64,000 bases of DNA from Magnolia sinica (lineage: Eukaryota; Streptophyta; Magnoliopsida; Magnoliales; Magnoliaceae). A program made the position numbers and the translations under genes. The notes below the pieces were generated by a model. That model ran no database searches. It worked only from the letters and a program-made list of their open reading frames with translations, and was not told the origin of the DNA. Shown here one piece after another: positions 1-64,000 of the stretch (the stretch's first letter is position 1; the number at the start of each line of letters is the position of its first letter). The stretch is taken from contig NC_080574.1 in NCBI RefSeq assembly GCF_029962835.1, positions 23,100,001-23,164,000 of the forward strand, given 5' to 3'.

Positions 1-478
1 CCCATGACCAGCTCCTTGGCTGCCTCCATTCCTTGGTCTAAACTCCTGACCAACTGCCTGAGATTGGGCATCCTTCCCAGTGGTGGGGTTTGCCCTGAAG
101 GAGACCTCTATTTATTCAAGGTGTTTATCTATGCGTTGTTCCAAGTGCTTATTCAAGGACTCAACCTGCTGGCCTAACTTGGCCACTGTTTCTTGCAGTT
201 ACTCTATGTTTAGTGTGGGGTGCAAACCGAAACCACGACCCGTACATATGGGCATACACTGACTTACTCAACTTAAGGACCTGCTACGGCAAGTATATGC
301 GTCTAAAACTAAATGACCCTACGAGACTCTATATGAAGGAGACTACACACCGTTACTAAAATTCAGCTACATATATCAGGGACTACGGTTTTCTAGCAGC
401 TATATATGATGGACTGGGTGCATGAAGGACTCAAACAAACTAAACCCTAAATATGTGGTGAATTCCCCTACAAGAACC
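1..478 (-). mobile_element. Outer Ty3/gypsy fossil, internal part left of a nested insertion
   Basis: This stretch resembles the inner element's own internal region near 2960-3190 and 3700-3840, on the minus strand. It is the internal part of an older copy of the same chromovirus family that runs off the left edge of the window. It stops at 478, where a second copy is inserted, and resumes at 5062. It is fragmentary and broken. Confidence 0.75.
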
Positions 479-1688
479 TGATGCAGGACATGGAAAATTT
501 AAATATGATATGCAAGATTTCAGGCTTAGATCACACCAATTCAGAAACAATCACACAAATTCCACATCCCACATGAAAATCCAAACATTCAATTAAAGGG
601 GAATCTATGCGGGTCCAAGCCGACACAGGCTAGGACTGGACCAATAAAAATTAAAAACCAAACAATGTCAAAGGGAAATAAAATCAACTACTCATGCATA
701 AAAATCAGTCCCTAATCCAAAGGATTCCCTAATTTCAATTCAAGGAACCCTAAGGTGATAAAAAGGGGCAAATCAATTGGGGATCATGTAATCTAGGATT
801 AGGATTCATGAAAAAACGGCTATGAGAGGATAAAAACCTGAGCGAAAAGATGATCCCGCGTGTGGACAAGAACAATGGCCCAGATGGACGTGCATGTGAT
901 CCCGGCCGCACGTGTGTGGGGCCCACTATTCAGAAAAAGGCCACCTTGGCCCTGGTCGGCCAGGGATGGACTCCAAAATCCCCAAATCTCAGCTTGATCC
1001 GATGTACGGTTTGTGCGTGGTGCTCCGCCGAAGTTTCAGCTCGTCTGCGGGCCGAAATCTGGAAACCTGCTGTAATGAAGAAATCTGATGCAACAAAAGG
1101 ACAAATTCGAAGTACGGATGGTGAGGGAAGATGGAAAAAAAGGTGATGGAAGGTGGGGGTGAATGAGGATCGATGTGGCTTCGCACCACGGTAGTTAGCC
1201 CTTCAAAAAGTGAGGGCTTCGCACCCACTTTTGAATTCTTCCACAACTCACGAAGAGAGCAAAAAAATAAAGCAGGAATTTTTTTATTAACTTCAATGAA
1301 TGAAAAGAACTACAAGGGGTGCATATTTATAGGGAGAACCCTATACCCAAAAACTCGCACCATATGCGACACCTATTACTTGGCGATGAAGTAAACTAAA
1401 ATAAAAACTAAATAAGGAAATCTAAAGCGTTCACGATGTTCTAAATAATAACAATAAGCAAAACCTAAAATATAAAACCAATCCGACGAGTGGGCCACGA
1501 TCATAAGATCCCATGGTGGGCTTTTCTTGACTATCGGGCCACTTTTCTAAACCAAAACTTGACTTCTAGCTAGGAGGCCCTCCCTAGACGTCGTCATCGA
1601 GCCATATCGATGGTGGGTCCTCCTCCTACGTACGTACGTGCGGTGGGGGGGCGGCGTGAGTGTTCGTGTGCGCGTGATGTCCCCATCA
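479..1688 (-). repeat. 3' LTR of inner chromovirus
   Basis: This is the left-hand LTR, downstream on the minus strand. It pairs with 3851-5061 at about 97% identity by eye. It has TG...CA ends extended to TGATG...CATCA. A short purine-rich tract (minus strand) directly follows it at about 1689-1697, as expected for a polypurine tract. Confidence 0.9.
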
Positions 1689-1709
1689 ATTCTCCCCAGC
1701 TGCAAAGAT

Positions 1710-1895
1710 TTCGCCACTGGCGAAATAAAACTCCTGAACCGCTCCAGGATGTCAGGATCAAGTCTCTGAAGCTCCTCCTCAGTGAGCCACGTGCTGTCTG
1801 AAGCTGGGCGTAACTTCCATTTAACCACGTACTTCTGAAACCCGCCGTCCGACGTTGAAACTATCTGATGGTCTAGGATATCCTCTATTTCCTTT
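1710..1895 (-). other. Chromodomain-coding remnant of the chromovirus integrase
   Basis: The minus-strand translation shows a typical chromodomain: a start near EIEDILDHQ, a core with YVVKWK, and a STWLTEEEL helix before the end of pol. Chromodomains at the integrase C terminus define the chromovirus branch of Ty3/gypsy. Integrase C-terminal sequence lies further upstream on the minus strand, around 2560-2760 (motifs HEVVTDYKPR and PMSLSHRPS). The copy is a fossil. Confidence 0.8.
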
Positions 1896-1913
1896 TTGGG
1901 TGTGTGAAGGTTA

Positions 1914-2207
1914 GGTATGGGAAATAAAGGCTGGAAAAATGAGTCGGGAAGGATAGGTATGGGAGGTAGAGGCTGGGAAGATGGGTCGGGACGGGTAGGT
2001 ATGGGAGGTAGAGGCTGGGAACATGGGTCGGGACGGGTAGGTATAGGACGTAGAGGCTGGAAAAATGGGTTGGGAAGGGTAGATATGGAAAGTAGAGGCT
2101 GGGAAAATGGGTCGGGAAGGGTAGGTATGGGAGGTAGAGGCTGGGAAGAAAGGTTAGGAAAAGTAGATATGGGAGGTAGAGGCTGGGAAAATGGGTTGGG
2201 AAGGGGC
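1914..2207 (-). repeat. 42-bp tandem repeat, seven units, inside pol
   Basis: Seven units of exactly 42 bp start at 1914, 1956, 1998, 2040, 2082, 2124 and 2166. On the minus strand each gives a 14-residue proline-rich unit of the form SQPLPPIPTLPDPF. The array lies between the integrase C-terminal sequence and the chromodomain. Length in multiples of three keeps frame, so it is a proline-rich spacer of the ancestral polyprotein. Confidence 0.85.
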
Positions 2208-3214
2208 CATGGTTCAAGGGATAAATATGGAGAATTAGGATGGGTGGGCGAAGGGCCGGACAAATTATCAGTGGTCCCCTGAAAAGTAACTAAATCCTCC
2301 ATATCGGATGTGAAACTAATTCCCATGGAAGGTGGAAGATCTACCTCATACACATTGAGACCGTTTCGTTTTATAATTTTGATGGGTCCAGCGCTACACG
2401 CGTGTAACTTACGAACGGCCCTCGAAGGATACCGCTTGGGCCTGATGCAGACCATCACAGTCCCTAATATTGAATCCTTTGAAACATTTATTTTGGTCTT
2501 TAGAAAATGTGCAATGTTCATTATTAGTCATAATCTTCTGCCTGATTTCTTGATGCCATGAATGAATATGATACGCAAAAGACTCTGCAGACTCTGACGG
2601 CCTATGGGACAGTGACATAGGGACAAGATCAATAAGTTTCCTAGGTTTATAATCAGTAACGACTTCATGAGGACTTAGACCTGTGGACCTATCGACAAAA
2701 TTATTCAACGTAAACTCAGTTGTAGGTATTACGGTGTCCCATGTTCTGGTGTGCTCTATATCTCTCCTAGGGGACTCATCCGGTAGATCATCAGGGCAAA
2801 CATCACGAAACTCATCCACTACCAGAATGACCTCAGTGGGTAACTCTACACTAACATCTGGTGCACTCTCTCCAGTCACAAGGTTGCACATGTTGTACCC
2901 CTCAAAATAGTGGTCTTGATGTCCCTCATGGGGTGGGTACATGGGTGTACACCCATAACTGATTCCTTGGTCAACTTCATTCATTGGTCTATCCTTTAGG
3001 CCACCTACTTGAGATTGGACATCTACCCCAATGGTGGGGTTTGTCCTAGCGATGGTCTTTAGTCGGGTAATGCGTACATCAAGCTGTTCACAGCATTGGT
3101 TCATTTCCAAGTGCTTAATCATAGACTCCAACGTCTGAGATATCTTGTTTAGTGACTCGTGCAATTGTTCCATGTTTAGTGTAGGGTGCCAACCAAAATT
3201 CAACAATATAGTTG

Positions 3215-3710
3215 TCAAAATATAAGATTTTTATTATTATTTTTATTTTTTATTATTATTTTTTTTTAAGGAACAACCTAGTTTCAAAAAAACGAAAAAG
3301 GAAAGTCTCTAAGAAAAAGAAATTAGGAAAGTTTCTAAAAAAAAATAATTCTAAAAAGACAAATTAGGAAAGTTTCTAAAGAAAAACAACTTAGTTTCTA
3401 AAAACGAAAAAGGAAAGTTTCTAAAAACAAATTAGGAAAGTTTCTAAAGAAACAAATTAGGAAAGCTTCTAAAAAAAACAAATTAGAAAAGTTTCTAAAA
3501 AAAAAAACAACCTAGTTTCTAAAAAAAGAAACAGGAAAGTTTCTAAAAATAGAAAGTAAGTTAGTTTCTAAAAAGAAAAAGGAAAGGAAATTTGTTTCTA
3601 AAAAAAAAAAATAAATAAATAAATAAATAAGAAAAAAGGAAAGTTTTTAAACCTAGAAATAGAAAGCTAAGTTAATTTCTAAAATAATTCAAATAAGGGT
3701 ATAACAAAAA
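3215..3710. repeat. A-rich repeat tract in the retroelement leader
   Basis: About 500 bp of A-rich sequence repeats a core close to GGAAAGTTTCTAAA at irregular spacing of roughly 20-45 bp. It lies between the gag-side sequence (about 2960-3210) and the primer-binding side of the inner element. It looks like slippage-driven expansion in the untranslated leader. Confidence 0.7.
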
Positions 3711-3834
3711 ATTTCAGCAGCTTATGTTAGGGTTTATGGACCTCTAAACAACCATATATGATGAGTATTGATGCGTAATGGACATAAACAACCAAACCCT
3801 AAACATGTAATGAATTTCCCTACAAGAATCCTAG

Positions 3835-3846
3835 GCTTTGATACCA
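3835..3846 (-). other. Primer-binding site of inner chromovirus
   Basis: The minus strand reads TGGTATCAAAGC four bases inside the right LTR. This matches the 3' end complement of plant initiator tRNA-Met (TGGTATCAGAGC) with one difference, and it fixes the element's orientation. Confidence 0.85.
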
Positions 3847-3850
3847 AATT

Positions 3851-5061
3851 TGATGCAGGACATGGAAAATTTAAATATGATATGCAAGATTTCAGGCTTA
3901 GATCACACCAATTCAGAAACAATCACACAAATTCCACATCCCACATGAAAATCCAAACATTCAATTAAAGGGGAATCTATGCGGGTCCAAGCCGACACAG
4001 GCTAGGATTGGACCAATAAAAATTATAAACCAAACGATGTCAAAGGGAAATAAAATCAACTACTCATGCATAAAAATTAGTCCCTAATCCAAAGGATTCC
4101 CTAATTTCAATTCAAGGAACCCTAAGGTGATAAAAAGGGGCAAATCAATTGGGAATCATGTAATCTAGGATTAGGATTCATGAAAAAACGGCTATGAGAG
4201 GATAAAAACCTGAGCGAAAAGATGATCCCGCGTGTGGACAAGAACAATGGCCCAGATGGACGTGCATGTGATCCCGGCCGCACGTGTGTGGGGCCCACTA
4301 TTCAGAAAAAGGCCACCTTGGCCCTGGTCGGCCAGGAATGGACTCCAAAACTCCCAAATCTCAGCTCGATCCGATGTACGGTTTGTGCGTGGTGCTCCGC
4401 CGAAGTTTCAGCTCGCCTGCAGGCCGAAATCTGGAAACCTGCTGTAATGAAGAAATCTAATGCAACAAAAGGACAAATTCGAAGTACGGATGGTGAGGGA
4501 AGATGGAAAAAAAGGTGATGGAAGGTGGGGGTGAATGAGGATCGATGTGGCTTCGCACCACGGTAGTTAGCCCTTCGAAAAGGGAGGGCTTCGCACCCAC
4601 TTATGAATTCTTCCACAACTCACGAAGAGAGCAGAAAAATAAAGCAGGAATTTTTTTATTAACTTCAATGAATGAAAAGAACTACAAGGGGTGCCTATTT
4701 ATAGGGAGAACCCTATACCCAAAAACTCGCACCATGTGCAACACCTATTACTTGGCGATGAAGTAAACTAAAATAAAAACTAAATAAGGAAATCTAAAGC
4801 GTTCACGATGTTCTAAATAATAACAATAAGCAAAACCTAAAATATAAAACCAATCCGACGAGTGGGCCACGATCATGAGATCCCATGGTGGGCTTTTCTT
4901 GACTATTGGGCCACTTTTCTAAACCAAAACTTGACTTCTAGCTAGGAGACCCTCTCTGGACGTCGTCATTGAGCCAGATCAATGGTGGGGTCCTTCTTCT
5001 ACGTACGTACGTGCGGTGGGGGGGCGACGTGAGTGTGCGTGTGCGCGTGATGTCCCCATCA
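3851..5061 (-). repeat. 5' LTR of inner chromovirus
   Basis: The right-hand LTR is the upstream one on the minus strand. It pairs with 479-1688. It contains a TATA-like stretch (minus strand of GCCTATTTATAGGG near 4694-4707) suited to the element's own promoter. Confidence 0.88.
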
Positions 5062-6300
5062 GAACCCTAGGCTCTGATACCAAATTTGATGCAGGACATG
5101 AAATTTAAATATGATATGCAAGATTTCAGGCTTATATCACACTAATTCAAAAACAATAACATAAAAATTCCACGTCTCATACAAAAGTCCAATCCATTCA
5201 ATTAAAGGGGAATCTATATGGGTCCAGGCCTATACAGGTTAAGACTGGACTAATAAAAATTAAAACCAAACGATGCTCAAAGAGAAATAGAAATCAACCA
5301 CACATGCATAACAAACAGTCCCTAATCCAAGAGATTCCCCAATCTCAATTCAAGGAACCCTAGGGTGAAAAAAGGGACAAATAAATTAGGGCTAATGCAA
5401 ACTAAGGCTAGGGTTTAGGAAATAGGAAAACCTGACCCGCAGAAAGCTCCTGCGTGCAGATGGTGGCCCGGGGCTGACGCACGTGCGCGGCTGGGCTGGC
5501 CGCACGTGTGATGGAAGCCCGCCTCTCCAAAGTGACACCTAGGCCTTGGTTGGCCAGGGAAGACGTCCAACCCTCCAAATTTGACAACGATCCGACGTAA
5601 GGTCGAGGTGTAGTGCTTCGCCGAAGTTTCAGCCCTCCTACAGGTCTAGATTCTGGAAACTGACTGTAAGGGGATGAATAGCTGCAAAAGCTGGGAAATT
5701 CAAAGCAATAATGTTAATAGAAGATGAGAGATATGGATAGAAGATGGTAGGGGCGGATGGGGATAGATGTGGCTTCGCACCATGGTAGTTAGTCCTTCGA
5801 AAAGGAAGGGTTTCGCACCCACTTTTGAATTTTTCCACAACTCACTAAGAGAGTAGAAAAATAAATCAGTAATTTTTATTAAGCTTCAATGAATGAAAAG
5901 AACTACAAGGGGTGCCTATTTATAGGGAAAACCCTATACCCCAAAAACTCGCACCATGTGCGCAACCTATTACTTGGCGATGAAGTAAACTAAAATAAAA
6001 ACCAAACAAAGAAATCTAAAGCGTTCACGTCTAAATAATAACAATAAGCAAAACCTAAAATATGAAATGAATTCGATGAGTGGGTCACGATCATGAGATC
6101 CCATGATGGGCTTTTCTTGACTATCGGGCCCACCCTTTTGAATCAAAACTTCATCTTCTAGGTAGGAGGTCATCCTTGGACGTCGTCATTGAGCCAGATC
6201 GATGGTAGGGTCCTCCTCCTGCGTACGTACGTGCGTAGGGGTGGTGGTGTGCGTGCGCGTATAGGCGGCGTGCGCGCATGCGTGCACGATGTCCTCATCA
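5062..6300 (-). mobile_element. Outer chromovirus fossil: target duplication, primer-binding site and 5' LTR
   Basis: After the GAACC duplication, the minus-strand primer-binding site TGGTATCAGAGC (5071-5082) and a third LTR (5087-6300, TGATG...CATCA) follow. This LTR is visibly more diverged from the other two than they are from each other. It is the upstream end of the older element whose interior continues at 1-478. Its other LTR would lie left of the window. Confidence 0.85.
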
Positions 6301-6439
6301 TTTGGTCAAGAAAATGTAGTATGAATAAATTCTTTCTGCAACATAGACGTAGTATAAAGAACCCATAAGATTAACATTTTGTTCTTTTGAAAAGTGAAAT
6401 TTGTAATTGCCCCATCAAAACATTACAAAGCAGTATATT

Positions 6440-8420
6440 AGGGAGCAGGCCCAACTTGAAGGTGATCCTCTCATCACTCAAAGACAGAGGCCCGTCACTA
6501 AGGTGGAAATTTACAACCTATGAAGAGGATATGTAAGAATAGAAATAGAAAAGTCCAGAGAGCATCCATCTTCCAGCCTCAATTGCAGATTCCCCTAGTT
6601 TCCCAAGAGATCCCCTCTTAGAACTTTCTTAGAATTCATCTCTTGCAAGTGCCCAATTGATGATCATGTGAAAAATCATCCCCTGAATGCTTTCGAACAG
6701 GGAGCTCTTATACTAAAAAATCCTAGCATTTCTCTCTTTGCACACTCCCCGAAGGATCTCAGATATGCATTCTTCCAAACTTTTTTTTTTGTAGTCTGTG
6801 AATTGCCCCTCTAGCCATTCTGCCATGAGCCTATTGAGTAATTGAATATCCAGGCAATTCCAAATCAGGAGAAAAAGAAGGCCTGCACCTCCCCAGCCAA
6901 TGAGCACTGAAAGAATAGATGATCAGTCAATTCTTTTCATCAGATTTACACATTTTGCATCTATTTGGAAGTTCCATGTTCTGCTTCTTCAGATTATCTC
7001 AAGTGAGAATCTTGTTTGCCTTAGCAGCCCAAGCAAAAGCTTTAACATTTTGATTGGTATATATTGTTAACCAAAACTGTTGCTGTGTAGTTCTGATGCT
7101 GTAACTACAGGTGTGAATGAATGAATAATGACATAGCTTCCTGTGGTTTGTACATTGATTTTGGGATTGAACCGCCACTTCATGGGCAAACACTTTGAAC
7201 ATTAAAACTGATTTACATTTGATTTCACACCAATGCGGAACTGTTCTGTCAACTGCTACTCACTAATTGTCAACTCCAACTCATTACATCTTTATTATTG
7301 TAATTATTATTATTTCAGAGATACTGGCACTGCAAATTAGAGATGGAATCAAGTAAAAAACCAGTAATGTTTTACAGACTACGACAACTCAGACCAAAAT
7401 GCTTCAACATTATTAAGAGATGCACCGGCAAATGGCCTAAGAGTTAATGCCCTAGAAGCCCCACCTAACTTGGTCTTCCTGAACACCTTAGCAGTACTAC
7501 ATAACCAACTAGAAAAGCATCTAACATTGTGCTCCACTCAAATCGACGACAAACCTACGAGGAGTGTGAGATTCCACAAAATTCCCCCTCTAGAACCAGC
7601 TCCTCCTCCATGCCACACCAAGAAGGATCCAATTGACTTGGGCATCACCCAACATCAATGGAACAACTCAAAAAAAAACTCCCACAAACTGCCCTAGCAA
7701 ATTGGCAGTGCATGCTAAGTATCCCAAAGGCATAAATTGCATTCATTTGTGATCATCATCTGCCATTTCCAGAGGTTGTTGATGGTAAGCACTTTCCCTT
7801 TGCCCACTAACCAACCGAAGACAATAATCTGAAGACCAAAGTATGACCAGATGAATTCTGTCACTTCATGAGATTCCCTCTACGTAGGGGGCAAACCAAC
7901 AAATAGAAAGATCTAACTGAGAATCTGCCTGAATTTCCGGTCTCCTACCCAACTATCCGTATTAGACATGAGAGGAATTGGGCTGCAGAAGGTTCAACAA
8001 TCCCATCATCTCCAACTCTGTCATCCAAATTTTTGACAAGAGGGACTCGACCACATGGGCCCCAACACTTCAAAGCACTGGGAAACTAGCACCTTCTTGT
8101 CTGCCATGACCGAGGCAAGCCTGGGTAAGACAAAATTTAGTGCCTGTCAGCGCACCAAGTATCCTCCCAGAGGCGAGTGAGTGTTTTGTTGCCCTCCATA
8201 TGTGAGATTTCCTTTTTAAACAGCTCTGCAATTCTCAAGATTGCCTTCCAGCTGTGCCACCCTCTGTAGATCAATGAGGTTTTAGTGAACCAACCCAGAA
8301 CATCTTCTTGAAGTGTTATTGAATAAAAGGAATAATGAAAGAACACATAAAGTGCCTCTGGAACAGTCGATAGGACATTTAGGTTCGGATTTCATAGGAA
8401 GCTTGTGGGTCAGAACTTCA
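6440..8420 (-). mobile_element. LINE (L1-type) 3'-end remains, probably two copies
   Basis: Minus-strand translation gives pieces of the zinc-binding region that follows reverse transcriptase in plant L1 LINEs. Around 6713-7200 are FAWAAKANKILT, a Cys-rich stretch ending RCKMCK, and a later CKERNARIF. Around 7450-8350 are a second such region (NECNLCLWDTEHALPIC) and an upstream part reading LTRLWEDTWC. Frames are interrupted by stops and shifts. Because the zinc-binding region occurs twice, two truncated copies are likely. No target duplications were found. The family call is fair; the limits are approximate. Confidence 0.6.
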
Positions 8421-9293
8421 TCCGGTGATCATACATTTCAAAAAAAAAAAAAAAAAGAGTTGCTGAGCTCCGAGTGACTTGGCCCATTTTTGTGACTGGC
8501 TCCACACCAGTCTGGTCCAGGTTTTAAGACGCCACTTTACACTGTCTCAAGAGGTCCCAATAATCATCTTTATAGCCATGGAGTGAGCTGGTGATGGAGT
8601 ACTTTATTATTCTTTACCAACAATTGATGAGGTTCTAGATTGAATGGTATACTGATGTCCGCTTTGATGAGTAGAGTTTGTCAGTGCACTTGACAGCAAA
8701 AGGGTATGTGCCTTAGCTTTTAGGCCTTGTTTCTGCAGTTTTGGCTATGTTTCAGTTGAAACTGGTAACGGCCTTTTCATCCTGGAGAATGCATTGTGCC
8801 ACAGTATTAGTAGGAACATTTTGATTGAGCATTTCTAGACATTTGAATTTATTTTCTTTGGTGAACCATCTTTTTTTTAATTATCAGTGGACCATCTTTT
8901 ACTTCACTGTTGGATGGCTAGGACTGTTTGGGAGCATCTTTTTCGATTTTTGAGTTCGTTGAGTGATTAACAGGTTGGTTTCTTGGTGATTGCTGGCTGG
9001 ATGGAGGTCATTTCTGGCTAGGGGCAGAATAATCCGGAATCTGTTCCCATTCGCTAGGAAAGAGATGCTGGAATTGTTTTATGCAAATCTGCCACTATAT
9101 ACTCTCTTAAGCACTCAATTGCCTCTTTGGCTATTGAATGGGCCCTTCTCCCAGATTTTGACTGGAATTCCCTTGCTGAGCTTCGTAGTGGATGGGAGTA
9201 CATGGCTCTTGGGTGATTGTTTTCCTGGTTTTTTCAGCTCTTTCTTTGGAATGGCCTGTGTTTTGGTAGGCCTGTTTTTGTTTTTGACGTTGG
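8421..9293. other. Unassigned stretch, possibly upstream LINE sequence
   Basis: There is an A-run near 8439-8456 and otherwise mixed-composition DNA. An open frame of 181 codons (8990-9535) crosses into the next foldback element and shows no recognisable domain. It may belong to the plus-strand LINE seen at 9855, but this is not demonstrated. Confidence 0.35.
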
Positions 9294-9650
9294 CAAGGTA
9301 TTCCATAGCGGTAATGGTGGCCACCACTATTACCTTTATGATACAGGTTTTAACGGCTGTTACGGCCCCCGTAACAGCTGTTGCGATGTCTTTTTTTATT
9401 GAAAGAAAAAACCTGAAAAATCCGTTTATGCCCCATGACATTGAAAAAATAATAATCCGAAAAACCTGTATTTGCCCTGTAACAGACCATTACGGAGCTA
9501 TTACGGTCTTTATAGGGGGGGTAATAGGCTGTTAGTAGCGATTTCAGGTCATTTGTTCCATAACGGCTATTATGGCCGTTATGACCCCATAACGTGTAAC
9601 AATTGCCACCGTTACCTTTACGTAACGGCCTTTACAACACACAATGGACG
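9294..9650. mobile_element. CGTTACGG-rich foldback element, hAT-like, copy 1
   Basis: The left end CAAGGTATTCC pairs imperfectly with the inverse of the right end, and the body is full of inverted GTAACGGC-type words. It belongs with the clearer copy at 9945-10696. Flanks GACGTTGG and GACGGTAG match at 6 of 8 positions, weak support for an 8-bp duplication. The right end is uncertain by about 15 bp. Confidence 0.55.
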
Positions 9651-9854
9651 GTAGCATTGGCCGATGACAATAGAGTCGCCTTCTGTTATTGCCTTGTATG
9701 TTGTTCTTGTTTGGCTATTGAATGAATTCATCATGTTTCTTATGGTAGAACAATTGTTATTATTATTATTATTATTATAGGACAAACTAAGGTTTGGGCA
9801 TATGGTTAGTAGTTCCATTGGCTCTAGATATTGATTTCATGGCAGTTATGGTAT

Positions 9855-11160
9855 AGACACTTTGCTTGAGATGGAAGTGCCCATCCACCTGGAGTTGGAA
9901 ATTGAATTTTGACGGTTCTGCTCAGGGGAACTCGGCGCTATAGTCAAGGTATTCTGTATCAGTAATGGTGGTTGCGGTCATCGCCATTACTGATACGGGT
10001 ATTGGCCGTAACGGTTGATACGGGGGCGTAATGACCATTACAACTCCCATAATGGTTGATTTTTTTTTTTCCCCCGAAAAATTCTGAAAAAAAAAATACC
10101 TAGAAAATCCATACTAATGTAAATATTTCAAATATGTATTCATCTTTTGTTTTGAACATGTTTATTATAGCGTAACGGTCCACTCTTTGGTGAAAGTATT
10201 GTATTAGGTTGTTTGGCGAATTTATGAACATGGTTATGTATTTCTAATGTTTATACATCACAATCAAGCTCTAGAATTAAAAATCGGAAAAAAAAAAGGC
10301 ATATATACTACTTTTTTCAATTTTTTTTTTTAAAAAAAAGGCCCTCGGAGCTTCTATTTACCCAAATCACTTCAAGCTACGATTTTAATCTTAAAAACTA
10401 TAGTACAAGTAATCGAAATTTGCTGCATAATGATCTAGGAAAGTTTTCTGGAATGAAAAGTGGAAAATTGAGGAGAAAAAATGAATTTACACAGAAAAAA
10501 AAGTCGCATTTAAATTTATTTTTTATTTTTAAAAAAAAAACCGTTACAGGGGTAATGGCCATTACACCCCGTAACAGCTGATATGGTCCCAAAAAAACAA
10601 CCGCCCCATTTCACCTCCGTGTCACGTAACGGTCACGGCTGATACCTATACATATCAGCCTTTACGGCCATATTTCAACAGATATGGGACACCTTGGCTA
10701 TAGTAGAGGTGGCGTTCTAAGAGATGCAAGGGAGAATTGTGGTCTTTCTCTAAATTTACCTGTTGGTGAAAGGCAAGCATGGTTTAGGCCAGCTCTAAGA
10801 CAACGTTCAGGGATATTCCAATTGCTTTTCTGAACCCTTGATTTCTCAAAAGCAATACTTTGAATTTTATTTCACGGGCTTCCTCTGAGACATCCATGCC
10901 TTGAGTTTGTCACTTTTTGACGTGTCTAGGACGAACATTTTGTTTTTTCACACAAGCCAGTGATGTGGCCTGCCAATCAAAAGTGGCTGAGCCATTGGCC
11001 CTTTGTATCGGCAGTTTGTTCCCTATTGTTGATCTTTATCCCTTTTTGCTCAATAAAATTTCATTGATTTTAAAATCAGAGAGGAGGAATCCATGTTCTT
11101 TTATTCAGACTAACAGGTTGGTGGGAGCCTAGTGTTGTGTAGGCGTTCTCTCTTAGAGAA
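9855..11160 (+). mobile_element. LINE RNase H-domain and 3'-end remnant, interrupted by a hAT-like element
   Basis: Plus-strand translation just before 9944 reads KLNFDGSAQGNSA. After the insertion it continues from 10697 with GYSRGGVLRDARENCGLSLNLPVGE. This is the RNase H domain found at the C terminus of many plant L1 LINEs (KLNFDGS motif with its catalytic Asp, then G-GGVLRD). Degenerate sequence follows to about 11160. The insertion at 9945-10696 leaves matching sequence on both sides. It is a dead LINE copy, opposite in orientation to the LINE pieces at 6440-8420. Confidence 0.65.
9945..10696. mobile_element. CGTTACGG-rich foldback element, hAT-like, copy 2
   Basis: The element begins CAAGGTATTC and ends with the inverse of CAAGGTGTCC. 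Perfect 8-bp duplications GCTATAGT flank it at 9937-9944 and 10697-10704. An 8-bp duplication with C-A-starting short terminal repeats fits a non-autonomous hAT element. Both ends carry inverted TAACGG words; the middle is AT-rich with poly-A and poly-T runs. No coding capacity is seen. Confidence 0.78.
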
Positions 11161-11532
11161 ATTTGAGTATATTTTACAATAGCCTTTCCAATCCCTTGAT
11201 CATGGAGGGCAATCTTCTAATGTTATTTCCCAGGCCGCCTTCCAATCATTCTGTGTTGGGGTTTAGCATGTTTTCTAGGATATTTGAGAAATCACCTTTA
11301 GGATAAATATTTCATTTATTCATGCAGATGGAGAGGCAAATGATGTGATATAATCCTTTAGCAAAAGGTGTGAGCCACTGGGAATTTATTTGATCTCTGT
11401 ATTACCTCTGACGTGACATGCAAAAATATTTGGTTTTTTTCTCTTCTCTGACTCAGCTTCAACCCTAGGAAAATACTTGCACTAAAAATCTAATTTCTGA
11501 CTCCACTCCTTTGGTTGGAGCTGTAAACACAG

Positions 11533-11799
11533 GAAGAGGCTCTTCCAAATGATGAATGAACTTCCCACCATATTTGAGATTGTGACTGGGACTGCCAAAA
11601 AGCAACCAAGGGAGAAACCATCAGCCACCCCCAACAGCAGCAGCAAGAGCAAGTCAAGCTCGAAGACGGTGAGTCTCTGTGATTTACATTTTCAACTCCA
11701 CATGTCTCAGTCCCTCTATGTAATACTTTACATTGTAAACAGCAGAAGGTCAGATTGAATTGAATCTTAAAATCAGATAGTAACATTGCCATTCAAACA

Positions 11800-11889
<90 letters not shown>

Positions 11890-12124
11890 GCTCACCTGCG
11901 CACCTCATCACCTGTGATATGCGTGCAAAATCTGAACCATCCATGTGATGCAGCACCCCATGAAACACCCAGGGCCCAACTTTTACCCTGATCCTTGGGC
12001 CCTGGGGATTTCACAGGGTGCTACATCACGTGGATGGTTCAGATTTTGGGCTCATATCACAGGTGATGAGTTCTCGAAAAGTTCCTCACGAGTTTTCGTG
12101 AGAACTGGGGTGCAGGGGAGCATT

Positions 12125-12166
<42 letters not shown>

Positions 12167-13719
12167 CTGAGGCTCCTTCTTCCCTTTGAAAGAATCATCA
12201 AAAGCATGGAAAATGTTTGAAACATGGATAAGTAAGATGTGGCCCACGCAACCATATTTTAACATTTCTCTTCGAGCTCAATAAATTCATACCATTACAT
12301 GGCATGCACTACACAGTACAATCTAACATACAAAGTAGTCAGCTTAGTATGTTTTGTATGGTTTCACTTCATTTTATCCATAAGTTTGAAATTTAAAACC
12401 ATCATCATCATTATTTAAGCCTCATCCCAACTAATTGGGGTCAGGTACATGAATCATGTTCCTCCATTCCACTCTATCAAGGACCATATCCTCAATTAAA
12501 CCATAGGTCATTGAGTGTTTTCTTACTACACCTGTCCAGTGTTGTCAGATGCAATCGCATATGCCATTTTGATAGTATATACTGCATATGCCATAGTGGC
12601 ATATGAGGTTTTATGACTATTGGGCATTATGCGGTGGTCACATACAAAAATATGCTATCGCATCGGTCACAAGTATGTGATTTTGCAATCGCATACCCAT
12701 CGAATGACACCAATAAAATTTCTATCCTAAACATAATCGTATGCCCATCAAAATGACATCAATAAAATTTCCTAGTCTAAATGATCTCTGTTCAAAATCA
12801 CATCAATCAAATTTCTATGGTGTTTTTCTTCACATTTTTTGGTATGTGCATTCATTTGAGTACTTGTTATTCGACTTGTTATAGTCTAATAGTCTAATAT
12901 ATGTAATAAATATAACAAAATTTTAATGCAATTGGTAATAAAACTATAAAATAATTCCCCAAACTCCCAAGTAATTTTACTCTTTTTTTTTTTTCCAATT
13001 TAGATTTTTTTTTTTTTCCGAACAAAAAATTATGGGAAGTTGTGCAATGGCATATACGATTGTGCAATCACATATGCGCATAGCCCCTTGGGTCACATAT
13101 GATCGGATATGCCATTTGATAACAATGCCTCCATCCACATCCTTTTGGGCCTTTTTCCCCTTGCCCTTTTAGAGCCTTTAACTTGAGCCAACTCACTCCT
13201 AACAGTTGCAGTTCTTGCTGGCCGTTGTGCATGGCCAAACCATCAAATTCTCCTTTCTCTCAGCTTGTTGCCTATTTGTGTTATTTCTAAGTTTCCCCAT
13301 ATGCATTCAGTTCTATATTTCAACGTCGTCATCTTAGATTCAAGTTGAACTGTGATCCACGGGAATGACATGAGATTGCACGATCTAAATTGCAGATCAT
13401 AAATTCAATTTTGCTGATAAATCTTCTTCTTCTTTTTTTTTGGCTCCAGCAACCGAAACCATCAGACTCTCAAACAAAGCCATTGAAAATGCAGCCCCCA
13501 AAGGAAGATGAGGACAGCAGGGACGAAGAGGAGGAAGAGCAAGGGTTGACACTGTGCGGAGCATGCGGCGAGAACTATGCAAACGACGAGTTCTGGATCT
13601 GCTGCGACATATGTGAGAGATGGTTCCATGGCAAGTGCGTTAAAATAACTCCTGCCAGGGCTGAGCATATCAAGCAGTACAAGTGCCCCGCTTGCAGTAA
13701 CAAGAGGGCAAGAGTCTAG
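11533..13719 (+). CDS. Alfin-like PHD-finger protein, C-terminal two exons only
   Basis: Two exons are clear. The first, 11533-11668, starts after CACAG and ends before GTGAGT. It encodes [19 protein letters not shown] and a Ser/Lys-rich linker. The second, 13450-13719, starts after CTCCAG and ends in TAG. It encodes an acidic stretch and a PHD finger with the C4HC3 ligands (CGAC, CCDIC, FHGKC, CPAC) and the aromatic residues EFW and RWFHG, which in this family read H3K4me2/3. Alfin-like proteins are nuclear, about 250 aa, with an N-terminal PAL domain (DUF3594). The exons for that domain, which should precede KRLF, were not found in 6300-11530. They either lie beyond the left edge, giving an intron over 11.5 kb filled with transposons, or are lost. 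The neighbourhood points to the AL6/AL7 clade. Phases at both visible junctions agree. Confidence 0.9.
11805..11886. repeat. (TA)n followed by (GA)n microsatellite
   Basis: There are about 18 TA units (11805-11840) and then 23 GA units (11841-11886) inside the Alfin-like intron. The GA tract abuts the left end of the foldback element at 11887. Confidence 0.95.
11887..12124. mobile_element. Foldback MITE bracketed by GA and CT microsatellites
   Basis: The left arm (AATGCTCACCTGCGCACC, then TCATCACCTGTGATATG, then CCAGGGCCCAA) pairs with the inverse of the right arm ending GGTGCAGGGGAGCATT. The arms are about 100 bp each. The right arm has an extra segment of about 35 bp containing its own hairpin (CTCACGA-GTTT-TCGTGAG). 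Outside the left arm is (GA)n and outside the right arm (CT)n at 12127-12163, so the microsatellites are themselves inverted repeats. Confidence 0.75.
12399..13335 (-). mobile_element. RTE-type LINE 3' end, split by a TIR element
   Basis: The minus strand ends GACCCCAATTAGTTGGGATG followed by a (TGA)n-like tail (12399-12416). This is the hallmark 3' end of plant RTE LINEs, which finish in a short tandem repeat. The 5' side continues to about 12536 and resumes at 13128-13335, with the element at 12537-13127 between. It lies in the Alfin-like intron. Confidence 0.65.
12537..13127. mobile_element. CATATGC-rich TIR element inserted in the RTE fragment
   Basis: The left end CAGTGTTGTCAGATG and the inverse of the right end, CATTGTTATCAAATG, match at 12 of 15 positions. 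The body repeats words such as GCATATGCC and GCGATTGCATATG in both directions. There is no open frame. No clean target duplication was found, so the superfamily (hAT suspected) is open. Confidence 0.6.
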
Positions 13720-14440
13720 AAAGGCAATCGGGCAGTTGGAAAGATAGGTTCAGGAGTTTGGGAAACCCATATAGATAGGTTTTGAAAGTTTGGGCACCAT
13801 CTCAGAAGCAGGGAGTAAGTTGTGAATGATACGCAGGCGCAAGTCGGGATTTTGGTATTTAGACTTTTTTTTTTCTCTCTGTGTCCTCAGTCGTATATAT
13901 TCTTGGAAATCATGGTGTCTTTGAAGTCTTAACAACAGCTAGGTAGAACGTGGCTACGTGTTTACCTTGACTATCTATTCCATATATTTATATAAAGCAA
14001 TCATGTTGCTCTGTGAAACATTTCTTACTTTCTGTTGTCACAGATCTGTTTAGGTTCTCATATAGCTCTATAGACTTGTCTCAGGAAATGTACATATAGG
14101 CTATTGAGGAGTTCAGTTTGATTTCTTCGACAATCATTCCAGAATTGTGTGTGGGAAATCATTTGTGTATCATGGTGGGTGTGCCCTTGCTACTGCAGCT
14201 TCCCCTGTTATTTTGCAGGTTCTCCTGGCAATGGCTTTGTGTACTTCTTCTTCTTTGAACTAACTGCACTTCTTCTCATATGTGTCTGCCTGCTCAGGAA
14301 CAGTCAATGCCCTTGGCAGTAGACTCTTCGTGTTTAAGCTTTAATGTGATAGTTTGATAATGTTTACTAAATGAGATTGAAATAGCTCACTCCAAGCTTC
14401 TTCTTCTTCTTCTTCTTCTTCTTTTAATGAAAGTTTACTA
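13720..14440 (+). other. Alfin-like 3' flank with (CTT)n microsatellite
   Basis: This holds the likely 3' untranslated region and downstream flank of the Alfin-like gene. A (CTT)n tract lies at 14397-14423. No other gene signal is seen. Confidence 0.5.
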
Positions 14441-14449
14441 TTTATTGCA

Positions 14450-14910
14450 ATGCATAGGTGAGGAATCTACACCAAGAAGGAGATTGTAAAATCAGGAACA
14501 GGCTACCAAAGAAGCCAAAAGACAATGCTCAATAGACATAACCAAATTAGTTCATGGCGCTAGATATAACTTTGCCTTACTGAAGACTGCCTTTGGCAGC
14601 TTGCACCATTTTTTAATGCATCTTTTGCTCATTCTACCGACATTGCCCAAGACCAGCTGCATGAGAGAGAGGGAGGGAGGGCGGGAGCCTCCATTAGCTT
14701 CCATAATGAGCTATTCTACCTTCATGCTTAGGGGAGGAACATCTCACTGATAGCTTTTAGCATCACCCAATGAATCTGGAATAGACTGAGAAACCTATTC
14801 CAGACTTGGTACAAGCTCAATGCAAGAAGAGGCGGTCAACCAACTGTGTGTCCTGCATGCACATAACACAAACATTGGGAATGATCATCTACCTCTCTTG
14901 GAGCAACCTT
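14450..14910 (-). mobile_element. LINE zinc-binding region fragment
   Basis: Minus-strand translation resembles the Cys-containing region after reverse transcriptase in plant L1 LINEs: a CVLCACR-like start, then spaced Trp and Leu residues and a run through NVGRMSKRC. It is short, broken in frame and carries no other LINE domain. Confidence 0.45.
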
Positions 14911-15434
14911 TAGTTTACCCATTTGAACTGAATTATTGAGTTAGCATGGGGAGTTTTTCTGACCACTTTATTGAGTCCCCCCTCCCCCCCCCCCCCCTGA
15001 TGGTTTAACCGATAATGTATTCTTTGCATGCAGCTAATCAAAAGGAAAGGGGTAACTTCATGCCTGAGCATAGGGCTTTCTACTCGGCACAAACTGTGAA
15101 CAGTCCAGATTGCCAGACTCACTGTAGATAGGTACATAACACACACACACACACACACACACCCCACCCCCCAATAATATCGATTCGATGACTGTACCAT
15201 CTGATTAATGGATATTTACTTGTTGAATTTGGACCACTGGTCTATTAGATATCTACCAATCTGTCTATTAGAACATTGGTTCACTGTAATTTTTGGTTAA
15301 TGACTCGTTTAAAATGGGGTGCAAGCCACACTTCAGTATGAACTATCAAAACCAAGGTATCATTCCCTACTGATACCATTTATCTTAGCAAATGACGAAA
15401 ATGCGCTGAAAATGCTCCCCCCTACGCCAATGTC
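14911..15434. other. Gap with C-run and (AC)n tract
   Basis: A C-rich run (14981-14998) and (AC)n (15138-15161) are followed by unremarkable DNA to the PPR stop codon. It probably includes the 3' untranslated region of the minus-strand PPR gene. Confidence 0.5.
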
Positions 15435-17720
15435 TCACCAGTAATCCTTGCAGGAGCACTCCCCATCCTTGAACCTATGAAACCTGTTATTATCCCTCAC
15501 CACTATCTCCCTTCCCACCAATTTTGAAATCATCTTTATAGCTAGATGGCAATCCCCACACACTCTAAGATTCTTCACCACCCTAATCACGGCCCCTACT
15601 TCACTGACCACTAGCCCAAATCCAATGGCTAGCTTCTCACTGTGTGTCCCCACCATCTCTTCCTTCTCTTCCTCTTCAACGTCTCTCAAAACACAGCTCT
15701 TATCAGCCATGTATCCTAGCTCCCTCATCCTCTTCCCCAACTCTGCCAAGACCCCATAAATCTCCTCTGTCCGCTCATGCGACTGGTCTCCAGCTATAAA
15801 CCGATGGATTTTCTTATTGAATTCAACCCAACTATACCCTGTCGTCTTCTTCACCCCCTTCTCTCTCATCGCCTTCCTAACTCCCTCGACATCTTCCCAC
15901 CTCCCTACCGATGCATATATATTCGAGAGCAATATGTAGTTGCCCGAATTCTCTGGCTCGAGTTCAAAGAGCTGACCTGCAGCAAGCTCCCCAAGCTCGA
16001 CACATCTGTGGATACGGCAGGCATTGAGCAGAGCCCCATAGACTCCGGCGTGTGGCTTCATTGGCATTTTGTCTACTAGTCTCTTGGCTTCATCCAATTC
16101 ACCAGCGCGGCCCAGTAGATCAACCATGCAGGCATAGTGATCTACTTCCGGGTGTTCGATTGATTCAAAAATCCAGTGGCCTTCTTCTGATAGACCAGCA
16201 TGGCTACAGGCAGTTAAAACGCCAATGAACGTTATCCTATCTGGTTTGATGCCCTCCTCTTGCATTTTTGACATCAGATCAAAAGCTTCAAAACCATGGC
16301 CATGGGCTGCAAATCCTGCAATCAGTGAATTATATGAAACTATGTCTCGTGACGGCATGTCATGGAAAACTCTCTTAGCTTCTTCCATGCTTCCACATCT
16401 CGAATACATGAAAATCAGTGAATTGTACCCAGAAATGCTCAGTTGGATTTTATTTCTGGCAATGAAATCCACTACCCATCGACCCAATTCTAGAGTCCCA
16501 AGATGCCCACAGGCTGAAACAACACTAACCACAGTCACTTCATCTGGCTTCATGTTTTTTGTTGTGGACATTTCTTTGAAGAGCTCAACTGCTGTAGCGG
16601 ACTGGCCGTTTTGTGCATAACCAGCTATCATTGAATTCCACGAAATGACGTTCTTTTCAGGCATCTTATCAAAGAACTCCCTCGCTAACATCAAATCGCC
16701 ATTCCTTGCATAAGCTGATATCATTGCATTCCAAGAAACCGGATTCCGTACTGTCATCTCATCAAAAATCTTCCTTGCAGTCTCTAGACTCCCACATTTT
16801 GCGTACATATCGAGCAATGCTGTCCTAACAAAGCAATTCATCTCTATTGCCCTCCGGTCAAGGGACCCAACAAGCGATTCCGCAAGCCGAAGATCACCAT
16901 GAGCTGAGCATGATGAGATGACCGTGACCCATGTCGTCTCATCAGGCTGAACTCCCGCATCCATCATCTCCTCAAACAATCTCAGCCCTTCTTCTGCCAG
17001 CCCGTTCTGCACATAACCTGACAGCATCGCATTCCATGACACCACGCTTCTGATAGGCATCTCCTCGAAAAATCTCCTCGCATTATCCAGATCACTGCAC
17101 TTAGAATACCCACTAACCATGGCAGTCCAAGAGATGATATTCCTCTCCGGCATCATATCAAAGACCCGGCGAGCTTCCACTTCATCACCCCATTTCCAGT
17201 ACCCAGACACCATTGAATTCCAATCAGCAATTGCTTTCTCAGGCATTTCATCAAACACCTTCCGAGCAACCTCGATCGGCCCATGCTTCGCATACATATC
17301 CATCACCGCATTCCGTATGTACCGGTCCGAATCATAACCCAATTTCAGAACATGCGCTTGGACTCCGACGCCTAATTTTCCAGCCGATTTTATCACGGTC
17401 GGGAAGACAAAGGCGTCTGGCCTTACCCCGGAGCTCTGCATTCGGCCAAACAGCGAGATCACATCATCGTGCGCGCCGAATTGAGAGTACAACTTAAGCA
17501 TGCATGTGAAGAGGAGAACATTTGGGTGAGGCACGGAATCAAACAGCTGACGGGCATAGGCGAGCGGAGCCCGAAAGCGCCCACAGTGGCCGAGGAGGGT
17601 GGCAATCCAATAGCTTTGGTGGTGGAGGCAATGGTGAATGATCTGTGCATGGAATTGTATGAGGTGATTAACGTTCTTCACGTCGCGGGCAATATTGCCT
17701 AAGTGCGACATGTGTGGCAC
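15435..17720 (-). CDS. PLS-class pentatricopeptide repeat protein with full E and DYW domains
   Basis: This is an intronless frame of 761 residues. PPR proteins of this class bind organellar RNA, and those with a DYW domain act in C-to-U editing. Roughly a dozen PLS-type repeats occupy about residues 45-575 (for example VSWNAMLSGYVQNG and NCFVRTALLDMYAKCG), then the E region. The DYW deaminase ends the protein: H693-S-E695, CGDCH with C721 and C724, a second zinc group H748/C755/C757, and terminal DYW. All expected catalytic and zinc residues are present. The N terminus is a plausible organelle-targeting region; a second Met at residue 4 is an alternative start. It closely recalls Arabidopsis At1g14470 (DMYAKHGPIEVARKVFDEM, YWKWGDEVEARRVFDMMPE), a call supported by the syntenic neighbours. 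The exact RNA target cannot be read from sequence. Confidence 0.95.
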   Translation of the reverse strand: MPHMSHLGNIARDVKNVNHLIQFHAQIIHHCLHHQSYWIATLLGHCGRFRAPLAYARQLFDSVPHPNVLLFTCMLKLYSQFGAHDDVISLFGRMQSSGVRPDAFVFPTVIKSAGKLGVGVQAHVLKLGYDSDRYIRNAVMDMYAKHGPIEVARKVFDEMPEKAIADWNSMVSGYWKWGDEVEARRVFDMMPERNIISWTAMVSGYSKCSDLDNARRFFEEMPIRSVVSWNAMLSGYVQNGLAEEGLRLFEEMMDAGVQPDETTWVTVISSCSAHGDLRLAESLVGSLDRRAIEMNCFVRTALLDMYAKCGSLETARKIFDEMTVRNPVSWNAMISAYARNGDLMLAREFFDKMPEKNVISWNSMIAGYAQNGQSATAVELFKEMSTTKNMKPDEVTVVSVVSACGHLGTLELGRWVVDFIARNKIQLSISGYNSLIFMYSRCGSMEEAKRVFHDMPSRDIVSYNSLIAGFAAHGHGFEAFDLMSKMQEEGIKPDRITFIGVLTACSHAGLSEEGHWIFESIEHPEVDHYACMVDLLGRAGELDEAKRLVDKMPMKPHAGVYGALLNACRIHRCVELGELAAGQLFELEPENSGNYILLSNIYASVGRWEDVEGVRKAMREKGVKKTTGYSWVEFNKKIHRFIAGDQSHERTEEIYGVLAELGKRMRELGYMADKSCVLRDVEEEEKEEMVGTHSEKLAIGFGLVVSEVGAVIRVVKNLRVCGDCHLAIKMISKLVGREIVVRDNNRFHRFKDGECSCKDYW

Positions 17721-18095
17721 TCTGATGGAGATGCATCTTCATGTACTCTTAAAATTGAAGCGTTATATCGATGCCACGTGTAGCAATCTGAAACGTTAGC
17801 TTTGTGTCCAAGGCGTTTGGCTGATGCAAGGGACATTCAGATACTCGATTTAGATTGTCCATTGATTCAGTTTCCAGAACACTACTGTTAGGCCGTCGAT
17901 GTAAAGTCGCACTGATGAGTAGATATGATGTTTTGAACGATGGTCGTTTATTCCATGGACGAATCTGTCGAAGGGTGGGGAAGACCATACAACAAAGGCT
18001 CTCTAATACCTACTTTGATAATCATACGAAATCCATGCCTCGCTGACGTTGCCACTAGCGAGGTGACTAATGGATAGTGTTGTGTGAGCCTCGGA
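17721..18095. other. Upstream region of the PPR gene
   Basis: It should contain the PPR promoter (minus strand). I see no strong TATA box or other named signal. Confidence 0.4.
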
Positions 18096-18485
18096 ATGAT
18101 TTGTGTTTTATCCCATTCATGTATTTTTCTCATATCATCCTAGGGTATGAGCTCAAACATAAACTGTATTCAATTCTCAAGTGGACCACATCACAAGAAA
18201 ATAGTGGTGATTGAATGCCCACTGTTAAAAACTTACCACGGCCCAATGTAATGTTTATTTTTCATATAACCGGTTGATTAGATCACACATACCCGAATGA
18301 AAGTAAAACACAAATATCAGCTTTATCCAAAGCTTTTGTGGCTTCTAAAAAGATTTTTCCTGTTATGTGGTTCACATGAGATTTAGATATACCTAATTTT
18401 TTAGCTCATGCCCTTAAATGTTAGGGGAAAATGGATGGATGGAATGGATAAAAACACATACATCAAGGTAGGGCCCACAAAGCAC
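18096..18485. repeat. Foldback MITE (GTGGACCAC family), copy 1
   Basis: It carries the family's shared core words: CTCAAGTGGACCACATCACA, GTGGTGATTGAATGCCCAC, AATATCAGCTTTATCC, and inverted end words TTATCCCATTCATG and TGGATAAAAACACATAC. It is diverged; ends are approximate. Confidence 0.7.
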
Positions 18486-18625
18486 TGTTTAGTAGCTATT
18501 GCCTATTGACAATTTTATTAGGATGTTAACATTAAAATACAGTAAATTTAACGCTTAATTAGGCCGCAACATATGAAGAGGTGTGAATGAGTGAAACATA
18601 TAGATGGGTGACCCACACTTAAAAC

Positions 18626-20141
18626 TAGAGTTGGGCACAGGATGAGTTAAACTAGGAAGACTCCACTCGTCCAACTTGACCCGAATCGAGTAAACTTCAC
18701 CAAATATGAACTCAAACTGAGTCAAGTCTGGGTCACCCAATGACTTGACTTGACTTGACTCGACCCAAAACCCGAATCAACATTGACTCGATTCGATCCG
18801 AAACACGATTCGACCTAGGTTCGGGTAGTGTGTGTATACCTAAATCTAATCTAACCTACTCATCGCACCAAACTCAACCTCTCCGCCTCCCTCCTCATCT
18901 CTCGAGCTCGACAACCACCCACCACTACTAGGCTACCCTTCTCTTCCTTCTCTCCTCCACTCCATCCCTTATCTCCTGCACCCAACAGTCTTGACTCAAC
19001 AACCGCCAGCTTAGCTGCTCGTCTCGACTGAGCAGCTCGTCTGCACCCACCCACTAGCCGCCAACTTTCGACAATCACACAGCTCTCCAAATCAACTAAT
19101 CAAGATAATTTTGTGTTTAGGAAGACTTATATTTTATGATTTTCATTTTTCTTGTAAAATACATCATGCTAAGGTATTTTAATTTGGGGATTTTGTGAAA
19201 TCGGGTTCAACAGGGTTGAATGGACAAATTAAAATAGGCCATGTGCTTCTATTTCGTTCGAGCTGGCTCAAGTGTGTCAGAACTAGCTGTGATGCAGCCA
19301 GACTAGCTCAGACTAAGCCATTTTTATACCCTAAACCCTAAACCTAAACTCTAAACCCTAGACCCAAACCCTAAACCTTAAACCTAAACTCTAAACCATA
19401 GACCCAAACCCTAAACCCTAAAGGTCAATGAGAGAAAAAGAAAAAAAGAAGTCAACTTGTCCCAACTCAATCCCTCTGACCGGGTCGGACTTGGTCCGAG
19501 TTAGTCTAGGCCAAACCCAGACTCAAATTAGGCAAGATGCTGGACTCGGTACCAAGTATACTATCATTCTATTATGTACATGGCCCACTAATGATGATCA
19601 ACACCGTCTAAAACATTATCCATGTAAATCAGCACCATCCAACATTGTCCATTTAAATCAATGATTAAAAATCGCCAGTTAGTCACTCAGACTTGATCTT
19701 GTGCTTGTGGCCCATCCAAAACTTAGAATTTCATCATTTTTGCGCAAAGCATATATTTTAGCAGCCTTATCACAACCATTGTGTCTAAAATTACATATCT
19801 CACTAATTAGAGATATTATAGTTGATTTCGTAATTAAATTCAAACCTTGTAAACATATCATGGATAATTATTTTTGGATTAAAGTTGATTCTCACTCCAG
19901 GGGTTTCCAATCCTGGGGGTTGCGAATCCAGGGGGTTCCAAATCCACGCTCCCAAACAGGCCCTAAAAGTCAACCACGGCCCAAAAACTAACGGGTCCTC
20001 GTTAAAATCTTTCCATAACCTATTGAAAATTTTAATCAGGACACTTATATTTATTAACGGGTTTTAGAGTATATGAATATCACAGTGAGTCGGAAAGATT
20101 TGAATTCCATTCAGTCCGAGACAACTCGATGCCTAGCTCTA
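18626..20141. mobile_element. 1.5-kb hAT-like element with telomere-like cargo
   Basis: The element starts TAGAGTTGGGCA and ends with the inverse of TAGAGCTAGGCA (10 of 12 positions). Perfect 8-bp duplications CTTAAAAC lie at 18618-18625 and 20142-20149. It contains GACTTGACTC-type repeats near the left end, a telomere-like array at 19329-19423, and AT-rich DNA. No transposase is seen, so it is non-autonomous. Confidence 0.7.
19329..19423. repeat. Interstitial telomere-like CCCTAAA array
   Basis: About 95 bp of plant telomere repeat CCCTAAA and variants (CCTAAA, CTCTAAA, CCCTAGA, CCCAAA). A 40-bp higher-order unit is repeated (compare AACCTAAACT at 19341 and 19381). It lies within the hAT-like element, not at a chromosome end. 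Confidence 0.8.
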
Positions 20142-20554
20142 CTTAAAACCATGAGCACCTCCTCTTTGTCAGGTATGTGCCTTTTTTCTTCTTTTTTTTT
20201 TCCTTTTTAACTCGGCTTAATTTCAACTTTTTCCTCTCATCCTCTCTGTACAATAATTGCACATGCCTTTTCCCAGGCATATATATAAAAGGAGTAAGTT
20301 GTAGACATTTTTGCCTCATGATTAATTTTGTAGTGCAGAAGACTTTCAACATTCAAAAGATATTTTAGAAACTGGAAGATGCTGCTATTCTTTGGCACAT
20401 GGTTTAAAATTTACCTACAAAAAGCCTGCAACAACTTAAGTAAATCCACATCTTTTCAATTCTTGGATGCAAATAGCCTTCTTCAACTCTTTCCATGTAG
20501 TTGACATGGAGTGTAGTAGTAAGTAGAGCGTGCAGTACAGGCCCTGTGAGGCCC

Positions 20555-20730
20555 ACTGCAATAGACTGGGCCTAGGCTTGGATTTTGAACTAGTCCAATT
20601 GGATTTTCGGGTTGTGGCAAATTCAAAATTTTAATTTTGCCGAGCCTAAGCCCAGCCCATTGCCAACCTTATATACATTTGTTTTTGCCGGCTCATGTTA
20701 AAACATTAGCCCAAACAAATAGATAGATCT
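20555..20730. repeat. Degenerate GGCCC/TGGGC-rich repeat
   Basis: Sequence of the GGGCCTAGGC and CCCAGCCC type resembles the interiors of the TAGGGCTG hAT-like elements elsewhere in the window. No clear ends were found. Confidence 0.35.
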
Positions 20731-21417
20731 AAAGCTTGAGTGAGCCAGCATAGCAAAATGTGGAGATATGTTACTCACCATTGAAATCATAAGCACCCTC
20801 TCTTTCTCTATGCATGTATTGTGCACTGTTGCTACACTTCCTCCCTTTTATCTTCCCTTTTTCCATTTACTATTTATCTCTCATCCTTTATTATCATTTC
20901 CCTTAGTTTATATAATTGAAGTTTAAACATCTGTCTTTTAATTATGTAGACCAATTTGGATTTTATGTGCAAAAATTTTAGATTATGTGTGCAAATTAAA
21001 CATATTAGAACCAAACATTATCCTTATTTGATTAAATGACCGTTGGATTTCTGGCCAGTTATTAGACTGGTTTAAAAATGAAAAATATTGGATTGCCTTA
21101 TTTTAGCAAACAAATGTCCAAAAATTAGATGTTAGAATTGTTCTGAATTTTGGCCTTTAACTTACTGACAGTAGTTCCACGATGTAGTCAGTTTAATTCG
21201 AGTTCATTTATACCACATGTATCATTTCGAAGAGCCTGCATATCAGCCATCGTCGCAGCCAGAGTATCAAATAAATCCCCAGTTAGGTCTTAGCCCGGCC
21301 CAGTGTGGCGCGGTTCAATTAACATAGGTGGTCTGACTATTTGGAACGTAGGTGGGCCCGGCCCGGTTACCTTCATCTTCAAAAGCAAATTGCTGAGAGA
21401 GAGAGAAAGGGAGAGAG

Positions 21418-24400
21418 ATGGCCCAAACTCAAATTCAATCCCTGATGAAAGGGATGGTTTTAAGGAGCTTCTTCAAGAGCTTTCCCTCTTCTACATCAAA
21501 CAGAATACCGAAATCTCTTCCTACTCAAATCCACTTCCGAGGAAAGTCCTTCTCTACTTGTGCTGGTGCTAGTAGCAGCAGTAACAGCTCCACTAGAGAT
21601 TTCCTGTCGTTATCGGACGAGCAGCTGATGGCCCAGTGCGACATGGACACCTTCAAGGCATCGGGTCCCGGCGGCCAGCACCGTAACAAGCGAGAGAGTG
21701 CCGTCCGCCTCAAGCACACCCCCACCGGAATCATCTCCCAGGTACTTCTTCTTCTATCTTTCTCTGTATGGATCAAGCTGGCAATGGACTCCTCAGGTGG
21801 GCCACACCATTGAAATCGGTATACGTACAACAATCTTACCCAGTGTACATGCGTGGCCCACCCGATGAGTGGATCGGCCTGATTCTTGTGCTAGATGATC
21901 TTCGTGATGGTTCCCACCTTTTCACGGCTCGGATGTTGGATGTCCTGCATCGTGACAAGTTTGCAGGAGAGAAGGTGCAGCATGGGAGGCTTGACATGCT
22001 GAGTTGTGTGCGATCATTCCTCTTTAGTCATTGCCTAGAAGGTGTTCGATGAAATTCTATTCGGCAGCCATGTCGAAATGTGGTTCGATGACATGCGGGA
22101 CACAATTTCGTCCATTTCAACTTTAGAACGCTAACTATGCCGTTACACACGTGACATGCGTTCTTCAAGTTTTATTTTCTTTAAATTGTATAATGATATT
22201 CTAAAATGTCAGTATCAGTTGAGCGTACAAAGGTAATGGTGGCAATCCGAGTGGGCACCCCTATGAATGAGGATGACATGTGGCGCATGTGCAGGAGTTT
22301 CAAATCTCATGGTGAATTTTATGGGGGCGGATTAGGTGTCGCCCTGACTGTAGGGCCCGCCTTGTTGTATGTGTAATATATCCACACCGTCCATCTGTTC
22401 TTACAGCTTATTTTATGGCATGAACCCAAAATAAGCATATCCAAATCTCAGGTGGACCACACTATACCATCCAACCTGTTGATAAGGTCACAGCAACCGG
22501 GATGAAGGGAAAAGAGCAAATATCAGCTTTATCCAAAACTTTAGTGGCCCACAATGAGTATTTAATGGTTAAACACCACTGTTTCCTGTAGTGTGGTCCA
22601 CCTGAAATTTGGATCTGCTTCATTATTCGTCTCATGCCCTAAAATGATCTGGAAAAAGAGATGACAGTGTGGATATACTACACATACATCAAGGTGGGCC
22701 CCACGGTCAGGGCTGCACTGTGTTTGGTGAGGCTGTGGGGCCGCACCTTATTTGCTCCCGAATTTTATGTGGGTGGTAACACACGACATGCTCAGTCTGA
22801 TTCTACCAGCACCACTTGGCAGCTCCACATTGACAGGTGTGTGTGTGTGTGCGCATGCGGGCGCGCGAGGGGGTATGATCGTTAATGGGGTGCTCTATGA
22901 CACTCATGGAATGGGCATTTCACACACTTGACCTCAATGCATTGCCATTTCACATGGTTCACAATTGATGCGTACTTGGTTTCCATTCAGTTTGTGCATT
23001 TCACCTTCTATCAAGCAAGGTGACAGTCGTCTTTTCTCTGTTTCAACCAACGTGCCTTGTTTTTGCAGGCTGTGGAGGACCGGTCACAGCATAAGAATCG
23101 TGCGTCAGCCCTAGCTCGTTTACGCACTCTTTTGGCTCTTAAAGGTTACATCAAAATGACATTCATTTTGTTTTTGCTTGTTTGATTTGCTTATGCATTG
23201 TTTTTGCTTGTTTTAGTTGCTTATGCAGATGAGACAGCTTAGGTAGTTTAAATGGTCACTTTCAAAATTCCTGATTTTGTAGTATGTGATGTTTTCTTCT
23301 TGCATTTTAGTTGATATGATATGTATAAGGGCCATTTGGATCATTTTCTTGGTTTTGGTGTTGTATGAAATGTGAAGGAAACAGACTCGTTTGATTTTAC
23401 GGTGCAAATGGAACAGCTTATAAACACTGTTTAAAAAAGAAAAAGAAAAGAAAAAGGAGACAATTTGTAAAATGTTAAGAGGTCATTTTGGAACTTCCCA
23501 ATTTGGAGTTACTAGAACTGCAAATGGAACGACTTGTATGATTCTCTATTCTTCTTGCTTGTTTGATTATGATATGCAAATGAAACGAACTTATTTTGAA
23601 AATGATCATTTCAAACTTTCCTGATTAAAAGTTGTGGGAATTGCAAATGAATAAAAAGTATGGGTTTTATTTGCATGCACAGGTGAATTCGAATTATGAT
23701 ATGCATATGAAACAAATTCTATTTACGAGCAGCCATATGGTTGTTTTTGTTATTTCTTTGTTGAAGTTTCAGTTCTTAGCTAGGCTGTCATTTCCATTTA
23801 AGCAGCAAATATAAGAAAGCCCATTTAACTTTCTCTGTCCAAAACCAGTCTGATGTTTCTGTTGTCCTAACCTCTTAGTTCTCTGTTCGATTTGCTGGGT
23901 TTCCCCAAGTCAAAATGGAAATGAATATCTGTTGATGGGGAGCATCTTCTTTTATTGAACTAGTCAGGAATGCGATAGACCTCGAAGAATACAAGCCTCC
24001 TCTGGAACTTCTTCAGATTCTTCCTGCAAAGTCGACGATTAGAGGGTCGGACGTCGGTCCCCAAATTGGACCCAATAACTCAAAGTTTGCATTGGTATCA
24101 ATTCTCAATATTTTCTTATACTAGAACTGAAAGTGTGGTTTGCTTGGATTTTGATTGTGTGCAAGAGTAGATTATGTATATCAGTTCCTTTTCTTATGTA
24201 GGGAATGAGAGCATTATTGGATCTGATTTATGCTGTTGATGGTTCTGTAGCAGATGCAGCAAAACATTTGGGGTACATGATACATGGCTCTTGAAATTTC
24301 TTACCAATTTAAAGCTTTATGCATGCCTATTCAATGTTATAAATGCAACTAGATGCCCAAATGTAAAGCTTTTTATAGTCACCTTCTTTGATCAGATGAC

Positions 24401-25751
24401 TGGCCATGGAATCTTTGAAGCCACAACTTCTGCTTGGCTAGAATCACCGAAACTCATTGACATGGAAAGGACCATTTTGATTTCCTCATTTCTGCACCTT
24501 TAGACTCCCACAATGCTGGAGCCTACCAGATTCCCCATGCTATAGAGTTCTCGCTCAATCCCAATTTCCAAACGAATGCTTCACCCACTGGCCAATATGA
24601 TTATTCTTTTTTAATCTGACGATCAATTACTGCACCCAATCCTTTTTCCAAGTTCAGTGCCAATATTCACTGAAATGATGGATCCCACTAGAATAGGAGT
24701 CTTTTGATTCTATCGATGATCCTTGTCATAGGCAAGGTTCAAATATTGGAATGTATTGCAGTGCTTCAGGAATGTTATATGAAAACTTCATCCAGCGATA
24801 TGGTGTGAACTTCCATGTGGTGATAGGGAAATATATTTGTAAGTGTCCTTTGCATCACTTAGTGTCATTGATGCATTTCAATACAAACACTTGGTATTAG
24901 AGTATCATCGATACATTCCTGTCAGTATAATCTTAATAAATTAAGCATGATGGTAAGGCTGATGATAGCAGTAGGTACCATATCACAAATATAGTGGTAA
25001 TACAATACATTCAAACAATGCCGGGAACCTTGGTTGCAGGCAATTAGGCATCTTTGAAGATATGCCTATTCCTCCAAAGCTGAAAAGACCTGCTTTTCAG
25101 ATTCTTGCACACATACAGATACATCAAAACCTACGAGGCCAAGACAATCTTTTATTATACATAAAGCAGAAAGCTTATGCATGTTGCAAATTTTCTTTTG
25201 CCCTCCATTGTATTGCAGGTTAAGCACAGGTGCTCTAGCACGGTTGATATTATCGGACGATTCTCTCCGTAAGGAAGTTAATGAGCTGAGGACATCTAAG
25301 GTAGAAACTACATAAATAGAATTGCTTTGTAATTCAGCTTGCTATTTAAAATAGTCACTGGTGATTGTAGTTCTCAACATATGATGTTCCTGTGTATCGT
25401 AGTGTTGCATGGATCGATATAAACAATGTATGGAAATGAATCATATTTTAAATGCAAAAATGAATCAGGTCATATGATTCAGACTAACTAATGATTTTAA
25501 ATATGAGATTAAATCACATTATAAGATTTCAGCCTATGTATGGATCTGTATTTCCAGTGTTACTTCACCCTTTTATCTACCTCTCCACTTTTGAGCTGCA
25601 AATCCATTTGAATTAGATTTGGATATCCATGCTGACTTCTTCCATGTGAATGACTAATCCTTCTCATCGATTTTCAAATAATCATATGTTTAGGAATGCA
25701 CAAAATAACCGCTTCTGATCTTCCTTGTAGGGTATGAAGCCACTCAAGTGA
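21418..25751 (+). CDS. Class I peptide release factor-like protein (GGQ), organellar
   Basis: Six exons join in phase: 21418-21741, 23069-23144, 23964-24094, 24202-24272, 25219-25300 and 25731-25751 (TGA), totalling 705 bp and 234 aa. Residues 1-60 are Ser-, Arg- and Lys-rich with few acidic residues, a probable plastid or mitochondrial transit peptide. The catalytic loop follows, [10 protein letters not shown], with GGQ at 85-87; this motif enters the ribosome's peptidyl-transferase centre and triggers peptidyl-tRNA hydrolysis. The codon-recognition domain of full RF1/RF2 is absent, so the protein belongs with the short ICT1/C12orf65-type rescue or release-factor-like proteins. It resembles, from memory, Arabidopsis At1g62850. 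The last 150 residues lack a known domain name but are typical of that group ([28 protein letters not shown]). An alternative start is the Met at residue 10. Every intron has GT-AG ends. Confidence 0.92.
22324..22775. repeat. Foldback MITE (GTGGACCAC family), copy 2, in release-factor intron 1
   Basis: The left end GGGGGCGGATTAGGTGTCGCCC pairs loosely with the right end near CGCACCTTATTTGCTCC. The two halves mirror each other: CTCAGGTGGACCACACTATA against TAGTGTGGTCCACCTGAAAT. It has no coding capacity and lies within intron 1. Confidence 0.75.
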
Positions 25752-26390
25752 GATGAGATTCATGAGAAGATTATGTACAGAAGGTGATGTATTTTGCTTT
25801 TGAAATGAGGGATGCCATTATGCAGATTGCTGCACAAAGTTCTATGCAGTTCCCTCCTAACAGTGCACATGGAAATACGTCTGGTGATGAGCATTGTTGA
25901 TATGGTGATCCAACATGTAGATGGCCACATTTCAAAGATTGAAGTGACTAGGCAAATGTAACATCCACATGTTGTGAGTTTTGCTGGTTGAATGTGGACG
26001 ATACTCTTACTGTTCAGGCCACTGGTCAGATGGTCTATCCACATGGTGCCCACCCGAACAACAATACCAACCACCAGACATTTCACCATGTCTACCAGCC
26101 TAGGGAAGCACATAAAGGAGGGTGTCGGTAGACTAGTGTTGGACCTGCATATCAGCATTCCCTGTTCAAACCTACTCTGTTTTGTTTTAACTGAGATAGT
26201 TGATCGGGGATATCACTTTATGTCATTCCATGGAAGGCCCCTGTATGCTACTATTTATAACTAAAAGACCAAAACATGGTTGCAGATTTGCGATCGTGAC
26301 ATATAATGGCATTGGGAAATGGAGAAAATGAATAGTACAAATCTTTTAAGCTCGTTGATTCAAGATGATTATCCAAAAGACTTCATTAAG

Positions 26391-26393
<3 letters not shown>
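25752..26393. other. 3' flank of the release-factor gene
   Basis: The release-factor 3' untranslated region presumably begins here. No further gene is seen; short open frames lack any recognisable motif. Confidence 0.45.

Positions 26394-26457
<64 letters not shown>
26394..26457. repeat. (GA)n microsatellite
   Basis: About 31 GA units. Open frames running through it (poly Arg-Glu or Leu-Ser) are artefacts of the repeat. Confidence 0.97.
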
Positions 26458-26460
<3 letters not shown>

Positions 26461-27514
26461 ACGGCATTAACATACCAATGACTACAAATGTTCACAGAAT
26501 GATCATTTGGCAGGATAGAGTTATTTGATTTCACCATTTACATTTGATTTCTGACATTTGTGGCCATTCATTCAATCAGCATGGTGGTGTTACTAGGCTG
26601 TTAGGTGCATTTTTCGAATGTATCTATGACGCATCTTATTCTTTCTCCATTTTTGTTTAATATCATTATCAGGATATCTCCCATTCATCCTAGTGAGTCA
26701 CACCTGATGAAGTTTGATGAAAGATACAGGCCATATTGGCCCCACAGAAACCTATGGTTGGTGTCCCATCTCCATTGTTCCCTGCGATATGGCCCACCTA
26801 AGTTTCGGATCTGGCTGGTTTTTGTCTCCAGGGCCTAGCATCCGAATGGGCGGAGTGTGGATTTCATGTATACTACATGGTGGTTCCCAAAGAGCTAGGG
26901 TGTTCTACGCACTGCCATAAACAGGTCTTGTAGAGGATTCAGGTCCAGTAAACGGTGAAGATGCTGAATAAAGGTGTGGTCAGCTGCATTTAATTGCTAC
27001 AAGAAAGGGATTGGATGGCCAGGATATTCCCATTTGGGTTTATGACGCATGGCCCATCTTGCGTAAGGCGCATTGAATGATTGAATCAATGTAGATCATC
27101 AAACACGTGCTCGGGCTGCGTGGGGCCCACTTGGTGATGTGTGGCTTACATCCAACCTGTTCATTCCATTGACCCTCCACAATCCCAAAATCTATCGTCA
27201 TCCATGACACTGGTGGGTCACGCCAAAGAGAACAATGGCGGACATCCGATTGGGAGATGCCAACCACTTACTATTTACCATCAATCATCCACTTGATAGT
27301 TACTAAATGGATGGCTGGGATTGCTTTCATGATTTTATAGACATGCTCCATCCACAATGGGACCCATAGTTTGGATGGTCTGGATCTGTACATGAGTGCC
27401 AAGTAGAAGAGGAAGAGCATAGGAATCTAGCGCTCGTGTATGAAAGGCTGCAGAGGCGTTACACTGCTGGGACCAATGAGTTCGAAGGACTGGATAGTGG
27501 GACCCGTTGCTATG
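26458..27514. other. Intergenic repeats without assigned family
   Basis: Words such as ATGGCCCACCTAAGTTTCGG and GGCCCCACAG suggest a diverged relative of the foldback MITEs near 26690-26900. Nothing else is supported. Confidence 0.35.
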
Positions 27515-27957
27515 TAGGGCTGGAAGTTGGGCGGGTTGAACCCGACCGACCCGTGACCGACCCGACATTGGGTTGGGCTCGGGCAGGATGTATCAAGTCC
27601 ATTCTTAGGCTTGGGCTATGCAAACACCAACCTGATAAAACTTGGGTCAAGCTCGGGTTGAGGTCTTGGGTTGCCCAACCCAACCCAACCCGACCCAAAC
27701 CGAACCCAATCAATATATAAGTATCAATATATAAGTTACTAATAAATTATAATTGAGTGTGGAGCGTCTGTGTTGAAGACATTGGAAATTCCAGCATTCT
27801 TGGGTCTCGTTGGTCCATGACATTTCCGATTACTCAAGCTCGATTTCTCTCACCCACATAGATTGTGTGCTACACAACCACATGACTTTTAAAGAAATAG
27901 TTGTCTTATATTTTATCTTATTTGTTTAGAAAAAAATGAAATTCTTTATGGTGAATA

Positions 27958-27996
<39 letters not shown>

Positions 27997-28253
27997 AAAT
28001 CATAGATACAAAAAATAAGACGTGTATTGAAATACAATAAACTAATGTAATAATGAAAATATTAGTATGTATCCACCCGACCAACCTGATCAACCCAACC
28101 GTACCTGCTTGGGTTGGGCTCCCAACCTGAGGTTAGGTTGGGTTGGGTTGGGTTGGGTTGGGTTGGGTTGGGTTAGGTTTGAGGTACAGGAACCTTGGGT
28201 TGGATTAGGGGTTGAGCACCAACCCGACCGAACCTGCCCGACTTCCAGCCCTA
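27515..28253. mobile_element. Non-autonomous hAT-like element (TAGGGCTG ends), copy 1
   Basis: It begins TAGGGCTGGAAGTTGGGCGG and ends with the inverse of TAGGGCTGGAAGTCGGGCAG. Perfect 8-bp duplications TTGCTATG lie at 27507-27514 and 28254-28261. The sub-terminal parts are rich in GGGTT and CCCGACC; the middle is AT-rich with (AT)n at 27963-27992 and a (GGGTT)n run at 28133-28175. It shares its interior, in inverse orientation, with 62160-62776. Confidence 0.85.
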
Positions 28254-28261
28254 TTGCTATG

Positions 28262-31200
28262 GTCTTAAGACTCGGGCAAGCCCCTCACGACTCATCCAAG
28301 TTAACCAGGTTTCGGTCCTCCCTGATCTGGTTGGATACCATGACTCACCCCTGACTCGGGCGAGTCAAGCTGACCATGCTCCTGGAACATCAGTTACAAA
28401 ATTCACATTATCCTAAATGGGTGATTGCTGAACATCTAATGGACGGTGAAGATGAAGAGGAGTAAACAGTTCAAAATCGACGACGAAATGTCTATTGGTC
28501 AGAGGTCTGAATAATCAGTGGGAAATGGACCCCGCTAGTTGGCTAGTTCGGATGTGAAGTCATGCCACGTGTACAGAAAGAGAGACCCATCACGTTATTT
28601 TCCGTACAACTGCCTGCGCCCAACCACTCACCGGCAAGACATCTAGTGCTAATAATGCAGGGGACATTTCAACAATTATAGAACCTTTTCAAAATTTTCA
28701 GTAATTACCTTCAACAAAATAATAATAATAATAATGCAGGGGAAATTTTATAGCTTTTTCTTGACAAAAGCTGTGTTTGGGCCCATGGGGAGGCACTATC
28801 CTCTAAAATGCTTGTTCTAGAGGCTTGAGATGGGCTTGTTACTGCTGCCGCTCGGTTTCAAAATTCATGATACGTGCGGGCGTGCCAGCACTCCAACCAA
28901 ACAACTTTCACCCCAACCGCCAAGAGAGGCTGATATGTCAAACCCGACCCCTCTGAAAAGAGGGGTCACCTATTCAACCACTCCTAAGATGTTTAAGATA
29001 ATCATGCAATTATTAGAGGATACAGTTTGTCATCCAAAAATGAGTTGTACATAGCCTTATGAAAGTATTTTCGTATTCGAAGATAAACAAAAAAGAAATA
29101 CTCCTAATTAACTACAAAGCATATTTTCAAAAGAAGAATTGCTTGTATTAAAATGGGATTTGTCAAGCGTATGAGCCTAGACTTAAATTACCGCTAAAGA
29201 TTACAACTATTGGATTACTGACATTCTTGATAAAGAATTAGACTACTAGTTATGTTAAGGAACTTAAAGGCTTGATTATGCTAAGAAACATAAATGATTA
29301 ATTTGATTGCAATGATTTGTTTGATTAGGTTGGTACGAGACACTTTGCTTCGTTGAACTCTTTTGTTATTTATAAACTTCCTTGAAATAATCATTTGAAT
29401 GCATTTTTCCACATCCAACAACTGTAGTAACCACTTCAACACTACTTCGGCCTCCCAGACTCTTCACTCTTCTTGACACCTATCCTGGTAACCGCTTCTC
29501 ATTCTACCACGCTCCATCTTCAGCTACTCGGCCATGTTACATCTTTGGATGACGTGTATTAATCAACCAACGACAACTGTCATTTCCATAAAATGCACTG
29601 CAAATATCATCACAGATCTTATGGACATTATATACTTCTTGTGCAATGACACGTATCTTTTGTTAATTAGCTCTTTTACGAATGGTAAAAAATAGGGTAC
29701 AACAATTACATAAGGTATTGTTCACCCATATACTATTACATATTGGCTTGTATTGGGTTGTTTTAGGCCAAGACGGGACCAATACACCCATATCATTCAT
29801 GATAGACACCGGTACGTATCAAACTTGTTTTAGACAATACTTTAAGCCATGCTGATAACAAGCCCATTTGGGCACACATCAAAATGGTTGTTTCTATTTA
29901 AATCGCTTGTTAGAAATATAGCTCTTGTGGCCCATTTGAAAACTAATATAGAGCAAGTCATAAGTGCATTCTTAACACAACTGAACCAAATAAAAGCCTG
30001 AGTGAAAGTAAAAATAGTCCATTAGAATTGAACTCAATCCTATGTAGGGCATGATGTAACTGGATCCTAGGTATGCCTAATTTAAAATTTTTCATTCTGA
30101 ATATAGAGAAATTATTGTTTGAAGTTTTGACCATAAAAGAGTCATAACTTTTAATATGGGCATCGTCACGAAATGCATAACCTATCGATCTTTATGTAGT
30201 GTTGCATCCGAGGTTGGTCTGACTAACACAACAGGTTGTTGATAACCATTTCACATGAAAACAAACAATTTGAGGGTTGAATTTGATATTTTAGAAGTTG
30301 CTTATAATAATGTTGGAAATGTTCCGATAAGATCTTATAAATATTTTTATTTTAAATATTCAAATTTTCTATCTTACTTCTCATGAATTCAAAAACTCAC
30401 CTTGTGAATTTTAGGTCTTAATTATTTGAGAAAGAGAATGACCTTCTTTATTGTTTTTTTATGCTCTTCCCAACATTAAAAACCTACCTAAGATGGTCGG
30501 GTGTGGAATCGCTCAACCCAATAAGCGCTTAAAAGCCCAAAGACATGCTTTTCTTGTAAAAGTAAAATAGATCCTTGGAGGAGTTTGATTACAAGAGCAG
30601 TCCATTGTGTAACGATGAGAGGGGGTAGAATGTGAGCGAGAAAGAATTTTGTGTGTGCAATATGTGTAAGAGATTTAAGTCATTCATTAAGTAGGGTTCA
30701 CCATGAATAATTAATTTTACCAAAATTAAAGGTGCAATTGATATACCAAAAATAAGAGTAGCACACTCATCAAGTGAGCCACACTTGAATGTTGAGATTG
30801 AGCCACACTTGAATGACGGAGGGATGGGTGTGATGAGATCAAGCACTGTCTTCCTCAAGGGGATTACTACTATGAATTCACGTAGTTTCTTTGGATTCCT
30901 TACAAAGATACCTTGAATCCATGAGAGAATAAGAGAATATAAATAAATTCTAGAAAAATCAAATTTTCATTAGTAAATAATAAAAACGAATTTACAACCC
31001 TTTAAATAGTAACACCAGACGTAGGAATAAGTTTGAGAATCAAACTCCAACTCAAACTCCTAAAATCCGTAACTTCCTATAAATACTATTTGACTTGACT
31101 ACCTTTTTCTCCTAATTTTTCTAAGATCTTTTCATGTTCAATTCAACTCTTAAAGCTCAAAAGATGAAGAGTTATAATCAAACTAAAATTTACTGTAAAT

Positions 31201-31660
31201 AGTAAAAATAAAAATAAAATAGATTTTTGACTGTTAATCTGATGGAATCTCACAAATTCGGTAAGGCAACCCGGCATAGCTGGGTTGGTTGGATAAAGTA
31301 ACTTCTCCTACTCAAAATCATATATGTCACGTCCAGGAACTCATTTTAGTTTACAAGAGATGTATTTTTTAAAGTTACGAAGATCTTGATGACTTTCACC
31401 TCAAATCAGGCCTTTTTTGGTCCACCTTAGACATAAAAGTATCCCAGACCACTCTACATCAGTTTTACTATTACTTTTTTTCTTTTGTACTGTCAAATTC
31501 TTGTTATACGAGTTTGACATGTGCGGATAAGTATTACTTTTTAGGTGTACAGCATGTTCACCTAACGAATGGCTTGACACGTGTTCTATGACATGGATCT
31601 TTAACATGCATTTCACCCCTCAGCATGCGGGCCGCTCACTAAATCACGACTCTTGGTGAT
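28262..31660. other. AT-rich intergenic DNA, no gene seen
   Basis: A (TAA)n tract lies at 28719-28734. Two areas (about 29300-29700 and 30880-31300) have the look of retroelement LTR sequence with TATA-like words, but no ends, duplications or partner repeats could be found. No coding region is supported. Confidence 0.4.
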
Positions 31661-31663
31661 GTT

Positions 31664-31860
31664 TGATGGACATGTCATCAGCATTGAATGATTTAAACTT
31701 CATGATAAAAAATAAGAGAGAGAGAGAGATCTTGAATGGTGATTTTTTTATTAGCAACGGCATGTCCATCACGCATCATTCATCACTAAATCTCTCTATA
31801 TCATTCATTGCTGATGACATGTCCATCAAGCATCTGACATCAGCAATGAATGATTGGACT
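31664..31860. repeat. Inverted repeat of about 28-bp arms with a third copy
   Basis: The arm at 31665-31692 (GATGGACATGTCATCAGCA...) pairs with the inverse at 31800-31829 (...TGCTGATGACATGTCCATC). A third partial copy of the CATCAGCAATGAATGAT part sits at 31838-31855. A (GA)n tract lies between the arms. Confidence 0.65.
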
Positions 31861-32469
31861 TTATCGCCATCTTATGATGTGTGATGCAACGCTGGATGAT
31901 ATGTGCAGTTTTGATCGAGTATCGAGTGGGCCACATGCAACATAATCAACAACAGGAAGATCCTAATCCTTCAATTGGAAGTCAGCATTTAGACGGTTAA
32001 GAACGATAACGAACCAATGATCGAGCTTGAATGGTGATTTGATGGCAATTGGAAGATTTATTTATTTTTTTTTTCTCAAGGCATCCAAGCTGGGTCTCAC
32101 ATCAACGATGGTTGAGACATGGGTCCCACTTGTACGTGTTTTACAACCCAAGAAAAGAGTCCAAGATTTCTTAATACCTCAATATTTTATTTAGAAACAT
32201 GGATTTTGATGATTATAATAAGTGCATGAAACCAACCGGACATCAACCCACCTCACAAGGGTCGCGTACACATCACTGTTTCTCAAGTTGGATTGTTCCT
32301 AAATGAAAATAATAATCACATCTTACAGACATTATATCCATCACAAGATCATGACAAAAACTAGGCTGGTCCACTCGCCCATCCATCAACCGTGTGGGTC
32401 CTATCATGAGTCCATGACACACCCAGCCCATCAATCAGACGGTCTTTCACTGGGCCAGGGAGACCATGT

Positions 32470-32700
32470 ACCTTGACTACAGACGGGGAATGGCAAATGG
32501 GTCTGGGATTGAGTTAGTCATGTTAGTGCTGACCCAGGCCAGATTGGTTTAGTAAAGCGTCTAAGAATGCCAGCCCGAACTCAACCCAGCGGCTAATTAC
32601 ACTATTGCCCGACTCATCTCACTTAAAATCCATCAAGCTTGAGCCCGACCGAACGACAACTGGCCCGACCTAACCTGGCATGACCACGCTCGGATTTAAG
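32470..32700. repeat. CCCGACC-rich degenerate repeat
   Basis: GAGCCCGACCGAAC and CCCGACCTAACCTGG words resemble hAT-like element interiors elsewhere here. The ends are not defined. It abuts the Harbinger remains. Confidence 0.4.
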
Positions 32701-32734
32701 AATTGAAAAAAAAAAAAAAAAAAGGTTAGAGAAA

Positions 32735-35700
32735 AATGCATATATTTAAAGGGTGTCAGAGTTTCGATTAAAAACCTTTTCTTTACTAATAGGCCGCCCA
32801 CCACTACGAAAGTTACCCAACCAATACTGAACATTACGGTATGGTGCCATAAATCTTCTTGTGTGAGTGTAAGCAGCATCAACCAAATAATATTTATCTA
32901 CATAAAATCAAATGACATTTTAGCAAAATTTCAAGTCATAATTTTACCAAGTTATATAAAAAAATATATTAAATATTGTCAGGAGGAGGCAACAGAAATT
33001 TCTTTGTTGGATCAAGTACAGCATCCATAAGTACCCTTGTATCATGTACCATCCCTTCCCATCCAGCTATGACATATGTAAAAATCATATTAAAATCACA
33101 TATGGCCATAACGTTCTGAGCACATTCACCCATTCGTCTTCCTCTGTAAGGTATTTCTTTATCTGTCGGGATACATGCAGAAATGAGGGTTCCATCTAAC
33201 ACACCAACGGCACCCTAAACATTAAAGGTAAATTGTTAACCCCTAAGTAGGATGATTCAATTATAAGTAAATATATTTATATTTTTTATATGAATTTTTA
33301 CCTTAAATATTTACCGAAGATATCTGTGTGTTCTGATTTCTTTGACGTTTTAATCAAATAATGTAGTGACAATCATTTCTTTGGCAAATTTTAACATAGC
33401 AAATAATACCTCATAAAAGTACTTATGCACCGTTTGTGTTAAATGTATAAATCGATTTCTTACCAATCTATTCCGAAGGTTATGACTAATTGTCATTATA
33501 AACTTGACAATCTTTTCCTCGAGTGATACATATCTACTATCAAATAACCACCTTCAAATGCGAAACAAGTTTTTAACGTCCTAGAAATCGGGGGTCGCAC
33601 ATACGCTCGACTCCCAAGTTCCCGAGAGTCACTTTTAACCGATTTTATTAATGTGTTTAATCAGATTTAGTTGCGCAGCCTGGAAGTTCCTGGAGCATGA
33701 AACATAACTACACTAGTCTACTGAAATGAGTGAAAAAAAACAAACATACGTTCTTATACATGTCCAAAAGTATAAAAGGGGCACATATGACGCTACCCAA
33801 TAGAATTTCAAAGAACAGCAAGTCCAAAAGAATAGAACTGAGTCCCCTGCTCAGTGATCCAATCCCGCCACTCAAGCTGGCGGTGAACCCTCCATCAACT
33901 GGAAGTAGGATAGCTCGTCCTCCTCGTCGAAGCTCGCCTCGCCAGGCTCCTCCAGTCCTGAGTTACCTGCATCTATGAATGGGTCTGGTTGGTGTTTTAA
34001 AACACCATCCCAGAGTGGGAGTGAGTGATCAACTTAATGGGTGCTATTAATCTTAAGTTATCGCAGGCATCAATTATAATGTGATCTTAATGAAAGGCAG
34101 TCAATCATGAACATCTAACTAGTCTTATTAATGCACGTGTATGCGGGATGATATGATGTATGCCCTCACCGCAACGCTCCCTCGAGCGACTCCATCTAAC
34201 GATCGCGTATGACAACACTCCCTTAGTGCGACCTCGACTGCCGAGTCGGCACTCTAGCTAATGCGATGCAATGCATTCGTGTTAACCGAGTTGTTAGTTA
34301 GGTCCTTTCATCCAGCAGATTAGGAATTCTGGTACACCTCACGGATCAATGCCCTAAACTAGTTGCGAGGCCAAGACCCCCCAATGCGTGAGGCTGAGAC
34401 CCCGCGGTCCGTGATCCCGTCGGGTTCCTCATCCCCGACTTCAAGCACATGAGGAGTGCCGAGAGAAAAGGGATCGCTCGCGGTCACAACGGGGATGTGC
34501 GGTACCCCAGCGTAAGCCAACAGCTTGGACACAGTGTCCCATTTCACCATGCCCGGCTCACGAGGCTGTGGACCAATTTCAGGTGGGTTACTAATGAGCT
34601 ACAATGGTTGTGGGGTGTTCCAGGTTCCATACATGTGTGAGCAAACAGGGTTAACAAACAAAATTGGTCAGACAGTGGACTAGACCGCATGAGTTGGGCG
34701 AGCATGAGACGAGTGACATCGGGCACAAAGGACCCATGTAGTCGAACTACAGCCACCCGAACACACCCACCCCAACCCACGGGTCTAGCCATATATAGTC
34801 CAACCGATGGGACTACCGTCTCTTCTCAAATTCCTGACCAACCCAAGGAGGGTGAGGGGATCCATGGCATGACTACTACCCAAGTATCATCAAGCATAAT
34901 AATATCATATTCTCATGCGTTTCAACCATACAAAAACGGATATTCATACAAGCAAATAAGCAATTGTCAATAACTAAGGTGCGTGTGAATGTGTCGGTTT
35001 GTGAGGAGGTTAAACACTTCCTCCATCTCAAGAAATCATGTGCACAAGGGTAATAAATCATACACACAATGAAACACCACATGTGAGGAAAAGAATCAAG
35101 CAAACATGGGCATACTATCATCCATACATCAAATCATGTGAGATATAAGATCAACACCAATTTGAGAGCTAACATGCGCATCCATATAATTCCAGCGAAC
35201 ATATAACTCCTAGGGTTTTCTCTAGAGTTCCAAATACAAAATCCAAGCAATCAAAATCATTAAGCTCGTACTAAAATTGGTGTTAGGCCACCTAAGAGTA
35301 ATAGTCCGCACCTTCGGATTCGTTGGAGGCTTATGAACGACCTAAGAGCGGGGATTTTGGGATCGAATTGCCGGAATCCCTAAAGCATACATTTGTATGT
35401 TAGAATCTCACATAAGTCTCTCCTCTACACAAGGGTTTCAAGCAAAAAGGATGAAGGATCTTACCTAGACGATCATCGGACGATCCTTGGGGTTGTAGTA
35501 TTGGGTTTTTCCTTTGGAAAAATGATAGGGAGATGCAAGATCGGCTTCCTTAGTCCCCACCTCGATCCAGGGTCCACCTCGAATCTCCCTCCATCTCTCT
35601 TTCTTCCCTTAACTCTCCTTTACTCTCTTTCTCTCTTGGTGGTTGTAGGAATTGAGAGAGAGTTATGGGAGTTAAGGTTTATTCCCTAGACTTTGGCCCT

Positions 35701-36700
35701 TTGGCCTTAAGTTTCATCAAATTCCTAAAATAGCCTACTAGGACTCACTTTTGGGGTTGGTATGACCCTAATACTCCTTTGGCCACCAAATTTGGTGTGT
35801 AAGTGCCCTATGGCCCGATTAGGGCCCGTGTAAAATTTGAAAACAAACGGATGGACGGTTGTGAGGTTTGAGTCAACGGTTCTGACCTTTAAACGGCCCT
35901 GAGGGGTCCATTCTTGTGATTGGAGTGGTTCTGGTGGCCCTCTGGCTATGAAATTTATAGGATAGATGCTTCATGGCTCGATGAAGGGCCATGCAAAATT
36001 TGGGGACGATCGGATCTGGGGTTTGGTCGTATGGGTCCGATTTGTGATCGACGGTCACCGTTCCACGATCGAGTCCCAGAGTTGGTGGACGGGTGTAGGA
36101 AAATTCATTAGACCTCCACCGTAAATGCGGAAGAGATCCGACGATTGGATAGCCTGGTATCTCGGTTTCATTTGCAAGCGCCAGATTTCGATCCTGACAT
36201 TGGTGGGGTGCATTCAGTCAATGTCATATCCCACTTCTGGGTGTCCGCTAGGTCCGTGATCTGCGATGGTCCATAAGCCCAGTATGATTTATGGTTCCCT
36301 TTATTTTTAAAATTTTCTAACCTTCCTGTGTCACGGTGTAGCCCATACGAGCTGTTGCTAAGGGCAAATGAATCATCTGGCTCGACGGCCTGCACCGGGT
36401 CCTGTTATGACCCGACCGGTTTATTCTAATGGGCTAATCCTAGGTTGATTTGCCTATGGTACCTCACCGCGCATGGTTTGAATGATCGGTCCTGCGAAAA
36501 ATCCTACGTGGACACCCCAGGACAGTGTACTGGTTGGACGGGTTGTTACAAAGTTACACAAACTATTGAATGTATCTTTCTCCATTCTAAACAATTCATA
36601 ACAAACTGAAGATGAACCATATAGCAATTCTTTCACAAAATATGATCCAGGTAATGCAGGGGAACTTGCTTGTATTTTGTTAGTAGACTTCTCTAAGTAA
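32735..36700 (-). pseudogene. PIF/Harbinger transposase remains, split by a solo LTR
   Basis: Minus-strand pieces in order: 36700-36556 (FVKELLYGSSSVCYELFRMEK), then 33566-33330 (LFDSRYVSLEEKIVKF, LRNRLVRNRFIH), 33240-32969 (GVLDGTLISACIPTDKEIPY, MAICDFNMIFTYVIAGWEG, HDTRVL) and 32900-32735 (YYLVDAAYTHTRRFMAPYRN). This is the HARBI1-type DDE nuclease; the first two acidic residues are in LDGTL and HDTRVL. The third acidic residue, normally further on in an IERAFG-like motif, is not present. Stops and frame changes make it non-functional. A 2979-bp solo LTR at 33572-36550 separates the first two pieces. The 5'-side partner gene is at 37080-37985. Confidence 0.85.
33572..36550. mobile_element. 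Solo LTR fossil, about 3 kb, inside the Harbinger transposase
   Basis: A perfect 5-bp duplication AAGTT lies at 33567-33571 and 36551-36555. The right end is GTTACA and the left end resembles TGTAACG. It shares blocks with 38771-41915, such as GGTCTGGTTGGTGTTTTAAA, GAGTGAGTGATCAACT and GATGTATGCCCTC. Two retrovirus-like ends, a 5-bp duplication and no pol domain fit a solo LTR of a long-LTR element, probably Ty3/gypsy. No protein-coding part is seen. Confidence 0.75.
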
Positions 36701-37079
36701 GTAAATAGCAGCTTTAATATAATAATCTTTAATAATTTCTTTTATTCATTTGTTAATGTCATAATTCTGTCAACATCGAAAGTAAAGACTTTAATTAGAT
36801 GTTTAAATAATTAACTAGTTAAGATTAACAAATCTCTTAAATAGATTATATCGACAAAAATCGATATGCTCTATATAATAATCTTCATCATGTCGATAAA
36901 TCAAGAGTTACGGTGGAATTAAAGACATTCATGAGTGAAAGAAATAAAATTATTAAACTAATATTAAAATTATTCAAACTGAACGGTACACTAATATAAA
37001 GTCTATAAGCAAAACTAATGTCAAACATTAAAGAAAAAAATAAAACTAATGTCAAAAATATGAAAAAATAAACCACGCA

Positions 37080-37985
37080 CTAATCTAAAGTCTCTATCCA
37101 AAGCTTCATATCCTCTTCATGCTCTAGAAGCATCCACACTTCTCTGTTTTCCTTTTTCTGGGTAAATGATTTTAGAGATTTAAAGTACAATGGATCTGGT
37201 CTTCTTATTGATGACATGTTGTTTAATTTCATTAAACATTCTTTGATAGTGGGTCCTTCTGCATCTGTCTTTTCCAACTGATGTATGAGTGCACCTACGC
37301 TGCTTTGGATATCCTTCTTCCTATTTGGTTTATGCCGTTTGCGTTGATGAGCTTCTAAATCGACAAGCGGTGCCTGTTGGCATTCTTTAGTAGCTGGATT
37401 TATGTTAACACCAAGACTGTCTAAATTGATTTCGTTTTCACTCATAGGTGTATTTGAAGGTATTTGAGATGACGACCTAGAATACTCCTCAGGAAGATTG
37501 TCGTTATGTGTTGTGTAGGCTTCAGCACCAGTTGCAACAAAACCTTCAAATAAGGCCCTCAATTCGTTCTCAAGTGCTAGTGGTCTATTTCGGAATTGAG
37601 TTGCATTCTTATTTGCCTACAATAAAAATATCATAAAATCATATCTTAATTTGATGAAAGACAGATTCTTATGTAACTATATAACAAAAATTCATAATTA
37701 CCTTTATGTACTCATCCCATCTTTCTTCGGGCCAATTGAATTGGCCCATCAATGCATTGTACCCATGTCCCGTAATGCTTATCAATTTAATCCACGTAGT
37801 ATACTATACTTTCAAATAATCCCATAAATTCTTCAATTGCTTTTGATTAAATTCTTTTCCCATACACTTGTTCAACTCAATTATTAATTTGTTCTATGCT
37901 TGTTTGGTCAAGCTTGACCCCGACCTACCACCCTTATGTGCTTCTTCAAGACAACAATCAATAAATATTTTTTTCTCCAAATCTT
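37080..37985 (-). pseudogene. Harbinger-type Myb/SANT-like partner protein, truncated
   Basis: Minus-strand translation from about 37900 gives KNLWDYLKV, then ITGHGYNALMGQFNWPEERWDEYIK, followed after a short gap by RALFEGFVATGAEAYTTHND. These are the signature words of the Myb/SANT-like DNA-binding protein carried by plant PIF/Harbinger elements. The downstream half (37080-37562) is open and ends LWIETLD. The start region contains stops and is cut at about 37985 by the foldback MITE beginning near 38000. It lies in the same orientation upstream of the transposase. Confidence 0.8.
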
Positions 37986-37999
37986 GTGGCAACTCCCAC

Positions 38000-38490
38000 T
38001 ACCACCGGCCAATGGCTGGTGGTCGGTGCTCTGTGGGCCCTACCATGATGTATGTGTTTCATCCATGCCATCCATCTATTTTTTCAGATCATTTCATGGT
38101 ATGGAACAAAAAATTAGATATATCAAAATCTCAAGTGGGCTACATTACAGGAAATGGTGTTGAATGAGCGTCGACCATTAAGAACCTTTTGGGGGCCATA
38201 AAAGTTTTGGATCAAGCTGATCTTTGTTTTTTACCTTCATCTGGGCCTGTATGACCTAATAAAAAGATTGGATGTCAAATAAACAATACAGTGGGCCTTA
38301 GGAGGATTTTAATGATGCATATCCAATCATTATTGTTTTCCTATGGTGTGGTCCACCTGAGATTTATATCCCTCTAATTTTTGGGGTAAAGCACTAGAAT
38401 GATCTGTAAAAATGGATGAACGGAATGGATGAAAGACATACATCATGGAGGGGCTAACAGAGCACCGACCACGGTGGCTGGGGGAGTAGC
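38000..38490. repeat. Foldback MITE (GTGGACCAC family), copy 3, long terminal arms
   Basis: The left arm GGTCGGTGCTCTGTGGGCCC followed by ACCATGATGTATGTGTTT pairs with the inverse on the right (ACATACATCATGG, then CAGAGCACCGACC). The middle holds AGTGTTGAATGAGCGTCGACC and GATCAAGCTGATCTTTG. It sits at the start of the Harbinger partner gene. Confidence 0.8.
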
Positions 38491-38579
38491 CAATCCGTTT
38501 CCGTCTTCTGTCCAAGACAAGCGCCGAGGTGCACGAGGACGCGGATTACGTACAACCCCTGCCCGTCCCTAGCTCTGAA

Positions 38580-38770
38580 CGACAGTTCTGTGGGCTAGCC
38601 CACCGAGATATATCTGTACATCCAAACCGCCATTCCCTTTTCTCATATTATTTTAAGGTATGAACACAAAAATGAAGAGAAAAAACAAATTTCATATTGA
38701 TCTGAAACTTCTGTGACCAATCCCCCTCTGGTTTTTGAAGTGTGGTCCAGTTTTTCTTTAGATCTGTCTT
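38580..38770. repeat. Foldback MITE (GTGGACCAC family), copy 4, left part
   Basis: Recognisable words are TCTGAAACTTCTGTGACCAA and AGTGTGGTCCAGTTT. The copy stops at 38770, where a solo LTR is inserted, and continues at 41921 (ATTTTTCGAATAAGCC, then TGGATGGACGGTTTGGATA). Confidence 0.7.
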
Positions 38771-41700
38771 TGTAACGCCCTGAAAATCGAGGGTCGAGCA
38801 TCGGCCTAACTCTCGAGTTCCAATACATCACTTATGCAACATGGATAATGATGATTAAATGTTGTCCGTATTAGTGCATTTAACATGAATGAAATTATAC
38901 CAAAACAGCATATCATACTATGGAGACAGTTACATTACGTAAGCGGAAGACTGTGATAAGTATATAAAGTATATAAGTGATTGTGAGTCTCCCAAGTATG
39001 ATCATGTTATCAAGTCGAATAGTTACAAGTATTATTTCAAAATATAAAATGTCAAAATGTGGTGGTCCACTACAAAGTATCAGCCCTGAAGCCCTATTGA
39101 TTCAGAACGGTCTATGTAAACTCGCCTGAATACTGCATGTGTGAGAATACCTCCTCATCATCCTCAAAGTCTAGCTCCGCCTCGTAGGCTGCGCCATCAC
39201 CTGAAACTGTAATAAGGTCTGGTTGGTGTTTAAAACACTGTCCCGTAACGTGGGAGTGAGTGATCAACTCAGTGGAACTATAAAGCAAAGATTAACATGT
39301 TATCAATTCAGTCAAGCAGTAATGATAAAGCGGCACATTCAAACATCCATAAATACTCTGATTAATGCAAGAATGATATGAAATAATGATGTATGCCCTC
39401 GCCTACTCTCCCTCAGCGACTTTATCTCACGATCGCGACATGAAACCCTTTCTCAGTGCTTGACCTGCTATGCCAAACACACACGTAATGCGGTGCATGA
39501 ACATGATTACCGAGTTTCTTATTAGACCCTTTTCATACAGTAGGATTGGGAAGCTAAGGTACCTCCCTTATATCAATTCTCAAACGATGATCCATTCTAG
39601 GGTCGTCAGTCCTAGTAAATCTCATACGATGTTATGGTTCTAGGTCACTGCAAAGGGCTCGTCACCTTATCAGTGCATGCCTAGTATGTACTCTTGTTGC
39701 TACCTAAAGGCTCGTCGCCTCTACGCGGTTTTAGAGTATGCTTGAGGTCACTACAAATGGCTCGTCACCTTATCACTGTAGGCCGACAGCTTGAATACAG
39801 TGTCACATACCATCGTATTTGGCTCACGAGGCTGTGTTGTTCACTGGACACTACGGGGAGGCTGTTTACATGCCATCCAGCGGTGCAACATCATTCCCTG
39901 ACCATGTCGAAAACTCATGAGTCTTAGCGGATCGAGACTAGGTTAACGGGTATTTTCAACGTTGAGTTTAGTTAGGTTCAAGCCGAACGCCCATACATGG
40001 TGAACATACATTGGCTTAATCAAGTTACTTGACGAGTTCGAGACTGAGGAATTGATCGACATGAAGTGCCGAGTCCCCTTGTGTCCTAACCACTGTCGAC
40101 AACCGAAGTATGGCTCGAACTCATCGATCGTGGATCAGGGGAAAACGAATTGGCTACTCCCCCCGCCATCACCGATTGCCTGGACTATATTATAGTCCCA
40201 AGCGTATTCCATTTCAACAGATAATCATATAAGAAAATCAAGGCAGCAATGAATCAATAGTTCAATTCATATAATCATTTGAGCATATTAGGGAATACAG
40301 CTTAAACATGAATTCACACATATACATTCCATACCTAAACAGACACTATAATATAAAATATATGGAGGAAATCATACACATAATTAAGGTAGCTGAGAAT
40401 CGTATCTCAGCAATCATATAAAGTACAATTTACTAACTACTAGTTCATTCAGACATTTTTACAAACACTTAGACTACACTTTTTAACATACACGACGTAT
40501 GTTGGCCATAACATGTATTGGGGTAAATCTTTTCACCAAGGAGTTGTTACACATACAACTAGTATAAACACACGACAATTAATCATGGTAAACACACTTT
40601 CAAATTCCATACGTATACAATCCTTTCTACAAATACATGGAATACACTAAACTCAATATAGTTTATATATATCTGAAACGCGAAATAACCATCGCATTTA
40701 GCATATGAAATAGCACCCACGTCAGTAATAAATCGTTAACCGATATTGAAAGCCTTGAAAACTATAACCTAAACGTTTATAGTCCACACCTTACGTTGGT
40801 AAACACGTAACGGATTCGTTTTAGACACTCAGTCTTTGTCAACGGCGGATTGGCAACCTATAGCATGAATTAGGTTAGCTATTTCATAACTTACACTATC
40901 TGAAACCCTAAAATAGATTAGGGTTAGATTTTCTTATCTAAGTACATTATTGAAAATCCCGGATTTGTGATACAGATAGGGTGACTAAGTGCGTGGAGTA
41001 ATGAGATCAAATCCCAGGATGAATCTCTAACTCTCTCTCTCTTTCTCTCTCTTTCCTTTCCTTTTCCTCTCATCTCTTTCTTAGGGTTAAAAATTCGTAT
41101 GAAATATAAGAGAGAGGGTTTAAGGCCCTTATATAGGCCCAGAACTGATGGGAATGGCCCCAAGGCCATAGTATACTTAGGTTATGTCCAAAGATCGGCT
41201 GTTCCAATCCCACGGAGCACTTCTAGAGCCCCCTTTTCTGCATGCGGTCGGACTTAAGCTCCCTGACATTGGATCTAGGTCAGGCTGAGTTTTCACTCCG
41301 ATCAGGTTTACAAATAGACCGTGGCGGACCAGCTTCAGTTCAACGGTCACCGGCACTCGATCAGGGCCACAAGTACATTGCCATGTATGGGAAATTTCCC
41401 TTGATCCGAGGGTGTATTTGGGTCAGATTCTGACGATCTGAATCCTTACATTTGGCCCGCAAGCGACACGACTCAGATTACTTAAATTCAGATTTTATTT
41501 CTAAAGATATTCACGTTTCTCACACACTTTGCTCCGGGCTCAAGTCGTGCATTTCTAGACACGATTAAGACTTGATTTCTGAGGGGGTTGTCAAGTCCAG
41601 TAATGCGATTATAGCCATATAGTTTTGCGGTTATCGGACTTTTGACGTGCGGTTCAGATCCGATACAGAGTTTCGCTGTGCTCCCGAGAGCAACCGAGTT

Positions 41701-41915
41701 TAGGAATGGATTCTAGATTTCAGAGTAATGTAGCGTCAATGATTCTGAACGGTTTGGATTTTACAGATCATATTTAAAGCAATTAGTGCTAATTTCATAA
41801 GTACTCTAGTTTAACACTTGCTAATATTAACCTAATTTCTAAATGTTTTGGTCTTGGGTGATTTCTGCCTGAGGTGGTACTCGAGTCCTTGTACAGATTT
41901 TTTCGAGACGTTACA
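38771..41915. mobile_element. Solo LTR fossil, 3.1 kb, inside a foldback MITE
   Basis: It begins TGTAACGCCC and ends GACGTTACA. A perfect 5-bp duplication GTCTT lies at 38766-38770 and 41916-41920. It belongs to the family of 33572-36550. It has no pol domain; a GA/CT-rich stretch lies near 41030-41070. The single long TG...CA unit with a 5-bp duplication fits a solo LTR of a long-LTR retrotransposon. Confidence 0.82.
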
Positions 41916-41920
41916 GTCTT

Positions 41921-42200
41921 ATTTTTCGAATAAGCCTTATGACGAGCTCGAAAAATGGATGGACGGTTTGGATATAACAAATAAGTCATGATGTAGACGT
42001 GGATGAAGTGAAAACACAAATATCAGCTTGATCTGAAACTTCTCCGGCTCTTGAGAAGTTTTTAATGGTGGACGTTCAATCTCCACCTTATGGTCCAATT
42101 AATCATTGGACCTACTTCTTTTATTGGATCACATTTTAACTTATCTGAAAAAGTTGATGGACGATGTGGATCAAACATATAAATCAAGGTGGGGCATAAA
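41921..42200. repeat. Foldback MITE copy 4, right part, and adjoining repeat
   Basis: This continues the MITE split at 38770. Beyond about 42000 a second mirrored segment (AATATCAGCTTGATCTGAAAC, then GTGGACGTTCAATCTCC and a further half) suggests two family members joined. Confidence 0.6.
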
Positions 42201-42838
42201 GAAGTTTCACAGGTTAAAGGTTGATTTTGTATTGCGCAAACAATTTAAAAGAAACAATTTTCGTAGTAACTTGAAAAGGGGTACTTTTGGAAGCAAAAAG
42301 TTTTTGTTTAATGAAAAGAATTCAATGAAAAACCACTTAGTGCTTTTCGTCTTCCGTTTTAACAACGCATTAACAAACACCACTAAACACGGAAAAATTT
42401 CCCCATTCCGCGTTAAATGCAAAAATTCAGCGTTAACAAACATGGCCTTAGTAAAGATTTGCTTATTTGAAGGATGTGAGAGGATTTTCTCAAGAACAAA
42501 GGGTGTTTAGGGAATTTTAAAATTTAATTATCATCTTTCTCTTCCTTTTCACAAATAGATAACTTTAATACTCTGGTGGAGTAAGTTGATACACAGGCAG
42601 TAAGAAATTACACGTGGAAGATATGTTAAATCATGTAAATTGTGAGGTTAGATTCAAATGAATTTTTCATTAAAAATTTTATTTGATTTCCTACTTGGCT
42701 CAGAGGTGGATATTTATAGTGGTCCAAATTCAAAATAGTTTCTTATAATTAGAGATTAAATACATGAAATCAATTCAAACTTGGAACGGTTGACCCCATT
42801 TATAGCACCAAGTAGTCCTTCATGGTTTGGCTACTTGC

Positions 42839-43342
42839 CCCCAACACCAGCCAGCTAGCTGATGTCAAAACTCTATGAGCCCATCATGATGTATGCGTTT
42901 TACTCATCCCGTTCATCCATTTTTCCATCTCAGTTTAGGCCATTAGCCTAAAAACGAATCAAAATCCAAATCTTAGGTGGACCACATCACAAGAAATAGT
43001 GGGGATTGAACCTTTACTGCTCAAAACTTTTGGGGGCCACACAAGTTCTGAATCAAACTGATATGTGTTTTCCCTTCATTTAGGTCTTCATGACCTTATC
43101 AGCATGTTCGATGGCAAATAAATATTACAGTGGACCCTATTAAGATTTTACTCAATCAATACTATTTCTTGTAGTGTAGTCCGCCTGGGATTTGCATGTC
43201 TCATTTTTTGGCTCATGCCCTATAATGAGCTGGAAAAATGAGCAGATAATGAGCCAAAAAATGAGCAGAGAACACTGACAAAACAAATAAATCATGGTGG
43301 GGCTCACAACAGTTTGACACCAGCTATCTGGCTAGTGTTGGG
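42839..43342. repeat. Foldback MITE (GTGGACCAC family), copy 5
   Basis: The left arm CCCAACACCAGCCAGCTAGC (42839) pairs with the inverse of the right arm ending GGCTAGTGTTGGG (43342). The next words, GTCAAAACTCTATGAGCCC and CATGATGTATGCGTTTT, are mirrored on the right. Arms exceed 100 bp. No target duplication was identified. Confidence 0.82.
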
Positions 43343-46300
43343 ATCACGAGAACTCCATCTCAAGAGTGTCCCACTAATGAATGCCACAGATTTTGTACAC
43401 GTACGAAGCACTGCCACCCGTGCCACTAATCACCTCTTCAATCTCCAATGGCCTTAGCATCTCATGCCTGAAATAGAAAATATTGAGAAGCATGTTGACA
43501 GCCCAGCCCTATCTTTGATATTATATTCTGATTATTGCTTTTGTCAGTACTGCTTAGGATGTTATTTCCACCACCAATCAGGCAATCACATGGCCATCTT
43601 ATTATTTAAGCAGATGTGCACACAAATGAAGATATAAAAGTACAATGAAAGATAGCTTGTCAGATTAGAAAATGGGAAAAATCCCATTTGTTTAATTGCG
43701 TACTTTGGTGTATTTTGATTATGGAATGGAAGTGGTGAATCTGGACATCAGAGAGGTGGGCCTCTGGATGCCTTAAAAGGAGGTAAAGGCCTCACATGTC
43801 TCCATGAGGAACTCGACACAAATCCCAATGAACAACAAAGGCTCCTTGTCTCTATTCTCACCTCCTCTTTTGATAAAATTATTAAATAGGAATGATTGCA
43901 TGCCTTTAGATGTATGGTAGACCATAATACCTTCGTATCTTGTGGGTCCCACTTGTAATGTTTGTATAGAATCTAAACCGTCCATCTGGTTCTAATAATT
44001 ATTTTTACGGCAAATACAGAGAATCACTCCTGTAATACTTATTTAGATCACACTGTAGGAAGTGACATGAAATCACGTATAAAACCTATATATTCACTTG
44101 TTTTTGACCACCTGATTTTTTAAAGGCCTGAGTTTTGGTCCATATCTTCATCCTTATGGATCACACATTATTATTGGTTTGGATGACATGTAAACAAATC
44201 AGTGGACCCCACATGCCACCTAGAATTTTCTGTGGTGGATGTCCTCCCACCCCAATGCTCCCCAATGCTCCTTTATTTGGCCGACCTGATTTATGGATCA
44301 ATCTGGGTTTTGAGATCTCCACCTAACATATGAGGAGCATCGATTGGACGGTTCGGATGGCACTCTCACGTCACGGTGTGTCCCAGCTGGATACGTGATC
44401 ATTCCCCATTATTGGTTTAATCCGGTAGGAATTGTTGTATAGAACCCGATGTGTAAACCGGGACACGTGGTTTTTATGCTCCGATGAGTTGGGCAGGTGA
44501 TCTTGTAATCTTGACACGTGGACCGTTGCTTCCTACCATGGATGGGCCACGCCTAAAATTTCCCACGTGATAGGACATCTGTAAACTTTCTATGTTTGGC
44601 CCATAAATAGGCTGATAAGAGGAAAACATAGAAATTGTCTACATCGACTGACAAGGATCCAAAGATTCGTGGCTAGGATTTTTCAATCTGAGAGATTTTA
44701 GAGGTATGATCTATCAACTGCAGGGAGCGATAGATCAAAAGTGTGGATTAAGAATCATGGGCCCCACTTGTTACAGTGGAGAAAACAGGGCATGCTTTGA
44801 AAGATCCAGCCGTTGCGTATGGCTTGATTCTTCTATTTTGTCGATGGGTGAGTGACTCGCCACTGTACGAACGTCGTTTTTTTCTTCCTTCATTCGCACA
44901 AACTTTCAAACATCCTAGTCTTGCTGCTGATCGTTTTTTTCACTTTTTACCATGTAGGATTAGGAGATTTTTCTAATAATATCTTCATGAGGTAAGGGGC
45001 ACTCTTCCAATGTTTTATAAAAAAAAATGATCTCTTAGGTTAATTACATATGTACTTCATAAATTTTATGTCGGAAGTGGCATTGTAAAAGTAGATGCGA
45101 AAAGAAAGAAAAATACTTATTTAAAGAAAAGCTTAAGGTGTGTTATGATGTCATTTAAAAAAAAAATGATATTAATGCCCTAATGATAATTAAATTAGAC
45201 TATAAGAGGTTTACAATCAATTCGTCTCCAAGATGTAATAAGTCTCTTCTTGATAATAGGAGAAATGTGAACTTTGTCTTGTAAAATCAAAAAATTGTAC
45301 CTCAAACGTACTTTTGTAACATACATCTCTTGTTACAATTTATCATATAATTTTTAAATTGTTTGCAGTTTATCCTTTGAAAATTTTACAACTAAAAGAA
45401 AATTTTAAAATGAAAATTGAAGAAAAAGAGCAAAGGGAGGAGATTGCCAAAGTTGTTGCAATTTGGATTGATTTGAAAGTATGTTTTTATAAAGTCACAA
45501 AGGTTACTTTGAGTGTTTTATTTATTTATTTTTTAAATGAAAAGACTTCTTTTACAGTATTTTTTTCATTGATGGTATCTCTTTACTACTATTAATGGCA
45601 TTCTTTCATCATTAATGATGTCTTTTCGCCATTATTTTAAAATCAAATGATGCTCCATTTATCTAAAATCACTTTCATTTATAAATGAATTGTCACCAAT
45701 AATCACTAAAAGCCACAACCTATTCTCCTTACTTTCTTTCTAAAATTAAAAATACAATAAAATTTTCCTTCATTCTTTATTTTGGAAAAACCCAATAAGC
45801 ATATCTAGTGTCTAATCACTTCAACATCAATTTTACGGAAGCGACATTAAACCTAATAACATTACTTGCCATGGTAATGACCTGACAAACTCCCAATGTA
45901 AGAGTTCAATGAGATAACGATGAAATAACCTATGCTTCTAATAACTCCCGCCATATTCGAGGCATATGTAATGGCAAGCGGCGTTAATGGTAGCATGATG
46001 ATATCTGAACCCTATGCAAGAGAAAACTTAAGAAAGAGACTATGGAACCTATAATCATGTGTATGCCATCCAATTCAATATATAACCCCACCCACACATT
46101 TTCTAGCATCTTAGGCATGGAGATTTATATTAATATTGAGCACAAATCTTGTATGCTAACTTGTCTTTTATAAGTATTAATCTGAAATCTAAATTGTGCA
46201 ACCCAATCTTTAGCTCACCATGCGTGTGGCACAAGCCCATTTTAATGAGCCACTTGGGTAGTGAGACAAGAATATATATATGTATATATATATTTTTCAA

Positions 46301-46660
46301 GAAAGGTGAAAGTATGCCACTTATAATGTCCTAAAATTAGAAAATAACTTTAAAAACATTCCACAAAAAAGATCATAATCTTTAATGCATGATTTCATTT
46401 TAGTTAGCCATACTTGTGCATTTAAGATCTCTAATATATAATTATAATTGATTTTTTTTTTAAAGACTCATTTTTCAAATGTTTGCCGCCCTAGTAAAAC
46501 TAAGAGAGACTTATTTGATTCAACATAACCTGTGAAAAATAAGTGACATTTGACTCACTTGACTGGGCGTCGTAATGTTATCTGCCTTGTTTTAAATGTT
46601 AATTATTAAAACATTAAAAAGAATTAAAGCTTGTTTGAAAGTATGGAATTGAAGAGATTT
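43343..46660. other. Gene-poor AT-rich region
   Basis: A diverged MITE-like stretch lies near 43940-44230. No coding region, RNA gene or clear transposon end was found. Short open frames have no recognisable features. Confidence 0.4.
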
Positions 46661-46664
46661 ATTG

Positions 46665-47105
46665 TTTTTGGGACACTTGATAGCTAAGAGAGAGGGATTT
46701 GGATTTGAGATGAATCCATTCTTTCAAAAGAGCTCCTTTCCAGCTCTCACCTCAAATTTTGATTTAAAATCCACTAGAATTCTTAAAAGCTAAAATCTGT
46801 ATATAAGATTTTGGAAGAGTATTTGGCAGTTAGGAGCTAGAGGAATTTAGATTTGAGAGAAATCTAATTATTTAAAATAACTCCTTTTGAACTTCCACCT
46901 CAAAGCCTAAATATCAATTTCATTCAATTTATTGAAAACTAAAATCTATACAATTTCAAGAAAGTGTGTTTCGTGGCTAGGAATGGGAGGAATTTTGATC
47001 TGAGAAGAATTAAATCGTCCAAGAGAAAATTTTTCGAACTCCAATGCCAAAGCTTTGATTTCAAGTCCATTTGATTTCTTATAAATTAAAATCCGATACG
47101 TTGGG
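46665..47105. repeat. Degenerate tandem repeat, three units of about 150 bp
   Basis: Three units start near 46665, 46818 and 46965. Each holds GATTTGAGA-type words, then CTTTT-C-A-CTC-CACCTCAAA, then a stretch ending AAAATC-TAT. Divergence is high, so the duplication is old. Confidence 0.6.
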
Positions 47106-47285
47106 AGTGCAAATCTACGGTCTAACCCAACCCAGAAACAATAATTCACAGTCGCTCCCACATTTGAATTGTTTGGCTCTCATGACCGGGCATTGAACCA
47201 TGACCCCCAACTTCCCAAAATAGCAAAGAACATGTGGTCAAAGTTCCACACGTACCACCAGCCAATTGCTCTACTTGTAGGACAC
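47105..47285 (-). mobile_element. tRNA-like SINE or tRNA relic
   Basis: On the minus strand, AGTAGAGCAATTGGCTGG resembles an A box, a hairpin-like segment follows, and GGTTCAATGCCC matches a B box (GGTTCRANNCC). These are spaced about as in a tRNA. The 3' part diverges from tRNA, so a tRNA-derived SINE is likelier than a working tRNA. No target duplication was found. Confidence 0.45.
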
Positions 47286-48560
47286 TTACGTGTGCACTGC
47301 TGCATTGCGCACGGTGTGCACGCACAATCAGTGCCGTTGAAAGCCAGGTGATAGGTATCCAGAAGCTTACTTTGGTGTTAAGATCTTTTACCACCGTTAT
47401 TGAACGATCGGATTTAACAAAAAATAGACGGAGAAGATGATGTTAATCACATGATTTTTCCCTGGAGTTAGGGCCACTCAGAATTTCCACATTAACCATC
47501 CGTTTGATAGCTTCCATTTGGACGGTTAAGATTTCTGACCAGTGGGATTTTAGAGATATTCTCCATCCACAATGCACCCTGTGATTTGGATGGCGTGGAT
47601 AACCACATACGTGTGCCACGTGTGAGAATATTCACAAAGTCCAATGACATTCCTACACTGACATCCAAATCAAAGCGCATTAGCATGTGAAACGCATACT
47701 CACAGAGCAGTTATCTCCTTGGCCTGATCTGAACGCTGCAAACCTCCACAAAAAAGGGACAGATTACACAGTGGCCCACTGTCAAATTGTTCATCTGGTG
47801 TGGCCTACCATCCCCATCCATTGGGCATCTGACTGATTGGACGATTATCCGTCCAATTGGCAAAAGTAAAAATAAGTGCATTGACAAGATGAAGGTCCAC
47901 TAAAAAATTAGGTTCATCCATCCATCAAACATGCAGTGAGACCCTCCAAATGAACGGTCCAGATCATGGACCGTAATTCCAGGTGTACAATTCCATGCGA
48001 GATAAAAATAGACGTGGTCTGCTGCACTACTCTATTACCAAAAGTCAAAAAACAAGGGTGCAATTTAAAAAATAGAGGGTGTAAATAGGTGGGTCCCTTA
48101 CATTATTTGGTACTGTTTAAGACCGTAAGATCCGCGATTAAAAGCAAAAGAGCATGAGGATTTATTTTTTTACTCCGGCAGTGCTTGGTGATTCATACAC
48201 ATTCACTCAGAAATGATCATTTCTTATATTATTTACTAAAAATAAACCGTTCACATAGTAGGAAGTACCGTAGATAGAGTATAAAACCAAAATCAGATTT
48301 TTTAAACGATCGTAAACACCGATGAGTGGACATTTATCTGTTCAATACAGACCCTTATCAAGTTATGATTCTAACCGTCAATCATATTTCCAGCAATCGG
48401 ATAGTTATGGAATCCGCTCCACTCGTAATTGAAGAGGGTCCCACTATTTTGATGGTTTAAGTTCTGTTACGTACAGACCACGTGTGCAATTTCGAGTGCC
48501 CGAACATGGACCGTTACCTTCTGCCAGAGTATGAAGGTTATTTATTAAAGGAGAATCTCG
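47286..48560. other. Upstream region of STICHEL with diverged repeats
   Basis: Words such as GGATGGCGTGGATAACCACA and CCATCCGTTTGATAGC recur in other repeats of the window. No gene is seen. Confidence 0.4.
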
Positions 48561-48762
48561 CGCGTTTGGAGGGAGTTTTGATTTTATATTGTGAGGGGCG
48601 CCAACACTAACCCTAGAAATTTCAGCGATGTAATAAAAACTGTCAGATCCGTAGAATCCACTTCACACTCTGCTGCAGATTCTTCGCATTTTATCTCAAT
48701 CATCCCTTCTTCTATCCATCTGTCTCTCTTCATCTCATCTATCCAAGTAGTAAAAATTTCAG
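48560..48762 (+). promoter_or_regulatory. Probable STICHEL promoter edge and first leader exon
   Basis: A TATA-like GATTTTATATTG lies near 48577-48588. Transcribed-looking leader sequence ends with TTTCAG followed by GTAC at 48763, a good splice donor. The transcription start cannot be fixed from sequence. Confidence 0.45.
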
Positions 48763-51700
48763 GTACTTTTTTTTTTTTTTTTGCACTTGAAACCCTCTTT
48801 GTTCATGCAATTTCAGATCTTTTTCCTTTCATTATAATGCTGCTTCTGCTGTTTTGTTGATTTTATTTTTTGGATCATCAAATGGCTAATAGCAAAGCCC
48901 AGATGGCAATTTCGGTTACTTATGCTGCAAATATCTCATTCTCATTCCAATTTCCGAGCTATTCTGTTACCTCATTTCCTAATTCCGAGCCAAATCTTTT
49001 GATGAGTACTGACAATACCCAGATGGCACTTTCGGTAATTTGTGCTGCAAATATTTCATTCTCTTTCTAATTTCCGAGCTATTTTATCAGCCCATTTCCT
49101 AATTCCTAAGCTACTGTGTAAGCTTAGATCTTCTTCTTTTCTTTTATTTTCCTTTAAAAAAAAAAAATTTGAATTTTCGGACGAGCAATGACAAAACCCG
49201 GATGGCACTTTCGGTAATTTCTGATTCCATTATCTCATTTTCACTCCAATTCTGAGCTATTTTATCAGCTCATTTCCTAATTCCTAAGCTATTATGTTAG
49301 CTCAGATCTTCTTTTTTCTTTTTTTGGGTTTCTTTTCTATCTTTTGAATATTTTGATCAGTAATGACTAAATGCAGATGTCACTTTTAGTAATATCTTCT
49401 TCAAATATCTCATTCTCCTTTCAATTTTTGAGAATTTTTATTGGTTTATTTCCTAATCCCTAAGCTCTTATTTAAGCTTATATCTTATTGACTTTTTTAA
49501 TTGCTGCCATTGTTGTTTTAATTTCCTCTTTTTGTTTGAATCTCCCAAACTACAAACTCCATATCACAATTTTGGTAAGAATGATGATATCTACACCAGC
49601 AACAATTGATTCCTGTTTGCTGGTTTTCTGTTTTGGGAATTGAAATGGTTCAATTATATATTTTTTGAGTCCTCAAAACTCAGAATGTATATACTCAAAT
49701 CTACCGGGATGGGTGTAAATAGTGCATGCCTTCCGGTAATCCATGCTTCATTATTCTATTTTTATTTCAGTTTCGAAGGTATTTTTTTAGTTCATTTCTT
49801 GCAAGTTCAGATCTTTTTATTTTGATTAGTAAATGCAAGGCATTTTGCAGACCCAATTAGTTGAGATAAGGCTTTGATGATGATGATGAAATGCACGGTA
49901 TTTAATCAGCGCACTAAGATCTGCATGTAAGATCTTGATTTGGTTGTCATTGTCGACCAAGTTATGATTTCTTCTTCTTCTTTTTTTAATCCTTGGACGA
50001 CTAACAGCAACAACAGAAATCATATATATATTTTTTTCTCATTTGCAATTTATGCCTTAAGAAATCTCCTCCTGATTTCAACTTCTAAGTGGTATATCAG
50101 TTGATTGCATAAGTTCTTCTGATGCTAAGATCTTATTCACATTATTGTTATAATTGTTCATTAATTTGACAAGTTTCCTTATTTCTTTCCCCCTATTCTT
50201 CTTCTTTTTGAATCTCTTGATGCCCTAATTCCAAATCTCAGAATGTAATTTTTGGTAATCTACAATGTTTTATTCTACTTTTTATTTCAATTTTCAGGCG
50301 ATAATTATCAATTCATTTTTGAAGTCACTGGGTGAACTAACATCTTTATTTTGTTGCCACTGTTAATTTAATTTCATGGGTTTCTGTTAAACCTTTGATT
50401 TCTGTGCCAAAACCCAGATCGCATTTTCTCTAATTTATGCAACTGTCTTTTTCATTCTAAATCTCATGCTAATCATCAGTTTCATGGCCTAAGTTCTTGT
50501 GTAAGTAAAGATCTTATTTATTTTATTGCTTTCTTCTGATTTCATGCGTTGCAGCACCTAATTACAAACTCAGATTACGTTCTTGGTAACATAAGTTCTC
50601 AAAATGTCTTTTTAAATTTCTAGGCATTCCATTACTTCATTTTAGAATCGTCAAAAAAAAAAAAAAAAAAAAAAACATTTCAGGCTTCAGAGGTTTTGTG
50701 AAATTTGATATCGTCAGCAGTATGGTATAACTGGGATTTGGTGAATCTTTGGATTCCCAATTGTAAAAACTGAACCAGTATGCTACTTACTTTTTTTTCG
50801 AATTTCAGGCTACTTTTGTGGTTCGTCTCCAACGCTCTTGGAGATTGCCAAGATATTCTTCATCGTATACTTGTGGTTCTTGTTGCTTAAGTACTTTAAA
50901 GAACGTCAGACGCTCTCTAAGCACAAAACATGTCCTGGTTAATATATAAACAATTTTCTTTTTTACTTCAATCTATTTTTCCAGTTCATCTCCAAAGTTT
51001 GAATGAAACCTCAGATACTCTTATCCTTCAGATCTTCAAATAATGTGGTTTTTTTTTTTTTCATTCAAATCTCTAAACTGCAGAAATCAGATTGTATATA
51101 TATCTTTTTTCGACTTCTTTTGAATGAGAGTTTTATGGTCATTGCATTTGCGTGACACTTTCAGCACCAAATTACAAAATCCCGATAATGTTCATTCTTT
51201 GAGATTTCATTTCTTATACGGCCTAAGCTTTTTTACTATTGTAGTTTTTGCGCTGCTTGGGTGATTATTCAGTAGCATGGTGGCCTTTTCTCTTTTCAAG
51301 GTTTTGGATTCAAATGCTGGCATCATTTGTAGGTTTTTATGGCCTTGAATCTGAAATGAATCAAGCTTCACTTCTTGAAGCCAAGTCTTGTGTTGTTTTT
51401 CATTGTCTTCATAGATTTTTTCCAATCCCCATTACTGAAACAAATCAAATGAAGCCCTCTTGAACATGTTTGGTACAAATTGGAAAAAGCACATCTCAAT
51501 TTCTTTTGGGATTCAATGTCAGTCAGTTATTCAGAACACAGACTTGATCTGAATGCTAGCTTCAGTTGTACATTTCAATGGGCTAGGATTTTGATGGTGG
51601 ATTTGAGAAGAAGGATTTTCATTTATGAAACATTTATAAGGATATTCAGTCAAGATTTATTCAATGCATTTCACATGTGGATGTCACGTTAGTTTCTTTA

Positions 51701-51907
51701 TTTTCAACTCTCTTATGTTTAAAAAACTTGAAGCTTAAAAAAGGCTCCTTGTTATATGAGTTTTCTGTTTGAATAATATAATGCTAGGAAGAATTAATTT
51801 CTTGCTTACCATCATTGTTCTGCTTAACTATAGTTTAAACAGTTATGAAGAAGTTAAGTAGTCAGATCTGTTTTGTGTTTTTACTTCTTTTGTTGTTCAC
51901 TTTGCAG
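48763..51907 (+). other. Leader intron of STICHEL built of degenerate repeats
   Basis: The stretch between the donor at 48763 and the acceptor TTTGCAG ending at 51907 is rich in T. It contains a diverged tandem repeat with the core GATGGCACTTTCGGTAATTT, then CCGAGCTATTTTATCAGC, then TTCCTAATTCCTAAGC, then AGATCTTCTT. Units begin near 48892, 49015, 49197 and 49370. Weaker copies lie near 49734, 50236, 50412 and 50566. An RTE tail at 49838-49887 and poly-A at 50652-50674 are included. Further small leader exons inside cannot be excluded. Confidence 0.6.
49838..49887 (+). mobile_element. RTE LINE 3' end fragment
   Basis: ACCCAATTAGTTGAGATAAG followed by GCTTTGATGATGATGATG is the same hallmark tail as the RTE fragment at 12399, here on the plus strand. 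Only about 50 bp remain. Confidence 0.6.
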
Positions 51908-51931
51908 ATAAGGGTCTGGCCTTCTATTATT

Positions 51932-52072
51932 ATGTCATCTGTTCTAGATTCTTTTGCATTATTGAATTTGAAAATGTATTCTGAGGTTATTCAGAAAAGG
52001 GGAGTCCTTGAAAGAGTTACAGGATTTGGCTTGGGTATTCTAGTGTACACTGCAATAAAAACATTAAATTAG
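51932..52072 (+). CDS. Upstream ORF in the STICHEL leader, 46 codons
   Basis: This starts ATGTCATCTG after the acceptor at 51907 and ends TAG 61 bases before the STICHEL start. The peptide reads MSSVLDSFALLNLKMYSEVI, then a segment rich in Gly, Val and Leu (VTGFGLGILVYTAIKTLN). It looks protein-like in composition. It may lower or tune STICHEL translation; this is inference, since no homologue was recognised. The longer frame from 51845 would run through the intron. Confidence 0.4.
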   Translation: MSSVLDSFALLNLKMYSEVIQKRGVLERVTGFGLGILVYTAIKTLN

Positions 52073-52133
52073 CTTCTTTAAACCTTTTCACTGAATGGGG
52101 ATTTGGAGTTGGGTTTTTGAAGTGTGATAGAAA

Positions 52134-55100
52134 ATGTCAAATGCCCGTGTTGGTCCAAGTGGGCTCCACCTGAAGAAGGAGCTTACTGCTCTTAGAAAAG
52201 CAAGGTTCTTACGTGACCCAGAAACTAGTTCGTCTTGGAGGTCTCCTTTGAGTCATGGCTCGCTAGCTGCTAGATATGCTTGGAACTATGGTAATGGTGC
52301 CGGAGGAAGCTCTAATGATGCAAAAACCCCCGTTGGCTTGTCAGAACTTGACTCTAGTTTGCCTCCAAGAAGCGCAAACAACCGGAAAAAGGTGTTCCTC
52401 TACAATTGGAGGCATCAATCTGGCATGTCCAGTGACAGTGGGGTGAAATTGGATAGGGACAACAGGACCGGATCTGCTCCAGGAAGTCCTGATGACAGCT
52501 TGAGCGATGCTCAAAAGGGAGATTCTAGGAGCGACACATATCTTGAGGACCCCATAGTGGTCTTTAGAGCGAGAGAGGGAAGCACCGCGTCACAAACAAG
52601 AAGAGTGGCTAGGAAATTGAAGAAAAATACCATCTCGAAACAACGCTTTATCAGAAACTCCATAATTTCAAAGCACTTGGATCTTCCATCCAGCTCTTTA
52701 GGAGTTCTTTCTGTTGGGCAGTCTGATGATACAGAGTACTGCAACTCCGAGGATTTACAGCTTTCAGTGCAAAAGTTTGGTCAGAAAACGGGATACACTT
52801 CATGCTCGGCGTCACCATTATTGTCTGGATATGAGAATTGGTCCTACTCATCCAAAGTATTAAAGAAAACCAGAAGGGCAGACTCATCTTATTCCTATAC
52901 CCCTGCATCAACTAGTTCTTTCAATAGATATGGAGACCAATACCCCAGCACTGTTGGGTCTTGGGATGGTACTACAGCTTCTTTCGATGAGGATGAATTG
53001 GATCATTTAGATTTACCTAGAAGCCAAGGATGTGGAATTTCTTGCTATTGGTCGAAAAGAACAAAGCACAGGGGCTGTGGAGGTTGTTATTCTCCTTCAC
53101 TTTCTGATACCCTAAGGAGAAAAGGAAGTAGCATTTTCTGTGGAAGCCAGTCACTATATCCTAAACAAAGACCATTGCCTTCACACAAGCAGAAACGTTT
53201 TTCAAAAACTTCCAACAGTCTTCCCTTGTTGACTAACAGTCACGGTGGTGGAGGCTCATCTATAGATACAGCAAGTGATGAGCTGTCAACTAACTTTGGG
53301 GAGCTTGACTTGGAAGCTTCGAGTCGGTTGGATGGAAGGAGGTGGTCAAGCTGCAGAAGCCAAGAAGGACTAGAATTAGCATTAACTATGGGAGTGGATG
53401 AAGCAACAGATCATAGAAGCTTGAGCCAGAAATATAGGCCTAGGTCTTTTGATGAATTGATTGGTCAGAATATTGCTGCCCAATCACTTAAAAATGCCAT
53501 TGCAAGGGGAAGGATTGCCCCTGTGTATCTCTTTCAAGGTCCTCGTGGAACGGGGAAAACATCAACGGCAAGGATATTTGCAGCGGCTTTGAATTGTCCG
53601 TCCACCGATGAAGCCAAACCATGCGGGTTATGTAGGGAATGCACTGATTTTGCCTCTGGAAAGAGTACAAATGTGAGGGAAGTGGATGCTACCAATAAGA
53701 GCAGGTTAGATAGAGTAAGGCACCTGTTGAAGAAGTTGTCTGTTGCTCCGCCATTTTCACAGTACAAAGTCTTCATTATCAATGAATGCCACATGTTACC
53801 ATCCAAAGCATGGTCGGCATTTCTGAAGTTCCTTGAAGAACCACCATCACGGGTTGTCTTCATATTTGTAACTATTGATCCAGACAGCTTGCCTCGTACC
53901 GTTGTGTCGCGGTGTCAAAGATACCTATTCCCCAAGATCAAAGATGCTGATATAGTGACCAGGCTGAAGAAGCTTTGTGCTGAAGAAAATTTGGATATTG
54001 AAGCAGATGCTCTGGATCTAATTGCATTGAATTCTGATGGTTCACTTCGAGATGCAGAAATGATGTTAGACCAATTGAGTTTGCTGGGCAAAAGAATCAC
54101 CACATCTCTAGTAAATGATCTTGTAAGTTTGCCTCCCGTGCTCATTATTTCTGTCTGTTTATAGGTCTCTCACCGATGTTATGGAAATTTTCTGGTACAG
54201 TTCAGGCCAAGTTTTTAAAAAGCCTTTTTGATGTCTGAGTCCAATTTGGGCAATTCAATGAAAAATCCATTGATTTTAATAAAAGAATCTATTGGACTTT
54301 ATAAAGAATTGTACTCCTTACCCCGTGCCTAAATTAATGGTCCTGAGCAGTGGTGCTACTCAGGCGGGTCAGGTCAGGTTGAGGGTCGACCCGGACACGA
54401 CATGAATTCCAACCTGAATTCCTCTATACCCAACCCGAACCCACCCAACTTGACCCAAATACATGTGATTTCCCCCAAAACCGACCTAACCTGACCAGAA
54501 ATTGCTCAACCTGAACCCATCCTGATTTCAAATAGGGTTGGCATTTTCCAGCCCTGACCCAACCTGAGGAACCCAATCTGACCTGAACTCGGGTTGGGTC
54601 AATCGGGTTTGTGTTGACCTGGACCCAAGTTGCAGTCCTAGTCTTAACTTGGCAGTCCTGACTCCAATGAAATTTTTAATACTGGTCACTACAACGATGC
54701 ATCTTCTCTACTTCTGAACACAAAACAAGATCATAAGATACTTGTTTTTGATGCTTCTTAAGCACTTTATATGGTAGGATCTGAATTGACTTTATTCATG
54801 CATTGTTGCTAGGTTGGAGTTGTTTCAGATGAGAAATTACTTGATCTTTTGGAGTTAGCCATGTCATCAGAAACTGCAGAAACAGTTAAAAGAGCCAGAG
54901 AACTGATGAATTCTGGTGTTGATCCGATTGCCTTGATGTCTCAATTAGCAGGCCTCATCATGGATATTATTGCTGGAACTTACCGGCTGGTTGATTCAAG
55001 ATGCAGTGCTTCATCTTTTGGTGGGAGAAGTTGTAAGTGCACAAGCATATTCTTTGTTATTGAATTTCCCTATTACTTAAATCAGTACTAAATTAGATAG

Positions 55101-58100
55101 TTTTCCCTGTAAGGAAGTTCACAATAACACAGAACCCACTCCTCATATAGCATGAAATGCATGATTTTGTGCTTGGTGTGGTTTGAGTGTGCATGCATGG
55201 GTAAGATCATTTGCCACATGCATGTTTTTGTTATGTGTTATGCCTGCATTCACAATCCATGGTAAAGCAGAGGAGAATAGTATGGACAAATATGCTGAAG
55301 TATTATATTCTCAGATAATATTCAGAAGCATTCTTCTGTAATGGTTAGGGACATTCATCTCCTTCAAGGAGGTCATGAGTTTGAAGCTAAAAGCCTTCAA
55401 AATTTATAATTTTATCAATAAAAAAGTATTTCCCTAAGGTGCATTTTGGTTGCAACAAATCATGAAGTTTCATGATATTCCATGATTAGTCAGTCTAATT
55501 TTGGGGGAAATTTCATAAAATTTCATGATATTTGGTGCAACCTGACGCGCACCCTTCATAATTTCATTATTGTTGTAGTTCTCTATATGCCTCTTTTGGA
55601 TGTTTTAAGAAGCCAAAATTCATAGCTAGTCATCAAATAAGCATCATATCTTAAAAGATTTCTGCATCAGATGCTCCAGCCAACCGCTTGCTTCAGGCAC
55701 ACACGATCTTTTTTTTTTTCTTGGTTTCTTGCTTTTTTGGTATTATTATCTTTTTTATTTTTTATAATACTAATGTATTCTTTCAACTACTGACAACCAT
55801 TGCCATGTATACAGAACTTCAGCTAGAAAGCAATATACTGTACTTAGAAATTTATTATCATCTTGACAGTTGACAAACTCTTGGGAGTTTTTTACCTTTT
55901 CTAAATCTTTTCCAATACTAAAATACTTTTTAAAGTTTGAGTTGGATGTCAATAGCTGATTTTATCTTGTTTTGTTCTTTTTCCCCCCTCTGAATTGTTC
56001 TCCAGTGACTGAAGTAGAGTTGGAGAGATTAAAGCAAGCTCTAAAGATTCTTTCAGAAGCTGACAAGCAGCTAAGGGTTTCAAGTGAGCGCTCAACATGG
56101 TTTACTGCAGCTCTGCTACAGCTCGGTTCTGGGTGTTCACCAGCACCTACATACTCGAGCAGCAATAGCAAACAAACACAGAAGAAGGTGAAAGCAGGTG
56201 AACTGGACACTGGCATGGAAGTTTTGGCATATGGGAAGAAACCTGATGGTTCACATGCATTGTGGAAGTCTCGTTCAGCTTCAATGCTTAGAACAGTCGA
56301 TGGCTATAGTAGCCCTCTTGTCGATCCATCATCCAGCAGATCGATGGTAGAACACTTCAGTTTAAATTCCTTGCCCCCAAGCAGTCAATTCGAGGAGGGC
56401 AGTGCACTGGCTGCCGCTCGTAAAGATACTACAGCTGGAAATATGGTTTTTGGATCTGTGAGCCCAAATAAATTGGATGAGATCTGGAGAAGTTGTATAG
56501 AAAGGTGCCATTCAAAGACATTGAGGCAGTTGTTATGCACCCATGGAAAGCTAGTGTCGATTTCAGAATATGAAGGTATGCATTAATCTATCTTATTTGG
56601 TATGTGAGGCATTCAGGTTCTTAGGTAAATTATCAAGTGCAGTTGCTCTTCCAAGAGAAGAAGAGGAAAAGGAGGAAGAAGAAGGATGCTTATCAATTGC
56701 AAGGAACATTCCTTTTACGCTTTCTTTTTATGAGAATGTCAGTTGTTTGACAGGATATTTGGTATAGCTGCAATGCAATTAGGGCTGTCAATGGGCCAGG
56801 TTGGTCCACTGTGCTTCCAGGTCTGGCCTGCCTTGGGCTGGGCTTGGGCTAGAGTATCAGGCTTGAAAGCCAGTTTGGGCTTAAAATTTCAACCCTGTTT
56901 GTTAGTCAGGCCACTAAGCCCTTCCTGGGTGAATTGGAATCCTTAGTTGTGTTTGGCACTGTTGATGGAATCTACTAGAATAAAAAATTCGTGTTTGGCA
57001 TGTGGAGTGAAACCTCGTCAGCATGCATCAGACGGATTCTACGAATTCTTACACATGGCCCACTGTGAAGTTTATGTGAAATCCACCCCAATCATCAGGT
57101 GCATCACTCCATTTTAGTTGTATGGTCCAAAAAATCAGCTCGGTCTATGATTCAGGCAGGCCATACAAAGGGAAACAATTGGTAGAGGGATACCCACCTG
57201 TTGCGTGCACAGGCCGGGCTTGGGCCATGGTTTTATTTTTTGGGCGAGACTTGGACAGACCTTGACCTTGCTTGTTGAGAGCCCTAGATCCAATTATACG
57301 CAGTCTGTATTTTTCTTTCTAGGCATGAAGGGCTGCTAGATTGTGGGTGGCATTAACATGGACTGTCCGATATTTTTCTCCTTGGCATATGATTCAAGGA
57401 CTCCAAACTGACATTCAAATTCTCAAACTTGACTTAGGAATCTGATTTCAACTTGGCCAAGTCAGTGGATGGCTATCCAGTCATGGTGAAAATGGGTAGA
57501 AGCAATCATCAACCTGGCCAGTTATTTTTATAAGAACAGAGTTGGATTTGGTATTTGAATCCTAGCCAAACTGAGTTGACTAGGTTGAATTCAAGTTGTT
57601 CTGCAAGTTTTTTCTTTGTTTTCTTTTTCTTTTTCAACATTGTTGCTGACCCACTTAACCATGATAGCATATAGTTAAAGATTTAGTATGTGTGTAAAAA
57701 TTGTGATATTCATTGATCAAAACCCAACTTGCTTTAGCTTAGTTTGTGTTGTGTGCATGACTGATTTGTTGTGTAAGTCAGCTTGGTCATACAGATATCC
57801 CTCCAAAGTCTTTTTTGAAATTCGGTGAATGCTACTCTCTCTCTCTCTCTCTAATAAGCTACTTCATCCAGGTGTTTTCATTGCATATATAGCATTTGGG
57901 GATGGAAATATCAAATCCAGAGCTGAGAGATTCTTGAGCAGCATCACAAATTCATTTGAAATAGTTCTGAGACATGATGTGGAAGTCAGAATAGGACTTA
58001 TGCGAGATGAGGAAAATTCTATAAAAGCATCAAAACCAGTGGAGATGCAGCCAGAATCCATGGCCCAGAAGCAGATGGAAATGGTCGGGGTGATGGATAA

Positions 58101-60775
58101 GGAGAGGAAAGAGGATTGTAATCAATTTAATGGTCCTGATGATCAGGACCCACACAAAGAACCCCTCAAAGTACACAGAAAAAGCTTTAGTGAACCTGAG
58201 GGCATGGTGCGAAGAATGTTAGATCCGTGTGATGGCTCTTTGGTTCCAGATGAAAGCTTCCGAACGGCAACTGCAGCTATCTTCTCCACAGAAGGAAATA
58301 ATGAAGTATGCAGCACAGAGGAGAAAAGTCAGGAAATTCCAATGCAAATGATACGCTCGGCCATTGATGAGCAGAGGCTGGAGAGCGCATGGCTACAAGC
58401 TGCAGAAAAAAGCACACCTGGATCAGTTAGTCGGTTGAAACCTGAGAGGAATCAAGTACTGCCACAGGATGGCATCTCCCATCAGGAGGAAATGGCATCT
58501 GTGATGGCATTGGCCGTGTCCTCCAAGCATTGGGAGGATGAACTTAACCATGATATTAAGGCCTTGAAAATTAATCAAGGCCAAGACCAAGTGGACCAGA
58601 GCACCAAACGGGCTGATCACTATGCCATGTCTCCAAGCTTATTGCATAGTAACAGCTTTGTGGCCAGTTTCGACAAAGAGAACCTGTGAGTTACTTCTTT
58701 TCATTGATTTATTTTCTTTGCAGAAGCTTTTTTTAAATTGATTATGTGGCAATGTTGCATCTATTTTCTTGTTTTAGCTTGAACCTGGTCTTTCTAAAAC
58801 CATTAGACAAATGGGGTATGCTCGAATGGTACCAGTACTGCCAGATGTGGAGCCCATGTGATGTTTTCAGACCATCCGACCCATCCATCAGATTTGTCAC
58901 CTCAAGAAACACTGAAGGCCTAATACTCATTCAGATCCAGAATGAAGTGGGGCACAACAAAGGAAACAAGCTGGTAGGGAAATCCTACCCTCAAATTTAA
59001 TAGGGGCACACCTGAGTTGTAAAACAGCCTTGTTTTTGGGCTGACCCTTCATCTGGCGAGGATGAAGGGTCTGAATGGATTGGATTCCTATATATAAAAC
59101 ATGGTAGGCCTCCCACTCTAATCAACAGTAGCGTTCCCTCAACATGTTCCATGCATTATGGCGAACCTGAGTTTTGGCTTGGGCTAATTTTTGAGGTCTG
59201 AGGATATTTTGAGGGAAACATCTGATGGATGGGTTGGATTCCATGAACACATCACTGGGCCCCACATCTGGCTAGTACCACTGAGGGGTTACAGTGGTAC
59301 CAGTACCACTGGAGCGTGTCCCTAAACAAATTGTGGGTACTTCCTATTACTTCCCACCCTCACTAAAACCTGCTGATGGACAAGGTCTGGCCCTCATAGG
59401 GTTAAACAGACAAAATCTGGCTCTCTTACGCAAATTTGATTTTTGGAACACCTGTAAGTTTGAGTATCCCATGATTCTGATAATTTTAAATTAATTCGTT
59501 ATACGCTTTTTCAAGTTTTGCTAAGTCCATGCACAGCTCTGCGCCAGACAACCTGGCATGCGTGTGGGACATCTGAGGAATGCATCTGCTGAGTCCGTCA
59601 TTTAGATGCCTGGCTTGGAAATTAGGCCAGTCTGCTCATCAGGCTAGCCACACGAGTATGTTGAATGTTGACCATTGGAAATATTTTTAAAGCAAATTTT
59701 TTTTTTTGGGTACACGTGGTTGACCTTGAACAGCCTGATTTCTTGTTATATTGGCCCTACCTGATGCACGGCCTGGGTATCCCTCACATGTTCCAGGTTG
59801 GAACGAGTGGCTGCCTGTGGGCTTGGTAAAGCTCATGCTTTTCAAGTGTTTACAGCCATGTTTGGAATGTCCACCAAATACAAATGGGAAAATTATATTA
59901 ATGTGAGTGGGGCCATTTTTGTGGAGGGAGCATTGTGGGATGCACCAAATGGCTCCATCCCTCCATCTCAGCAAAATACATTCCATCACTGTCTCATTCT
60001 TGGGCATTATCAAACCAGGCTTAACACTTTGGCAAAGACTGTGTTTTTGGCTCCTGCAGCTTTTTCTCCCAAATGGGCGAAAATGTTATAGTCTTGGACC
60101 CTGTTATTTACATCTGTTTACTGTCTTTCTTCGGCATACTGTACTTCATCTCTTACTCTTTGGGTTGTTTATCTGTAGGGGATATGAATCAGGACCCGGC
60201 TGCAATGGACTTCTTTGTTGGAAAACCACCAAACCATATAAAGGAAAGGTAGGTCATTGAAGTGTGCTTCTCATTCTCACTTTTCCTTCTGCTAGAAGTC
60301 TCATGTAGGTCCTGTTTGACAGGCAGGACAAGAAAGGTAAAGAAACCAAAAATGGAAATTGTAATTATTATTTAATGAGAAGTGTATTTCATTTTTAGGG
60401 GTATGTTCGTTTCGAATAGAAGTCCCTAATTCATTAGACAATAGTCATTTTGAATCCTGTGCTAGAGAACTGCAATGGTAGAAAAGGCTGATGATTCCTT
60501 CTGGAATCCACTGTTCTCTATGCAAATCAAACACATAAGATAACCTCTTGTAAGAGGATGGTTTCTTTTCCTTTTTTTCCCCTGCTTTTCAAACAGGCCC
60601 TTAAGCTAAAATAGACAAGGTGAATCACTGTTTATTTATTTATTTTGTTTTGTTTTGTTTTGTTTATGACCAGGTTAATCAAGGAACCCCCATTCGATCT
60701 CATAAGCCTGGGCGACTTCTATGGTTTGGGCAACGTGGGAAGTCCAAGACAATGGAAAACAGATTCAGAAGATAA
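52134..60775 (+). CDS. STI: STICHEL, DnaX-like AAA+ protein controlling trichome branching
   Basis: Six exons join in phase: 52134-54122, 54813-55032, 56006-56575, 57872-58685, 60179-60248 and 60674-60775 (TAA), giving 1254 aa. Residues 1-425 are a Ser-rich, basic N-terminal region with conserved words (LHLKKELTALRKARFLRDP, SDTLRRKGSSIFCGSQS, LSTNFGELDLEA). The clamp-loader domain follows at about 430-665: YRPRSFDELIGQ, Walker A GPRGTGKT at 469-476, a zinc group C488/C497/C500/C503, a Walker B-like IINECH (N550), and SRC at 592-594. The middle region (VGVVSDEKLLDLLELA, RSTWFTAALLQLGS) and C terminus (GVFIAYIAFG, CNGLLCWKTTKP) match Arabidopsis STI (At2g02480) from memory. STI is a plant paralogue of the bacterial DNA polymerase III gamma/tau family that sets branch number in trichomes and probably acts outside replication. 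A GGGTT-rich element lies in intron 1, a hAT-like element in intron 3, and a foldback element in intron 4. Confidence 0.95.
54340..54645. repeat. CCCGACC/GGGTT-rich repeat in STICHEL intron 1
   Basis: Words such as CAACCTGAACCCATCC and GACCCAACCTGAGGAACCC match the style of the TAGGGCTG hAT-like elements. The ends are unclear. Confidence 0.5.
56780..57286. mobile_element. hAT-like element (TAGGGCTG ends), in STICHEL intron 3
   Basis: It begins TAGGGCTGTCAA and ends with the inverse of TAGGGCTCTCAA (11 of 12 positions). Flanks AATGCAAT and GATCCAAT agree at 6 of 8, an aged 8-bp duplication. The interior is GGGCC-rich at the ends and may contain a smaller insertion. Confidence 0.65.
58820..59325. 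repeat. Foldback element with long arms in STICHEL intron 4
   Basis: The left arm GGTACCAGTACTGCCAGATG and following GTGATGTTTTCAGACC with GACCCATCCATCAGAT pair with the inverse on the right (ATCTGATGGATGGGTTGG, then CACATCTGGCTAGTACC and GGTACCAGTACCACTGGAGC). It is distinct from the GTGGACCAC family. Confidence 0.7.
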
Positions 60776-60875
60776 GCAGGTGGAATTTGGAGATTTGTAT
60801 TATCATATGCACAAGCATCATTCATTCATATGAAATTTTCTGTATATTTTGAAATTGAGCTGTTCATCAAAAGAT

Positions 60876-61363
60876 GCAAGAAGGAACTTGCGAGGCTGTC
60901 ATCTGCTTCTGTTTTTGATAATTTTCAATGCCAATTTTCATGAGATGAAATAAATAAAAATGGAGGAAAGGTGAGATCATCAGTTTTTCCACTGATTTAC
61001 ATTTGGGGACGAGAGAAATCGAAAATTGATTAGTTGAGGTTGGATATGCCATCCGCCTCTTTGGTTTGTGAGGTTTTAAGACTGAGATGAGTCCAGTGTG
61101 ACTCGTGTGACTCACACTCAGGCACTGTTGGACCCTATCTGGCTTAACACCACGAGTCAGCATTGTAAATTGGGGGTGACTCGGCCCGGCTCACCTCATC
61201 AAAGGTACATCTGTGATGGTCCAATGGGAGCTTGGACTCATCCGCCTGCTCCTGCCTTATAGATCGCTGCTTACATTTCGGTGCATCTGTTTGGTTTCCT
61301 TGCTCTCATGGTTTGGATGCATAAATAGTCATGGGATCCTACGACGGATGGGCCATGCATCCA
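60876..61363. other. STICHEL 3' flank
   Basis: The stop at 60773-60775 is followed by the likely 3' untranslated region. No further gene is seen; a GACTCGTGTGACTCACACTC palindrome-rich spot lies near 61100. Confidence 0.4.
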
Positions 61364-61700
61364 AATGGGGCGGATTATGTGTTACCCTGATTGTGGGGCC
61401 ATCCTTTTTTCCATATCAAACTTAAACAGATCCAGATCTCAGGTGGACCATGCCATATAAAACAGTGGTGATTGAATGCCTGCCATTAAAAACGACCTAG
61501 GGCCCACTGTAATGTTTATTTGCCAGCCGACCTGTTGATGAGGCCAAACAGACGTGAATGAAGGGAAAATACAAAAAGATCAGCTTGATCCAAAAATGGC
61601 TGGACAGCGTGGATACACAACATATTCATCAAGGTGGCCCCATATGGTCAGGGAAACACCTAGTAATATGTTATCTGGGTAACACCTAATCCGCTCCCCC
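61364..61700. repeat. Foldback MITE (GTGGACCAC family), copy 6
   Basis: The left end GGGGCGGATTATGTGTTACCC pairs with the right end GGGTAACACCTAATCCGCTCC. The interior shares CAGGTGGACCATGCCATATA and GTGGTGATTGAATGCC with the other copies. Confidence 0.82.
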
Positions 61701-62159
61701 GTCAAAAGCCTACGGTCGGGAATGATGGGAAGATTTTCAAGGCGTGACCTATCTACGATGGGGCCTACTAGATAAACGATATATGTTACTCAAAAACTAG
61801 AATATTTTAAATGGATCTTGTTTGATGATCTGTATCATCTGCCGCTGGAGTGAATAGCCAACAGTGAAAGAACCACATCCTAACCATCCAATCAATAGCC
61901 TATTTGATAAGCAGCACGGTAGAATAATCCCCTTCTCTCAGTCCATTTCTCTGCAAAACATTTACATGTCCTTTGAACGGTGTTCAATTCAACGAGGCAT
62001 CCGTGATTGCTTCCGCTAACCATGATACTAACCAAGCACTGGATACTGACTGGCTAGTGGCCAGAATGTTACTCGGGGAACCGCACTCATCTACAACACC
62101 TGCTTGCGTAAAATACCCTAGTTCTTTAGTTCTTTGGGCCCACTTTTTTAATATGTGAA

Positions 62160-62776
62160 TAGGGCTGAAAGTCGGGCGGGTTGGGTTGGGTTGGGTCGGG
62201 TCGGGTTGGTGCTCAACCTTAGCCCAACCCAAGGTTCCTATACCTCAACCCTAACCCAACCCAACCTTACCTTGGGTCAAGAATTCTCAACCCTAGCCCA
62301 ACCCAAATGAGCTTGGTCGGGTAGATATATGCTAATATTTTCATTATTACATTAGTCTCCTGTATTTTCAATACACCTCTTATTTTTTGTACCTATAATT
62401 TTATTAAAAATATATGTAGTTATTTATCGTAAAAAAGTTTATTTTTCCTAAACAAACAAGCTAAAATATAGGACAATTATGGAAGAGAGAAATCCGGTCG
62501 TATCTTGTTAGCTTGAGTCATCGGAAATGACGTTGACCATTGAAACCCGACGGCATTGGAATTTTTTGTACCTTCAACACAATCAATCGATCGGGTTTAG
62601 GTTTAGGTTGGGTCGGACAACCCGAGACCTCAACACGGGCCCAACCAAAGTTTTATTGGGTTGGTATGTGTATGGCCCAAGCCTGAGACCAAACCCTATT
62701 CATCTTGCCCAAGCCCAACCTAATGTCGGGTTGGTCACTGGTTAGTCGGGTTGAACCCGCCCAACTTTTAGCCCTA
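62160..62776. mobile_element. Non-autonomous hAT-like element (TAGGGCTG ends), copy 2
   Basis: It begins TAGGGCTGAAAGTCGGGCGG and ends with the inverse of TAGGGCTAAAAGTTGGGCGG. Perfect 8-bp duplications TATGTGAA lie at 62152-62159 and 62777-62784. The interior matches 27515-28253 in inverse orientation (for example CTAATGTAATAATGAAAAT). No transposase is present. Confidence 0.87.
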
Positions 62777-62793
62777 TATGTGAAATCTGAACG

Positions 62794-63282
62794 CGGATTG
62801 CGTCCTACATCGGTCCTCACCAGCTAGGAACGGGTAACAGCTTTGAGTAGCCACCGTGATGTATAGGTTTTATGACGCCGTCCATCTATTTTTCTATCAT
62901 TCTATGAGAAAGTACAAAAATTTAGTCAGCTCCAAGGCCCAAGCGGACCACACCACAGGAAGCAGCGGTGATAATGATTCTCACCTTTAAAACTTTTCTA
63001 AGGCCCACGGCGATGTATATTTGCCATCCAACCTATTCCCTTGCGAAGATAAAACACAAATATCAGCTCCATCCATAACTCCTTTGGCTCGCAAGAAGTT
63101 TTAAACGGTAAGAGTTTAATCCCCATTATGTAGTCCGCATCTTTTTCTGATCTGCCTCAGTTTTGGGCTTAAAAAAAATGGACGGACGGTTTAGATAAGA
63201 CCCATACATTACAGTGGCTGCTCAAAGCCCCTGTCCGTCCCAGCTGGAGACAAGCGGGGCCAGGACGCAATCCGCGTCGGCA
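62794..63282. repeat. Foldback MITE (GTGGACCAC family), copy 7
   Basis: The terminal words ACGCGGATTGCGTCC and its exact inverse GGACGCAATCCGCGT lie at the two ends. The core (AAGCGGACCACACCACAGGA, AATATCAGCTCCATCC) matches the family. It lies 575 bp before the NDUFB3 start. Confidence 0.8.
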
Positions 63283-63857
63283 CTGCGCACTTCCGTTGAT
63301 TCGAAAAGACCAAAATGTCCTCACCTAACGAAGCAAGAGACAATTTTCTGTCCTGAGGAGCTGTATGATACGAGACCCGAGTATTTACACATTGCACACG
63401 GGTTTTCAAACGATGACAAGTGGGTCCATTTTCCAGTAATCAAGATCGTCCCTCTGTTGCATCACATGATCGATGGAGTATGCCTCAAAAAAGATTCTAG
63501 AATGGAAGAATCCAGGAGCCAAACTCGAGGCTCTTTTCAGTTGAATGCGGACTGCTATTTGTATTCTTCTTCTTAACCGTCCATCCTTAAGACATCATCG
63601 AAAGGTCAGGTTCTGTAATTTCGAGAAAAAACTTTCAAGCAATGTCCATCGAAGGTGGGAAGCACCAGGTTGATGGCCTGGATTGCCGAGTATGGGCCCC
63701 ACTTGTCAGGAACGAAACCCGCGTCTAGGGACGATGCAGATCGCGCATCCTATGATTTCTCCCGTCTCATAAAAAAGAACTGCATCATCCCAAGACCTCT
63801 CATTTCATCTCCCACCAACCCTAGAAGAAGAAGGAGAAAGTTAAAATCGGAGAAGCG
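63283..63857 (+). promoter_or_regulatory. Upstream region of NDUFB3
   Basis: The intergenic space between the last MITE and the NDUFB3 ATG is about 575 bp. A purine-rich leader AGAAGAAGGAGAAAG lies just before the start. No clear TATA box is seen. Confidence 0.45.
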
Positions 63858-64000
63858 ATGGGGAAGCCGCTGGGACCGACGGGTGAGTTCTTCAAGAGGA
63901 GAGACGAATGGCGGAAGCATCCGATGCTGGGTAACCAGCTGAGGCACGCCACTCCTGGCCTCGGCATCGCTATCGTCGCCTTTGGAATCTACCTCGTCGG
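63858..64000 (+). CDS. NADH dehydrogenase 1 beta subcomplex subunit 3 (B12), N-terminal part
   Basis: The frame reads MGKPLGPTGEFFKRRDEWRK, then HPMLGNQLRHATPGLGIAIV and AFGIYLVG, running off the window. This is the B12/NDUFB3 subunit of mitochondrial complex I, a small single-pass inner-membrane protein of about 70 aa in plants. The visible part has the conserved EFFKRRDEWRKHPML motif and the start of its membrane segment (GLGIAIVAFGIYLVG). From memory it matches Arabidopsis At2g02510 and At1g14450. About two thirds of the protein is in view. Its position after STICHEL repeats the Arabidopsis order. Confidence 0.9.
   Translation, partial: MGKPLGPTGEFFKRRDEWRKHPMLGNQLRHATPGLGIAIVAFGIYLV

Follow-up and report, generated by a model that had tools for sequence, protein, structure and literature searches.

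The gene block in this window, meaning the whole 64,000-nucleotide stretch of Magnolia sinica DNA that was analysed, raises the question of whether it is a single ancestral arrangement or one of two copies left by duplication. By genome matching, the window was placed at 23.10-23.16 Mb of contig C2 of the same genome, where it forms a normal stretch of Magnoliaceae nuclear DNA. A Pfam search found, in order, an Alfin-like gene, a PPR-DYW gene (minus strand), a GGQ release factor, a STICHEL gene and B12/NDUFB3. All five genes were present in the places and order given by the preliminary description, and the Alfin-like and B12 genes were only partly inside the window.

For the Alfin-like gene, only exons 4 and 5 were within the window. 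Exon 4 (11533..11668, plus strand, splice sites read) encodes the end of the Alfin domain (Pfam Alfin positions 105-126), and exon 5 (13450..13719, plus strand, acceptor read) the PHD finger (E = 3.2e-10) followed by the stop. When exon 4 was scored alone, these last Alfin residues gave E = 8.4e-4, slightly short of the Pfam cut-off. The PDB matches of the PHD exon were ALFIN-LIKE 1, ALFIN-LIKE 3 and 1we9. Exons 1-3 were located at C2:23082479-23087144, with the gene start 17.5 kb upstream of the window, and the exon-joined protein was complete at 253 aa, containing PF12165 (1.9e-68) plus the PHD finger. Intron 3 (C2:23087145-23111532) contains long, LTR-like direct repeats at window positions 479..5061 (479-1688 and 3851-5061, no strand assigned; 97.4% over 1211 bp). 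A ferric-reductase gene was also seen at C2:23.06 Mb, and a DEAD-box helicase-like gene, named by eye, upstream of the window at C2:23007400.

The PPR-DYW gene is one open frame on the minus strand (15435..17711), with PPR, E motif and DYW_deaminase (1.7e-39) matches in Pfam. The release factor-type GGQ protein, ICT1/MTRFR-like, occupies 21418..25315 on the plus strand; its five coding exons were read by eye off the frame translations, the RF-1 domain (7.3e-11) was in the frame starting at 21418, and the PDB matches were RF1/RF2 and C12orf65. A search for At1g62850, which had been put forward as its Arabidopsis relative, together with the term "peptide chain release factor" found no literature tying the two. 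The STICHEL-type AAA protein (52134-58689, plus strand, about four coding exons) matched DNA_pol3_delta2 (7.5e-39), DNAX lid, gamma3 and the STICHEL domain PF23007 (1.4e-13), with DnaX as its PDB match; in the magnoliid literature, the word STICHEL was absent among the matches listed. The 5' part of complex I subunit B12/NDUFB3 (63858..64000, plus strand; NDUF_B12 2.9e-6, frame starting at 63858) continues for 67 bases beyond the window end, to C2:23164067, and matched the Arabidopsis, Brassica and Vigna subunits in the PDB. An aminotransferase-domain gene was observed downstream of the window at C2:23231597.

Genome searches revealed a second block at C4:20.42-20.79 Mb, where Alfin-like, STICHEL and ZF-HD genes follow one another as they do on C2, with their orientation likewise unchanged (all plus strand). 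Two of the five Alfin-like matches in the genome were C2:23086912(+) and C4:20420010(+), and two of the 12 ZF-HD matches were C2:23449673(+) and C4:20791539(+). The STICHEL matches, C2:23152134(+) and C4:20496171(+), were 73% identical, the next best in the genome reaching 62% over the ATPase part only. On C4, STICHEL exon 1 was followed by exons 2, 3 and the beginning of exon 4, up to the end of the fetched stretch. For the C4 Alfin-like gene only exon 3 was found, exons 4-5 not being found within C4:20418510-20425749. Of the two contigs, Whirly occurred on C4 only, as a pair, 1.13 Mb past the start of STICHEL. The aminotransferase-domain and helicase-like genes that flank the window had no match at C4:20.4-20.8 Mb (12/12 and 105/127 candidates scored, respectively).

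Ohnology was assessed locally, from gene pairs in common order and orientation at the two loci, and several such pairs were present on the two chromosomes. ZF-HD genes were found at three places with matching order and strand (C2 1.76/11.70/23.45 Mb and C4 1.50/10.17/20.79 Mb), the sequence comparison covering the last pair only. Chance estimates, which assume even gene placement, ignore clustering and were made after the distances had been seen, were 4e-6 for a ZF-HD gene lying no more than 0.3 Mb downstream of STICHEL on each of the two contigs, 3e-4 for a STICHEL paralogue lying at most 80 kb from any of the other four Alfin-like genes, 0.004 for a Whirly locus, out of three, lying at most 1.2 Mb from the C4 STICHEL, and 4e-4 for 7/12 ZF-HD genes on C2 and C4.

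Between C2 and C4, STICHEL exon 1 was identical at 490/674 residues, with dS values of 0.749 (NG86), 0.592 (LWL85) and 0.600 (YN00) and a dN of 0.163 (NG86). ZF-HD was identical at 195/252 residues, with dS values of 0.637, 0.606 and 0.708 by the same three methods. For Alfin exon 3, of 79 codons only, the corresponding values were 0.496, 0.430 and 0.344, and the C2-C4 pair was the nearest of 10 pairs, at a nucleotide distance of 0.10 compared to 0.15-0.29 for the others. According to PMC10999834, the M. sinica genome has one whole-genome duplication (WGD), with Ks about 0.75, and collinearity depths of 2:3 to grape and 2:1 to Amborella. The dS values lie near this peak; set against 0.75, STICHEL dS was 0.59-0.60 by two of the three methods and the Alfin exon 0.34-0.50. 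The C2/C4 blocks resemble the WGD blocks of that paper in being collinear pairs of similar divergence (0.59-0.75 for STICHEL and ZF-HD); no difference from them was seen, in a comparison based on collinearity and Ks. Because a C4 block exists and its dS is near the published WGD value, the window is very probably (about 93%) one of two copies left by the single known Magnolia-lineage WGD.

Three genes of the window are found on C2 only. B12 had a single match in the whole genome (7/7 candidates scored), with no counterpart found at the C4 block. For PPR-DYW, the whole-genome search (best 59 of 1668 candidates scored) likewise found no counterpart there, the next best match elsewhere being 42% identical. 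The same type of search found none for the release factor; its seven other matches in the genome were all weak, and five of the seven carry stops. These absences rest on whole-genome searches, the C4 block itself having been read at 20418510-20425749, between 20494670 and 20516000, and at the ZF-HD gene. We infer that the C2-only genes were lost from C4 rather than gained later on C2. A competing explanation, to which we give somewhat less than even odds, is that the PPR gene and the release factor were late arrivals on C2, outside the old block. The failure to find C4 counterparts for either (for the PPR gene, among the best 59 of 1668 candidates) would fit such arrivals, as would the frequent differences in PPR gene placement between related plant segments (PMC1892557) and the class of At1g14470, which a table in that paper gives as PLS, not DYW as for the window gene. 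However, the pattern is also what plain loss on C4 would give, Arabidopsis chromosome 1 does have a PPR gene, At1g14470, between the B12 and Alfin loci by locus number, and the release factor is not a plain retrocopy because introns are present.

The C2 and C4 blocks might instead derive from a far older, angiosperm-ancestral duplication, only one of them then truly corresponding to the Arabidopsis blocks. The C2/C4 pair was compared unrooted, which leaves room for this idea, but it is very unlikely: the dS of 0.59-0.75 suits the WGD of Magnolia rather than any earlier event, and in a STICHEL comparison that leaves out four pairs with the C5 locus, five other pairs gave an NG86 dS of 2.89 or beyond calculation. 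Least credible is the proposal of the preliminary description that the block is the single, unduplicated, pre-duplication version, since although B12, PPR and the release factor lack a second good copy among the matches listed, it is ruled out by the linked C4 copy of Alfin-like, STICHEL and ZF-HD in C2 order and orientation, and opposed by the dS near the published WGD value; the part of it that stands is that these genes were already linked before the Arabidopsis alpha pair arose.

With the window taken as one of two WGD copies, the pre-duplication segment would have included Alfin-like, STICHEL and ZF-HD at a minimum, with Whirly probably linked further out. The single lineage WGD would have produced the C2 and C4 copies, followed by uneven gene loss, such that C2 would have retained Alfin-like, PPR-DYW, the release factor, STICHEL, B12 and ZF-HD, and C4 Alfin-like, STICHEL, ZF-HD and the Whirly pair. 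Arabidopsis would have duplicated the same old linkage separately, in its own alpha event. Taken together, routine duplication with gene loss accounts for the block. A 64 kb magnoliid segment that tempts one to see an undivided ancestor is one of two copies genome-wide.

The families linked as in the Arabidopsis AL6/AL7-STI-B12 blocks were Alfin-like, STICHEL, B12 and ZF-HD on C2 and Whirly on C4, the Arabidopsis STICHEL loci being At1g14460/At2g02480. MIOX, which is At1g14520 in Arabidopsis and so was expected near Alfin-like, was not on C2 or C4; its 12 genome matches were on C1, C7 and C13, and the predicted linkage failed. The evidence supports an Alfin-like/STICHEL/B12 linkage that predates the Arabidopsis alpha duplication, because At1g14450/At2g02510 are an alpha pair whose ZF-HD and Whirly neighbours also occur downstream of the Magnolia copies, ZF-HD on both contigs and Whirly on C4 alone. 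That pair is listed as alpha-WGD in Table 1 of PMC4202327, and, going by locus numbers, each of the two Arabidopsis blocks has ZF-HD and Whirly genes nearby (PMC3485569). On the same basis, both alpha segments (At1g14410-At1g14510 and At2g02470-At2g02740) hold Alfin, B12, ZF-HD and Whirly. The Arabidopsis duplication is separate from that of Magnolia, and each Arabidopsis segment carries a B12 and a Whirly gene, whereas in Magnolia B12 was found on C2 only and Whirly, of the two contigs, on C4 only. The Magnolia and Arabidopsis blocks are probably orthologous. In their accessible parts, the Alfin-like papers PMC6814106, PMC8609783 and PMC10421131 compare no such block, and PMC11359715 (Whirly) and PMC7447434 (complex I) give little beyond locus names.

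An Alfin-like/STICHEL/B12/ZF-HD linkage older than alpha can help annotation and the dating of gene losses, and such old linkage was already expected from angiosperm collinearity studies. It is conceivable, though we hold it only tentatively, that Alfin-like, STICHEL and ZF-HD belong to an old angiosperm linkage group whose duplicates were retained after two independent doublings, in Magnolia and in Brassicaceae. If true, this would suggest that dosage led both lineages, in parallel, to retain the same linked regulators. For B12, a pairwise comparison over 50 residues, in which B12-A was the one Arabidopsis copy included, gave 45/50 between Arabidopsis B12-A and Brassica B12; over the same residues the window B12 had 34 in common with Arabidopsis B12-A, 36 with Brassica and 36 with Vigna.

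The five genes named in the preliminary description, in the order Alfin-like, PPR-DYW (a PPR gene with a DYW deaminase domain), release factor (GGQ, ICT1/MTRFR-like), STICHEL and B12 (complex I subunit B12/NDUFB3), were borne out. All are on the plus strand except the PPR-DYW gene, which is on the minus strand. The Alfin-like and B12 genes lie only in part inside the window: exons 1−3 of the former were located at C2:23082479-23087144 (the window itself being C2:23100001-23164000) and exons 4−5 inside the window, with an intron 3 of ~24.4 kb, and the 3′ end of B12 is 67 bases past the window end. Spliced together, the Alfin-like exons gave a complete protein of 253 residues with full Alfin and PHD domains.

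The assembly (1,838,573,281 bases, 127 contigs) was then searched for further copies. The block had been described as unduplicated, which was wrong, as a second Alfin-like/STICHEL/ZF-HD set was found on contig C4 of the same genome. The STICHEL counterpart, at C4:20496171-20498171, was 73% identical, and downstream of its exon 1, exons 2 and 3 also have counterparts, as does the beginning of exon 4, at which point the stretch read ends. An Alfin-like exon, the one exon from which the C4 gene is known here, was found at C4:20420010, 76 kb before the C4 STICHEL on the same strand. ZF-HD genes were present 298 kb past the start of STICHEL on C2 (C2:23449673) and 295 kb past it on C4 (C4:20791539), and all six genes of the two sets are on the plus strand. 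Three ZF-HD positions follow one another in the same succession and on matching strands on the two contigs (C2/C4, about 1.8/1.5, 11.7/10.2 and 23.4/20.8 Mb; sequences were compared for the last pair only), which suggests chromosome-scale homology of C2 and C4.

Between C2 and C4, 490 of 674 residues were identical in STICHEL exon 1, with dS values of 0.749 (NG86; dN 0.163), 0.592 (LWL85) and 0.600 (YN00). For ZF-HD, the identity was 195/252 residues and the dS 0.637, 0.606 and 0.708, respectively. For Alfin exon 3, C2-C4 was the closest of ten pairs, with dS of 0.496 (NG86), 0.430 (LWL85) and 0.344 (YN00) over 79 codons. PMC10999834 gives one whole-genome duplication for M. sinica, at Ks about 0.75, and a depth of 2:1 against Amborella. 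The C2 and C4 blocks are an ordinary pair, most likely originating in this known genome doubling.

By genome-wide searches, the two copies appear not to have retained the same genes. B12 gave a single match in the whole genome, on C2 (7/7 candidates scored). The release factor gave one strong match, also on C2, and seven weak ones. Five of these seven contain internal stops (C19, C9 twice, C28 and C8; all to the first exon), as if pieces of this gene had been repeatedly copied through the genome. For the PPR gene, the next best among the matches listed was 42% identical over most of the length (59 candidates scored; 1668 in the first look), and none of those listed was at C4:20.4-20.5 Mb. Whirly matches were found as a tandem pair on C4 (C4:21625188 and 21654717, with a spacing of ~30 kb; the STICHEL start is 1.13 Mb before the first) and on C13, with no match on C2 (15/15 candidates scored). 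The C13 Whirly exons occupy 39.24-39.25 Mb, and a divergent Alfin-like gene is 3.5 Mb away; together, these are perhaps the trace of an older duplication. The C4 copy appears to have lost more genes, and it is for this reason, rather than for never having been duplicated, that the window copy seems complete.

The alpha whole-genome duplication of Arabidopsis is a Brassicaceae event, so a gene from any magnoliid should split off before the two Arabidopsis copies diverge. Such a position would not by itself indicate an unduplicated state. The B12 sequences, with one Arabidopsis copy only, agreed with a magnoliid gene outside. In Arabidopsis, the STICHEL loci At1g14460 and At2g02480 lie between the B12 and Alfin loci. 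Since the Alfin-like, STICHEL, B12, ZF-HD and Whirly families are shared with Arabidopsis, the Alfin-like/STICHEL/B12/ZF-HD linkage, probably including Whirly, most likely predates the magnoliid-eudicot split. The proposal of an ancestral block therefore holds for the old linkage and fails, given the C4 copy, for the unduplicated state. MIOX, the next gene beyond the Arabidopsis Alfin-like gene AL7, failed as a further linked gene in the genome search. In Arabidopsis, At1g14450/At2g02510 is the alpha B12 pair (PMC4202327 Table 1), and the PMC3485569 appendix includes the Alfin genes At1g14510 and At2g02470, the ZF-HD genes At1g14440 and At2g02540, and the Whirly genes At1g14410 and At2g02740. 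The possible Arabidopsis counterpart of the PPR gene differs in class: At1g14470 is placed in class PLS, without a DYW domain, in the table of PMC1892557, whereas the window gene is of the DYW class.

Within the window, the part of Alfin-like intron 3 at 1-11532 holds two long direct repeats that resemble LTRs (97.4% identity over 1211 bp), with a third, more diverged repeat (82−86%) beside them. Between the two long repeats is a tandem array (1861-2247; period 42 bases, seven copies in register). In the minus-strand open frame 1547-2521, this array would encode a proline-rich repeat of 14 residues. The 27 kb gap from the release factor to STICHEL has three open frames of at least 120 residues. 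For the frame at 37083-37562 (minus strand, 160 residues) in this gene-poor gap, no Pfam family was found; it may resemble a Myb/SANT-like DNA-transposon protein.

Other neighbours on C2 are a ferric-reductase-like gene upstream of the Alfin-like gene (at C2:23.06 Mb) and, downstream of B12, an aminotransferase-domain gene (C2:23231597) resembling methionine S-methyltransferase.
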